Below the pieces are notes generated by a model, which was not told where the DNA came from, did no database searches, and saw only the letters and a program-made list of their open reading frames with translations. The position numbers were made by a program, and so were the translations under genes. This document shows, one piece after another, positions 1-64,000 of a stretch of DNA of 64,000 nucleotides. The stretch comes from Liolophura sinensis. Lineage: Eukaryota > Mollusca > Polyplacophora > Chitonida > Chitonidae. The stretch is from assembly GCF_032854445.1 (NCBI RefSeq), contig NC_088300.1:1552001-1616000 (forward strand), read 5' to 3'. Positions within the stretch are counted from its first letter, which is position 1; every line of letters starts with the position of its first letter.

Positions 1-3000
1 CACGTCTTTACAAATCGTACTCACCTGTGGGCCACGTCTGTACAAAACGTATACAAAAAATCATTCGGCGAGGTATTTACGAGCTGTATACTCGCCTGTG
101 GGCCAAGTCTTTACAAGAGGTTTACTTAACCTCATACCAGTCATCATCACTTATACATTTCACGTCGGTACGAGCTGTATACTCGCCTGTGGGCCAAATA
201 TTTACAAGAGGTTTACTTAACCTCAGGCCAGTCATCATCACTCATACATTTCACCTCTGTACGAGCCGCATACTCTCCTGTGGGTTGGTTTACTAACCTT
301 CAGACCAGTCATCATAAATCACATATTTCACGCCTGTACGAGGCTAATACTCTCCCGTGGGTTGGTTTACTTAACCTCAGACCAGTCATCATCACTCAGA
401 CATTTCACGTCTGTACGAGCCGCATACTCGCCTGTGGGTTGGTTTACTTAACCTCAGACCAGTCATTATAACTTACACATTTCTCGTTGGTACGAGCCGC
501 ATACTCTCTCGTGGGTTGGTTTACTCAACTTCAGACCAGTCATCATCAATCACACATTTCACGTCTGTACGATCGTAATACTCTCCTGTGAGTTGGTTTG
601 CTGAATCTCAGACCAGTCATCATCACTAACACACTTCACGTCTGCACGAGCCGCATACTCGCCTGTGGGTTGGTTTACTTAACCTCAGACCTGTCATCAT
701 GACTCACACAGTTCACGTCTGTACTAGCGGCATACTCGTTTGTGGGTTGGTTTACTTAACCTCAGACCAGTCATCATGACTCACACAGTTCACGTCTGTA
801 CTAGCGGCATACTCGTTTGTGGGTTGGTTTACTTAACCTCAGACCAGTCATTATAACTTACACATTTCTCGTTGGTACGAGCCGCATACTCTCTCGTGGG
901 TTGGTTTACTCAACTTCAGACCAGTCATCATCACTCACACATTTCACGTTGGTACGAGCCGCATACTCGCCAGTGGGTTGGTTTGCTAAATCTCAGACCA
1001 GCCAACATCACTCACACACTTCACGTCTGCACGAACCGCATACTCGCCTGTGGGTTAGTTTACTTAACCTCATACCAGTCATCCTCACTCATACATTTCT
1101 CGTCAGTACCAGCCGCATACTCGCCTGTGGGTTGGTTTACTTAACCTCAGACCTGTCATTATGACTTGTCCTTTTTACCTCTGTACGAGCCGCATACTCG
1201 TTTATTGGTTGGTTTACTTAAACTCTGACCTGTCATCATGACTCACACAGTTCACGTCCGTACGAATGGCATACTCACCTGTGGGTTGGTTTACTTAACC
1301 TCAGACCAGTCATCATCACCTACACATTTCTCGTCGGTACGAGCAGCATACTTGTTTGTTGGTTAGATTTTTTAATCTCAGACCAGTCATCATGACTCAT
1401 AACTTTCTCGTCGGTACGAGCCGCATATTCTCCTCTGGGTTGGTTTGCTTAACCTCAGACCAGTCATCATCACTCATACATTTCAGCTCTGTACGAGCCT
1501 AATAATCTTCTGTGAGTTGGTTTACTTAATCTCAAGCCAGTCATCATCACTTACACATTTTTAGTCGGTGCGAGCCGCACACTCGTCTGTGGGTTGGTTT
1601 ACTTAACCTCAGACCAGTCATTATGACTTATCCTTTTTACCTCTGTACGAGCCGCATACTGTTCTGTGGGTTGGTTTACTTCACCTCGGACCAGTCATCA
1701 TGACTTACACATTTTTCGTCGGTACGAACCGCATACTGGCCTGTGGGTTGGTTTATTTAACCTCAGACGAGTCAACATCACTCACACATTTCCCGTTGGT
1801 ACGAACCGAATACTTGCCTGTGGGTTGGTTTACTTAACCTCAGACCAGTCATTATCACTCATCCGTTTTACCTCTGTACGAGCCGCATACTCGTCTGTGG
1901 GTTGGTTTATTTAACCTCAGACCAGTCAACATCACTCACACATTTCTCGTCAGTACGAACCGCATACTTGTTTGTTGGTTGGTTTACTTAACCTCAGACC
2001 AGTCATCATCACTCACACATTTCTCGTCGTTTCGAGGCGCATACTTGTTTGTTGGTTGGTTTACTTAATCTCAGACCAGTCATCATGACTTACACATTTC
2101 TTGTCGGTACGAGCCGCATACTCGCCTGTGGGCTGGTTTACTTAATCTCAGACAAGTCATTATGACTCACACATTTTACCTCTACACGAGCCGCATACTC
2201 TCTCGTGGGTTGGTTTACTTAACCTCAGACCAATCATCACCTCTCATACATTTCACCTCTGTACGAGCCGCATACTCGCCAGTGGGTTGGTTTACTTAAC
2301 CTCAGACCAGTCATTATCACTCACACATTTCACGTCGGTTCGAGCCGCATACTCGCCAGTGGGTTGGTTTACTTAACCTCAGACCAGTCATCATCACTCA
2401 TACATTTTACGTCTGCACGATTGTAATACTCTCCTGTGGGTTGGTTTAGTTAACCTCAGACCTGTCATCACGACTCACACAGTTTACATCTGTACGATGG
2501 GCATACTCGTTTGTTGGTTGGTTTACTTAACCTCAGACCAGTCATCATCACTTACACATTTCTCGTTGGTACGTGCCACATACTCGTTTGTTGGTTAGTT
2601 TACTTAATCTCAGACCAGTCATCATGACTCACACATTTCTCGTCGGTACGAGCTGCATACCCTGCAGTGAGTTGGTTTACTTAATCTTAGACCAGTCATT
2701 ATTACTCACACATTTTACGTCTGTACGAGCCTGATACTCTTTTGTGGGTTGGTTTACTTAACCTCAGACCAGTCATTATCACTTATCCTTTTTACCTCTG
2801 TATGAGCCGCATACTCGCCTGTGGGTTGGTTTACTTAACCTCAGACCAGTCATTATGACTCACATATTTTACGTCTGTACCAGCCGTATACTCTCCTGTG
2901 GGTTGGTTTACTCTACCTCAGACCAGTCATTATCACTTACACATTTTATGTTGGTACGAGCCGCATATTCGCCCGTGAGTTGGTTTGCTGAATCTAAGAC

Positions 3001-4655
3001 AAGTCATTATGACTCACACATTTTACCTCTGCACGAGCCGCATACTCTCTCGTGGGTTGGTTTACTTAACCTTAGACCAGTCATTATTACTCACACATTT
3101 CACGTCGGTTCGAGCCGCATACTCGCCTGTGGGTTGGTTTATTTAACCTCAGACCAATCATCATCACTCATACATTTCAACTCTGTACGAGCCGCATACT
3201 CGCCAGTGGGTTGGTTTACTTAACCTCAGACCAGTCATTATCACTCACACATTTCACGTCGGTTCGAGCCGCATACTCGCCTGTGGGTTGGTTAACTTAA
3301 CCTCAGACCAGTCATCATCACTCATACATTTCACCTCTGTACGAGCCTGATACTCTCCTGTGGGTTGGTTTGCTTAACCTCAGACCTGTCATCACGATTC
3401 ACACAGTTTACGTCTGTACGAGGGGCATACTCTCCTGTAGGTTGGTGTACTTAACCTCAGACCAGTCATCATCACTTATACATTTCTCCTTGGTACGTGC
3501 CACATACTCGTTTGTTGGTTGGTTTATTTAATCTCAGACCAGTCATCATGACTCACACATTTCTCGTCGGTACGAGCTGCATTCTCTCCTGTGAGTTTGT
3601 TTAGTTAACCTCAGACCTGTCATAACGATTCACACAGTTTACGTCTGTACGATGGGCATACTCTCCTGTGGGTTTGTTTACTTAACCTCAGACCAGTCAT
3701 CATCACTTACACCTTTCTCGTTGGTACGTGCCACATACTCGTTTGTTGGTTGGTTTACTTAATCTCAGACCAGTTTTAATGACTCACACATTTTACGTCT
3801 GTTCGAGCCGCATACTCTTTTGTGGGTTGGTTTACTTAACCTCAGACCAGTCATTATTACTCACACATTTCACGTCGGCACGAGCCTGATACTCTTTTGT
3901 GGGTTGGTTTACTTAACCTCAGACCTGTCATCACGATTCACACAGTTTACGTCTGTACGAGGGGCATATTCTCCTGTAGGTTGGTTTACTTAACCTCAGA
4001 CCAGTCATCATCACTTATACATTTCACGTTGGTACGAGCCGCATACTCGTCTGTGGGTTGGTTTACTTAACCTCAGACCAGTCATCATCACTCACACATT
4101 TCACCTCTGTACGAGCCTAATACTCTCCTGTGAGTTGGTTTGCTGACTCTCAGACCAGTCATCATCACTCACACACTTCACGTCTGCACGAGCCGCATAC
4201 TCGCCTGTGGGTTGGTTTACTTATCCTCAGACCAGTCATTATCACTCATTCGTTTTACCTCTGTACGAGCCGCATACTCGTCTGTTGGTTGGTTTACTTA
4301 TCCTCAGACCAGTCATTATCACTCATCCGTTTTACCTCTGTACGAGCCGCATACTCGTCTGTTGGTTGGTTTACTTATCCTCAGACCAGTCATTATCACT
4401 CATCCGTTTTACCTCTGTACGAGCCGCATACTCGTCTGTTGGTTGGTTTACTTATCCTCAGACCAGTCATTATCAATCATCCGTTTTACCTCTGTACGAG
4501 CCGCATACTCGTCTGTTGGTTGGTTTACTTAACCTCAGACCAGTCATTATCACTCACACATTTCACGTCGGTTCGAGCCGCATACTCTCCTGTGGGTTGG
4601 TTTACTTAACCTCAGACCAGTCTTTATGACTTACACATTTCACGTCGGTACTCGC
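1..4655. repeat. 76-77 bp satellite array (about 60 units)
   Basis: Head-to-tail units of about 76-77 bp, each carrying a core such as TGGGTTGGTTTACTTAACCT followed by CAGACCAGTCATCATCACTC and a CGTCTGTACGAGCCGCATAC stretch. Copies diverge by scattered substitutions, and neighbouring units sometimes share variants, as with four near-identical units at 4200-4520. The array runs off the left edge of the window. Because the monomer has few stops, it gives long spurious open frames (up to 159 codons) on the plus strand, which should not be called genes. The seed sequence was not recognised. Confidence 0.95.
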
Positions 4656-4800
4656 CCAGGAAAAACAATCCCACTATCCAGGAGCCTGGAAAGCAACCCC
4701 ACTATCCAGGCACCTGGAATGCAACCCCACTATCTAGGTGTCTGGAAAACAATCCCATTATCTAGGCGCCTGGAAAGCAATCCCACTATTCAAATGTTCC
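4655..4800. repeat. 28 bp tandem repeat, five units
   Basis: Five units of 28 bp built around CCCACTATCCAGG and GCCTGGAAAGCAA, with starts near 4671, 4699, 4727, 4755 and 4783. It abuts the end of the 77 bp satellite but is unrelated to it in sequence. Confidence 0.9.
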
Positions 4801-6665
4801 TGTGACTGTTGCAAAGTTTTCGCCAATGTCGTGTACCTGTATATCTGTTTGTCACATATGGGGGGAAGTTCGTCAGTAACTTGCCAAAAGTCGGTGGTTT
4901 ACAAACAAGATTACGCTTTACTCAATCCATAAAAGTGATCACCGTAGTATATAAGTGGAAAATTCCTTAGTATGGTTTTAAACAACGATTATCAGAAAAA
5001 TAAATTCAGGCGTCCCCTCTGGTGCACACAACATTTATTTCACATTCCCCTTTGCTAATGTTTAGTTGTCCAACTTTAGTTAGTTGGCTTAGGAGGTCAT
5101 TAGAAACATGAAAGTAGTGATAAACATGATAAAAATAGGGTTCGCACCAACTGCTTCGTGCTGACATGATTCATTTCATTTTCTGACATGATTCATTTCA
5201 TTTTCTGACATGATACATTCGATTTTCTGAATTATAGGATTAGATGCTTAACAGAGTACTGCCCCTTTATCGCTACTGGTAAATCAAAAGCCACCCAAAT
5301 ATGTTACTGATCATATCTTCGATATGTTCTTAACACCAAACTTTGTATAAGTTGACCATAACTGACGGCAGTGAATATTATAGGAGTTCACTCTAAAGAG
5401 ACAGCGTTTAACAACAGCAGTTTTGTGGCAGCATGCGGTTTATAACGAAGATTTAACTTTGAGACGCCAAAGTGAAGTTATGGCTAGTTCTAATATGACC
5501 TATACAAGCATTTGAGTTAATAATATTGTTACCCATTTTAACCGTTTCATATTTAAATTCATAACCAACTGGAGTCACAACCAATCACCGCGTTGTTCTA
5601 TTTCTCAAGACACCGCTATTTCAACTACTTGAATATTCACTGGTGCGTACAGATGGCATGTCTGACCACATATAGCAAAAGCATCAACGAAGTTTGGAAA
5701 AGTTTCAAGCACTCAAATAAGCCGGCCTCTTGTCCAACTGTTAAATCCTTGTCGCACTTCCGCCAAATGAGGTCTAAAATGGCACGACGAATGGGTTTTC
5801 TGGATGGGTATTGGCCCTGTACGATGAAGACAAAATGTGAAGACAAAAGATAAGAACCGAAGACCATGGAGTTCAACAGCATTAAGTAAAAAAGTAATCG
5901 TACGAAGCTTTTAAACTTCAAAACAAAATGCGTCCTCACATATTTTGCACACTGGATAAATCTGTAAAACCAAGGTTTACTAGAATCTGCATGTCCAACG
6001 CTTTTAGGCCTACCTAAGAAATTTGTGTAAGCTATGTGAAAGAAAGAACAGTAAAATCATGTTCGAGATTATTTTATCTTTGACTTGTCACTGAAAAAGC
6101 AGGACAATCACTGTCATCAGTATATACACGGGGACAATTTTTTTATCTGTTTACAAAAAATTTACATAATGCTCCCGTCCCTCAATTTATTTTTATAAAG
6201 GACACTTGTAAAGATTGACAAATCCTGCAGGCTCCCAGGAGCTCAGAGCATTTATGTCGACACAGGCTCCAAATTCGACCGCTAGTAACACAACCATAAA
6301 TGTTATGTACCTTGTTAAAACTACCAACAACGGGTATTGGTAGACCAGGTGACTTAAGTCCTTGTTGTATCATGACACCGAAATAGGATTACGGAACTAA
6401 CAGTGGTCGAGCACAACCCTTATTCTGTTGAATTATTGACTAATGCAATTGTATTACCATGAAAGTATATTGACTGTATCAGTTCAAACAATACCACATG
6501 GTACACTGAGCAGTATTCCGCGCCTCATTTAAATATGCACGATCACCATATGAGAACCATACTTTGCTGAAAACTGTGCACCGGTACCCTACATAATTGT
6601 TGTGCCTATATCTACATTTCCTCTGTGCCTTGGCCTTCATATAAGCTTTTGAGTCTTATACAGGC
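4800..6665. other. Non-coding interval with a small 22 bp triplication
   Basis: No recognisable gene, RNA or transposon. A 22 bp motif containing TGACATGATTCATTTCATTT occurs about three times at 5163-5225. Overlapping open frames on both strands at 5590-5940 (86 and 100 codons) have no recognisable domain and are probably chance. Confidence 0.6.
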
Positions 6666-6882
6666 AGCAGGTTATGTTAATCCAGTGCAAACGCCTAACC
6701 TACATGTGCCTCGTTATATTTTGTCCGTATTTTACAACTTTGCCTTTCTCCTCCTTTATCTTTCCTCACATTTCCCAATTTTTCTGTGTGCCTAAGAAAT
6801 CTTACGGCATGGAAGTGTGTTCAAATAAACCTCCGGCCCGACACTTCTTCATAAAAATATGCTCACAGTTTGAAAATAGGTA

Positions 6883-7806
6883 ATGAACGCCTCAATCGGA
6901 TTATTCTGTTTGCGAACGAACCGCGCATGTAATGGAAAGTTAAGATCTCCTGTTCTCCATTCCAATGCTATTAGTGTCCTACACGATATTTCTTTTGACC
7001 GTAAATATCATACGGCCTTTGCAATTGTGTTGCTTATCCAGTATTTGGTTCCTGAAGCTCATATACTCTATATTTTGCCCTCACTGATCATAATGTGTGG
7101 AGATAACGAACGTAACGCAGGTCCAGTTTGCTTTCACTGATCATAATGTGTGGAGATATCGAACGTAACGCAGGTCCAGTTTTTCTCTCACTGATCATAA
7201 TGTGTGGAGATATCGACCGTTGCGCAGGTCCAGTTTGCTCTTACTGATCATAATGTGTAGAGATATCGAACGTAACGCAGGTCCAGTTTGCTCTAGCTGA
7301 TCATAATGTGTGGAGATATCGAACGTAACGCAGGTCCAGTTTCAGTCTCTGAACAAGACGGACTGCGTATTTTTTACTTGAACATTCGTAGCATTAGAAA
7401 CAAACTATCATATGTACAAAACATATCAGGGGATTTTGACCTTGAGTCCATTCGAAGTTACTGCAACCCAAATTTTATTGAAAGTGCATTGGACTTAAAT
7501 CCAAGCTTAGTAATCGTTGGTGACCTTAAAGATAATTTACCTGATACTAAATCATGGTATACACAGAATATAATGAGGCAATATAATGTCTTTGATATCA
7601 TCGTCGATCCTACAAGAGTAATCTACATCTGGTCGGCACTTCTTGGCCCTGTAGTACTGTTTGACTCAATTACTTCACACGATTTTGGATTAATTCATGC
7701 TGATAAGGAAATAAGTGTTGTGATCACTTATGTTGAACTTAAAGTGAATACAGACATTTTTAAGGCATATTTTCGATTTGCAAAGCAGCTGACTATGCCA
7801 AATTAG
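6883..7806 (+). pseudogene. LINE-1 ORF2 N-terminal part: leader and truncated endonuclease
   Basis: The first open frame (6883-7140) gives a leader ending in YILPSLIIMCGDNERNAGP, the conserved lead-in of CR1-like ORF2 proteins. The last copy (7306-7806) continues into LNIRSIRNKLSYVQNI, the start of the APE-type endonuclease. After about 35 residues the sequence jumps to a downstream part of the domain (VIVGDLKDN), so the catalytic centre is lost by internal deletion. The copies between are the 53 bp tandem array listed separately. Confidence 0.75.
7084..7345. repeat. 53 bp array of the LINE GDxExNxGP motif, five units
   Basis: CTGATCATAATGTGTGGAGA recurs near 7084, 7137, 7191, 7244 and 7297, giving a 53-54 bp period. 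Each unit encodes the M-C-G-D-x-E-R-N-A-G-P-V stretch (third copy degenerate). The period is not a multiple of three, so only some copies share a frame. Confidence 0.92.
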
Positions 7807-8183
7807 CACCTTTTCAGCAGAGAAATTCAGAAAAATTCTATGACATATCAATTCTGCTACGTCAACATTTACAGATTACTTCATTGAGTTAGCAAAAAAA
7901 TGTATTCCCTGTAAAGAAATTACTATTCGACCATGAGACAAATCATGATTTGACTCACAGCTAAGGAAACTGGCGAGAAAAAACAGGTAGACATAAATAG
8001 AAAGCAAATAAAACAATGAGATCTTCGGATTGAACTAAATATAAAGCCAGTAGACACGCTGTTATTAATATGGTCAAGCCTGCTAGAGAGACACTTTTTT
8101 TTCAGAATATCGAAACAAATCTTCAGACTAATCAAGTCAAAAATCCGAAGTACTACTGGAAAAGTTAAAAACAGTTTACGGGA

Positions 8184-8965
8184 ATGTCGCAAAACAGGGA
8201 CGATTTAGCGCAGTTAATTATTATCAGTGATCAAGGGCAGTTTGAGATTTGTTTTACTGAGGCTGAAAAGATAAACGCAATTACTTCTCCTCCATCACCA
8301 TGGGCGATGGCTCTTGTGCTTTGCCCAGGTATAAGTCGTTCGTTGATTTGTTCTCTTCTTGCGAAGAAGAAATTCATGATGTTATTCAAATCACTGACGT
8401 AAATAAGACTGTAGGCCCTGATCATATTAGTCACAAAATGTTGAAAAGCGAAGGTGACATGGTGTGTGCACAGTTCCAATATCTGATCAGCTTGTATCTA
8501 ATATTGGAAACAGTCCCAATCTCTTGGCAAACAAATGTTATTCGAGTTTATAAAAAAGGGAACAAAGATAAAACGACAAATTATCTACCCATCTCTTCTG
8601 GCACTGGAAAAATCATTGAAAGAATTATATTTAAACAAAAATACAATTATTTTATTGGCAGCAACTCATTTTATAAATGCCAGTCAGGTTTTCTATCTGA
8701 CGCCTCTATCGTATATACATTAATCGAAATATTTTATTCTCTGGTTTACACTCTTCATAATGGTGATATTTCCTGTGTTTCCTTTTATGATATAGTTAAG
8801 GTATTCGAAAGTTCTGTGTGACATAAAGGCTTTCGTCATAAGCTTAAAGCTATTCAAAAGGTAGATCGCAACGTTATTATTATTGGTTATCAAGGGCTGA
8901 TCTGACATCAGGTGAACTAACGCCCGAGTGCCACAAGGTTCTGTGTGGGGTCATTTTCTCTTTTT
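8184..8965 (+). pseudogene. LINE-1 reverse-transcriptase fragment, upstream of the nested SINE
   Basis: The frame at 8300-8821 carries TVGPDHISHKML, WQTNVIRVYKKGNKDKTTNY, GKIIERIIFK and SGFLSDASIVYTLIEI, which correspond in order to the fingers and palm of LINE reverse transcriptases. A TGA (8819-8821) interrupts it. The sequence carries on as HKGFRHKLKAIQK and, after further damage, as ARVPQGSVWGHFLFL (near 8918-8965). A SINE is inserted directly after this. Confidence 0.8.
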
Positions 8966-9150
8966 GATGTTTTTATTTATTTATTTTATTGGTGTTTTAC
9001 GTCGTACTCAAAAGTATTTCACTTATACAATGGCGGCCTGCGTTATGGTGGGAGGAAACCGGGCAGAGCCCGGGGGAAACCCAGGACTATCCGCAGGTTT
9101 CTGGCAGATCTTCCTACGTACGGCCGGAGAGGTGTCTTTGATCTACATAT
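8966..9150 (-). mobile_element. SINE family A copy, 5'-truncated, inserted inside the LINE-1 reverse transcriptase
   Basis: Contains the family core (TGGTGTTTTACGTCGTACTC, then AAACCGGGCAGAGCCCGGGG, then TACGGCCGGAGAGG). The AT-rich tail (ATTTATTTATT) is on the left, so the element is on the minus strand; the tRNA-like head is missing. LINE reading resumes just after it (CTACATATAAACGAC, LHIND), and TTTGAT occurs on both sides as a possible target duplication. Sister copies are at 42.48, 46.55, 50.25 and 50.55 kb. Confidence 0.85.
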
Positions 9151-9545
9151 AAACGACAGTGGTGCGAACAAGTTCGTTTACAAGTGACTCATGTCTGCAG
9201 CTCATATCTGACACTATTGTGACTATAGAACAGTCATGAATCATGGCAAAATCTCTGACATGTTAACTTTAACACTCTAAGAACTATACTTCTGCTAATT
9301 TCAAATAGAGCGTTGATTAATGCTCCCAATATATTTTAATGGTGTTTTACTAAAAACCTCCGATAAGCCTAAACATATGGGATAATATTTTCAAAAGAAT
9401 TGTATATAGACCGCCCAAATTGAGTGCATCGCAAATTCGGTGCCCAGAAGAATCGGTATGATGCAAAAACTCAAATTTAAACTTGGTAGATAATGCCTGG
9501 GACAATCCGTACTTCATGTGATAGGCCCTTGATGCAAGTTTGACT
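9150..9545 (+). pseudogene. LINE-1 ORF2 thumb region between SINE and satellite
   Basis: With frame changes the sequence reads LHINDSGANKFVYK, then NIFLNGVLLKTSDKPKHMG, then IECIANSVPRRIGMMQKLKF and finally CKFDSVVWD. These match the order of the region after the YADD box in CR1/Jockey LINEs. The last codons, GACTCAGTAGTATGGGATG, run straight into the 25 bp satellite. Confidence 0.75.
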
Positions 9546-10990
9546 CAGTAGTATGGGATGTTATATGCCTCAGTAGTATGGGATATAATATATCTCAGTA
9601 GTATGGGATGTAATATGCCTCAGTAGTATGTGATATAATATATCTCAGTAGTATGGGGTATAACATATCTCAGTAGTATGGGATGTAATATGCCTCAGTA
9701 GTATGGGATTGAATATGCCTCAGTAGTATGTGATATAATATATCTCAGTAGTATGGGATATAACATATCTCAGTAGTATGGGATGTAATATGCCTCAGTA
9801 GTATGTGATATAATATATCTCAGTAGTATGGGATATAACATATCTCAGTAGTATGGGATGTAATATGCCGCAGTAGTATGGGATATAATATATGTCAGTA
9901 GTATGGGATGTAATATGCCTCAGTAGTATGGGATATAACATATCTCAGTAGTATGGGATGTAATATGCCTCAGTAGTATGGGATATAATATATCTCAGTA
10001 GTATGGGATGTAATATGCCTCAGTAGTATGGGATGTAATATGCCTCAGTAGTATGGGATTGAATATGCCTCAGTAGTAAGGGATGTAATATGCCTCACTA
10101 GTATGGGATGAAATATGCCTCAGTAGTATGGGATGAAATATGCCTCAGTAGTATGGGATTGAATATGGCTCAGTATTAAGGGATGAAATATGCCTCAGTA
10201 GTATGGGATTGAATATGCCTCAGTAGTAAGGGATGTAATATGCCTCAGTAGTATGGGATGAAATATGCCTCAGTAGTATGGGATGAAATATGCCTCAGTA
10301 GTATGGGATTGAATATGGCTCAGTATTAAGGGATGAAATATGCCTCAGTAGTATGGGATGAAATATGCCTCAGTAGTATGGGATTGAATATGCCTCAGTA
10401 GTAAGGGATTGAGTATGCCCAGAAGTATAGGATGTAATATGACTTAGTATTACGGGATGTAATATGCCCGAGTAGTATGGGATGAAATATGCCTCAGTAG
10501 TATGGGATGAAATATGTCTCAGTAGTATGGGATGAAATATGCCTCAGTAGTATGGGATTGAATATGGCTCAGTAGTATGGGATTGAATATGGCTCAGTAT
10601 TAAGGGATGAAATATGCCTCAGTAGTATGGGATGTAATATGCCTCAGTAGTATGGGATGAAATATGCCTCAGTAGTATGGGATTGAATATGGCTCAGTAT
10701 TTAGGGATGTAATATGCCTCAGTAATATGGGATGTAATATGCTTCAGTAGTATGGGATGAAATATGCCTCAGTGGTATGGGATGAAATATGCCTCAGTAG
10801 TATGGGATTGAGTATGCCCAGTAGTATAGGATGTAATATGACTTAGTAGTACGGGATGTAATATGCCCCAGTAGTATGGGATGAAATATGTCTCAGTAGT
10901 ATGGGATGAAATATGCCTCAGTAGTATGGAATTGAATATGGCTCAGTTGTAAGGGATGTAATATGCCTCAGTAGTGTGGGATGTATGTCA
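9545..10990. repeat. 25 bp satellite, left block (about 58 units)
   Basis: Units of 25 bp with the core CTCAGTAGTATGGGATG followed by TAATATGC or a close variant. The first unit is the LINE-1 codon run for DSVVWD. Higher-order structure is visible, since a block of several units repeats at about 10,100-10,400. The same satellite continues at 12,955-13,530 and 13,865-14,575 beyond nested elements. Confidence 0.95.
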
Positions 10991-12955
10991 TAGTAAATTT
11001 GTCATCACTGTAGCAGACAAGGCTCCTAATAATGTCATCTTTATTTGCAAGAATTATTATTATCAAATAATTGTTTATTGTTCAAGAGCTATGTGCATCT
11101 ACAACGACATCCACGTATTCTGCTACTACATGTACTCTGGAGGAACTATTTAAAAAAACACAAAACCTTTCTTAAAGAAAGGCGCATAAATATACCTACC
11201 CGTCACACAGAAATACCAAAACTTTACTCGATTCCTAAAATGCATAAATCCCCATACAAGGCTCGATTTTTTGCAGGTCCAAGAAGCTGTACCACCAAAC
11301 TCTTGTCAACTCTACTTACGAGAGCGTTACAAGAAGTAAAGTCATTTTGGAATAAGTGTTGTTGTGCCATAACAAAAAATTCAGGTGTCAACTGCATGTG
11401 GATTCTTAACAACTCCAAACGTCTTACAGAAGAACTCGATGCTCATATGCATATACCGTACAAAGACGTATCCACATGGGATTTCTCTACTCTCTATAGT
11501 ACGATTCCTCACAAAGATCTTATTGAAAGAATATCGTCGTCAATTGTCTCGGTATTTACTAAAACAAGTCACCGTTACATTAACATCAGAAGCAATAAGG
11601 CTTTCTTTAGTTCTACTCTTTATAAAGGTTACCACTCATGGGATGTTACATTATTTATTGAATTACATTAATTTCTCATTAATAACATCTGTGTGAAATT
11701 CGGAGATACCATTAACCAACAGTGCATAAGTATTCCAATGGGTACCAATTGTGCGCCTCTATTGGCAGACCTATACCTGTTTTCATATGAATACGACTAT
11801 ATGCAGAAATTACTTAAAAGTAATATCTTTAAAGCTCGATCCTTTTCATTTACCAAGCGCTATATTGATGATCTACTGGCGTTAAATAATCCCCATATTG
11901 ATGAAGCGGTGAAGGAAATCTATCCGCCTTCATTGGATTTAAAGGAGACAACAGATAGTCCTGATGGTACATCTTATTTGGATCTATATCTGTACAAAGA
12001 CGAACAACGTCTCCTTTCCCGCCGCCTTTACGACAAAACGGATAATTTCAATTTTGATATTGTAAATTATCCTTATTTAGATAGCAATATACCAAAGGGT
12101 CCTGCATATGTCTCGCCTTGTAGCATTTGTCAGATCTTGCGTTAATTGTGATGACTTTAATCTGCGTCACAAGTTGCTAGTTCAAAAACTAGTTTCTCAA
12201 GGATACTCCATCAAACGCCTTCATTCTAAGTTTCTCAAATTTTACAATGAGTATAACACTCTCGTTGGCAGGTATGGACAGAGCGTTCAGAATCTCTGGC
12301 GATCTGCATTGTGATCAACCACATAGACGGCGCTGTTATCCCTATGTACATATCTATCACGTACATGGTATTTAACAACATGGATGGCGCTGGGTGCCCA
12401 GTGTAACTATCTGTCTTGTATGTCATGTGTAACATCATAGATGGCGCCTCTTGTAGTATGAGATCTTTACATATTAACGGGAAAGACGTAATCGTCTGTT
12501 ACTTTTGAATCACAATCTGATCGGTTAGGGTGTGTAACGCTTGTCATTTTCAAACTGTATCTAATACCGCTTAACCTGGGGCTAGGGTCTGTAACGGTAG
12601 CCATGCTAATTACATCAGCATGATGCCTTTATGAACAGTTGCAATTAAAGCGCGACTGAGATACTTGTTTAATTGTTATTTGACATGGAACTCATTCACG
12701 GACTACGAATTTGAACTTTGATATGGAATTCATGCCTGAAATATTCATTGTCTGCCCGGCATCGTTGAAAACTGATGACCGCTTCTCTCTTGTGTGTTAC
12801 CGGCTTTATTTCTTATTTGTATAATTTCTTACATACCTTTGTCTTTGGGAGTTAGTGTTAAACGTTGTTCTGGAAATGGATCTTGCGATTATCGACTTGG
12901 AACGCCCTTTACGGACTACGAATGGAATATGAATGTCGGACTTGACGCTTATATC
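10990..12955 (+). mobile_element. Penelope-like (YIDD-type) retroelement nested in the 25 bp satellite
   Basis: A degenerate reverse-transcriptase ORF lies between two blocks of the same satellite. It is followed by about 640 bp of element-like 3' sequence with three copies of an ATAGATGGCGC-like motif (12,320-12,450). The 5' end is truncated: the reading begins with VADKAPNNVIFICKNYYY near 11,005. Assignment to the Penelope-like class rests on the style of the reverse-transcriptase motifs. No GIY-YIG endonuclease is seen, so a related unclassified retroelement is possible. Confidence 0.7.
11003..12314 (+). pseudogene. Reverse transcriptase of the nested Penelope-like element, broken
   Basis: The main frame (11,045-11,671, then 11,693-12,145) holds IPKLYSIPKMHKSPYKARF, then DFSTLYSTIPH (palm motif with the first catalytic aspartate), then SIPMGTNCAPLLADLYLF, then RYIDDLL (catalytic YIDD box), then YDKTDNFNFDIVNYPYLD. 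An in-frame TAA splits it at 11,669-11,671. Loss of a few bases near 12,105 shifts the C-terminal part (SRLVAFVRSCVNCDDF to YGQSVQNLW) into another frame, ending at 12,314. An N-terminal frameshift lies near 11,060. It cannot make a full enzyme, but the palm residues are intact, which points to a fairly recent loss. Confidence 0.8.
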
Positions 12956-13530
12956 AGTAGTATGGGATTGAATATGATTCAGTGGTATGGGATTGAATAC
13001 GGCTTAGGGATGGGATATGCGTCAGCAGTATGGGTGTAATATGCCTCAGTAGTATGGGATGGGATGTACCTCTGTAGTATGGGATGTAATATGCCTCAGT
13101 AGTATGGGATGAAATATGCCTCAGTAGTATTGGATCTTATATGCTTTAGTAGTATAGGATGTAATATGCCTCAGTCGTATGGGATGAAATATGCCTCAGT
13201 AGTATGGTGTGAAATATGCCTCAGTAGTATGTGATTGAATATGGCTCAGTAGCATGTGATGAAATATGCCTCAGTATTATGGGATGAAATATTCCTCAGT
13301 AGTATGGCATTGAATATGGCTCAGTAGTATGGGATGCAATATGCCTTAGAGGTATGGGATCTTATATGCCTCAGTAGTATGGGATGTAATATGCCTCAGT
13401 AGTATGGGATTGAATATGGCCCAGTAGTATGGGATGGGATATGCCTCAGTGGTATGAGCTGAAATATGCCTCAGTAGTATGTGACTAAATATGGCTCAGT
13501 AGTATGGGATGAAATATGCCTCAGTAGTAT
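12955..13530. repeat. 25 bp satellite, middle block
   Basis: Same satellite as 9545-10,990, resuming at ATCAGTAGTATGGGATTG after the nested retroelement. About 23 units, more diverged than the left block. Confidence 0.93.
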
Positions 13531-13865
13531 GGGTCACACCTACGACTTCAAAAAGAGGAAGTTGTAGCTTCCTCGCTTGGCGTTCAGCATTAAGAGGGTA
13601 GTGCAGCTACTGGTTGACCCGTATCAGTATAATGGCACGGGCGAAGCGGCTTACTTGCCTTCGGTAAGTCGTCACAGTGAAGCAGCACTAGATAAAAGAG
13701 TGGTGGAAATCCGTCCTGCAACAAGGCGGCACATTACAGGTACATGCACCTTAAGGACTCTTTCGTCGCCATGTGACTGAAAAATTGTTAAGTACGACGT
13801 TAAATGCCATGCACTCAATCACTCACTCACTCACTCACTCACTCACTCACTCACTCACTCACTCA
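13531..13865 (+). mobile_element. SINE family B copy inserted in the 25 bp satellite
   Basis: Unrelated to the satellite. It begins at GTCACACCTACGACTTC, contains GAAGTTGTAGCTTCCTCGCT and GAAAAATTGTTAAGTACGAC, and ends in a (TCAC)n tail at 13,816-13,864. AGTATGGG lies directly before and after, as expected for a target duplication, although every satellite unit contains that string. A longer relative with a tRNA-like head lies at 51.24-51.48 kb on the other strand. Confidence 0.8.
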
Positions 13866-14575
13866 TTAGTATGGGATGGAATATGCCTCAGTACTATGGG
13901 ATGTAATATGCCTCAGTAGTATGGGATGTAATATGCCTCAGTAGTATGGGATGAAATATGCCTCAGTAGTATGGGATGTAGTATGCCTCAGTTGTATGGG
14001 ATTTAATATGGCTCAGTAGTATGGGATGAAATATGCCTCAGTACTATGGGATGTAATATGCCTCAGTTGTAAGGGATGTAATATGCCTCAGTAGTATGGG
14101 ATGAAATATGCCTCAGTAGTATAGGATGTAACATGCCTCAGTAGTATGGGATGTAGTATGCCTCAGTTGTATGGGATGTAATATGCCTCAGTAGTATAGG
14201 ATGTAACATGCCTCAGTAGTATGGGATGGAATATGCCTCAGTAGTATGGGATGAAATATGCCTCAGTACTATGGGATGTAATATGCCTCAGTAGTATGGG
14301 ATTTAACATGGCTCAGTAGTATGGGATGAAATATGCCTCAGTACTATGGGATGTAATATGCCTCAGTTGTAAGGGATGTAATATGCCTCAGTAGTATGGG
14401 ATGAAATATGCCTCAGTAGTATAGGATGTAACATGCCTCAGTAGTATGGGATGGAATATGCCTCAGTAGTATGGGATGAAATATGCCTCAGTACTATGGG
14501 ATGTAATATGCCTCAGTAGTATGGGATGTAACATGCCTCAGTAGTATGGGATTTAATATGGCTCAGTAGTATGGG
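13865..14575. repeat. 25 bp satellite, right block
   Basis: About 28 units, with a visible higher-order repeat of roughly 250 bp (13,960-14,220 resembles 14,220-14,480). The last unit ends in CTCAGTAGTATGGGATGGCT, where LINE-1 coding sequence resumes. Confidence 0.95.
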
Positions 14576-15240
14576 ATGGCTGCACCAAAGATGAATCAGA
14601 GGGTTTTTTAAAAAAAACTCCAGCTTGGTGCGGCACGGAATGTTACTGATCTGCCCCTGTACACCTGAAGAGATGCTCTTTACGGAGAAAAGGGGTAGAA
14701 AACATTAGCAAAAAGAGGGGAAAATATGAAATTAATATTTACGTATAAATTTGATAACGATATGGTTCCCTCGTATATCAGTGATCTTGTTACCCCATCA
14801 GTCGGTGATTTGCTAAACTATAACCGCACAAGTTATTGCAATTACTGTATAATTAAGACGTACAGCATAGAGAGTAAAATGAATTCTAGATTTCCACAAA
14901 ATATCTCTCGTAATTCATTTATGCCATCGGTAATTCAACTTTGAAATAATCTAGAGACTAAAAACTAGCCAAATTCGGAGCCGTTGTTTTTGACCGGTCC
15001 GAGGAAAGTAAATATCATCCGTGCAAAGCGAAGACATATTTGCAGTCAGTGAAATGCTGATCTCTGTGGAGTCAATGTAATTGATCAGTACCACTGTAGA
15101 TGCAGCACCCTGTCGAAGATCTGATGCCGCTCAGTATTTACATCATTACCCCATATACACCATCATGACACAAGAAATTCAAAACCACACTATTACAGAT
15201 TATCTCCCAAAAACACTGCACGCATTTTTCATAAGGACTT
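14560..15240 (+). pseudogene. LINE-1 ORF2 C-terminal domain
   Basis: Starts with SVVWDGCTKDESE, continues through frame changes, and gives an open frame at 14,726-14,944 with KFDNDMVPSYISDLVTPSVGD and NSFMPSVIQL. Then come GPRKVNI and HCRCSTLSKI with DAAQYLHHYPIYT. This is the conserved end of CR1/Jockey-like ORF2 proteins, including the CxC...H knuckle. It joins cleanly to the DSVVWD at 9550 once the satellite is taken out. Confidence 0.8.
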
Positions 15241-15244
15241 CACA

Positions 15245-17100
15245 TTATCTTGTTTTCTTCTCCCTGCTTTCCCCACCCCTACTTTTCCCATCAGTCCATA
15301 CTTTCCTGTTACCTTTTCCCACCCGTCCATGCTTTCCTGTTATCTTTCCTACCCATTCTTTTCCCACCCTTCCATACTTCCCTGTTACCTTTCCTTACCC
15401 CTACTTTTCCCACCCGTCCATATTTTCCTGTTACCTTTTCTCACCCGTCCATACTTCCCTGTTACCTTTCCCTACCCCTACTTTTCCCATCCGTCTATAC
15501 TTTCCTGTTACCTTTTCTCACCCGTCCATACTTCCGTGTTACCTTTCCCTACCCATACTTTTCCCACCCGTCCATACTTTCCTGTTACCTTTCCCATCCG
15601 TCCATACTTTCCTGTTACCTTTCCCTACCCATACTTTTCCCACCCGTCCATATTTTTCCGTTACCTTTCCATACCCATACTTTTCCCACCTGTCCATATT
15701 TTCTTCTTACTTTTCCCTCCCCCTACTTTCCCACCCGTCCATACTTTAGTGTTACCTTTTTCCACCCGTCCATACTTTCCTGTTTAATTTTACCTCTCCT
15801 ACCCACCCCCGTTCACACTTTTCCTGTTACCTTTTCCTACCCAGGCTCACCACAGTCCACACTTTCCTGTTACCCTTTCCCACCCGTCTATACTTTCCTG
15901 TTACATTTTTCCACCAGTTCATACTTTACTGTTACCTTTTACCTTTCCTACCAACAGCCGTCCACACTCTCCTGTTACCTTTACCCATCCCTACTCACCA
16001 CAGTCCACACTTTCCTGTTACCTTTTCCCGTCTTTACTCCCCACTCCCGTCCATACTTTCATGTTACCTTTTTCCACCCGTCCATACTTTCCTGTTACCT
16101 TTTTCCACCCGTTAATACGTCCCTGTTACCTTTTCCCACCCCTACTCACCCCCGTCCATACTTTGCTGTTACCTTTTCCCACCCGTCCATACTTTCCTGT
16201 TACCTTTTTCCACCCGTTAATACGTTCCTGTTACCTTTTCCCACCCCTACTCACCCCCATGTATATTTTCCTGTTACCTTTTTCCACCCGTCCATACTTT
16301 CCTGTTACCTTTTTCAACCCGTTAATACGTTCCTGTTACCTTTTCCCACCCCTACTCACCCCCATGTATATTTTCCTGTTACCTTTATCCACCCGTCCAT
16401 ACTTTCCTGTTACCTTTTTCCACCCGTTAATACGTTCCTGTTACCTTTCCCACACCTACTCACCCCCATGTATATTTTCCTGTTACCTTTTTCCACCCGT
16501 TAATACGTTCCCGTTACCTTTTCCCACCCCTACTCTCCCCCGTCCATACTTTCATGTTACCTTTTCCCACTCGTCCATACTTTCCTGTTACCTTTTTCCA
16601 CCCGTTAATACGTTCCTGTTACCTTTTCCCACACCTACTCACCCCCGTGTATACTTTCCTGTTACCTTTTCCCACCCGTCCATACTTTCCTGTTACCTTT
16701 TTCCACCCGTTAATACGTTCCTGTTACCTTTTCCCACCCCTACTCTCCCCCGTCCATACTTTCATGTTACCTTTTCTCACCCGTCCATACTTTCCTGTTA
16801 CCTTTTCCCAACCGTTCATACTTTCATGTTACCTTTTCCCACCCCTACTCACCCCCGTCTATACTTTCCTGTTACCTTTTTCCACCCGTTAATACGTTCC
16901 TGTTACCTTTTCCCGCCCCTACTCACCCCCGTCCATACTTACCTGTTACCTTTTCCCACTCGTCCATACTTTCCTGTTACCTTTCTTCACCCGTCCATAC
17001 GTTCCTGTTACCTTTTCCCACCCCTACTCACCCCAGTCTATACTTTACTGTTACCTTTTTCCACTTGTGCATACTTTGCTGTTACCTTATCTCCCCTTGT
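15245..17100. repeat. Pyrimidine-rich array, about 32 bp units, 1.85 kb
   Basis: Units contain CCTGTTACCTTTTCCCACCC and GTCCATACTTT; some are compound units with CACCCCTACTCACCCCCGT. The plus strand has very little G, so the minus strand carries many GGGTGGG-type runs. Very long plus-strand open frames here (222-417 codons) arise because the monomer has no stops in several frames; they are not genes. The array starts directly after the LINE-1 C-terminal domain and may have grown from its 3' untranslated region (inference). Confidence 0.95.
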
Positions 17101-17320
17101 TTTCTTTCTGCTAAATTATAATATTACAGATATGTCTTCAGCCAAGTTTGGAATAAAATATTTGTAACTAGAACTTGTCACCCAACGATTTTGATCAAGA
17201 GTAAAGAAAGATAAGTGGCAATACAATTATGGCTGATTCCATTCGAAAATACAAATTACTGTGCAACTGTACAATTGTACAACATGTACAACTCATATGC
17301 GTTATTCTTGTACTACTTAC

Positions 17321-17409
17321 CCATACGAAGATCCATCAAACAATCTTTTCCCGTTCTTTAACCCTGCGATAGCTGTCTGGTCAGTCTCACTTAGCTCAAA
17401 ATCAAATAC
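17321..17409 (-). CDS. AKR exon 9
   Basis: [20 protein letters not shown] and [10 protein letters not shown]. It ends in phase 2 at a GTAAGT donor or, if unspliced, one codon later at TAA. Confidence 0.9.
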
Positions 17410-20400
17410 CTGAAAATAAACACGCAAAATTTTGCATCTTGAAAAAAAGGTAAGTAAATGAAAGATTGTTATTACAAAATGTAGTGGATGATGAATACAT
17501 TTCATGTCTGTTTATCGCCCTAATACAGAATTTTTCACTTATGCGATCATGGTTAGTTTTATATGGATGCCCGGCGATGGAAACCATCGACAGAAGAGCA
17601 AGTTACAGACCAACTTTTCCACATACAGATGTGGCGTACAGATACACAAATTGGTATTCGGCGAATAAACAAACAGCGACACGAAGGTTGCCGACCACTT
17701 ATTGTCACCGGGGCTCATGAACAAAACAGTAAGAGCGGGTGAATGCACAAATTCCTTGTCCACCGCCGAGTTTGAACTCGCAAGCACAGTAGATTTGTTG
17801 TGGTATAAAGTAGAAAAGTTTCAATGGATGGATTGTCATGGACTATACTCCGAGATTGCTCTCACGTCAGGTTTGCAAAATTTGTGTGCAGCCAAGGACG
17901 ACCTCAAACCAACCATAGAGCACCGCGAACCATTTAACCATTTGATGTAGTTGACGTGGCAGTTTGACACGTCGTTTAAGACAAAGTTACGACGGCCTCT
18001 GCGACCTAAATTTATGAAGACAATTATGTTTTCATATTTTCGTCAGTTGATTTATCGCAAGTACAACGTCGATGACTTATTTCCAAGGCCTCTTGTTCTC
18101 GAAATTGCTTGGTGATTCCACCCGCTGTACTGACAGCCTCGACATTTTTGACAAAGGCAAGTAGGTAACTGTAGGCCTGTCGGATTTTCAAATTGAGCGC
18201 CCTCTGACGTTCGTTTGGGCTAGATCAGAGATCTGTTTCATCCTTTACAGCCTAGTTTTCAGAAATACAGAAATTCCATTCACTAGCCTGGAACTCGGTC
18301 CTTTCGCTCATGCTGCCTTCAACATGTCTAAGCTATACGCTACAAAAACATGTTTTGTGTAATCCTTCAGTTATTCTTACTACACCTAGTTATTCGTGAA
18401 TAATAAAGTCCATAACGTTACAATTAAGACAAATGTGCCTTGCGCATCAACAGCAAGCCAAACTTCGTTAACCCCCGTTTTCAATTTGAGTCCGCCGGAC
18501 GCGGCATTGTACGGAAATATATACACAGATATAGAAATATTGTCGAATGATTTGATTGAACAAGTGACATATGCATCATCGAATGGATAACTGACAAATT
18601 GTTCAGGCGTCTTAACTTTAATTTGCGTGTTAATAATGAACAGAAAGGAACTGTAATCAACTATTGTGCACAAAGGAGATTTCTGAGAAGAGCAGCCGTC
18701 CACCACGGCAACGGAGTCACATGGTTTAAAACTGGCGGTTGGCGAAGTTCTGATGCTGTCCGAGTGAGTGCATCTGTTACATATGTGCTATGTGCGATGT
18801 TATGGTCCTTATTATCCCCACATAAGGGAGATGATACGAGTTCAGAATTACTTGGCCAAACCTAACGTCAGGGTAATCTAAGACTACACGGATACAACAG
18901 AGACATCAAGTCTGCACTTCAAGTAAAAGGTATAATCTTGAGATAAAAGTGTTTCCAAACAGTGGCCACCTGGGCGTTCTGTTGTATCCTCGTCGGGTTT
19001 GTACTCTTGGGGATCACCACCATACCACGCTGGATTAAGTTCCTCAATAAGATCTGCAGTAAAGAGACGAAGAAAGGCTTCACACGTTATTCACACAATC
19101 ACCATTGGCAAAGATTTATACACGCACACCTGTTTGTTTTACACTAGACGATGTGGTACATACACATCACCAAGGTTTCAGATGAACCTATATATGAAAT
19201 AAACTGCTACAGATCTTTATTGTCTCCCTTTATATGATTCAAAGTCAAGTGGGATGGGCACCAGTTAATGGCCATAAACTACAGATAAGCCATACTTTAT
19301 CATTTGAAAATCCTCGTAAGATCCAATATAACCATCATTATCAATGTCAGCATTGTAGTGTGAATCATAACTTACTTGTGCTGGAGTTTTCTTGTATTTT
19401 TTGGCCAGGTCTGCGATGACAGGGTGCTCCAGCAAAGGAGTGCCTTCATCTGGTTTTCGGCTAGAATAAAACACAACATTCCATCTGTCAGAAATATCTT
19501 GCATTTTAAAAGATCTGTGACGAACATTGCATTTGGACTTCATAAACACTGAACCCAGTATAATGAAAACATTTTTGTATCTGTACTTTACTAGCACCGT
19601 CAGATATGAGAATGCCTCATTACTTTTGTTCACTTCCTTTCTATTGGGAATATATGAACGGCTACACCCTTTGGCCCGATGTGCTTTGGGTCAAGGACAT
19701 AGTTAGCCGTAAGGTCATAAATGAACTGTAAACACAGGGTTGCCCTTACATTGCCTTGGGTCGTCCGGGCGAAGCAAATGGCGCATAGGCCGTCAAAAGC
19801 ATGTCCTTCTCCTTCAGGAAGGACGACAACTCTTCCTGCGGAAAGTAAGCGTGGCACTCCACCTGCGCAAGGCAAAACATCGGTTGTATATATGTAAGTC
19901 TTAACAAATATGTTATATGTTATAGAAATAGCTGCCATTTAAACGACCGATCTGACGATAATGAAAACATAAAGTACGAGATTGGCGTAAGGAAGAAACT
20001 CTTTCCATCTCTTCTTTTTCACTGGATCTTTTATTTCAGCACGATTGTCACTGGCTAACCTCTTTTCTGATTGACTCTCCTGATTTGTCATTTGTTTGCC
20101 TGAGTTTTCATTTACTCACCTTTTTTTCTCATTGGCTCACCTGTTTTCTGAATGGCTCACCTGGTTTGTAACAGGCTTAATACGGCAGTTCTTCAGAATC
20201 CTGGTTATTTGCTCAGAGTTGAAGTTGGACACCCCGATCGACCTGACGAGCCCCTCGTCAACCAGCTTCTCCATAGCCTGTTTTATGAGACAATGATTGC
20301 CATGCTTGTATTCGCATTTTAACCCGATATAAGGGCGTAAGTACTGAGTACATGGTGATGATCTAGTTTATACAGACGAATGGTTCAGTATGCCGCCTTT

Positions 20401-23400
20401 CCTGAACAGAAGTTCTCCTTCACTTAATGTCTTGTTTCATAGAACCATGCGTAGCAATAGATGTTGTTAATTGGGTAACAAGACTACACAAGACGTTTCT
20501 CCAAAGTGATGCATTAAAGCGAACTGAAAAGTGATATAAAGAGAGAGAGAATCTTTTACAAAATAAATGAGTGAAACGGCTATTTTACCTTCCAGCAGGC
20601 GACGAGGTCATGCGCCTCAAACTGTACTTTTCCATCTGGCCCAATCGCCCATGGTTTGTCCAGGCCCATGTACTGTAACAATTCCAGGCAGATATACAAA
20701 AACATGGGAATAAATAGAATTACTTATTAAGTAACACTTTGCTACATTATAGGATCGGTTATATGTAGTTCTTCAGTTGCGGTTTTAGGTCAAGATGTAG
20801 TAGGAGATGTACAAACCGTACGCCATGTAACTGTGAAAAACGTACTGACCAGCAGCGTATAAGTAAACAATGCTTGCGCATGGCGTCAAACAACAATCAG
20901 ATCAAAGTGTGAAGGTTTTAAAAATAGCACTAGCTGATACACAGAGAGCGAGGTTAAAATTCAAAATGGCCAGCAAGAGAGCTGATAGTGGATCTTATAA
21001 CGCGTTTAAGACAGGCCTAAAAAATTGTTTTAAATCCTTTAATCAATCATATATGTATTTGCATTTCGCTTGAAATTCTACATGGCCGGTCGTCTCCTTG
21101 AAGCCGTGTACTGAGGGGTCGATGTAAAATGTTTACCAGTACAGCACTGATATTTCGTGTCAGTTGTGCCCGCAAAGTAGATAGTATGCCAGGTTAATGA
21201 CGAAAGCACTATTGAGGTGATATCAAAACATTTTAGCAACTCTCTTTCTATTCCACTTTTCATTGAACTTAATTCACTTCTCCGCGCCAGTGAACAACAT
21301 CTTGGCATACAAATAAGCCCTATTCGTCGTGTTACCTTCATTCCTAATGGTGTATGGATGAGGAAAAGATCAATAACATCGAGTTTCAGTTTCTTTAAGC
21401 TGTTCTGACAGGCAGGTTTGACAGTGTCAGCTCCCATAAAAGGCATGGCAAGCTAAGAAGGAAGCAGAACAAAAAAAAACTGTCACTGTAGCTCGAGCAA
21501 ATATCCCATTTAATGAGAAAGTTTTTCCATTGGCATTTCCACACATTCGTTTTTATTTGAGTTGTAAAAGACTTGTCTTACAGCGTTGGGAATATACTCA
21601 TTCCCAGTTTTACAACCAAAACAGAGTGTATGTGAAAAGGTACAGCTCAGGGAAACCATTCAGATCGTTTTCCGACACAAATTAATGCTCCTTTTTAGAA
21701 TTTTTGTGATCAGAGGCTTTACATCGGAGAATATGTCGAGCAATAAACGTAAGCGTAGGGCATGTCTGCCTTTCTCACCTTGGTAGTGATGAACAGCTCA
21801 TCACGTGGTGTCTTCGTGGCCTGTAGGAACTCCTGAATAGCATCCCCGATTTCAGCCTCGTTTCCATACGCCTGTGCAGTATCGATATGACGATATCCAC
21901 ATTCCAGGGCGACTTTGGTGGCTTGTTTCACTTCACCAGGTGAAGACTATGTGACAAGTAAAACAGAAGGTTAGCACTAGATGAACACACAGGACTAGTT
22001 GTTCTTAGTTTAGTTTATTTACCCATTCTCACACAGACAACAACGTCCACTTATAGAAATGATATCAAATTAAATAATAGCAAAGTGCTATAGTCCGCAT
22101 AGCGCATGCATCGCTCTTTACATTCGCTTTGTGTTACTGTCACCACAACTCTATATTGTACAGAGTTTTTGAACAACACCAAGGTCACTGGGGTTGCGCT
22201 GATCAAGCAAGCAGTGATGTCAGTTTTTGTACTTGTCTGTTGATACTTGATGCACACGCATTCTCTTTGCAAGCCCACCTGCCGTGCACGGCCTCCAAAG
22301 GTCAAACTTGTGTAGTGGTGGCAGTGATGTATGGAGAGGCACACTTGCTGAAGTACACGTAGTGACGTCAGAAAACATGTAGTGACGTCAGAAAACATAT
22401 AGAAACATGATGATAGCATAAATCAATAATAACCAAGTTCTCGCAAGGAGATACATGCATGTTTGGATGGCTCAGCTAACATCCAGCAAGGAGGGAAGTA
22501 TGTGGTCAGATTCAGCTAACTCAGCTAACATCCAGCAAGGAGGGATGTATGTGGTCGGATTCAGCTAACTCAGCTAACATCCAGCAAGGAGGGATGTATG
22601 TGGTCGGATTCAGCTAACTCAGCTAACATCCAGCAAGGAGGGAAGTATGTGGTCAGATTCAGCTAACTCAGCTAACATCCAGCAAGGAGGGAAGTATGTG
22701 GTCGGATTCAGCTAACTCAGCTAACATCCAGCAAGGAGGGAAGTATGTGGTCGGATTCAGCTAACTCAGCTAACATCCAGCAAGGAGGGAAGTATGTGGT
22801 CAGATTCAGCTAACTCAGCTAACATCCAGCAAGGAGGGAAGTATGTGGTCAGATTCAGCTAAATCAGCTAACATCCAGCAAGGAGGGAAGTATGTGGTCG
22901 GATTCAGCTAACAGCTAACATCCAGCAAGGAGGGAAGTATGTGGTCGGATTCAGCTAACTCAGCTAAAATCCAGCAGGGAGGGAAGTATGTGGTCGGATT
23001 CACTTTGCAAAGGATTTTATTGAACAAAAAAAAAATGTACATCTATGGTAAATTTTTATATATGGCTTATGTCCATGAACGTCTGTATTAAATCATTTGG
23101 AACACGACTGGTACTGCATGTAAAGGAAGAGTCGCTTTAGATTGGCATCGTGTGTGCTTCAAATCACAGACTTTGACACAGAGGATTCATATGTCACCTG
23201 CAACGGAATTCGTGTAACTTGCCCCTATGGTTTGTGTGTGGTTTGTCAGGAGACGGGACATAAGTTCTTAATGTGTTAATACGGTGGTGGTTGTCTAGGT
23301 AATACGTTGTGTCTGTGTTTATACACTGTAAACGTGGCTAGGCTGGTTTGTTGATCTTTATAACATATCCATACAAAACTCTACACAACAGACGCGGGTC

Positions 23401-25287
23401 ATAGCTGCATAGATATCAAGGCTCGACATCAGAGATTTATTCTTCTCCGCATAACGTGTCAAGATGTATTTTGCGTCTTATGAAGATACCACAAAAGAAT
23501 TCCAGCATTTCTGTTCACACCTGAGTAATGAGCAGAGATTGCACCAGCCATGCCGTCTATATTCCCAGCAACTAGGCTGCTATCGCCTAGTGTAGTCTGT
23601 ACCTTAACATAGGCTCTTAACCTGGTTTGCAACCAGATGATGAGTTTACTGTCATACGATGTTAAAGTAATTTGTTAACATAATATGCAATTTGTGCACA
23701 CAATAAAAAGATAATGTTTTGCTCTCTATCTCATTAATACATCAGACCTAACATTCAGGTCATGAGGACCAACAGGAATAACAACGGAGGAAGACATCTG
23801 CAGCAAAGTAATGTAAAGGGGTAGCTGTAGAACCACCCGCATTCTGACGTTACGCTTGAAGAAGTTTTTATAGTCGAGTCGTTATTTGAGCACTGTCCCG
23901 ATAGCTAAACAGAATGGTGAAAAAGTACAAAAGCATCTTTCAAATGAGAAAAGATGTTTTTAATAATATATGTGGATGTGCATAAAGTGTAACGCTTTTA
24001 GCTGGGTAGACCTATGTGACAATGAGCGAAAGGTATCCAGCAAATATGATGCCCACAGTTCAGTAGACCTCTTTGATAATGAGTGAAAGGCATCCAGCAA
24101 GTATGATGCCTTTAGCTCTGTATGTATACCAAGTATGATGCCTTCCGCTCTGTATGTAGGATGGATGTGTACTAAGTACAAATGTTGATGTATGATGCCT
24201 TAAGCTGTGTATGTAGTATGAACGTATACCAAGTGTGAGGCCTTCCCTTCTGTATGTAGGATGGATGTGTACTAAGTACAAATGTTGATGTATGATGCCT
24301 TAAGCTGTGTATGTAGGATGAACGTATACCAAGTGTGAGGCCTTCAGCTATGTGTGTATGATGAACGTGTACCAGCATGATGCCTTCAGCTATGTGTGTA
24401 GAATGAATGTGTACCAACTACAAATGTACATGTATGATGCCTTCCTCTCAGTATGTAGGATGAACGTGTACTAAGTATGATGCCTTCAGCTATGTGTGTA
24501 TGATGAACGTGTACCAGCATGATGCCTTCAGCTATGTGTGTAGGATGAATGTGTACCAAGTATGATGCCTTCAGCTATGTGTGCAGGATAAACGTGTATC
24601 AAGTGTGATGCCTTCAGCTATGTGTGCAGGATAAACGTGTATCAAGTGGGATAGGATAAACGTGCACCAGCATAATGCCTTCAGCTGTGTATTTAAAATG
24701 TACGTAATCTTATTTGATGGGGTTAAATCTGATATAATTGTGTTATCCTAATTCAGTTATTCATTCTGGCTTCCTCTCCGACCGTACGTTGGAAGTTATG
24801 CCATCCACCTGAGGATGTTACCTGGCATCGCCCTAGTCCCAAAACTTACCTTTCATGGCCCTAGTCCCATAACTTACCGGTCGTGGCCCTCGTGCCATAA
24901 CTTACCTACCACGGCCCTCGTCCCATAACTTACCTGGCATGGTCCTATTTCAATAATTTACCTGACATGGCCCTATTTCCAGAGCTTACCTGGCATGACA
25001 TTAGTCCAATAACTTATCTGGCATGACACTAGTCCAATAGCTTACCTGACATGGCCCTAGACCCAGAACTTAACCGGCATGGCCCTAGACGCATAACTTA
25101 CCTGGCATGGCCCTGGTCCTAGAGCTTACCATGGCCCTAGTCCCACGGCTGACCTAGCATGGCCCTAGTCCCAGAGCTTACCTGGCATGGCCCTGGTTCC
25201 ATAGCTTACCTGCCATGTCCCTAACCCCAGCAACGGGACAGTACGCTTGTTGTTCATCATCAACACATGTTTGCCAATTGAAGCCAT
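17321..25287 (-). CDS. Aldo-keto reductase (AKR superfamily), nine exons found
   Basis: NADPH-dependent carbonyl reductase of the cytosolic (alpha/beta)8 barrel family. Exons on the minus strand: 25,287-25,210; 21,946-21,779; 21,452-21,336; 20,672-20,589; 20,277-20,161; 19,862-19,750; 19,460-19,376; 19,053-18,970; 17,409-17,321. All junction phases agree (0,0,0,0,0,2,0,0), giving 311 residues. Visible are the strand-1 motif VPLLGLGTW, the catalytic tetrad Asp48 (in [14 protein letters not shown]), Tyr53, Lys82 (end of FITTK) and His115 (in DLFLIHTP), then [22 protein letters not shown] and the cofactor motif [15 protein letters not shown]. The ATG at 25,287 gives a normal AKR start. The last exon ends at SSYG just before a donor-like GTAAGT. 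A short terminal exon (about 10-20 residues in relatives) was not found; reading through gives an immediate TAA. The substrate cannot be told. Confidence 0.93.
17410..18969 (-). other. AKR intron 8
   Basis: About 1.56 kb without a recognised element. Open frames on both strands at 18,386-18,865 (up to 106 codons) have no recognisable domain. Confidence 0.7.
18970..19053 (-). CDS. AKR exon 8
   Basis: 28 codons with [20 protein letters not shown], the NADPH-binding segment. The donor, CAG then GTGGCC, is a weak match to consensus. Confidence 0.9.
19265..19375 (-). other. EF-hand-like reading frame directly after AKR exon 7
   Basis: If the exon 7 donor is not used, the AKR frame stays open for 36 codons to a TAA at 19,265-19,267. 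The added tail contains [12 protein letters not shown] (19,313-19,348), a perfect 12-residue EF-hand loop (Asp1, Asp3, Asp5, Gly6, Ile8, Glu12), followed by DFQMIKYGL. It could be an alternative terminal exon, a captured piece of an EF-hand gene, or coincidence. Confidence 0.45.
19376..19460 (-). CDS. AKR exon 7
   Basis: Completes the split Ile codon, then [20 protein letters not shown] and KYKKTPAQ before GTAAGT. The frame stays open past the donor into an EF-hand-like stretch. Confidence 0.93.
19750..19862 (-). CDS. AKR exon 6
   Basis: 37 codons plus two bases, with [20 protein letters not shown] and [14 protein letters not shown]; donor GTAAGG, phase 2. Confidence 0.95.
20040..20165. repeat. 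Degenerate 20 bp array of the AKR exon 5 donor
   Basis: On the gene strand, after the real donor (ACCAG then GTGAGCCATT), the intron carries ACAGGTGAGCCAATGAG, AAAGGTGAGTAAATGA, TCAGGCAAACAAATGA, TCAGGAGAGTCAATCAG and GAGGTTAGCCAGTGA at about 20 bp spacing. Two of these copies keep the GTGAG donor core. Confidence 0.7.
20161..20277 (-). CDS. AKR exon 5
   Basis: 39 codons with [20 protein letters not shown] and ending in VTNQ before GTGAGC. Degenerate copies of its donor follow in the intron. Confidence 0.95.
20589..20672 (-). CDS. AKR exon 4
   Basis: 28 codons with [14 protein letters not shown] and ending in VACWK before GTAAAA; the loop before the AMEKLV helix. Confidence 0.93.
21336..21452 (-). 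CDS. AKR exon 3
   Basis: 39 codons with [20 protein letters not shown], carrying the catalytic His. Donor GTAACA. Confidence 0.95.
21779..21946 (-). CDS. AKR exon 2
   Basis: 56 codons with [19 protein letters not shown] and ending in FITTK before GTGAGA. Supplies the catalytic Asp, Tyr and Lys. Confidence 0.95.
22455..23000. repeat. 49 bp array in AKR intron 1, about 11 units
   Basis: Units contain CAGCTAACATCCAGCAAGGA followed by GGGAAGTATGTGGTCGGATT. Copies are nearly identical, so the expansion is recent. No exon-like seed was recognised. A 20 bp doublet (GTAGTGACGTCAGAAAACAT) lies just before it at 22,360-22,400. Confidence 0.95.
23000..24080. other. AKR intron 1, unique part
   Basis: About 1.1 kb between two arrays with no recognisable coding or element sequence. 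Confidence 0.6.
24080..24690. repeat. Degenerate 40-47 bp array in AKR intron 1
   Basis: Repeats built on GATGCCTTCAGCTATGTGTG and GTAGGATGAACGTGTACCAA, with variable unit length. No exon or element seed recognised. Confidence 0.9.
24765..24830 (+). mobile_element. SINE family A fragment
   Basis: Contains CTGGCTTCCTCTCCGACCGT followed by ACGTTGGAAG and a diverged CCACCTGAGGATG stretch, matching the central part of the full-length copy at 50.55-50.79 kb. Confidence 0.5.
24838..25209. repeat. 28 bp array of the AKR exon 1 donor (about 13 units)
   Basis: On the gene strand each unit reads like GGGACTAGGGCCATGCCAG followed by GTAAGTTA. The real exon 1 ends GGGGTTAGGGACATGGCAG followed by GTAAGCTA. 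The monomer is therefore about 21 exon bases plus about 7 donor bases, and many units keep CAG-GTAAG intact. Confidence 0.9.
25210..25287 (-). CDS. AKR exon 1 (start codon)
   Basis: 26 codons from ATG, containing [15 protein letters not shown], ending in CATGGCAG before GTAAGC. Its 3' end and donor are the seed of the 28 bp array on its intron side. Confidence 0.93.
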
Positions 25288-25740
25288 GATAGTCACTGTA
25301 ACGTGCTGCGTGTTAGCCTGAATATTAACTCTCCGGCGGCGTGCAGATTTCCTGTGTGTGAGGCAAGTGGTGAGGTCGTAGATTTATACTATAGAGGTGA
25401 CGCCGAAAGAAAAAGACAGGCTTTATATATAGGTATGAAAGAAGGAGAGCTGTGAGTGATGTGACTTTATTTGAACATACATTCTGGCCTAGTCTCTGCG
25501 GCGCGTTGAAATTGTAGGTCAACCGGCCTACTTGTTTGCATTGATTTGCTGAGCGTATCGTACAATGTTAATGTCTGGAAAATGCGGCAGAGGTTGTACC
25601 TGAGCTAGTACTTACACTGTCTCATGTAGAAGTTTGCCCTACGGAATTTGCTGTGTCATCAGTGTATGTCAATAAAGGAATAAGAGGGGAATACCGATAG
25701 GTCTTCCTCTCGTAGACTGTACGACAAGATTCTAGATTGA
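25288..25740. other. Upstream flank of the AKR gene
   Basis: Should hold the 5' untranslated region and promoter of the AKR gene. No TATA-like or other element could be assigned. Confidence 0.4.
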
Positions 25741-26274
25741 AGTTTTTTTTATTTACCAACATCATTCATACATTTATAACATTATACCCTTAGGTAGAAC
25801 GACGGGAGTAAAATCTCAGAGGGCTTGCTCTATCCGTTTTAGAATCACATAATGAAAATAAATGGCAAAGGTGAACATAAGTACTTGACATCATAAGACT
25901 TCTGAAAACGTATTTAAATTAGTACATAAGGAATGGAAACATATCAGTTAATCAGATCCAATATGTGAGTCTGAAATCGTGCCTTAATTAAAGACAGAGA
26001 TTCAATGTTCCTAAAGACTAAGGGTTAACTATTCCCGATTTCAGGTTCTTTAACCTGCAATAAAAATCGAGGAAAGTCAGAGAAGTACAAAGATGTGTGT
26101 AGACTGAGCGTGGGCTGCCGGCCTTAATGGGTATGGACATACAGGGGCCTTATAAAAACAGTTTGAAATGCTAAGGGTAGTAAACAAGAATAATAAACAA
26201 ATTAAATACCAATATTTGAAAACCATTTAGTTGCTGCGCAAAATATTAAATCTCTTAAAAATAAGAGCAGTATG

Positions 26275-29200
26275 GTCAAATCGTTTCGATAAGGTAATGA
26301 TACACACAGACCTAGTATAGAGAGGTCAAGCCGTGTGGATAAGGTAATGATGCGCACAGACCGTGTATGGAAAGGTCAAATCGTTTGGATACGGTAATAA
26401 TACGCAAAGACCGAGTATAGAGAAGTCAAATCGTTTGGATCAGGTAATGATGCGCACAGACCGAGTATAGAGAAGTCAAATCGTTTGGATCAGGTAATGA
26501 TGCGCACAGACCGTGTACAGAACGGTCAACGACCGAGTATGAAGAAGTCAAATCGTTTGGATCAGGTAATGATGCGCACAGACCGTGTATAGAGAAGTCA
26601 AATCGTCTGGATGAGGTAATGATGCGCACAGACCGAGTATAGAGAGGTCAAAGACCAAGTATAGAGAGGTCAAAATTGGATACGGTAATGATGCGCACAG
26701 ACCGAGTATAAGGAAGTCAAATCGTTTCGATAAGGTAATGATGTGCACAGACCGTGTATAGAGAGGCCAAATCGTTAGGACAAGGTAATAATGCGCACAG
26801 ACCGAGTATAGAGCGGTCAAATCGTTTGGATAAGGTAATGAAGCGCATAGACCGAGTATACAGAGGCCAAATCGTTTGGACAAGGTAATGATGCGCACAG
26901 ACCGAGTATGGGGAAGTCAAATCGTTTGGATAAGGTAATTATACGCAAAGACCGAGTATAGAGAAGTCAAATCGTTTGGATAAGGTAATGATGCGCACAG
27001 ACCGTGTACAGAACGGTCAACGACCGAGTATAGAGAGGTCAAATCGTTTGGATAAGGCAATGATGCGCACAGACCGTGTATAGAGAAGTCAAATCGTCGG
27101 GATGAGGTAAAGATGCGCACAGACCGAGTATAGAGAGGTCAAAGACCAAGTATAGAGAGGTCAAATCAATTGAATACGGTAATGATGCGCACAGACCGAG
27201 TATAAGGAAGTCAAATCGTTTGGATAAGGTAATGATGTGCACAGACCGTGTATAGAGAGGATAAATCGTTAGGACAAGGTAATGATGCGCACAGACCGAA
27301 TATAAGGAAGTCAAATCGTTTCGATAAGGTAATGATGCCCACAGACCGAGTATGGGGAAGTCAAATCGTTTGGATAAGGTAATGATGCGTACAGACCGGG
27401 TATACAGAGGCCAAATCGTTTGGACAAGGTAATGATGGGCACAGACCGAGTATAGAGAAGTCAAATCGTTTGGATAAGGTACTGATGCGCACAGACCGTG
27501 TACAGAACGGTCAAGGACCGAGTATAGAGAAGTCAAATCGCTTGGATAAGGTAATGATGCGCACAGACCGTGTATAGAGAAGTCAAATCGTCTGCATGAG
27601 GTAATAATGCGCACAGATCGTGTATAGAGAGGTCAAATCGTTTGAATAAGTTTATGATGCGCACAGACCGAGTATAGAGAGGTCAAAGACCAAGTATAGA
27701 GAGGTCAAATCGATTGGATACGGTAATAATGCGCACAGACAGAGTATGGGGAAGTCAAATCGTTTGGATTAGGTAATGATGTGCACAGACCGTGTATAGA
27801 GAGGCCAAATCGTTAGAACAAGGTAATGATGCGCACAGACCGAGTATAGGGAGGCCAAATCGTTTGGACAAGGTAATGATGCCCACAGACCTTGTATAGA
27901 GAAGTCAAGTCGTTTGGATGAGGTAATGACGCGCACAGACCGAGAATATAGAGGTCAAAGACCAAGTATAGGGAAGTCAAATCGATTGGATACAGTAATG
28001 ATGCGCACAGACCAAAAATAGAGAGGTCAAATCGTGTGAATAAGGTAATGATGCGCACAGACCGAGTATAGAGAAGTCAAGTCGTTTGGATCAGGTAATG
28101 ATGCGAACAGACCGTGTACAGAACGGTCAACGACCGAGTATAGAGAAGTCAAATCGTTTGGATGAGGTAATAATGCGCACAGACCGTGTATAGAGAGGTC
28201 AAATCGTTTGAATAAGGTAATGATGCGCACAGACCGAGTATAGAGAGGTCAAAGACCAAGTATAGAGAGGTCAAATCGATTGGATACGGTAATGATGCTC
28301 ACAGACAGAGTATATGGAAGTCAAATCGTTTGGATAAAATAATGATGCGCACAGACCGAGTGTAGAGAGGCCAAATCGTTTGGATGAGGTAATGATGCGC
28401 ACAGACAGAGTATAGAGAGGCCAAATCGTTTGGACAAGGTAATGATGCGCACAGACCGAGTATAGAGAGGTCAAGTCATTTTGATGAGGTAATTTTGCGC
28501 ACAGACCGAGTACAGAGAGGTCAAATCGTTTGGATAAAGTAATGATGTGCACGGACCGAGAATAGAGAGGTCAAAGACCAAGTATGGAGAAGTCAAATCG
28601 ATTGGATACAGTAATGATGCGCAGAGACCGAGAATAGAGAGTTCAAATCGTTTGGATAAGGTATTGATGCGCACAGACCGAATACAGAGAGGTCAAATCG
28701 TTTGGATAAGGCAATGATGCGCACAGACCGTGTACAGAAAGGTCAACGACCGAGTATAGAGAAGTCAAATCGTTTGGATAAGGTAATGATGCGCACAGAC
28801 CATGTATAGAGAAGTCAAATCGTTTGGATAAGGTAATGATGCGCACAGACCGTGTATAGAGAAGTCAAATCGTCTGGATGAGGTAAAGATGCGCACAGAC
28901 CGAGTATAGAGAGGTCAAAGACCAAGTATAGAGAGGTCAAATCAATTGGATACGGTAATGATGCGCACAGACCGAGTATAAGAAAGTCAAATTGTTTGGA
29001 TAAGGTAATGATGTGCACAGACCGGGTATAGAGAGGCCAAATCGTTAGAACAAGGTAATGATGCGCACAGACCGAGTATAAGGAAGTCAAATCGTTTCGA
29101 TAAGGTAATGATGCGCACAGACCGAGTAGGGGGAAGTCAAATCGTTTGGATAAGGTAATGATGCGCACAGACCGGGTATAGAGAATCCAAATCGTTTGGA

Positions 29201-31905
29201 CAAGGTAATGATGCGCACAGACCGAGTATACAGAGGCCAAATTGTTTGGATAAGGTAATGATGCACACAGACCGAGTATAGAGAAGTCAAATCGTTTGGA
29301 TAAGGTAATGATGCGCACAGACCGTGTACAGAACGGTCAAGGACCGAGTATAGAGAAGTCAAATCGCTTGGATAAGGTAATGATGCGCACAGACCGTGTA
29401 TAGAGAAGTCAAATCGTCTGGATATGGTAATAATGCGCACAGATCGTGTATAGAGAGGTCAAATCGTTTGAATAAGGTAATGATGCGCACAGACCGAGTA
29501 TAGAGAGGTCAAAGACAAAGTATAGAGAGGTCAAATCGATTGGATACGGTAATAATGCGCACAGACCGAGTATGGGGAAGTCAAATCGTTTGGATTAGGT
29601 AATGATGTGCACAGACCGTGTATAGAGAGGCCAAATCGTTAGGACAAAGTAATGATGCGCACAGACCGAGTATAGGGAGGCCAAATCGTTTGGACAAGGT
29701 AATGATGCGCACAGACCCAGAATATAGAGGTCAAAGACCAAGTATATGGAAGTCAAATCGATTGGATACAGTAATGATGCGCACAGACCGAGTATAGAGA
29801 GTTCAAATCGTTTGGATAAGGTAATAATGCGCACAGACCAAAAATAGAGAGGTCAAATCGTGTGAATAAGGTAATGATGCGCACAGACCGAGTATAGAGA
29901 GTCTAATCGTTTGGATCAGGTAATGATGCGCACAGACCGTGTACAGAACGGTCAACGACCGAGTATAGAGAAGTCAAATCGTTTGGATGAGGTAATAATG
30001 CGCACAGACCGTGTATAGAGAGGACAAATCGTTTGAATAAGGTAATGATGCGCACAGACCGAGTATAGAGAGGTCAAAGACCAAGTATAGAGAGGTCAAA
30101 TCGATTGGATACGGTAATGATGCGCACAGACAGAGTATGGGGAAATCAAATCGTTTGGATAAAATAATGATGCGCACAGACCGAGTATAGAGAGGCCAAA
30201 TCGTTTGGACAAGGTAATGATGCCCACAGACCTTGTATAGAGAGGCCAAATCGTTTGGATAAGGTAATGATGGGCACAGACCGAGTATAGAGAGGCCAAA
30301 TCGTTGGACAAGGTAATGATGCGCACAGACCGAGTATAGAGAGGCCAAATCGTTTGGATAAGGTAATGAAGCGCACAGACAGAGTATAGAGAGGCCAAAT
30401 CGTTTGGACAAGGTAATGATGGGCACAGACCGAGTATAGAGAGGTCAAGGCATTTTGATGAGGTAATTTTGCGCACAGACCGAGTACAGAGAGGTCAAAT
30501 CGTTTGGATAAAGTAATGATGCGCACAGACCGAGAATAGAGAGGTCAAAGACCAAGTATGGAGAAGTTAAATCGATTGGATACAGTAATGATGTGCACAG
30601 ACCGAGTATAGAGAAGTCAAATCGTTTGGATAAGGTAATGACGCGCACAGACCGAGAATATAGAGGTCAAAGACCAAGTATAGGGAAGTCAAATCGATTG
30701 GATACAGTAATGATGTGCACAGACCGTGTATAGAGAAGTCAAATCGTTTTGATAAGGTAATGATGCGCACAGACCGAATACAGAGAGGTCAAATCGTTTG
30801 GATAAGGTAATGATGCGCACAGACCGTGTACAGAACGGTCAACGACCGAATATAGAGAAGTCAAATCGTTTGGATAAGGTAATGATGCGCACAGACCATG
30901 TATAGAGAAGTCAAATCGTTTGGATAAGGTAATGATGCGCACAGACGGTGTATAGAGAGGCCAAATCGTTTGGATAAGGTAATGATTCGCACAGACCAAG
31001 TATAGAGACGTCCTAGACCGAGTATAGAGAAGTCAAATCGTTTGGATAAGGTAATGATGAGCACAGACCGAGTATAGAGAGGTCAAATCGTTTGGATAAG
31101 GTAATGATGCGCCCAGACCGAGTATAGAGAGGTCAAATCGTTTTGGATAAGGTAATGATGTGCACAGACCGAGAATAGAGAGGTCAAAGACAAAGTATAG
31201 AGAGGTTAAATCGATTGGATACGGTAATGATGTGCACAGACCGAGTATGGGGAAGTCAGATCGTTTGGATAAAGTAATGATGCGCAGAGACCGAGAATAG
31301 AGAGTTCAAATCGTTTGGATAAGGTATTGATGCGCAAAGACCGAGTATAGAGAAGTCAAATCGTTTGGATAAGGTAATTATGCGCACTGACCGAGTATAG
31401 AGACTTCAAAGACCGAGTATAGAGAAGTCAAATCGTTTGGATCAGGTAATGATGCGCACAGACCATGTATAGAGAAGTCAAATCGTTTGGATACAGTAAT
31501 GATGCGCACAGACCGAGTATAGTGAGGCCAAATCCTTTGGATAAGGTAATAATACGCACAGACCGAGTATAGAGAGGTCAAATCGTTTGGATAAGGTAAT
31601 GATGAGCACAGACCGAGTATAGAGAAGTCAGATCGTTTGGATAAGGTAATGATGCGGACACCACCAAGAATAGAGAGGTTAAATCGTTTGGATCAGGTAA
31701 TGATGTGCACAGACCGAGTATAGAGAAGTCAAATCGTTTGGATCAGGTAATGATGCGCACAGACCGTGTTTAAAGAAGTCAAATCGTTTGGATGAGGTAG
31801 TGAAGCGCACAGACGGTGTATAGAGAAGTCAAATCGTTTGGATAAGGTGATGATACGCACAGACCGAGTATAGAGAGGTCAGATCGTTTGGATAAGGTAA
31901 TGATG
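26275..31905. repeat. 50 bp satellite inside LINE-2 (about 112 units, 5.6 kb)
   Basis: Units contain CAAATCGTTTGGATAAGGTA followed by ATGATGCGCACAGACCG and AGTATAGAGAGGT. The first part is the reverse complement of the LINE-2 codons for RIITLSKRFD. Shorter or compound units (GAGGTCAAAGACCAAGTATA) and kilobase-scale higher-order blocks are visible: 26.9-27.2, 27.5-27.7, 28.8-29.0 and 29.4-29.6 kb resemble one another. Minus-strand open frames up to 191 codons are by-products of the stop-poor monomer. Confidence 0.96.
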
Positions 31906-32008
31906 CCCGCAAACCTTTTTTGTAGGACTATATGTTTTGTGTGTGTAAGCCTAATCCACAAACCTTTTTTGTAGGACTATATGTTTTGTGTGTGTAAGCC
32001 TAATCTAG
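31905..32008. repeat. 49 bp tandem duplication of LINE-2 codons
   Basis: CAAACCTTTTTTGTAGGACT and the following bases to TAAGCCTAATC occur twice at 49 bp spacing. On the minus strand they encode LTHTKHIVLQKRF of LINE-2, next to the 50 bp satellite boundary. Confidence 0.9.
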
Positions 32009-32234
32009 ACTGCTATAAGATAAGCATAGGTATACAGGAGAATAGTATACTATAAATAAAGCCCTAATATGTAATACATTTTTAAGATGATTTAAAACAC
32101 CTAGGTTTCTGTCTATTTTAATATACATTTACATTAATGTGTGTTTTCCAATTAAAAAAACTCATTAATATAAATTCCAACAAATTAGAATGAGGTCACT
32201 CTTTCAATATCAACAGAATTTACATATAATTTTA

Positions 32235-33050
32235 GTTGATCTAGGTCCGCATCGCCGAGAATAGGTCCGCATCGCCGAGATGCAAACATGTATCATCAGC
32301 GAACAGAATTATATTTACAACAGGAGAAATTAGAGTTAGGTCATTAATGTATATTAAAAAAAACATAGGTCCCATAACTGACCCTTGGGGAACTCCACAT
32401 CGGACTGGCATAACGTATGAAAAAATATTTTGAAATGAGGTACACTGTGTACGGCTAGATAGGTAACACTTACACTATTTATAAGATGCAGCTCTAAATC
32501 CATAATAATGCAGTTTATTTAACAGTATGTGGTGATTCACAATATCGAATGGCAGTTTATGTAACAGTATGTTGTGATTCACAGTATCGAATGGCTGTTT
32601 ATGTAACAGTATGTCGTGATTCACAGTATCGAATGGCTGTTTGTGTAACAGTATGTTGTCATTCACAGTATCGAAAGGCTGTTTATGTAACAGTATGTCG
32701 TGATTCACAGTATCGAATGCCTTGGTTAAGTTTAAAAAGGTTAAGATGTTAACTTTCTTTTCGTCTTTCGCATTGATAATTTTATCTTGTAGTGCCAATA
32801 TTGCTTGTAGCTACTGAATGATTGCCACGAAAACTAAACTGATTTGCCGAAATTATGTTATTGTTTTCAGTGAAAGACACCATCCACATCGCCATAATTT
32901 TCTCAAAAACTTTGCTCAAACAAGGTAAGACTGAAACAGAGATAGAAGGATGGTTTCAGTTTTGACACATATTTGTGTATGGTCAATGTTGTAGACTTCT
33001 ATCCACAAATAAGGTCTTCGGAAAAGTACTCACATATTATAACAATTGGC
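32235..33050 (-). pseudogene. LINE-2 reverse-transcriptase fragment
   Basis: Palm-domain motifs in order on the minus strand: LPCLSKVFEKIM, NQFSFRGNHS, the KAFDTVNHDILL motif (first catalytic Asp), GVPQGSVMGPMFFLIYINDL and ILFADDTCLHLGDAD (catalytic ADD). One frameshift (near 32,800) and a TAA (near 32,478) break it. A 20 bp doublet (TAGGTCCGCATCGCCGAGA) lies just after the FADDT box. Confidence 0.85.
32510..32722. repeat. 42 bp in-frame array inside the LINE-2 reverse transcriptase
   Basis: About five 42 bp (14-codon) units. On the minus strand each encodes a variant of PFDTVNHDILLHK, so the array stays open and multiplies the first catalytic aspartate of the palm. Both strands of the array are open. 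Confidence 0.95.
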
Positions 33051-33265
33051 CACGGTATGTGATTATTTATTTCATTGTTTCATTATTTTACGCATTTTTG
33101 ACACGTATAATTGCGGTCAGTTCTATGGATGGCGGAAACTAGAGTGGCTGAGGAGAAACGCCGACCTTCAGTAAATTACGAATCAATTTACCCACACGTC
33201 ATCCACAAATATGTAAACCATGTGAACACTGGTAAAAGACAAGTGGTCTTCAGCGAGCTTTAGAC

Positions 33266-34008
33266 AACACAAATACCTACAGTTTGTACCTTACCGTCAC
33301 TAACACCACACAAATACCTACAGTATGTAGCTTACTGTCACCATGACCACACAAATACCTACAGTTTGTAGCTTACTGTCACCAAGACTCCACAAATACC
33401 TACAATTTGTAGCTTACCGTCACTAAGACCATACAAATACCTACAGTTTGTAGCTTACTGTCACCATGACCATACAAATACCTACAGTATGTAGCTTACT
33501 GTCACCATGACCACACAAATACCTACAGTTTGTAGCTTACTGTCACCAAGACTCCACAAATACCTACAATTTGTAGCTTACCGTCACTAAGACCATACAA
33601 ATACCTACAGTTTGTAGCTTACTGTCACCATGACCATACAAATACCTACAGTTTGTAGCTTACTGTCACCATGACCATACAAATACCTACAGTTTGTAGC
33701 TTACTGTCACCATGACCATACAAATACCTACAGTTTGTAGCTTACTGTCACCATGACCATACAAATACCTACAGTTTGTAGCTTACTGTCACCATGATCA
33801 CACAAATACCTACAGTTTGTAGCTTACTGTCACCATGACCATACAAATACCTACAGTTTGTAGCTTACTGTCACCATGATCACACAAATACCTACAGTTT
33901 GTAGCTTACTGTCACCAACTCAACAAATACCTACAGTTTGTAGCTTACTGTCACCATGACCACACAAATACATACAGTTTGTAGCTTACCGTCACCAAGA
34001 CTCCACAG
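33266..34008. repeat. 41 bp array, about 18 units
   Basis: Units contain ACAAATACCTACAGTTTGTA followed by GCTTACTGTCACCATGACC. On the minus strand each unit holds GGTGACAGTAAGC, a good 5' splice-site match. At the right edge the unique sequence reads GGAGTCTTGGTGACGGTAAGC, which could be the end of an exon. Confidence 0.93.
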
Positions 34009-34009
34009 T

Positions 34010-35550
34010 AGGAGCTGAAGAATCCACAAGTGGCCAAGGAGTGTAGGTATAATTGCTGGTGACCATAGGAATGGCGTGTGGAATGGATCATGTATTTCAC
34101 TTCGTGCTATTGGAGTAAATGAAGAAGTTTAGGGCGTATGATTACAGTAAGAACTTATTAAGATGCAAAAAAAAATACCTGAAAAACATTCATCGTTAAC
34201 GAAGACAGATGGAATTTTTCGGGAAGATTTTGTCAGTTGGGACTAGGTCCACTGCGCATGCGAATCAGTCACGATTTGATCAGTATCGTCCAAATATATT
34301 GAAGCAAAGTACAACAAGCTGTATATGAATGATTGTACGCTATAGGTTTTGAGCACAGATGTGTATGGTATTTGAAGAGCTGGTTTACTATACAGATCAA
34401 GTGATGCGTTAGGGTTACTTTATAATACTCGTTGCTATACTGGCTAATTTCACTTCTATTCACTACTAGGCGAATTTGCATTCTGAAGGCAACACGCTTC
34501 ACACAAGCTTCACAATGTAAGGTTGGGCTACAGTGACTGTGATCTTTGGCGTGTCAGGTCAGGATATAGCCTGGTATATGTACAGGAACTCATTCTTATC
34601 CCGCTTGCCAATACCATTTAGCGTGTATCCAGTGTTTACTTTCGGTTTTTATATTTACAATGCTACCGTGTACCTACCGTGGTGAATGGAGATTGCACAT
34701 GTATGCTAGGCCTAATAAATGTGGGTGAGGTCATTTCTAGCGGATTGGATTTAAGAAAGATAGGCCTACACTGAGAGCTGTTTTCACGTAGAATGCATTT
34801 ATTTTCAAAACTCACTATAGTAATACTAAGAGTGCTACTGTAGGGGAAAACTTTGGTCAAGTTACTGGCGAACTTTTCCACGCGTGACTTTGGGACTTCG
34901 CATGCCGTATTTGTAGAAGACAAGCTGGTCTTCAACAAATGCAAGGCTATATGACCGGCCTCTACTTGCATCGCCGATACCTTTTTGTCACCAAGGCCTC
35001 TGTCATTGTCAGGAGAGAGCACGCACCTTGTGTGCCTGTTGGTTAGAATAACTGACTGTTGAATTGAAGGGAGACTACTCTTACTGACTCAGCAATCAGG
35101 TAACTACGCAGTTAACATCTACCACAGATTCATATTAACCTGCGAAGAGCCTCGTGACACATGCATGTAAATATCCCCCGAAACACCCTCAAGATCTGCA
35201 CATCTCTCTCAGACGAGAAGCCGAGTGAGCCTACAGAAACAGTACCCAAATTATAACTCTATACACCAACAGATATACGGTTCTTTGAAGATATCTTCAT
35301 TTCTTTGATTTGTTTAACGCAATATTGAAGAATTTTTTACTTACACGTTGTCGGTCAGTTTTGATAGAGGAGGGTACCGGAGTGCCTGGCGACTTGCACG
35401 CCATAATGATGGAAGACATGTGGTTTCAAACTTAAGTTTAAATGAGCGCATTGATTTTCCTGACTATTTATATAGTAAGTTTGTGTTGAGTGTTAAGTTT
35501 TATCCAAAACAGACAAAATTCTGATATATTTTAACTATTTCTATTTATTT
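34010..35550. other. Interval without an assigned gene
   Basis: A minus-strand open frame of 119 codons (34,663-35,022) has no recognised family. Only the stretch SRVEKFASNLTKVF faintly recalls BTG/Tob proteins, and the conserved continuation is absent. A short possible exon (about 34,008-34,036, minus) precedes the donor-like site at the array edge. Confidence 0.4.
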
Positions 35551-35790
35551 CTTTTAGCGAATCGCCTATATTCATCTCTCTGTAAAATCGTAATTTCCTT
35601 TCGTTAGTGACACGTAACAACACAAGCTCTACACATCCATATGTTGAATATTTTATCTGTGGCAAATAAATTTAAGTTAGAACACTTTCTCTAATTCATA
35701 ATGTTAAAGTCCATAAGCTCGGTTTCGAGGGGGGGGTGACGTCGGGTGACGTCAAAGTTATTCAAAAGCCGGTGGCACACAGGGGTATTG
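35550..35790 (+). mobile_element. Single arm of the foldback element family
   Basis: Contains TTTCTTTTAGCGAATCGCCT followed by ATATTCATCTCTCTGTAAAA, GTGACACGTAACAACACAAG and a GTCGGGTGACGTCAAAGTTA end. It matches one arm of the foldback elements at 45.3 and 56.2 kb; no second arm is seen. Confidence 0.7.
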
Positions 35791-38700
35791 GACGGAGTTC
35801 GACATGTTTTGGCGATGATCTGATCACGTGACCCACTTGTATTCTAGAAGGGAGGGCCATCAACGCAGGAGTCAGGTAACGTGACCAGTGCCCACAAAGT
35901 TCACAGATGTCAATAACGTTTCACGTTCGTGGGAGACGCATTATGCTTCATGGCTACTATATCACAGCTTACTACATGTCCTGTGCTCCAAACACCTGTC
36001 TCGTTACTTTCTCGATTTGATACTGACTCGCTGCCACAGCTCAGGACTAGGTTTTCGCTGCACTGGTAGCTGTATTCGTATCTTTATTCTAACCAGATCG
36101 CATTGCTCACGTGCCAGTGCATACCAATGTCTCGGTAGGCGCTAAACAGTGTAGAGGACGCTTTATTTTGCCCATAATTTCTTTTGTGAGCGGCCGCCAT
36201 CTTTGTTCTTGTTTCAAATGTGGCACCAATACGAGAGGAGCGATTCGAATACGTCCAGGGTGTATTACCCCTAGGTCACACTGATACTGACATAGTGCAT
36301 TTAAGGATCAAAATCTTGTGTATGGTATCATGTTGATCTTAGTTTGGGAATATACTTAGTCAGGTTATTGTCTACATGTTAAGATGGATTATTAAATAGA
36401 CCTATCTGTTCACTAGTATAAGTATAGTATTAACGAGGAATTAACGAGGATTAACATTTTTATTACAACTATTAATATGTTGTGTTGACATACTTCCATA
36501 TATAAGGCTGCATGGCGCTTATACTTTATGCTTGAATATTTACTGATAGTCCTGTATACATCATGTCAGCATGTGGTGTTAAATCCGACTCTTTCAATGT
36601 ATATATAGTACAAAGTCAGTGTGATATATGTACTATTCTAGGGGGTTTGGGATGATGATATTGCAACAATATCCTATAATAATGATGTATTAATAAATGA
36701 CGGTAAAAAGCGACGCCTGATGGATTTGAACCCATGGATCTATTGCTGAGAATGTATTTTGGCGTTAGAGCCTGTCTACTCTTTGCCAACAAGTGTCTGG
36801 AAGCACGGTCGCAAAAAAGTTGATGCTGAACTGTTGGTGTAGTTTCGTGTCTGCTCCAAAACAACACTGAGTGGTCGGCACCATTCTCTATGGTTATACA
36901 TGTATTTTATTGCGATACAAGCTAGGTGCTGAGCTACCTGAGCACGCACTGCTGCCTCCCAAAGTGGCCTTTGACAGTGCCAAGGGAATCATCAAGGAGA
37001 GGTTTACAGTTCCAGTCCTCTATTTATGATACACTAAGGAAGACTTTGTGAAGCAGAGCTGTGTTATGAGTTTTCCAAATCGTATACTTTCTCCAGGCTT
37101 CCATAAACTCCCCTATTTTGTCAGAACTCTGTCGTAATACACAGCGCCAAACAAAACATATATCCTTTGTACAATGCCAGGCTTTCTTTATACAGATCAT
37201 CTGCGCGCACATACAGTGTAACCGGCCTAATGCGGCACGCACATACGTAAGATAAGTTTACTTATGTCCAGTTTCATTTCTAGGATAAATTACACATGCA
37301 TTGGGACTATTGCCTGGTAATTTCTCGGGCCGTTTTTGTTTAAAAGGCGTAGTAAATGCAATTTATCGTTTAGACAGATGTGAAATGTCAGGATTTTTGC
37401 CGGAGATAAAGGTGGATGTTATCAGATTTTGTATAACAGGCCGGACATACTGACATTTCACCACTATCAAATTTCACAAATGTATTATTGAAACAAAACT
37501 GTCGATGTAAACAACAAACAGATAGAAGGACCTGTTTCACCAGCTTTCGTTTCTGACTGATATAACATTTATCGTATAAGAAACCTCACCGCATTTTACC
37601 GTGAATAAACCCCAAATAAATCCTGAATAATCAAAGACAAAAACAGCACCGTTGTAGTGGCAAAGCCACGGGATTTACTAACGTTTCAACAACAACAACA
37701 ATAACATTTTTCACATTTTTTTTTGTTTTTTTTTCAGCACAGAGATCTGCTAATGCAGCAAAGAATTTAATTCGCTAAAACCTACGTTTATCGATCGCTC
37801 TGACTATATGTATACGAGGAGAAGGCATCTAGCTCTAGGAAAGTTTAAAACCAAAAATATATAGTTGGTCAATATATGATGAGCAGAATTGCTTTTAGAA
37901 TTGTTGGTTAGGACAAGCAAAACCATGACGTTTACAGACTGGAAAAGTGACCACGTCAACATCAAGCGTGTTTTCTGTCCATGTAAACAAGTAAACCCTT
38001 ATGACCAGTATCTGATAAAGGAAGAAATAAGCAAGTTGGGAAGGGAGATAATCCTCCATTTTTGAGACAGTCTTCATCATTCACACCATTCCAACGTGTT
38101 CATTCGTGTACCAAATATGCCAAATGTGGTTAGACAGCAATGTTCGTCAAATGTTTTTATTATTATTATTATTCTTTTGATGTTTCTCAATTTAGGCAAG
38201 ACACACACAGAAGGATAAAAGTTCGGGCGCTTGGAATATAGTGTTTCTGGTAACGAGAGTAACCACTAACCAACAAACAAAACACTGATATATATCTTAA
38301 TCTCGATTATTTGAGACTCCATGGCTTAGTTGTAACAGTTGTAAATATATTTGTGGGCTATAACTGTAATAAATTCTTTAGAAAATTAAATTAAAGACCA
38401 TGACGTTTGATGAATACGAAGACCGGTAAGTTGCTGTTCCAGGTTTGAACTGTGCACCGTCACACTGGATATGTAGTGAACTTGTACATACGTGTTGTCA
38501 CCGCTTATCGACGATTCGGCGGGTATCTGCGGATTGGCAAAATTAACAAAATCTCCACTCATTGGCACAAATTATGGCTTGTTTGATTAATCCCAGTTCC
38601 ATGTCGGGTTCACGAACGCGATATCTCCATGTGACACTTGACAATGCATCAAGAGGCAACATATAAAAATGCGCATTTGTCTTCGTCTCTTCATCCCGTA

Positions 38701-38940
38701 TCCCACAGTTAACGTCAGATGGGCGGGATAGCAGCAGCTGCCTGAGTGCAGAACCCTTCCACACAGTAACCTCACGTGGCTATAATGTCTTCCACACGGT
38801 CTGATGACTGACCAGTACTTCAATTTGAAAATCTAGTTGATTTCAATCACAGTCTCGCTAATCTAACATATCAAAGGCTTCCAATGAAATCGTCTTAGCG
38901 AAGACCAAACTCTGTCGCATTCATCTTCATTGCACTCTTC
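35790..38940. other. Intergenic interval 3' of the exchanger gene
   Basis: No coding sequence recognised. It should include the exchanger 3' untranslated region next to 38,942. A run near 38,153-38,175 reads AATAAT-repeats with an AATAAA on the minus strand and could be a polyadenylation signal. Confidence 0.4.
36700..36795 (-). mobile_element. tRNA-like SINE head or tRNA-derived fragment
   Basis: The minus strand carries GGGTTCAAATCCATCAGGCG, a good B-box (GGTTCAAATCC), with an A-box-like GAGTAGACAGGCTCTAACGC about 40 bp upstream. No full cloverleaf with an acceptor stem could be drawn, so it is better read as SINE-derived than as a working tRNA. Confidence 0.4.
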
Positions 38941-38941
38941 A

Positions 38942-39088
38942 TCATTCCTTGCACATGGGCGGGTTGACATATCCGAAGACGTTACATTCAATCATGACAG
39001 AGAATACCAGGTAGACGCCATAGACGATCATACACACAATTCCAACACATCTGTTCAGGATCCAGCCCGAGCAGTGGATGGCTGCAAG
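38942..39088 (-). CDS. NCKX exon 16 (C-terminus and stop)
   Basis: [20 protein letters not shown] to [18 protein letters not shown] and TGA; last transmembrane helix and family C-terminus. Confidence 0.96.
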   Translation of the reverse strand, partial: LAAIHCSGWILNRCVGIVCMIVYGVYLVFSVMIECNVFGYVNPPMCKE

Positions 39089-42000
39089 CTGAAAACACAA
39101 AAGAATAACAACATAAATATATTTTCCTGTTTGCTTTTTATTAGTGTTCTGTTGAATACGTATTCCATCTCTATTTGAATTACACACGTCATGCCAACCG
39201 TTGGCAGGGAAACGCCACATCCTAGAAAAAACTGCCCTAAGTTAGCTAACTTTTTAGACATTTAGTCTTTACAATTATTTTTGCACTTCTTGATGATTAA
39301 TTATACGGCAAATTAAGTAATACACATAACGTTATGTACCGTATCGCCATTTATGGTCCTGTATTCTAATAGGGGGAGGGGGCATTTCACGCCTTACATA
39401 ATCCGAGACTATTCAGTATTGTGCATTGGTCATCCCTGCCTTAGCCATGACGTTTTGTGACATAACCCGAGATTATTCTGTGTGGTGTATTGGTCATCAT
39501 TGCCTTACCGATGACAATTTGTGACATAACCCGAGACTATTCTGTGTGGTGTATTGGTCATCCCTGCCATAGCCATGACGTTTTGTGACATAACCCGAGA
39601 TTATTCTGTGTAGTGTATTGGTCATCATTGCCTTAGCGATGACGATTTGTGACATAACCCGGGACTATTCTGAGTGGTTCACTGGTCATCCCTGCCTTAG
39701 CGATGACGATTTGTGACATAACCCGGGACTATTCTGAGTGGTTCACTGGTCATCCCTGCCTTAGCGATGACGTTTTGTGACATAACCCGGGACTATCCTG
39801 TGTGGTTCACTGGTCATCCCTGCCTTAGCGATGACGTTTTGTGACATAACCCGAGGTTATTCTGTGTGGTTCACTGGTCATCCCTGCCTTAGCGATGACG
39901 ATTTGTGACATAACCCGGGACTATTCTGAGTGGTTCACTGGTCATCCCTGCCTTAGCGATGACGTTTTGTGACATAACCCGGGACTATTCTGTGTGGTTC
40001 ACTGGTCATCCCTGCCTTAGCGATGACGTTTTGTGACATAACCCGAGATTATTGTGTGGTTCACTGGTCATCCCTGCCTTAGCGATGACGTTTTGTGACA
40101 TAACCCGAGATTATTCTGTGTGGTTCACTGGTCATCCCTGCCTTAGCGATGACGTTTTGTGACATAATCTGAGATTATTCTGTGTAGTGTATTGGTCATC
40201 ATTGCCTTAGCAAAGATGTTTTGGGGGCAAACCAGCAATGTATGACTTATCCATGCTAGGAGAATAATGGTCATCTCAGCCTGGAAGCCTTAGCGCATAA
40301 AAAGATACACCCTTAGCCAACCACGTGTTTACTTTGAACACCATATCTCTTTTATCACCATGTTTCATGACGTTTCCTGTCCGCTATACACCCCTGCGTC
40401 TCCCCCGGGTAGAGATCGATTCGTTCTGTGTGACTCCACCTTGATGAACGGTTATATTACGTATATGTACCAGCCTGTATGGTCATATGCGCGGTATGGA
40501 CGTCTTTGCTAAGTGTTTGCAGGCGAGCGCCTCCCTGGTGTTGCTTGATATATTGCTTAACATTAACACGCCAAAAGAAAGAAATACTGCACACACTTAG
40601 TCTTAGAAATAGTGGAAACCGTATCCATCACAAAGGAATTGAGTAAACCACATGTAGTCGCTGGTGTCAAGCCACAAGTGGTCACTGGTGTCAGCCACAT
40701 GTGGTCGCTGGCGTCAAGCCACATGTGGTCGCTGGTGTCAAGCCACATGTGGTCACTGGTGTCAGCCACATGTGGTCGCTCGTGTCAGCCACATGTGGTC
40801 GCTGGTGTCAGCCACATGTGGTCGCTGGTGTCAAGCCACATGTGGCCACTGGTGTCAGCCACATGTGGTCGCTGGTGTCAAGCCACATGTGGTCGTTGGT
40901 GTCAAGCCACATGTGGTCACTGGTGTCAGCCACATATGGTCGCTGGTGTCAAGCCACATGTGGTCACTGGTGTCAAGCCACATTTGGTCGCTGGTGTCAG
41001 CCACATGTGGTTGCTGGTGTCAGCCACCAGACAGTGTATATGCCCCTGGCTTCTCCTGACAAAATGACTTGATATGTACCGTGAGGCTTACCTTGATATT
41101 GACAGTGAGGAAGAGTTGGATGACTGAGCAGATCTCTACCGTGAGACTTCTATAAAATGAGACATACCGTGATATTGACAGTGAGGAAGAGTAGGATGAC
41201 GGAGGAGATCTATACCGTGAGACTTACCGTGCCATTGACAGTGAGGAAGAGAGGGATGACGTAGCAGATCTATATCGTGAGACTTTTATACCGTGAGACT
41301 TACCGGGATATTGACAGTGAGGAAGGGTAGAATGACAAAGCAGATCTATATTGTCAGACTTCCATACCGTGAGACTTACCGTGTTATTGACAGTGAGGAA
41401 GAGTAGGATGACGGAGGAGATCTATACCTAGAGACTTACCGGGATATTAACAGTGAGGAAGATTAGGATAACGTAGCAGATCTATACCGTGAGACTTCTA
41501 TACCATGAGACTTACCGTGATATTGACAGTGAGAAAGAGTAGGATAGTAGGATGCCAGAGCAGATCTATACCGCGAGACTTCTATACCTTGAGATTTACA
41601 GCGAGACACCGTGATATTGACAGTGGGAAAGAGTAGGATGGGAAAGTGGGAAAGGAGAGCGGATCTATACCGCGAGACTTCTACACCGTGAGACGTACCG
41701 TGATATTGAAAGTGAGGAAGAGTAGGATGACGGAGCAGATCTATACCGTGAGACTTACCGTGATATTGACAGAGAGAAAGAGTAATATGACGGAGCAGAT
41801 CTATTCCGTGAGACTTACCGTGATATTGACAGTGAGGAGGCGTAGGGAGACTGAGCAGATCTATACCGTGAGATTTACCGTGATATTGACAGTGAGGAAG
41901 AGTTGGATGACGGAGAAGATCGATACTGCGAGACTGCTATACCGTGATGCTTACCGTAATGAAAAGTTGGATAACTGAACAGATCTAAGATCTATACCGT

Positions 42001-45000
42001 GATACTTCTATACCGTGAGACTTGCCGTAACAATGGCATTGGGAAATAGTATGATAATAAAGTAGAATTATACTGTGAGACTTACCGTGACCATGTTGTT
42101 GGGGAAGAGTATGATGATTGAGTACAACTATACCGTTACCTTGATATTCATAGTGAGGAAGAGTAGGATGATGGCGTATATCTATACCGTGAGACTTCTA
42201 TACCGTGATAATAATGATGAGGACAAGAAGGAAGACGGAGAAAATCTATACTGTTAGACTCACCGTGATAATAACGGTGAGGAAGAGTAGGATGATGTAG
42301 ATCCATACCGTGAAACCTATGTTAATATTGACAGTGAGGAAGAGTTGGATGAAGTAGTAGATATATAGCGTGAGACTTGTCGTGATATTGACATTGAGAA
42401 AGAGTAGGATATTGGAGTAGATCCATGCCGTTAGACTTATGTTAATATTGATAGTGAAGAGGTAGATCTATACTTTGATTTATTTGTTTATTTGATTCAT
42501 GTTTTACTCCATACTCTAGAATATGTCACGTATATTATGGTGGGTGGAAACCGGGCAGAGCCTGGGGAAACCCACGACCATCCGCAGGTTGCTGGCAGAC
42601 CTTCCCACGTACGGCCGGAGATCTATACTTTGAGACTTCTATACCGTGAGGCTTACCGTGATAATGAGGGTGAGGATGATAAGGAAGACGGAGTAAATCT
42701 ATACTGTGAGATTTACCTTGACCATGATGGTGAGGAAGAGTAGCACGACGGCGTAAATCTATACTGTGAGACTTACCGTGATAATGAAGGTCAGGAAGAG
42801 TAGGATGACGGAGTAAATCTACACTGTGAGACTTTTATACTGTGATAATGACGGTGAGGAAGAGTGGGATGATGGAGTAGATTTATACTGTGAGACTTAT
42901 GTTGATATTGGTAGTGAGGAAGAGTAGGATGACGGAGTAAATCTGTACCGTGAGACTTACCGTGATGATGACGGTGAGAAAGAGTCGGGTGATGGAGTAG
43001 ATTTATACTGTGAGACTTATGTTGATATTGGTGGTGAGGAAGAGTAGGATGACGGAGTAAATCTGTACCGTGAGACTTACCGTGATGATGACGGTGAGAA
43101 AGAGTCGGGTGATGGAGTAGATTTATACTGTGAAACTTATGTTGATATTGGTGGTGAGGAAGAGTAGGATGACGGAGTAAATCTGTACCGTGAGACTTAC
43201 CGTGATAATGAAGGGGAGGAAGAGTAGGATGACGGAGTAAATCTACACTGTGAGACTTTTATACTGTGATAATGACGGTGAGGAAGAGTGGGGTGATGGA
43301 GTAGATTTATACTGTGAGACTTACCGTGATGATGACGGTGAGAAACAGTAGGATGATGGAGTAGAACATACCGTTGCTGTTGATTTGCACCTGTGAATGT
43401 CGGAAAAGTATACTCATTCAGTAAAACACATGTATACATTCCTATCAGCTCAATTCTGACAAGAAAGAGCTACAATAGTTGCAACTAGCTTAAAGGGTCC
43501 TGAAATCAATGGGAAGCATATTGTCAAAACACATGGCGAAGCCCCAAACGCCTAATGTTTAATCGCTTGATGCCCTTAAACTGGAATATCAAAATATCTC
43601 ATAAGCCTTTGCCTATTTGTGCCGTGTTATTCTCGCAAATGAGACAATTTCAGATTCCGAAAAGCTTTTCACAATTATCTACCTTTTTTCAAACTATCAA
43701 TGTACTTATGGGTCAGATAAAGATAGATTCTGCTGTTAAAGCCAATGGCCCACACGGATATCGTTTTTGAAACATCCATATGTATATCCATATGTCCTGC
43801 TTACTGGCAGGAAAGTAAAATATATATGAAATCGATACATAAAGGTTTCTTAAGTAACTTAAGGTAGATAGGTGACCGACCAGGGTAAAATGTCCATTTT
43901 AGTGAACAACGCTAACTTGCGCAACACTTGGGCAATGCACAAATTAAACATCTGTTCTTTTCTTTTCATTGATGACATAAGTTACTGACATAAATGTCTC
44001 TCAAACTGTTGTACATAACATAAGAAAATGAACTTCGTATTTAAGGGAATTGTACATACTTGTCCTGTTGTATTTTATGCTGTTTCTGAAAGTGCGTGCA
44101 TATGGTCAGGCTACTTAATTAATAAATGTGTACTTAATGGTGCACATGGTGATCATGATTTGCACACAGTTGAACTTTGAGTATACGGCATATTTATCAT
44201 AAAACAGTTTTAAGTCATCAATTTATTTAAAAAGTCCTTTGATTTTTTTATCTACTTAGTCCAAGAATTACCCGAGACCATGCAATCTGAGAAATGTGTC
44301 AGGGCGAACGTGAGGATGATGGCGACATGTTAACTGTCAGCCTGATGTGTCTTCTGCTTACTGTTATCCCTTGACAATTGTATAATGATACAAATATATG
44401 CAAATCTAATCTAACATGATAAACTAATAGAGTCGTAATAGCCAAATAACTAAGTTAAATAGTTATTGCTACGAAAATAGGGAAGTCGCAAAAACTCACC
44501 ATATCGTTTGAATACCAAATAGGAAATGTAATATTTAAACGTTTTAAACAACATCATACTGGTCATGGAATAGACTTATTTATTAATAACTGAGCTACTT
44601 CACGGTCAAAGACGTTCATTTCAAACCCAGTAGAGTAAAATCGTCTGTGAAAGAATAGCTACAGACAGGTGCTTTTTTTATCGTTGACTATTTTTACATC
44701 ACAAGGTATCGTTTTTCATGAACAGAATATTTTTTTCATGTATGAAAACAAATGTAGTAAAACACAACCATTACTGGAAATTACTGGAGATTACGCGTTG
44801 CCTTCTAGTCATTGAATTTATGAATAATAGATTACCGTTGTGCCAGCGTTGAAGATTCCTGTTTTCAGAAACCATGGTAATGAAAGTCCAAGGAGAATGT
44901 CAAAAACGTTACTGCCAATTGAGTTGGACACAGCCATATCGCCCATACCTGCAACCAGGTCAAATATCACCAACATTCAACATAACTGCAATTCAACATT

Positions 45001-48000
45001 ACCATTAAATGACATTGATGTATTTACTGCTCACACTTATCTATCGGCCTACCGACAAATTCTCAACAGAGTTGATGAGTTGTAACTTTCCTGCTAGACT
45101 GAATTTCCCAAATGTTTTCGGGAGAACTGGAACCTGCACGCGTTTGGTGCTATGACATAATGCTGAATATATATTCTGAGTTGAAGTTGACAAATTAACT
45201 ACACAAATAGTCACGAAAATCAATGCGTCCGTGTAAACTATGCTGAGGCCCCGGGCGCTAAGTTAATAGTGTGAGCCCGGTGATCACAACAGCCGGTGCA
45301 GTGGCTTGTGTGCCATGCACGACTTCACATATATAGTCCATTTCTTTTAGAGAGTCGCCTATATTTAGATGTCGGTAAAATCAGTCATATTCGCTACCAA
45401 AAAAGCCTTCAGCCAGTGACAAGAAACAAACACGCTCTACTTACTGATACTTTGAATGTTCATGTTATTACAAAGGAAGAATACCTTGCGGTTAGAATAC
45501 CTTTTCTAATTCCTAATGTTAAACTCCATAATAAGCTTAGTTTCGACACCAAGAACTCATTGCCCAGGTTGACGTCATTATTATTCAAAAGCAAGTTGCA
45601 TGCTGGACAATGGGCATGGAGAGTAATTTGCTTTACAATGGCTGCACCAACAAGCGGTTAGAACAAACTCCATGAAATAACACAGCCTATACTACTGTCT
45701 CTGAGAATAACTAGATTGCTTTAATTCCCTAATATCCACCTCTAAAACTATACTGCCGTGAGACCATATACTGCAAGATAAAGTAAATTCCATTTATTAA
45801 GGTTATTTTATATTAAAACGTGCGATTTCAAATATGACAGAGTCAGAAACAGGGTTTACAGTAGAAACGACAGCAGTTTAGGTAACTGGTGTCACCCTCC
45901 TCCAAAACATGTTGAACTCAGCTCAGTACTCAGCATGCCACTGGTTTTTGAATAATTATGACGTCACCCGAGGCAATGGGTTCTTGCCGTCGAAACTGAG
46001 CTTATGGACTTTAACATTATGAATTAGAACAAGTGTTCTAGCTGCATTTTCCTAGCAAGAATATGAACTTCAAACTTATCCATATGAACAGCTTGTGTTG
46101 TTAGGAATCACTGGCTGAAGGCAATTTTGATAGCGAGTATGACTGATTTTACAGACAGCTGAATATAGGCGACTCTCTAAAAGAAATAGACAACAATAAA
46201 AGCCGATTGTGTTTAGAGAATACACGATGTAGCTGACCTTGCTTCGCCACGAACACACTGGCCATGGCGTCAGGTATGCTGGTACCGGCAGCCAGGAAGG
46301 TTATACCCATCACGCTGTCGGCGATGTTGAACGTGTACCCAATTAGAGTGACCTAGGAGAGGAAGGCAGGCGATAGAAATGGCAGGAGAAAAATGAATGG
46401 TTTATTCATATATTTTGTTAATGATTGATGCGACACTTGAAGTGTCTGGTGGAAACTAGAAATATGGGCAGCTTTATCTAGAGAGTAGCGCTTTCTATTA
46501 CTAGTCAGCGAATCTAAAATACATGATTTATTGACTTACTTATTCACTTATTAATTTATTTACTTACTTATTTATTTATTTATTTAGTATTCTTTGATTA
46601 GGACGGAACACAACTTCCCTTCCACGAAGGCGACCAGCGTTATGCCAGAGCCAGGGTAAAACCCACGACCTTCTGTAGGTTGCTGGCAGACCCTCTCTTG
46701 TACGACCATAAAAACCACCATGAGCTAGATCAAAACTAGTTAAAAGTGATAGTTGGTTTATAAAATTCGTTATACTGGGACACTGTTAGGAGCTTGTCGA
46801 AATATGAGTAAAGACTAGCTGGAGTGCTGCGCAATCTCCTGATAAAATAGCTACATCGCCTTGAAACTGTGTAACAAAAGGCTTACCATCCAAACCATAA
46901 CGTAAGAGAAAACAGCTATCCAGAATATGGACATGAAGAAGGTAACCATGAACCATCTTTCCCACCTGAAACCACAGACAAACATTCAGCAGTCATGGAC
47001 CTGGACAAGCGTATTCCGCGAAAGTTCCCGGTTAAAAGTGGAGAAAACGTAAAAGTTACATAAAGCTCAGATGAAAGAAAACGAAAATTTAGTTGTGGTC
47101 TTCAATTCTTTTTTCTTTTCGGTTTTTCTTTAAAGGGAAAAAGACACTTAAAAATAACTTTTGTATGGTGGGTAGTTGGGGCACGTTCTGGTATATAGCC
47201 TTTGTGTAATTATGTCATAAATGAGGATTCAACAAATATCTAATAAATATATTTGCACTTGAATTTGGTCTTTTCATCTAGCAAATGTGTTCAGCCTGGA
47301 TTTTGATCAAATTTATATTTTAATAAATTCATAAATATGATCATTATGCAGACTAAACACACGTGTCTGGATATAAATAACAAATTTACATTAAAATGAA
47401 TGTATCTGACGAGCATAACATCCTTATTTAGAACATTATTATGCAACGACAATAAATACCAAAAGGTGATCACAAATAACCACTATACAAAAATGTTTTC
47501 AAAAACTTTTTTTTCCTGAAAAAAAATCGAAAAAAGTATTAAAAACCCTACTTGCAAATAAGTTTTGACGCTTTTTCATCTCATTTTGTCATCATTTCTA
47601 TGCTTTCTTCTCTTTTGAGAATACTCAGTACATGTCCTCAGATAAAAATATTCCTGTACATTTTCCAGATAAAAATATTCCTGTACATGTTCCCAGATAA
47701 ACATATTCCTGTACATGTTCCCAGATAAACATATTCCGTACATTTTCCAAGATCGACATATTCCTGTACATGTTCCCAGATAAACATATTCCCGTAAATG
47801 TTCTCAGATAAACACATTCCTGTACATTTTCCCAGATAAACATTTTCCTGTACATGTTCCCAGATAAACATATTCCTGTACATGTATTTAGATAGACATA
47901 GTCCTGTACATGTACTCAGATAAACATATTCCGTACATGTTCCCAGATAAACATATTCCGTACATGTTCCCAGATAAACATATTCTTGTACATGTTCCCA

Positions 48001-51000
48001 GATAAACATATTCTTGTACATGTACTCAGACAAAAATACTCCGTTATATTTTCCCAGATAAACATATTCCGTACATTTTCCCAGATAAACATATTCCGTA
48101 CATTTTCCCAGATAAACATATTCCCGTACATGTTCTCAGATAAACATATTCCTGTACATGTATTTAGATAGACATAGTCCTGTACATGTTCCCAGATAAA
48201 CATATTCCTGTACATGTTCCCAGATAAACATATTCCTGTACATGTTCCCAGATAAACATATTCCTGTACATGTACTCAGACAAAAATACTCAGTTATATT
48301 TTCCCAGATAAACATATTCCGTACATTTTCCCAGAAAACATATTCCGTACATGTACTCAGATAAACATATTTTTGTACATGTACTCAGACAAAAATACTC
48401 CGTTATATTTTCCCAGATAAACATATTCCGTACATTTTCCGAGATTAACATATTCCTGTACATGTTCCAAGATAAACATATTCCGTACATGTTCCCAGAT
48501 AAACATATTCCTGTACATGTTCCAAGATAAACATATTCCGTACATGTTCCCAGATAAACATATTCCGTACATGTTCCCAGATAAACATATTCCGTACATT
48601 TTCCCAGATAAACATATTCCCGTACATGTTCTCAGATAAACATATTCCTGTACATGTATTTAGATAGACATAGTCCTGTACATGTTCCCAGATAAACATA
48701 TTCCTGTACATGTTCCCAGATAAACATATTCCTGTACATGTACTCAGATAAGCATATTCCTGTACATGTACTCAGACAAAAATACTCCGTTATATTTTCC
48801 CAGATAAACATATTCCGTACATTTTCCCAGATAAACATATTCCTGTACATATTCCAAGATAAACATATTCCGTACATGTTCCCAGATAAACATATTCCTG
48901 TACATGTTCCAAGATAAACATATTCCGTACATGTTCCCAGATAAACATATTCCGTACATGTTCCCAGATAAACATATTCCTGTACATGTTCCCAGATAAA
49001 CATATTCTTGTACATGTACTCAGACAAAAATACTCCGTTATATTTTCCCAGAAAAACATATTCCGTACATTTTCCCAGATAAACATATTCCTGTACATGT
49101 TCCAAGATAAACATTTTCCTGTACATGTTCCCAGATAAACATATTCCTGTACATGTACTCAGATAAACATATTCCTGTACATTTTTCAGATAAACATATT
49201 CCTGTACATGTTCCAAGATAAACATTTTCCTGTACATGTTCCCAGATAACATATTCCTGTACATGTACTCAGATAAACATAATCCTGTACATGTTCTCAG
49301 ATAAACACATTCCTGTACAATTTCCAAGATAAACATATTCCCGTACATTTTCCAAGATAAACATATTCCGTACATGTTCCCAGATAAACATATTCCCTGT
49401 ACATGTACTCAGATAAACATATCCGTACATGTTCTCAGATTAACATATTCATACATGTTCCTAGATAAACATGCTCCGTGTATTTATATGCTCAGATAAT
49501 CATTGCAGTGTATGCCCCAGAGAAACTTATTTCGCACTTTATACCGATGAGTATATCGCAGAAATCTCGTCAAATAAACATTTTCTATACATGTCATCGG
49601 GTAAATATTTTCAGGTTTTGACTTAAGACAACACATCGTTATATTACTACTTTCCATGCCTGCATTTCTGTATTTTAGCGTGGAGTATCAATCACACTTA
49701 AATACGTGTTGCAAAGTACTGAAAACATGTGACGGAACAGGTTTTACTTACTTTTTCTTCCTACAGTCCGGAACGGTCACATACATCAGCCCTCTTAACG
49801 GATACGTCAGTGCCCACTTAGCGAAACCTAAGTAACTTTCTCCTGGAAGTAACATGTGCGAAACAAATAAAAATGTATATTTAGTTGACCCTGCACATGT
49901 GACTGGCGAAAAGCCACCGGTAAGGCAATCCAATCAAAGGACAGGAATCTGAATGTTTAGCTCAAGCCAACAAGTACAATAAATAATGAAAAACAGGACA
50001 AATTAGTGTTAGTTATGACAAATCGCATAATCTGCCTCGTCTTGTCAAAACAGCTGGCGTGTCTATAATTCACTTACTAGGGTTGGGTATATGTATCCAG
50101 GCGTCGTAGTTTTCTCCTTCGTAAGTCATTGAAAACCTAAAAAGGTAGAAACATTCAAACATATGTTGATTATTTGCTACGATTATGGCACGAAAGCACG
50201 CAGTTAAAAAAACTGCACACAAGAGACAAATTTAAGAACAGAGAAATATTATTTGATTGGTGTTTTACGCCGTACTCAAGAATATTTCACTTATACGACG
50301 GCGGCCAACATTATGGTGAGAGGAAACTTGGCAAAACCTGAGGAACCCACGATCATCCGCAGGATAGTGCCAGACCTTCCCATTTACGGGCCGGAGAGAA
50401 AGCCAGTATGAGCTTGACTTGAACTCAGAGCGACCGCATTGGTGAGAGGCTCCTGGTTCATTACGCTGCGCTAGAGCGTAACAGAGAAATAACTGACGCG
50501 CCTAAATAACATGTTGAAATAGTATGGAACGGACGGGAACCTCCGTACCCCGTAGCCGAGTGGGTAGCACACATGCGCGCAATGGCCCAGGAGCCTCCCG
50601 CGAGTTCGGTCGTTGTGAGTTCAAGTCCAGCTCATGCTGGCTTCCTCTTCGGCCGTACGTGGAAGGTCTGGCAGCAACCTGTGGATGATCGTGGGTTCCT
50701 GAGGGTTTTGCCACACCATAATGTTGGCCGCCGTCGTATAAGTGAAATATTCTTGGGTACTGTGTAAAACATCAATCAAAAAAATAAATATGCAACTGAT
50801 GGGTTTCCGATGCATTCTGTTGTAGTTCCGTTATTGGTAAGACAATCTAAAGTGTGCAAGTACTCTTCCAACCAGCTTGGTACATTCAGAGGTTGTAAGG
50901 AAGTCTGATAACTCCGAGACTCACCAGTTTCGAACGGACTTGGTGTAGGAGACAGTGCTGGCTCTCTGTCCAGCCGCTTTGAACTGTTGCCGCCTCATCT

Positions 51001-54000
51001 GGGCCTGTTCCTTCAGCAGCAACCGCCGCTGAAAACAGTACAGAATACGTATGTCACTTAGATAGATTTCAGACATAATATAAAGGACAGGTATAGATAA
51101 GTGTAATCAGACATTTTTTCACATATTGACACAATAGTAACAGGCATTTAAATCTTACGTATTTGTCCTGCATAAGGTATCGAAGCCCGATGCAGCCGCT
51201 GGCGTTTCTTACTTCTGACCTTTCTAATATAAGGTCGAAAACGCGAAAACACGAGTGAATGAATGAGTGTACGACTTACTTAAGCTGCCCCACCCGAGCC
51301 ATTCTACAGACACAGGTCAACCAGCCGTTGAATTATCCCTTTCATGCTGAACGCCAAGCGAGGAAGGTACAAATCTCTCTTTTAAGGTCTTAGGTGTGAC
51401 CCGACCCAGGACTGACCCTGGATCTACCTGCCTTAAACCGTACGCTCTACAAAGTGAGCCATCGGAGCCGGTTTCGCCAAAATACGAAATTGTGAAGGTA
51501 GAAAACGTGAACCCGTGAAGGGCGAAAAAATAACACTCGAAGTAAAAACTCGAAAGTACGAAGTGAAAACCGAAAAGTGCGAAGTGACGCCAACTTCTCG
51601 CATTTTACCGTCTTACTCAGGTATGTGACAAACTGTGTCGCTAACACGTACAGTTGCGTCAGAGAGTGGTGAAGCGAACAGCCGGAAGTCAAGTATTTTA
51701 CCAGCCAGGACCTGCATCGAGTGATTGTCCAGAGTTCCGCGCACGCAAACTAATCGCAATGATCAGTCGTTTGTCTCTGACCAGCAATCTAGTTCATACT
51801 GAGTTTATCAAAAGTGGGTTACAACATGGACAAGGGCAAAACTCATTTTAATGCAAAAATAGCGTTAAACAAAGCTATTTCTGGACAGCCTGATGATGCC
51901 ATCCCTGATCGGACAGAAATGAAAAAGCGCGGGAAATCGTATTCTAAGCGTGACCTCTGTTCTCTTTTACTCCGTTACGAGTTTGTACACAAACCCTCAC
52001 CACAAAGGCAGGAATGCAGAATACAGACTATACACGTTTGACCCGAATAAATTTAGACAGGAAAGTTTCCCCATCCTGTGCAATGTGCCCTTACGGACAG
52101 AGGTTTTATGCGGAAAACTTGACTTTGGACGGGCGCATGGATATGCAGTGGAATCACTAAGTCATCGGACATTTTCTAAACGGCTGGGGTGAGGGGAAGG
52201 TAAGCGGGGTGGGGTGAGGGGTAGGGAGGACAGAGGCATTCCCTAACATCAGTTTCGCTTACATATGAAATAATGAGCCTGGCTGCGGCTTGGAACCGAG
52301 TCCGTCCTGGGAAACTTCTCTTCATCATAAACCGGAAACAGGCCTTCTTGCATAGAATCCTGTGAAATACATGATCAGAAATATCTAGAGGAATTCATGG
52401 TGTAAGGTAATTAGTATCTCCTGTTAGTGACTTGATTACAAACACAGACGTTACCTATGTTCGATTGTCATCTAACAGACTCGAAACTGATCACTACAGA
52501 GCTATGGCCATTTTCCGAAACTCTCTTCAGTTATATGCCAGTAAGATTGTCATAAGAACACAGAGTATGTATCTTTCAACATTTCGACCAACACAAGTCG
52601 GTTCTAAGCTGTGTAAAAAAAATCAGCCCTTGCTGTTAGCTACAACTCTTGTGGTCTATCTGCTTGCTTTTTGAGCACAACTCAGAGACACTGACACAAT
52701 TTAGAAAAGAACAAACCAGTGCTCCGCTTCCAGCTACACGTCTTAGACAGACAATGTTAACCATTCCATGAGGTGTTTGAATCACGCTAGAACCCATCAG
52801 TAAATAAAACAAACACATACACGCAGCAGTCACCGTGATCATGAAAACTGTTTCAGTGGATTTTCCTTCCATATCTTACTTAATGCGATTGTTGGCTGCG
52901 TACTCGTCCACGCGTGGTATATCTATAGGCTGGGACTGTGGTTGGGACTGGGGTTGGGGCTGTGGTGTAGCAAATACTTCGTCATCATCGTCATTAAATA
53001 CCTCTGCCGAAGAGAAACCAAAAGTAAGAAAAAACATTGAGGTGCTTCATGTAGTCTTCGAAATCAGGACTGGGACAGGAACTTTAAAATACAGATGCAC
53101 TCTCAGAGAACAGAACTTAGATGACAATTACAGTTGTTTTATAAATGGCAGATTAGAAAGAGAGATTTGCAATCCATATCAGGCCCATACGTGACGTTGA
53201 GAAGAAAAGCATCATGTTCCAAAATTACTCATGAAGCCTTAACTGAGCAAAAACTGGTATTTTCTAAGAACTGCTGTGTACTAGTGATACACAGTGGTAT
53301 GGAAAAAATGCACATCCACATTATTTTGTGTACCAAATTGCAGTACACAAATTGTGTAATTCATGTAACACATCCACAGTGACCTGTGTATATATGTGTG
53401 TATATGTGTGTACAGTGGATGTGCAAATTTGTTTTTAGAGAGTATACAAGGGGACGTAAAATCAGGGTTTATTTTATAAGATCACAAAAAGTATTCCTTA
53501 CACTTACTGTTCTGCTTTCCATTCAGTAACTGCTCATTATATGTTTCATCACTCTTACCGTAGTCTCCTTGAAATCTTTTGACGCTAAAGTTTTGCATAA
53601 TGGTTCCATTTATCTCTAGGAACTCGGCCGGATCTTTGAGTTTTTGAACTTTTGCCATGACCCAGCAGCGGATACTTGGGTTGAACCTGCACACAGACAC
53701 AGTCGATGGAAGTATCACCAAGCTAATCAATGACATGAAATATTAACTATTAAAGTTATATCGGGAATTTTTACAGGCGCTTGTAACTTCATTATTTTAT
53801 CCACACAGTTTTCTTCGAGAACGTCGGCCTTTTGCAAGTAACGATGAAGATTACCATCAAATTTTATATCAGTTTTAATTAAACACATCATATCCATTTT
53901 AGAAAGTAACTAATATCTGGTTTTCCTGTCTTGCTGCTTAAAAGCTCGACGATCTGCGGTAGACTTCGTGGTCTCCTTTGCTTAAGTGAGCATTTTAAAG

Positions 54001-57000
54001 TGTTAACACTGTTAATACTGATTCGACAGACAATGACACTGCGTTCGGCATACTTCCGTGAGGGAATTCTCCATCAAACCTTTCTCATCTTCTATAGGCG
54101 TCTGTTTCGGCCCTTATCTATACGACTATATATTTTGGAACAAATACCTCTTGGTTCAGAGTTTCCTGCCTTGAGGAAACATCAGAAAATAGAAATAAAC
54201 AGTGCTGTAAGCAGTGTTTTGATGTGCTTTTTCGACACTAATAAACAGCGGGAAATCCCATACACCGCAAAGCTGTCATTACAATTAAGCCTAGTTTACG
54301 ACGACATGTTGTTTTGAGCTCCTGTCAACGTCAGTGACTCCCAATCGGCCTTTGTAAATTATTGAGTATATTTCAGTTTAGAGGATGAACACGAATGATG
54401 CATTTTCCGTGACTGGATAACACCGAAATCATTGACTGCTTGTTCCCACAATCTCCATCACATAATTAACAGCAAAATGCAGGTATTCTAAGGTGACCAT
54501 TTGGCTACTAGGAAATGCGGCAGATCAAACAAACGAAATTATATTGATCTAGAGTAATAAATAACAATAATAAATTCGTTAAAAAATTTTACCATACTTA
54601 CCGCATTATGACAATGTAGAACATATACAACAACAACATTGCCAAGGACTCGTACCACGTGACCACGCTGTCATAAACTACCTACAAAGTGGAGAAAGCG
54701 AGACGGCATTAATATCTTGATAAAGGTGACATAATTCTTTTTATGCAAACCATAACTTTTTATAGCAGTCTAATAAAACAAACTGCAACATACAATTCTT
54801 CCACACATGTGATGCTCCGGGGACAGTAATTAGCGAATAATAGCGGAACTGGACTTAAACTTCTACATTAGCCGTATGTGAACAATGTAAAGGGGACATG
54901 ATACCTTCAAACGTACAATGTCCCAGTCAGCAAAGTAATGTATGAGCAATGTCAAGCTGACATGTTGTTTTCAAACGCACAATGTCCCAGTGACCAGAGT
55001 AACGCGTGAACAATTTCAAGCGGACATGGTATATCCTAACGTAGAATGTCCAAGTGAGCTGAGTTACGTGTGAACAATGTCAAGCGGACAGGGTATATCC
55101 TAACAAACATTGTACAAATGACTGAGTAACGTGTGAACAATGTCAACCTAACAGGGTATATCCTAACTTAGAATGTCCCAGTGACCAGAGTAATGTGTAA
55201 ACAATGTCAAGCTGACAGGGTATATGTTAGCGTAGAATGTCCCAGTGACCAGAGTAATGTGTAAACAATGTCAAGCAAACAGTGATGTGGTTACTTACCA
55301 GGATCAAGGTTATAATGGTTGCTTACTAGGATCAAGGTTATAATGGTTACTTACCAGGATCAAGGTTATAATGGTTACTTACCAGGATCTAGGTTATAAT
55401 GGTTACTTACAAGGATCAAGGTTATAATGGTTACATACCAGGATCAAAGCTATAATGGTTACATACCAGGATCAAGGCTATAATGGTTACATACCAGGAT
55501 CAAGGTTATAATTGTTACTTACCAGGATCAAGGTTATAATGGTTGCTTACTAGGATCAAGGTTATAATTGTTACTTACCAGGATCAAGGCTATAATGGTT
55601 ACATACCAGGATCAAGGTTATAATTGTTACTTACCAGTATCAAGGTTATAATGGTTACTTACCAGGATCAAAGTTATAATGGTTACTTACTAGGATCAAG
55701 GTAATGACGGACAGGGAATAAAAGATGGAGTCTCGACACAATGGAAACCACGAGAGAGGAATTGCCTGCAAATTGCAAACGGGTAATCAATGAAAATTCT
55801 CATTTGATATTACAGCCAAAATGTAGAATAAAATGGATTCCAAAACGGCAGCCTTTGTGTAAAACTTAAGAGTATAAAACAATTTTAAAAAATAAAATTT
55901 TATAACTTTTTTAATTAACACCTAAATGTCTGGTGACATATCATAAAAGCATCCTGTAATTTAAGAAACTAGTGCTACGAAGCTAGATTAAGGGACTTAC
56001 ATCACGCCTTCCGGTTATATAGCTTCTATACTTTTTACGAGTTTCCTCGTAATGTTGGTTTTCCTCCCTGGACCGCGTAACTATGCTTAGGAAAATGTAC
56101 AAAGCCATTACTCAAGATAAGACAGCTTGTTTTCTCCTCGATTTTTCCGGCGAGATAATCTTTTCCCCAATGATTTATTCTGCGTCACACCTTTGTACAA
56201 GTATGCACAACGGCCTATAGTGTATTTCTTTTACAGAGTCGCCTATGTTCAGCTCTCTGTAAAATCATTCTCGCTACCAAACTTGCTTTTAACAACATAA
56301 GCTCTACGCATGGATATGTTAGATGTTCATACTCTTGCAAGGGAAATCAAATTACAACACTTTTTGTAATTTGTAACGTTAAACTGTATGAGCTCAGTTT
56401 CGACGCCAAGAACGCATTGTCTCGATTGACGTCGTAATTATTAAAAAAAACAGTGGCACCCTGGGGAATGGGCGTGGAGAGTAATTTGTTTAACAATAGG
56501 TGCACCATCAAGCGGTTAGAACAAACTCCACGTAATAACATAGCCTACACTACACTCTCAGTGAATGGACTACATTGTGTTTTATAACAAAATGTCCTGA
56601 CATCCAGCTTTAAAACCACACTGTCATGAGATCGTATACTGCAAGAGATAAAATAAAATTCGTTTATTAAGGTTATATGATAATAAACCTGTTAAATAAT
56701 TTCAAATATGACAGTGTTAGAAACAGGGTTTACGGTAAAACAGATAGCAGTCTAGGTAACTCCGTCAAATTTCCAGCATGCCACTGGTTTTTGAATAATT
56801 ATAACGTCACCCGAGACAATGGGTTCTTGCCGCCGAAACCGAGCTTATGGGCTTTAACATTATGAATTAGAAAACTTGTGTTTTAACTTCATTTTCCTTG
56901 CAATGGTATGGGCGTTTAATAATTAATGCGTAGAGTTTATGTTGTTACGTGTCACTGACTAAAGGCAACTTTGGTAGTGAGTACGATGATTTTACAGAGA

Positions 57001-59547
57001 GCTGAATGTAGGTGGCTGTCTAAAAGAAATAGACTATAGTAATCCAGCCGGGATAACGAGGGACAACCGTGCGCGGTTAACTGGAACGTCTACCAGGAAT
57101 TAGCTTACAAGATTAGACAAGCTAACCAGGGATTAGCACTATTTTGAGACGCACTATTTCTCTCCGAGGACTCGCCGTACAAAGATACGAAGAAAGACTT
57201 TACCACTGAGAACGATTTACAAGAATTATTAGCATTGGAAGGTTTACTCTCCTATAAATGCGCCATGACGTGGGACACTGATATGAGGGATTCCCACACA
57301 CGTCTGTCCCAATGTCGTACTGTGATACTTGGTGGCCGGGAATGCCGTACACGGCTGAGTACCAGAAGATCTTCAGGTGTCCCAAGGTACACATAACACT
57401 GGCTTAACTGTAGCTCCCAAATTCTAGGAGTCTGACCGATGGGCCAACGCCAATCAACTACCAATGTCAGTGAATAGCCAACGACCAGACAGATGTCATC
57501 TAAAAAATACACTTGGTAGTTAGGCGAATAATCGATGGGGTCAGCTTACAGAAGGAATTTGCCAACGAGGCAGACAGCAAATACCTTCCTGAAATCCATT
57601 TCTGTACACCTACATACTAACGGTTGTCAAAACGCCACAACATTTCCATTTTGTCTGACATTTTACTCACGATGTCAAAGAGAAAAAAGTAGGGCAAAGA
57701 CTATGCAGTTTCCGAACTGTCAATCAACAACACACAATTGACCAGTCATAAGCAGTATTATTGCAAGTAGGTCAACCGGATGTCCCATACATTACAAATG
57801 TTCAATCTGAGACGTCATGACGTCACAATGGCTTTCACTAGGAAGTAATGTTGACACGATGAGTGGTGGTGGGACATCGGATCTGTTGGATCTATAAATT
57901 GACGGTTTCTTCTTCGTACATTTGGATGCCCGTACTATTTTGGTTTTTGTTACTTTTACATTAATTTTGTACAAACATTCCGGAACCTAAAATTATTACA
58001 TTTCAGTCAAAATAATCTAACTTAAAATGCTCACCTGTCATACAGTAGAGAAATGAATGGTCACCGCATTTTTTTTCCTAAGTTATACCATTAAAAGTTA
58101 GAATGTCAGGTTGTCATTGGAAATTTACTTATTTTCTACAATTTAGACTGAAGATAAAGCTAAAGGCGTATATTCCTGTGTAAAAAGGTTCGGGAGGTTG
58201 CCGTCAGAATGGCTACATTATGCTACTAATGTAGGCGGTGAAATATACGCTCTAATAGCTTACAGGCGGCGAGTGTTTTAGACACACGTGATAGCTTGTC
58301 AGGGCTAGTAATAACCATCTGAAGAAGGGTTATGTACAGACCCATTTGGGATGGTTCGACATTGAAGGCTGCATGTGACAGAGATTTATTTCCGTGATGT
58401 GAAATCAAGTGAAGGAAGAAGCGCATCACGAATCACATTCTGGCGATCCCTCAGGAGTTAAGTTCCTAAGTAGTGGCAGCTGTGTTAAAATGTCACAAAA
58501 CAGAATTAGGACCTTTACACACCTTTCCCACGAGAATCCCGCAAATTCCTATGACGAAGAGGATGTTGAATACTGCCGAGCCAACAATCGTTCCGACACC
58601 AACGTCTCCCTTTGTAATGAAAACACCTGCAAATGTACGCATGACGGAATATGAGCCATTCATTTTACAAACTGCACAGTGGAATACAAGAACAAAACCT
58701 GAACAATGGAGACATAATATGTTGCATGGTGAGGCTTGTCATCAATTGAAAAATGACTTCGGCCGTTTGTGAAATCCCATAAGGGGAATTATTCTCTAGA
58801 CAATTAGCCTACCGTTGTTCTGCGGTTGATGCAGGCTAGCTGGGAACGTGTGTCTAGAAGGGCTGCTCAACACGGCTAACCACATCTCTAAGGTTCTTCG
58901 TAGAGGCGTGACAATCCAAACAAAAGTAAAGAGAATTACCTATTATTGATGTAAATAACTCTGGAGCTGAACTTCCCGCTGCCATGAAGGTTGCCCCGGC
59001 AACGTCTTCGCTAAATCCTAGTTTCTGTGGGAAAACAATATGTTATGGAGTTAGTTTATGCGCTTGAAATGCGTGCTCCTGTGTAACCATACGGGTAACC
59101 ATACGGATACAGGATAGGTCTGGGTTGTACATAAATACTGCATTATGCAGAGGTTATCAGTATTACATGGACTAGGTATCAGCATCGTTGTAGGGTTAGA
59201 CAGTCAAGAAGCGGAATTGAGGAGCAGCATCGAGCTATATACCGCTAATACTGCAGCTCGTCTTTGTTAAATTGTTAAGGAAAGTTAAGTTAAATAAAGA
59301 ATTTGTTAAATTAAATTAGGTATGTTAAACAAATAATATTCTCAAGCAAAGAATCACATGTTGCCTTTGGGTCGTGCCAGTTTCTGTCCTCTTACCTCAC
59401 ATATCTTATCTAGTGACGTGACAAAGTAATCATCACAAACTATGGCAAGTGCGACAAACATATAGACGACCATGACGAAGTGTAGTAGTATGGCGCCATG
59501 GGCCCTCTCCTCTGTGGTAAAGGCATCCGTTGGGAACTGGTGGTAAC
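38942..59547 (-). CDS. SLC24: Potassium-dependent sodium/calcium exchanger (NCKX, SLC24 family), 5'-partial, 16 exons
   Basis: Plasma-membrane antiporter that extrudes Ca2+ and K+ in exchange for Na+. Sixteen minus-strand exons with matching phases encode about 533 residues up to the stop at 38,942. The N-terminal part has [15 protein letters not shown] and the alpha-1 repeat with [17 protein letters not shown] and [12 protein letters not shown] long cytoplasmic loop follows, with an acidic NDDDDEV stretch, Pro/Gln repeats and a basic [15 protein letters not shown] segment. The C-terminal half has [23 protein letters not shown] and the alpha-2 repeat with [18 protein letters not shown] and [16 protein letters not shown]. 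It ends [13 protein letters not shown], as in vertebrate NCKX3/4. Ion-binding acids equivalent to Glu188, Asp548 and Asp575 of human NCKX2 are present; the last is the residue tied to K+ dependence. The exon or exons with the start codon and signal sequence were not found. Subtype is nearest NCKX3/4/5 by eye. Confidence 0.95.
39410..40215. repeat. 64 bp array in NCKX intron 15, about 12 units
   Basis: Units contain GTGACATAACCCGAGATTAT and GGTCATCCCTGCCTTAGCGA at 64 bp spacing (for example 39,457, 39,521, 39,585). No exon seed recognised. Confidence 0.95.
40630..41035. repeat. 23-24 bp array in NCKX intron 15, about 17 units
   Basis: Units of CACATGTGGTCGCTGGTGTC with AGCCA or GCCA joins, so length alternates between 23 and 24. 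CACATGTG in each unit is a palindromic E-box-like site. Three plus-strand frames are open (123-151 codons) as artefacts. Confidence 0.95.
41055..43324. repeat. 60 bp array of NCKX exon 15 end plus donor (about 35 units)
   Basis: On the gene strand units read ATCCTACTCTTCCTCACTGT, then CAATATCACG, then GTAAGTCTCACGGTATAGAT. The first part encodes [10 protein letters not shown], a near copy of the exon 15 end [10 protein letters not shown], and the donor GTAAGTCTC is the real one. Units nearest the exon (42.8-43.3 kb) are closest to it. A family A SINE interrupts the array at 42.48-42.62 kb. Confidence 0.92.
42478..42622 (-). mobile_element. SINE family A copy inside the exon 15 donor array
   Basis: AT-rich tail on the left (TTATTTGTTTATTTGATTCA), then GGTGGGTGGAAACCGGGCAG and TTCCCACGTACGGCCGGAGA, where array sequence (ATCTATACTTTGAGACTTCT) resumes. 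The head is truncated. Confidence 0.85.
43325..43390 (-). CDS. NCKX exon 15
   Basis: 22 codons: [20 protein letters not shown] and IT, matching the INSxGLVYSVxLL segment of NCKX3/4. Its 3' end and GTAAGTCTC donor seed the adjacent 60 bp array. Confidence 0.94.
43391..44835 (-). other. NCKX intron 14
   Basis: About 1.4 kb with no recognisable element. A 71-codon plus-strand frame at 43,555-43,770 has no recognised family. Confidence 0.6.
44836..44948 (-). CDS. NCKX exon 14 (alpha-2 repeat, second part)
   Basis: [20 protein letters not shown], then [17 protein letters not shown]; Asp in GSNVFD is the K+-dependence residue. Donor GTAATC. Confidence 0.96.
45335..46192. mobile_element. Foldback (long-TIR) element in NCKX intron 13
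   Basis: The left arm starts TTTCTTTTAGAGAGTCGCCT and the right arm ends AGGCGACTCTCTAAAAGAAA. The arms are about 280-330 bp and inverted (also GTGACGTCATTATTATT on the left and AATTATGACGTCACCCGAG on the right) around a spacer of about 200 bp. No transposase. A second copy is at 56.2-57.0 kb. Confidence 0.85.
46238..46352 (-). CDS. NCKX exon 13 (alpha-2 repeat)
   Basis: [20 protein letters not shown], then [18 protein letters not shown]; carries the key Asp of SIPDA. Donor GTCAGC. Confidence 0.96.
46550..46710 (-). mobile_element. SINE family A copy, diverged, in NCKX intron 12
   Basis: TTATTTATTTATTTATTTAG tail on the left, then AACCCACGACCTTCTGTAGG, TTGCTGGCAGACC and a diverged CTTGTACGACC. 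Minus orientation. Confidence 0.75.
46887..46965 (-). CDS. NCKX exon 12
   Basis: [20 protein letters not shown] and YVMVWM; transmembrane helix, donor GTAAGC. Confidence 0.96.
47630..49490. repeat. 25-28 bp array in NCKX intron 11, about 70 units
   Basis: Units contain AGATAAACATATTCCTGTAC followed by ATGTTCCC or ATGTACTC; unit length alternates between about 25 and 28 and there is higher-order repetition. Minus-strand frames up to 247 codons (MFIWENV-type repeats) are artefacts. No exon seed recognised. Confidence 0.95.
49752..49827 (-). CDS. NCKX exon 11
   Basis: [20 protein letters not shown], then CRKKK; the loop-to-membrane junction of NCKX. Donor GTAAGT. Confidence 0.95.
50078..50136 (-). 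CDS. NCKX exon 10 (microexon, 59 bp)
   Basis: [19 protein letters not shown], phase 2 in and 1 out, donor GTAAGT. Supported mainly by phase and position. Confidence 0.88.
50245..50472 (-). mobile_element. SINE family A copy, near full length, in NCKX intron 9
   Basis: Left to right: TTGATTGGTGTTTTACGCCG tail end, then CACTTATACGACGGCGGCCA, GGGCCGGAGAGAAAGCCAGT, CTTGACTTGAACTCAGAGCG and CGCTGCGCTAGAGCGTAAC. Read on the minus strand it is a tRNA-headed SINE, inverted to the next copy 70 bp away. Confidence 0.9.
50545..50795 (+). mobile_element. SINE family A copy, full length with tRNA-like head
   Basis: The head has an A-box-like GTAGCCGAGTGGGTAGCAC and a B-box-like GTGAGTTCAAGTCCAGCTC. The body has TTCGGCCGTACGTGGAAGGT and CGTCGTATAAGTGAAATATT, and the tail is ATCAATCAAAAAAATAAATA. 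This copy defines the family orientation. Confidence 0.9.
50925..51028 (-). CDS. NCKX exon 9
   Basis: [20 protein letters not shown], then [14 protein letters not shown]; donor GTGAGT, phase 2. Confidence 0.93.
51240..51478 (-). mobile_element. SINE family B copy with tRNA-like head, in NCKX intron 8
   Basis: Minus strand: GGCTCACTTTGTAGAGCGTA head, GGGTCAGTCCTGGGTCGGGT, CACACCTAAGACCTTAAAAG, TACCTTCCTCGCTTGGCGTT, then a tail of ACTCATTCATTCACTCG type. It matches the truncated copy at 13.53 kb. Confidence 0.8.
52263..52359 (-). CDS. NCKX exon 8 (basic loop segment)
   Basis: [20 protein letters not shown], then [12 protein letters not shown]; the R-T-R-F-x-A-A-x-R segment is typical of NCKX loops. 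Donor GTAAGC. Confidence 0.93.
52880..53003 (-). CDS. NCKX exon 7 (acidic and Pro/Gln-rich loop)
   Basis: [20 protein letters not shown], then [20 protein letters not shown]. Phases 1 in and 2 out agree with neighbours. Confidence 0.92.
53508..53686 (-). CDS. NCKX exon 6 (long form; short form ends at 53,559)
   Basis: [20 protein letters not shown] and onward, the start of the cytoplasmic loop. Two donors fit phase 1: GTAAGA after 53,559 and the stronger GTAAGTG after 53,508. The long form adds 17 codons ([17 protein letters not shown]). Confidence 0.88.
54602..54681 (-). CDS. NCKX exon 5
   Basis: [20 protein letters not shown] and FYIVIM, a transmembrane helix; phase 2 end, donor GTAAGT. 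Confidence 0.95.
54875..55285. repeat. 63 bp array in NCKX intron 4, about 6 units
   Basis: Units contain GTGAACAATGTCAAGCGGAC and TATATCCTAACGTAGAATGT with CCCAGTGACCAGAGTAA, at 63-64 bp spacing. It directly adjoins the donor array and has no recognised seed. Confidence 0.9.
55290..55690. repeat. 28 bp array of NCKX exon 4 donor (about 14 units)
   Basis: On the gene strand each unit is CCTTGATCCTG, then GTAAGTAACCATTATAA. The real exon 4 ends CCTTGATCCTA, then GTAAGTAACC. The monomer is about 12 exon bases plus the splice donor plus about 10 intron bases. Most units keep GTAAGTAAC; some have GTATGTAAC or GTAAGCAAC. Confidence 0.95.
55691..55765 (-). CDS. NCKX exon 4
   Basis: 25 codons: [20 protein letters not shown] and ITLIL, ending in GATCCTA before GTAAGTAACC. 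This end is the seed of the adjacent 28 bp array. Confidence 0.94.
56215..57040. mobile_element. Foldback (long-TIR) element in NCKX intron 3
   Basis: The left arm starts GTATTTCTTTTACAGAGTCG and the right arm ends GGTGGCTGTCTAAAAGAAAT. CTATAGT flanks both sides (56,216 and about 57,034) as a likely 7 bp target duplication. Internal arms carry GATTGACGTCGTAATTATT and AATTATAACGTCACCCGAG. Same family as the 45.3 kb copy. Confidence 0.85.
57041..58522. other. Rest of NCKX intron 3
   Basis: No recognised element. Two overlapping minus-strand frames at 57,200-57,512 (64 and 86 codons) are Trp/Tyr-containing but match no exchanger segment and are not needed by the exon phases on either side. Confidence 0.5.
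58523..58626 (-). CDS. NCKX exon 3 (alpha-1 repeat, second helix)
   Basis: [20 protein letters not shown], then [14 protein letters not shown], donor GTGTGT, phase 0. Confidence 0.96.
58940..59024 (-). CDS. NCKX exon 2 (alpha-1 repeat)
   Basis: [20 protein letters not shown] and PELFTSIIG; carries the key glutamate of the alpha-1 repeat. Donor GTAATT. Confidence 0.96.
59396..59547 (-). CDS. NCKX exon 1 of those found (first transmembrane segment)
   Basis: [20 protein letters not shown], then [20 protein letters not shown], ending SLDKICE before GTAAGA. It starts in phase 1, so an upstream exon must exist. Confidence 0.95.
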
Positions 59548-62500
59548 CTGTAGTCAAACACAATACGTCGGTGGAAGGAAACAGGAGAGTATGACGTGTG
59601 GAAACTGTAACACGTATTCTACCGTGTCAGCCGAAAATGTGTTAGCTATGAATGATTAACATCCTTGTTCGATGCAATTTTACTGGAGAAATGATTTGGC
59701 CATCACGTCATAATGTATCTATTAGACTCTCGTGGCGATTCACTTCGTTGACACAGTCATTGACATAGTAATATGCAGATGTTCAACAAATAAAGTCAAA
59801 TAGCTTTAGACACTTGCATCTCAATTCAAAGCATTCAACAGGGATTAGAGTGATGTTTCTTCGGTAAGTGCTTTGGATACAACTAAAAGTGAAGTATTCA
59901 TTGGATCAATATATAACATATAGAGAGACTGAAAAGCGTTTTGATCCCACTTCTTTCGATTTACTGATGAGCCTGTAAGTACTGAACGTGTATTATTATT
60001 TGACATGTGATCAATCCAGTAATGCAGTAGTTTTCATCAGAATGTTAATCTATTCCTCTTATACATTAGTGGTAAGATGATCATAAGTATATATGTGTGT
60101 AGGCTTGAGGGATAGTGTCGTACCTAACAATGTTACAGTCATAGGACGACGTGGAGTCATTAGGTATGTGCAAATATATTTGTCTTCTTATATCACCATC
60201 TAAGCTAAGACTGTCAAATGTAATTTGTTTTAGGTTGTCAATAAATCACTAAGTCAACAAATCAATCATTCATCTAGGTAATCAACCTACCCGGTAACCA
60301 GTCACTCAAACAATTGTCAATCACACATCCCTCAGTCAATCAATTAATTAATCAGTCTAGTCATTTAAATCTGTAATGTTAAGACAGGGAGATGAGGGCA
60401 AGCCGTGAAAGTGACCCACTCGTCTGTGGTGTTGCCAGTAATATCTTTTTAAGCCCACTTTACATTAAATCAGACGACGGAGCACGGCACAGGAAGCCCG
60501 CCTGTTACAGGAAGAATCCACAGGAACTGTAACCCACTCTTTTGTCGTTACGGAAACTGGCAATCCTCACACAGGGATAAAAAGTAAGGCGTCTTCATCA
60601 CTGAATGTTCTTAGCCTTCGACACACTTCTTAGCCGTGTACCCGTTAAGAAAGTGCTTTGATTATATTTGCTTCATCGATCCATGTGTTTGTGGACTTCT
60701 TTCAAATACGCCTCTTTCCTTACGCAATACACTGTGTTTTTCGCATAACAAAAAGACAAAACCATCTCTGTGAAGAAATCTTGTGGACCTCTAACCCAGT
60801 GGGTGTGTTAATACCATGCCAGTGCGCTTTTCTCCCTCAGTAACAGAAAGTTTTGTTGAAGTGTCAAGAGACCTAATTAAATTTGGATGGTTTTTACTTC
60901 TTTCAACTTGAATTACCTTCATTTCTGCAACTGCTCCAGCACGACTGGGCTGGAAATGTGAGGACTGCTGATCTGTTTTCAAAACAGCTATGTGTGTTTG
61001 CAGACAAGGATCGATTGAAGAGCCGATGCAGAAACGCCACAGTACGTTCGAGTAGACAGCGTCCATAATCAGATTTCACTTTCGCCTATTGATGTAGTCG
61101 TTTATCAAGTATACAAGACAATGCTCGGCAGACGGTATGGCAGTGTTCAGCGGCAGACTGGCGGTGGCTAAGTCTCTTCCTTATCATAGCTTATCATAGC
61201 TCCTGTAGGGACCGTACACTTGCTTTAAGAAACGTCGTTAAATCACATTGATATCAATTCTAAAAGAAATATTGACCAATCAGCCAGTCACACCATACAT
61301 GTATTGTTCTCACGATATATGGTTGCAGTATTACCGAAATAATGTTAAGCCATAGTCATTTATTCATAGATGTATTGCATTATGATGTCGTTAATGACAG
61401 AACACATAACTGACGATGGACTTATGCTGAGCCGAGAAATCGGCCCGTGTCACGACAAGGGCCAATCAGACTGTCTCATCTATGACACCCGTTAATCTCC
61501 AACAAAAGATAAGCAGACGCATGGTTAATTTTCTAAAAACTTTAGCAACAGGAGCTGTACTGTGTTCGGAGAAAGCGGTTTTTAACTGGACTTCTGTCGA
61601 CGTAAGCTGGTGTTTACTGCCGCCTTCGCAAACATGTAAATTTACTGCCCCAAGGAGATTTTCTTTTTTCCGGTGGAGTATGGAAACTGGAGTCAGGTGC
61701 CATAATCCCCTGAGGCTTTTAACAAAGATTTTGTCCCTGGTGTGGTAACTGAGCCTGGCAGCTTCACAAACCCCTTTAAATCCACACCAGATCATTGGCC
61801 TACCACATGGACTCAGGATTTCTGTCAAGAATGCGTTAAGTTACTAACTTGAACAAAGTGGCATAACCAAATACCACCCCTTTAAATCCCTTTAAATCCC
61901 CACATATCATTTTCAGTTATCAATTAAGTGTATGACTCCTTAGCAAAACCATACGGCCTGGAAGGCTATGTCAGAATCATTTGGTTTCACATTGATTTAA
62001 ACATTTAAGTGAACTTAACACGTAGTTTAGTGTACAGCTCTCACTGACTTTGTTAACTTATCAATTCCTAGCTTTCGTTTGCTGAGATTTCCGGTTCCCT
62101 TCACGCAGTAATCAGTCCGCCGTCAAAGAAGAGAAGAGATATTCGAGGATGTGTAGTTAATAATCAACTGAACAAATACTATCTCTGTTGTACACGCGTG
62201 TGTGAACAGTGTGGGGCGGGGTGAGCGGAGGGGGATGCTGCATGGGGGTAGGTGAAGTGGGAATATCACGATATACTGCACGCAAACAGTTAGTTTGTAT
62301 GTGATCCATATTACCTGTACAATGCCTTTCGCTAGATGTTGACTGTTGTTATATAGACAATAGCCAGAGATATTAAGGCAGAAACTCCATTCCAGAGCAA
62401 TTGAGGCTGTTCGGATCAATCTCTGGTGCCACTAGCGTAGGCGGAAGACAGCATATATTTGCTGGCTCCACGATCTTCTCTATTATGTGATAGAAAAAGC

Positions 62501-64000
62501 CGTGGATAGTACAATGAATTGATCCATAAAGACTCAGACAAAAATTCTGATGCAGCGTGAGGTGAAGCAGACCTGGAATTGGCATCAGGAAACCGTAAAC
62601 GGCTAATCAAGCAAGCTATCGAGGAAAATACCAAACTGAGTTAAACTGCACAGATGGCTGTGTGAACGCGCTCATCAATTACATGTCGATTTGATGGAAT
62701 CCAGTCGGGAGACAAAGGCATGCAACGACAGTAATAGCACTCAACAGTCCTTGTGGAGAAAAGCTTTTCCAGTTATTATGCCTTCCTCTTGTCTCAGGTG
62801 CATGGCATGACATTTTGGTTTTGATGAAACCCTTTTTAGCTGTGTGCAACGAGAAATAAACTACAGCAGATAACAAGGCTGATAAGATGGCCGATATTTC
62901 GCCCGAAAGTGAGGAATGTGGAATACAGGACACCAAAAAAAGCATGAATAATTAACGATGCTATTAGGGAAATTCTTTCCGCAAGGACATGAGCAAAAGG
63001 CACGACTCAACTGTATCTTTGTATTAGCAGTATTTAACTGTACATTACGCCCTAAACGACATGGTGGCTGCCTTAAACACGGCATAAGCCAGAGGAAATC
63101 CGCCCACATTACCTAAGTTGGACACTAATGGGATGCTCATCAAACCGTGTTCCCAGCACATTTTTCAAGAAGCATGAAAACCTCCAGAAAAATGCTTTAC
63201 AGAGAAAATGGTGTCTTCTTGGCCACAGTGAAGTATATCTGCCCAAGGATCTGCCAAAAATATTGCGTGGCTCTTCAACTCAAGCACTCAATTTCTTTAT
63301 TGGCAAAATCCCAAGGACAGAGCCTAAAGCTCTTAATGCAGCAAATAATACCGACTTTGGATTAGGAAAAGCATGCTGCTCTCATGTTAAATATATATTA
63401 AATTAATAACCTTAGTGACGGATGCATTACCGTTGACGCATCTCCTCATATTCAAAGAGGACTGATGAGACAACTGGTAGAATTGAGACAGTATTTGCCA
63501 CGGGAGATGATTTGGAGACTGTATAAGATGACCTGTATCTGAGATGCCTGAATCCATCCGACAGATGCCAGGTAATTAAGTGGTCGATGGAAAAACAGCG
63601 ACCAGGTCGTGACAAAAGAAAGAAAAACTCTCATTCTCATCCCCAACTTTAAACAATCCTTGGAAAAGTCAAAGGTAACAAGTGCCTTGAGGCCACCAAA
63701 ACAGCACGCACCTACCATCGACAGGTCCGCCTGTGCACCAGGCGTTCAGGCCAACCACTGTAATTGCTGTCTGCAATGGAGCAACGGCAGTATGAGGGAG
63801 AATCATGCTTGAGACCAGGTTTTCATCAGAGAACAATGTCGAAATTGATTCAGGATTCTTCATAATTAAAGATCCATGATAATTATGACTTCCTGACTCG
63901 CACTAAACATCATGCAAAAATCAAACGCTGTCAACAGTTCAAGATTTACAAACGGCGGAGCCAGTGTTGTTGGCATAGAACAGATTTCGCCTACACTCTG
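59548..64000. other. Upstream region of NCKX, no gene recognised
   Basis: About 4.4 kb without tandem arrays, unlike the rest of the window. The missing NCKX first exon should lie here or beyond the edge, but no Met-led signal-like exon ending in phase 1 could be identified. Open frames at 61.47-61.83, 62.4-63.1 and 63.1-63.9 kb on both strands have no recognised family. Confidence 0.5.

Follow-up and report, generated by a model that had tools for sequence, protein, structure and literature searches.

Tandem arrays spanning exon ends and splice donors in a chiton genome, and their excess over arrays spanning acceptors

How does a tandem array come to begin inside a coding exon, to carry the last bases of that exon together with its 5' splice site, and to continue from there into the intron, and why should this be seen repeatedly at donors within two genes? 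The question is raised by the window analysed here, a stretch of 64,000 nucleotides (positions 1552001-1616000 of contig C6) in a minisatellite-rich chiton genome of 609 Mb in 632 contigs. Two minus-strand genes were modelled in it: AKR, an aldo-keto reductase with nine exons seen, and NCKX, a K-dependent Na/Ca exchanger with sixteen. The two models together have 24 donors and 24 acceptors; exact string matching located 21 of these donors, and the remaining three were placed separately. At four of these junctions a tandem array has the exon end plus the 5' splice site as its first copy, and each array starts within the coding exon and extends into the intron (4/4, minus strand). The exons, their arrays and one further candidate are, in window positions:

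25210..25287, minus strand: AKR exon 1, coding part, ending GTWQ/GTAAGC (PLLGLGTWQ/), source of the 28-bp monomer; from translation, first intron base 25209
24818..25223, minus strand: AKR exon 1 array, 28 bp, 14.6 copies, the first copy being 14 exon bases plus the donor; from tandem-repeat detection
20161..20277, minus strand: AKR exon 5, ending KPVTNQ/GTGAGC; from translation, first intron base 20160
20048..20177, minus strand: AKR exon 5 array, 20 bp, about 5.9 copies (two TRF rows), the first copy being 7 exon bases plus the donor; from TRF
55691..55765, minus strand: NCKX exon 4, ending SVITLIL/GTAAGT; from translation, first intron base 55690
55288..55702, minus strand: NCKX exon 4 array, 28 bp, 14.8 copies, the first of which includes 12 exon bases; from tandem-repeat detection
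43325..43390, minus strand: NCKX exon 15 (VQINSNG..., ending LLFLTVIIT/); from translation, first intron base 43324
42638..43363, minus strand: NCKX exon 15 array, exon-adjoining block, 60 bp, 12.0 copies, the first of which includes 39 exon bases; from tandem-repeat detection
41077..42457, minus strand: NCKX exon 15 array, 60/76-bp continuation past the break; from tandem-repeat detection
33263..34001, minus strand: candidate fifth case at a putative exon, a 41-bp array whose minus-strand monomer also contains ACG/GTAAGC; from the monomer sequence

The sequence-only reading had proposed that four arrays are seeded by exon 3' ends and donors and that their monomers include the last exon bases along with the donor; both statements were confirmed, the first copies holding 14 (AKR exon 1), 7 (AKR exon 5), 12 (NCKX exon 4) and 39 (NCKX exon 15) exon bases. 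Taken as a whole, the NCKX exon 15 array runs from 41077 to 43363 and is interrupted at about 42458-42637. The exon parts of the arrays encode residues that we take to be conserved in the AKR and NCKX families, and for this reason the exon is regarded as the source and the array as the copy. Chance similarity between exon and monomer was rejected as an explanation.

Tandem arrays cover 38% of the window, a density that would by itself give more overlaps with donors than are observed. Under 4,000 circular shifts of the arrays, a generous null in that arrays may fall over whole exons, a mean of 9.0 of the 24 donors was spanned, compared with 4 observed (P(>=4)=0.98), and a mean of 9.0 of the 24 acceptors, compared with none (P=0.002). 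Two donor positions entered in this test lie 1-2 bases from the true ones; neither has an array close by. In the window, therefore, arrays are short of expectation at acceptors and, to a lesser degree, at donors, where they show no excess.

Outside the window, an independent sample of 210 exons was drawn from six family searches of the genome, with 550 bases read on each side. The searches listed 310 family rows (AKR 35, Na_Ca_ex 21, TCP-1 50, Aldedh 14, SNF 109, myosin 81), of which 210 were used (32, 13, 46, 14, 50 and 55, in the same order); left out before any sequence was read were the rows from the window itself, long matches to single exons, lower-scoring myosin rows, and most of those SNF rows whose match began at model position 1 or whose frame was very long or rich in stops. 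Junctions were set by score and reading frame, a 3-bit score being passed by 197/210 donors and 206/210 acceptors, and arrays were accepted at a TRF score of at least 50 and a period of at least 8. On reading, two donors (L056, L044) were shifted to the exon-proximal site, and one donor match (L059), with a stop straight after the supposed donor, was removed, taking the count from 12/197 to 11/196.

Arrays span 11 of the 196 sampled donors and 3 of the 206 sampled acceptors (Fisher two-sided p=0.029), neighbouring exons of one gene being partly dependent observations in this sample. Paired by exon, the comparison is 11 vs 3 in the sample alone (p=0.057) and 15 vs 3 when the window itself, where the idea arose, is counted in (p=0.0075). 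Donor-spanning arrays are thus a general feature of the genome sample, biased toward donors and not confined to them. That donor-side arrays recur in unrelated genes has stood; that they lie always at a donor and never at an acceptor is true within the window (4/24 vs 0/24) and fails in the sample, where three acceptor-spanning arrays (L025, L038, L078) were found, L078 with 17.4 copies of 32 bp. The donor cases include two CCT (TCP-1) exons, one ending ...LVPGGGATEMALAQ/ (...GGGATEMALAQ/) with 7.0 copies and the other ending ...SLAVSKAADK/ with 5.1, and a myosin exon ending ...LPFQTFLD/ with 5.5 copies; the donor arrays L074 and L081 have two copies only. An AKR paralog (L116) carries an array with a different monomer, of 61 bp, at the junction matching AKR exon 5. 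Donor arrays are more frequent in the window than in the sample (P(>=4 of 24 at 11/196)=0.043).

Whether this bias arises at the birth of arrays or in their later fate was approached through coverage and array starts. Coverage drops toward the donor, from 28/197 at +200 to 13/197 at +4, and drops more steeply toward the acceptor, from 16/206 at 200 bases to 3/206 at 4 bases (p=0.0036). Starts were counted in 60-bp bins for arrays of period up to 100. At donors there are 6 in the last 60 exon bases (5 without one false donor), followed in the intron by 12 at +0 to +60 and then 4, 6, 6, 3 and 6, a mean of 5.0 for the later bins; at acceptors there are 3 in the exon bin and 9 in the first intron bin, followed by 7, 4, 8, 7 and 8, so that this mirrored first bin stands at 9 vs a background of 6.8. 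From these counts the exon-end bin at donors is at background, and that at acceptors is at about half of background. The clearest hint of additional birth near donors, and one no more than suggestive, is the first intron bin (+0 to +60), where 12 starts compare with a mean of 5.0 (Poisson p=0.005, the bin having been chosen post hoc); the two bins adjoining the donor together hold 18 of 43 starts (p=0.063).

These counts bear on two of the rival explanations. The sequence-only reading suggested that donors are preferred sites of minisatellite birth. Such a preference, for which R-loops, slippage or U1-bound nascent RNA are candidate causes, would fit the excess at +0 to +60 of the 197 donors, and is also favoured by tandem triples of the donor word: CAGGTAAGT occurs 238 times as a tandem triple vs 85 for the reversed word, the single words standing at 9,837 vs 4,862. 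The triple-word excess is given weak weight, because these are overlapping matches from few large arrays rather than counts of arrays, and the places per word come from the first 100 matches listed. Counted by independent places, the perfect-donor word is clustered (at least three together) at 5/48 vs 8/129 for two control words (p=0.34, among the first 100 matches listed for each word). With exon-end starts at background, coverage that declines toward the donor and circular shifts that yield more donor overlaps than were observed, we consider preferred birth at donors unlikely, and the claim that donors are preferred seeds is not supported. A second rival, that dense arrays meet exon ends by coincidence alone and affect donors and acceptors equally, draws on the same density (38% of the window, 11% of the sampled loci) and on the modest size of the sample difference (p=0.029, paired p=0.057); the depletion at acceptors nevertheless has the same direction in the window (P=0.002) and in the sample, and we rate coincidence as decidedly improbable.

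A third rival turns on the state of the later donor copies. GT is kept in 67 of the 82 later copies of 15 arrays (in all 14 of the 14 later copies at NCKX exon 4), and many are full consensus donors. This is what would be expected if the arrays were kept for function, as extra U1 sites that help to define the exon or prevent premature polyadenylation. Divergence, however, is 70/718 in the donor columns and 294/4,381 in the others, and when stratified by array (the 13 arrays with counts) the Mantel-Haenszel odds ratio is 1.2 (p=0.24); the later donors therefore show neither clear conservation nor clear erosion. Donor columns are no better conserved than the rest of the monomer and 185 of the 196 sampled donors have no such array, both of which speak against functional donor copies, a reading we hold to be slightly less probable even than coincidence; the earlier suggestion that the copies are useful found no support. 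Least credible of all, to the point of rejection, is an origin of the arrays as dispersed repeats (introner-like, or derived from transposons) which supplied the exon ends. No observation was found in its favour; the exon parts encode the conserved family residues, which makes the exon the source, and a 182-base query from NCKX exon 15, one of the four arrays, has 14 matches in the genome, all 14 of them between window positions 41100 and 43363, inside its own array. For two copies of that array the donor strings were read over a gap in the alignment (the sequence itself is ACAGTATAA); their GT is real.

Judged by reading frame, the exon-proximal donor is predicted to be the one used in RNA. 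With a suitable acceptor it keeps the frame at all four window junctions, and the later GTRAG donors lead to a frameshift or stop at AKR exon 1 (9/9), AKR exon 5 (2/2) and, within the block 42638-43363, NCKX exon 15 (5/5). At NCKX exon 4 the donor choice is ambiguous. Two acceptors, at 54681 and 54677, are available 4 bases from each other at NCKX exon 5; the first donor of exon 4 fits the upstream one, and the donor of copy 2, at +28, fits the downstream one. The +28 variant is in frame, has no stop and adds 8 codons, and Pfam cannot separate the two proteins (50.0 vs 50.2 bits), so that a later donor copy may be in use there; a general rule that only the first donor can work was rejected on account of this +28 donor.

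The search can also be run in the opposite direction, from arrays of donor words back to exons. Among the matches listed, 16 of 17 arrays were selected solely by their CAGGTAAGT repeats (C3:23271050 was left out), and a TRF array was confirmed at 16/16. In 13 of the 16 an open frame of at least 25 amino acids and at least 60 bases reaches the start of the array. Ten such frames were scanned against Pfam, six against PDB and five against NCBIfam, giving two Pfam matches, to GH31 (glycosyl hydrolase 31, 1.1e-13) and SMAD MH2 (3e-11), one PDB match, to RNA polymerase III RPC1 (1.3e-9), and one weak NCBIfam match, to deoC (18.2 bits vs a cut-off of 117.3). Thus 3 of the 16 arrays begin at an exon with a firm homology match. 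Inspection by eye of four loci (L161, L166, L167, L168) showed no exon at the array.

The explanation that we favour, and think probable, is that these are boundary-spanning minisatellites of the mirage kind, born indiscriminately, with selection then tolerating copies of donors and purging those on the acceptor side. In such a minisatellite-rich genome, tandem duplication would begin at nearly any sequence. Where the duplicated segment happened to include the end of an exon, the copy nearest the exon would retain the coding sequence and a working donor, all later copies would sit in the intron, and the array would be free to grow and drift at low cost. A segment spanning an acceptor would instead place extra AGs and pyrimidine tracts before the true acceptor and would be purged more often. 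Donor-side arrays, with the exon-proximal donor intact and the later copies intronic, would survive better, and the donor bias would therefore reflect survival and not seeding; we infer that selection is the cause of the asymmetry. Several observations run contrary to this explanation: the later donors are not eroded, though strong decoy donors might be selected against; the excess of starts at +0 to +60 could mean some additional birth near donors; the paired comparison within the sample gives p=0.057; and at NCKX exon 4 the second donor copy is in frame as well.

If some 5.6% of donors carry arrays, this genome offers multi-donor introns as a natural series of very large size, varying in monomer length, copy number and donor strength, from which, if this is true, the choice of the correct 5' splice site among equal ones could be read in RNA, and in which the counts at donors and acceptors would quantify the survival advantage of donor copies over acceptor copies. 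A bolder view, which we put forward as possible and rather doubtful, starts from the same figure: with near-identical donors arrayed behind about one donor in 18 (11/196), in some arrays more than 12 of them, either the spliceosome would obey a strong exon-proximal-first rule, or copy 2 would be used in places (as at the +28 donor of NCKX exon 4) and the arrays would keep supplying alternative exon ends, or births would be mildly focused within 60 bases of donors.

Several known systems invite comparison. Ordinary intronic minisatellites are likewise local, tandem and variable in copy number; unlike them, the chiton arrays have a first copy made of coding exon and a donor predicted to work. 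Introner-like and transposon-derived introns have dispersed copies, whereas the NCKX exon 15 monomer (one of the four arrays) is not dispersed. In the Rogers model (compare PMC4974935 and PMC3443670), introns are gained by tandem genomic duplication of AGGT segments; the likeness lies in a tandem duplication that carries a splice signal, and the difference in that the chiton copies remain inside an existing intron.

The closest parallel is with the amphioxus mirages, tandem duplications of exon-intron boundaries that resemble minisatellites and are described in PMC3087553 and PMC3902484 for Adh3, the globins BflGb6 and BflGb9, PGBD5 and TnC (TnC as cited there). According to the same sources they occur at 5' and 3' boundaries, are locus-specific, leave splicing reportedly undisturbed and have been proposed as a path to new introns. 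In the open-access literature we found no report of mirages in a mollusc and no count of donors vs acceptors, and neither 'minisatellite' nor 'tandem repeat' appears in the accessible text of a chiton comparison paper (PMC12005716); the elements that appear new relative to that literature are accordingly the occurrence in a mollusc and the quantified asymmetry. Length instability between alleles or cells is a further trait of amphioxus mirages; the chiton arrays are known from one haplotype. On undisturbed splicing the chiton evidence consists of reading-frame arguments, which are ambiguous at NCKX exon 4. Chiton monomers range from 20 to 238 bp, compared with 10-72 bp (Adh3) and 150-160 bp (globins) in PMC3087553. 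Further differences are the mollusc host, the many genes sampled and the measured donor excess (11/196 vs 3/206). What the two share is the anatomy itself, with copies that span the boundary, splice signals that are retained, monomers specific to each locus, and both 5' and 3' boundaries affected (chiton acceptors in the sample only), by which mirages would pass from a lancelet curiosity to a feature common to a mollusc.

Arrays at exon boundaries, or at a coding end, are also found in other genes, sampled as exon loci outside the window:

C6:70275687-70275821, independent donor array in an aldo-keto reductase (AKR) paralog (L116), at the junction equivalent to that of AKR exon 5
C2:5378501, acceptor-side array (L078), 32 bp x 17.4 copies
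C11:29422443, array (L059) beginning at the 3' end of an aldehyde dehydrogenase coding sequence (final codons plus stop codon)

At the junction they share, the paralog's exon ends in KPSNNQ, whereas AKR exon 5 ends in KPVTNQ. The acceptor-side array runs 9 bases into a myosin P-loop exon and ends there, and the position at which the aldehyde dehydrogenase array begins indicates that a 3' coding end, too, is able to seed an array.

Three further arrays lie within the window:

33263-34001, 41-bp array, minus-strand monomer containing ACG|GTAAGC
26274-31906, 5.6-kb array of 50/22-bp units, between the AKR and NCKX (exchanger) genes
7073-7342, tandem array of five 53-bp copies with a LSLIIMCGDIERNAGP-like reading

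Upstream of the 41-bp array lie an open reading frame and TTTACTCCAATAG, which resembles an acceptor, and this array is possibly a fifth donor-side array, at a putative exon. NCKX exon 5 has two candidate acceptors, spaced 4 bases (window 55691-54677), which with the second donor of the exon 4 array (+28) would be predicted to yield a variant that stays in frame and gains 8 codons. On contig C1 (0-3.8 Mb), 56 of the first 100 CAGGTAAGT matches listed fall in five same-strand clusters, as defined by 400-base linkage.

At 7073-7342 the unit length of 53 bp is not divisible by 3, so the reading frame shifts between successive copies; their LSLIIMCGDIERNAGP-like reading resembles a 2A-type ribosome-skipping motif.
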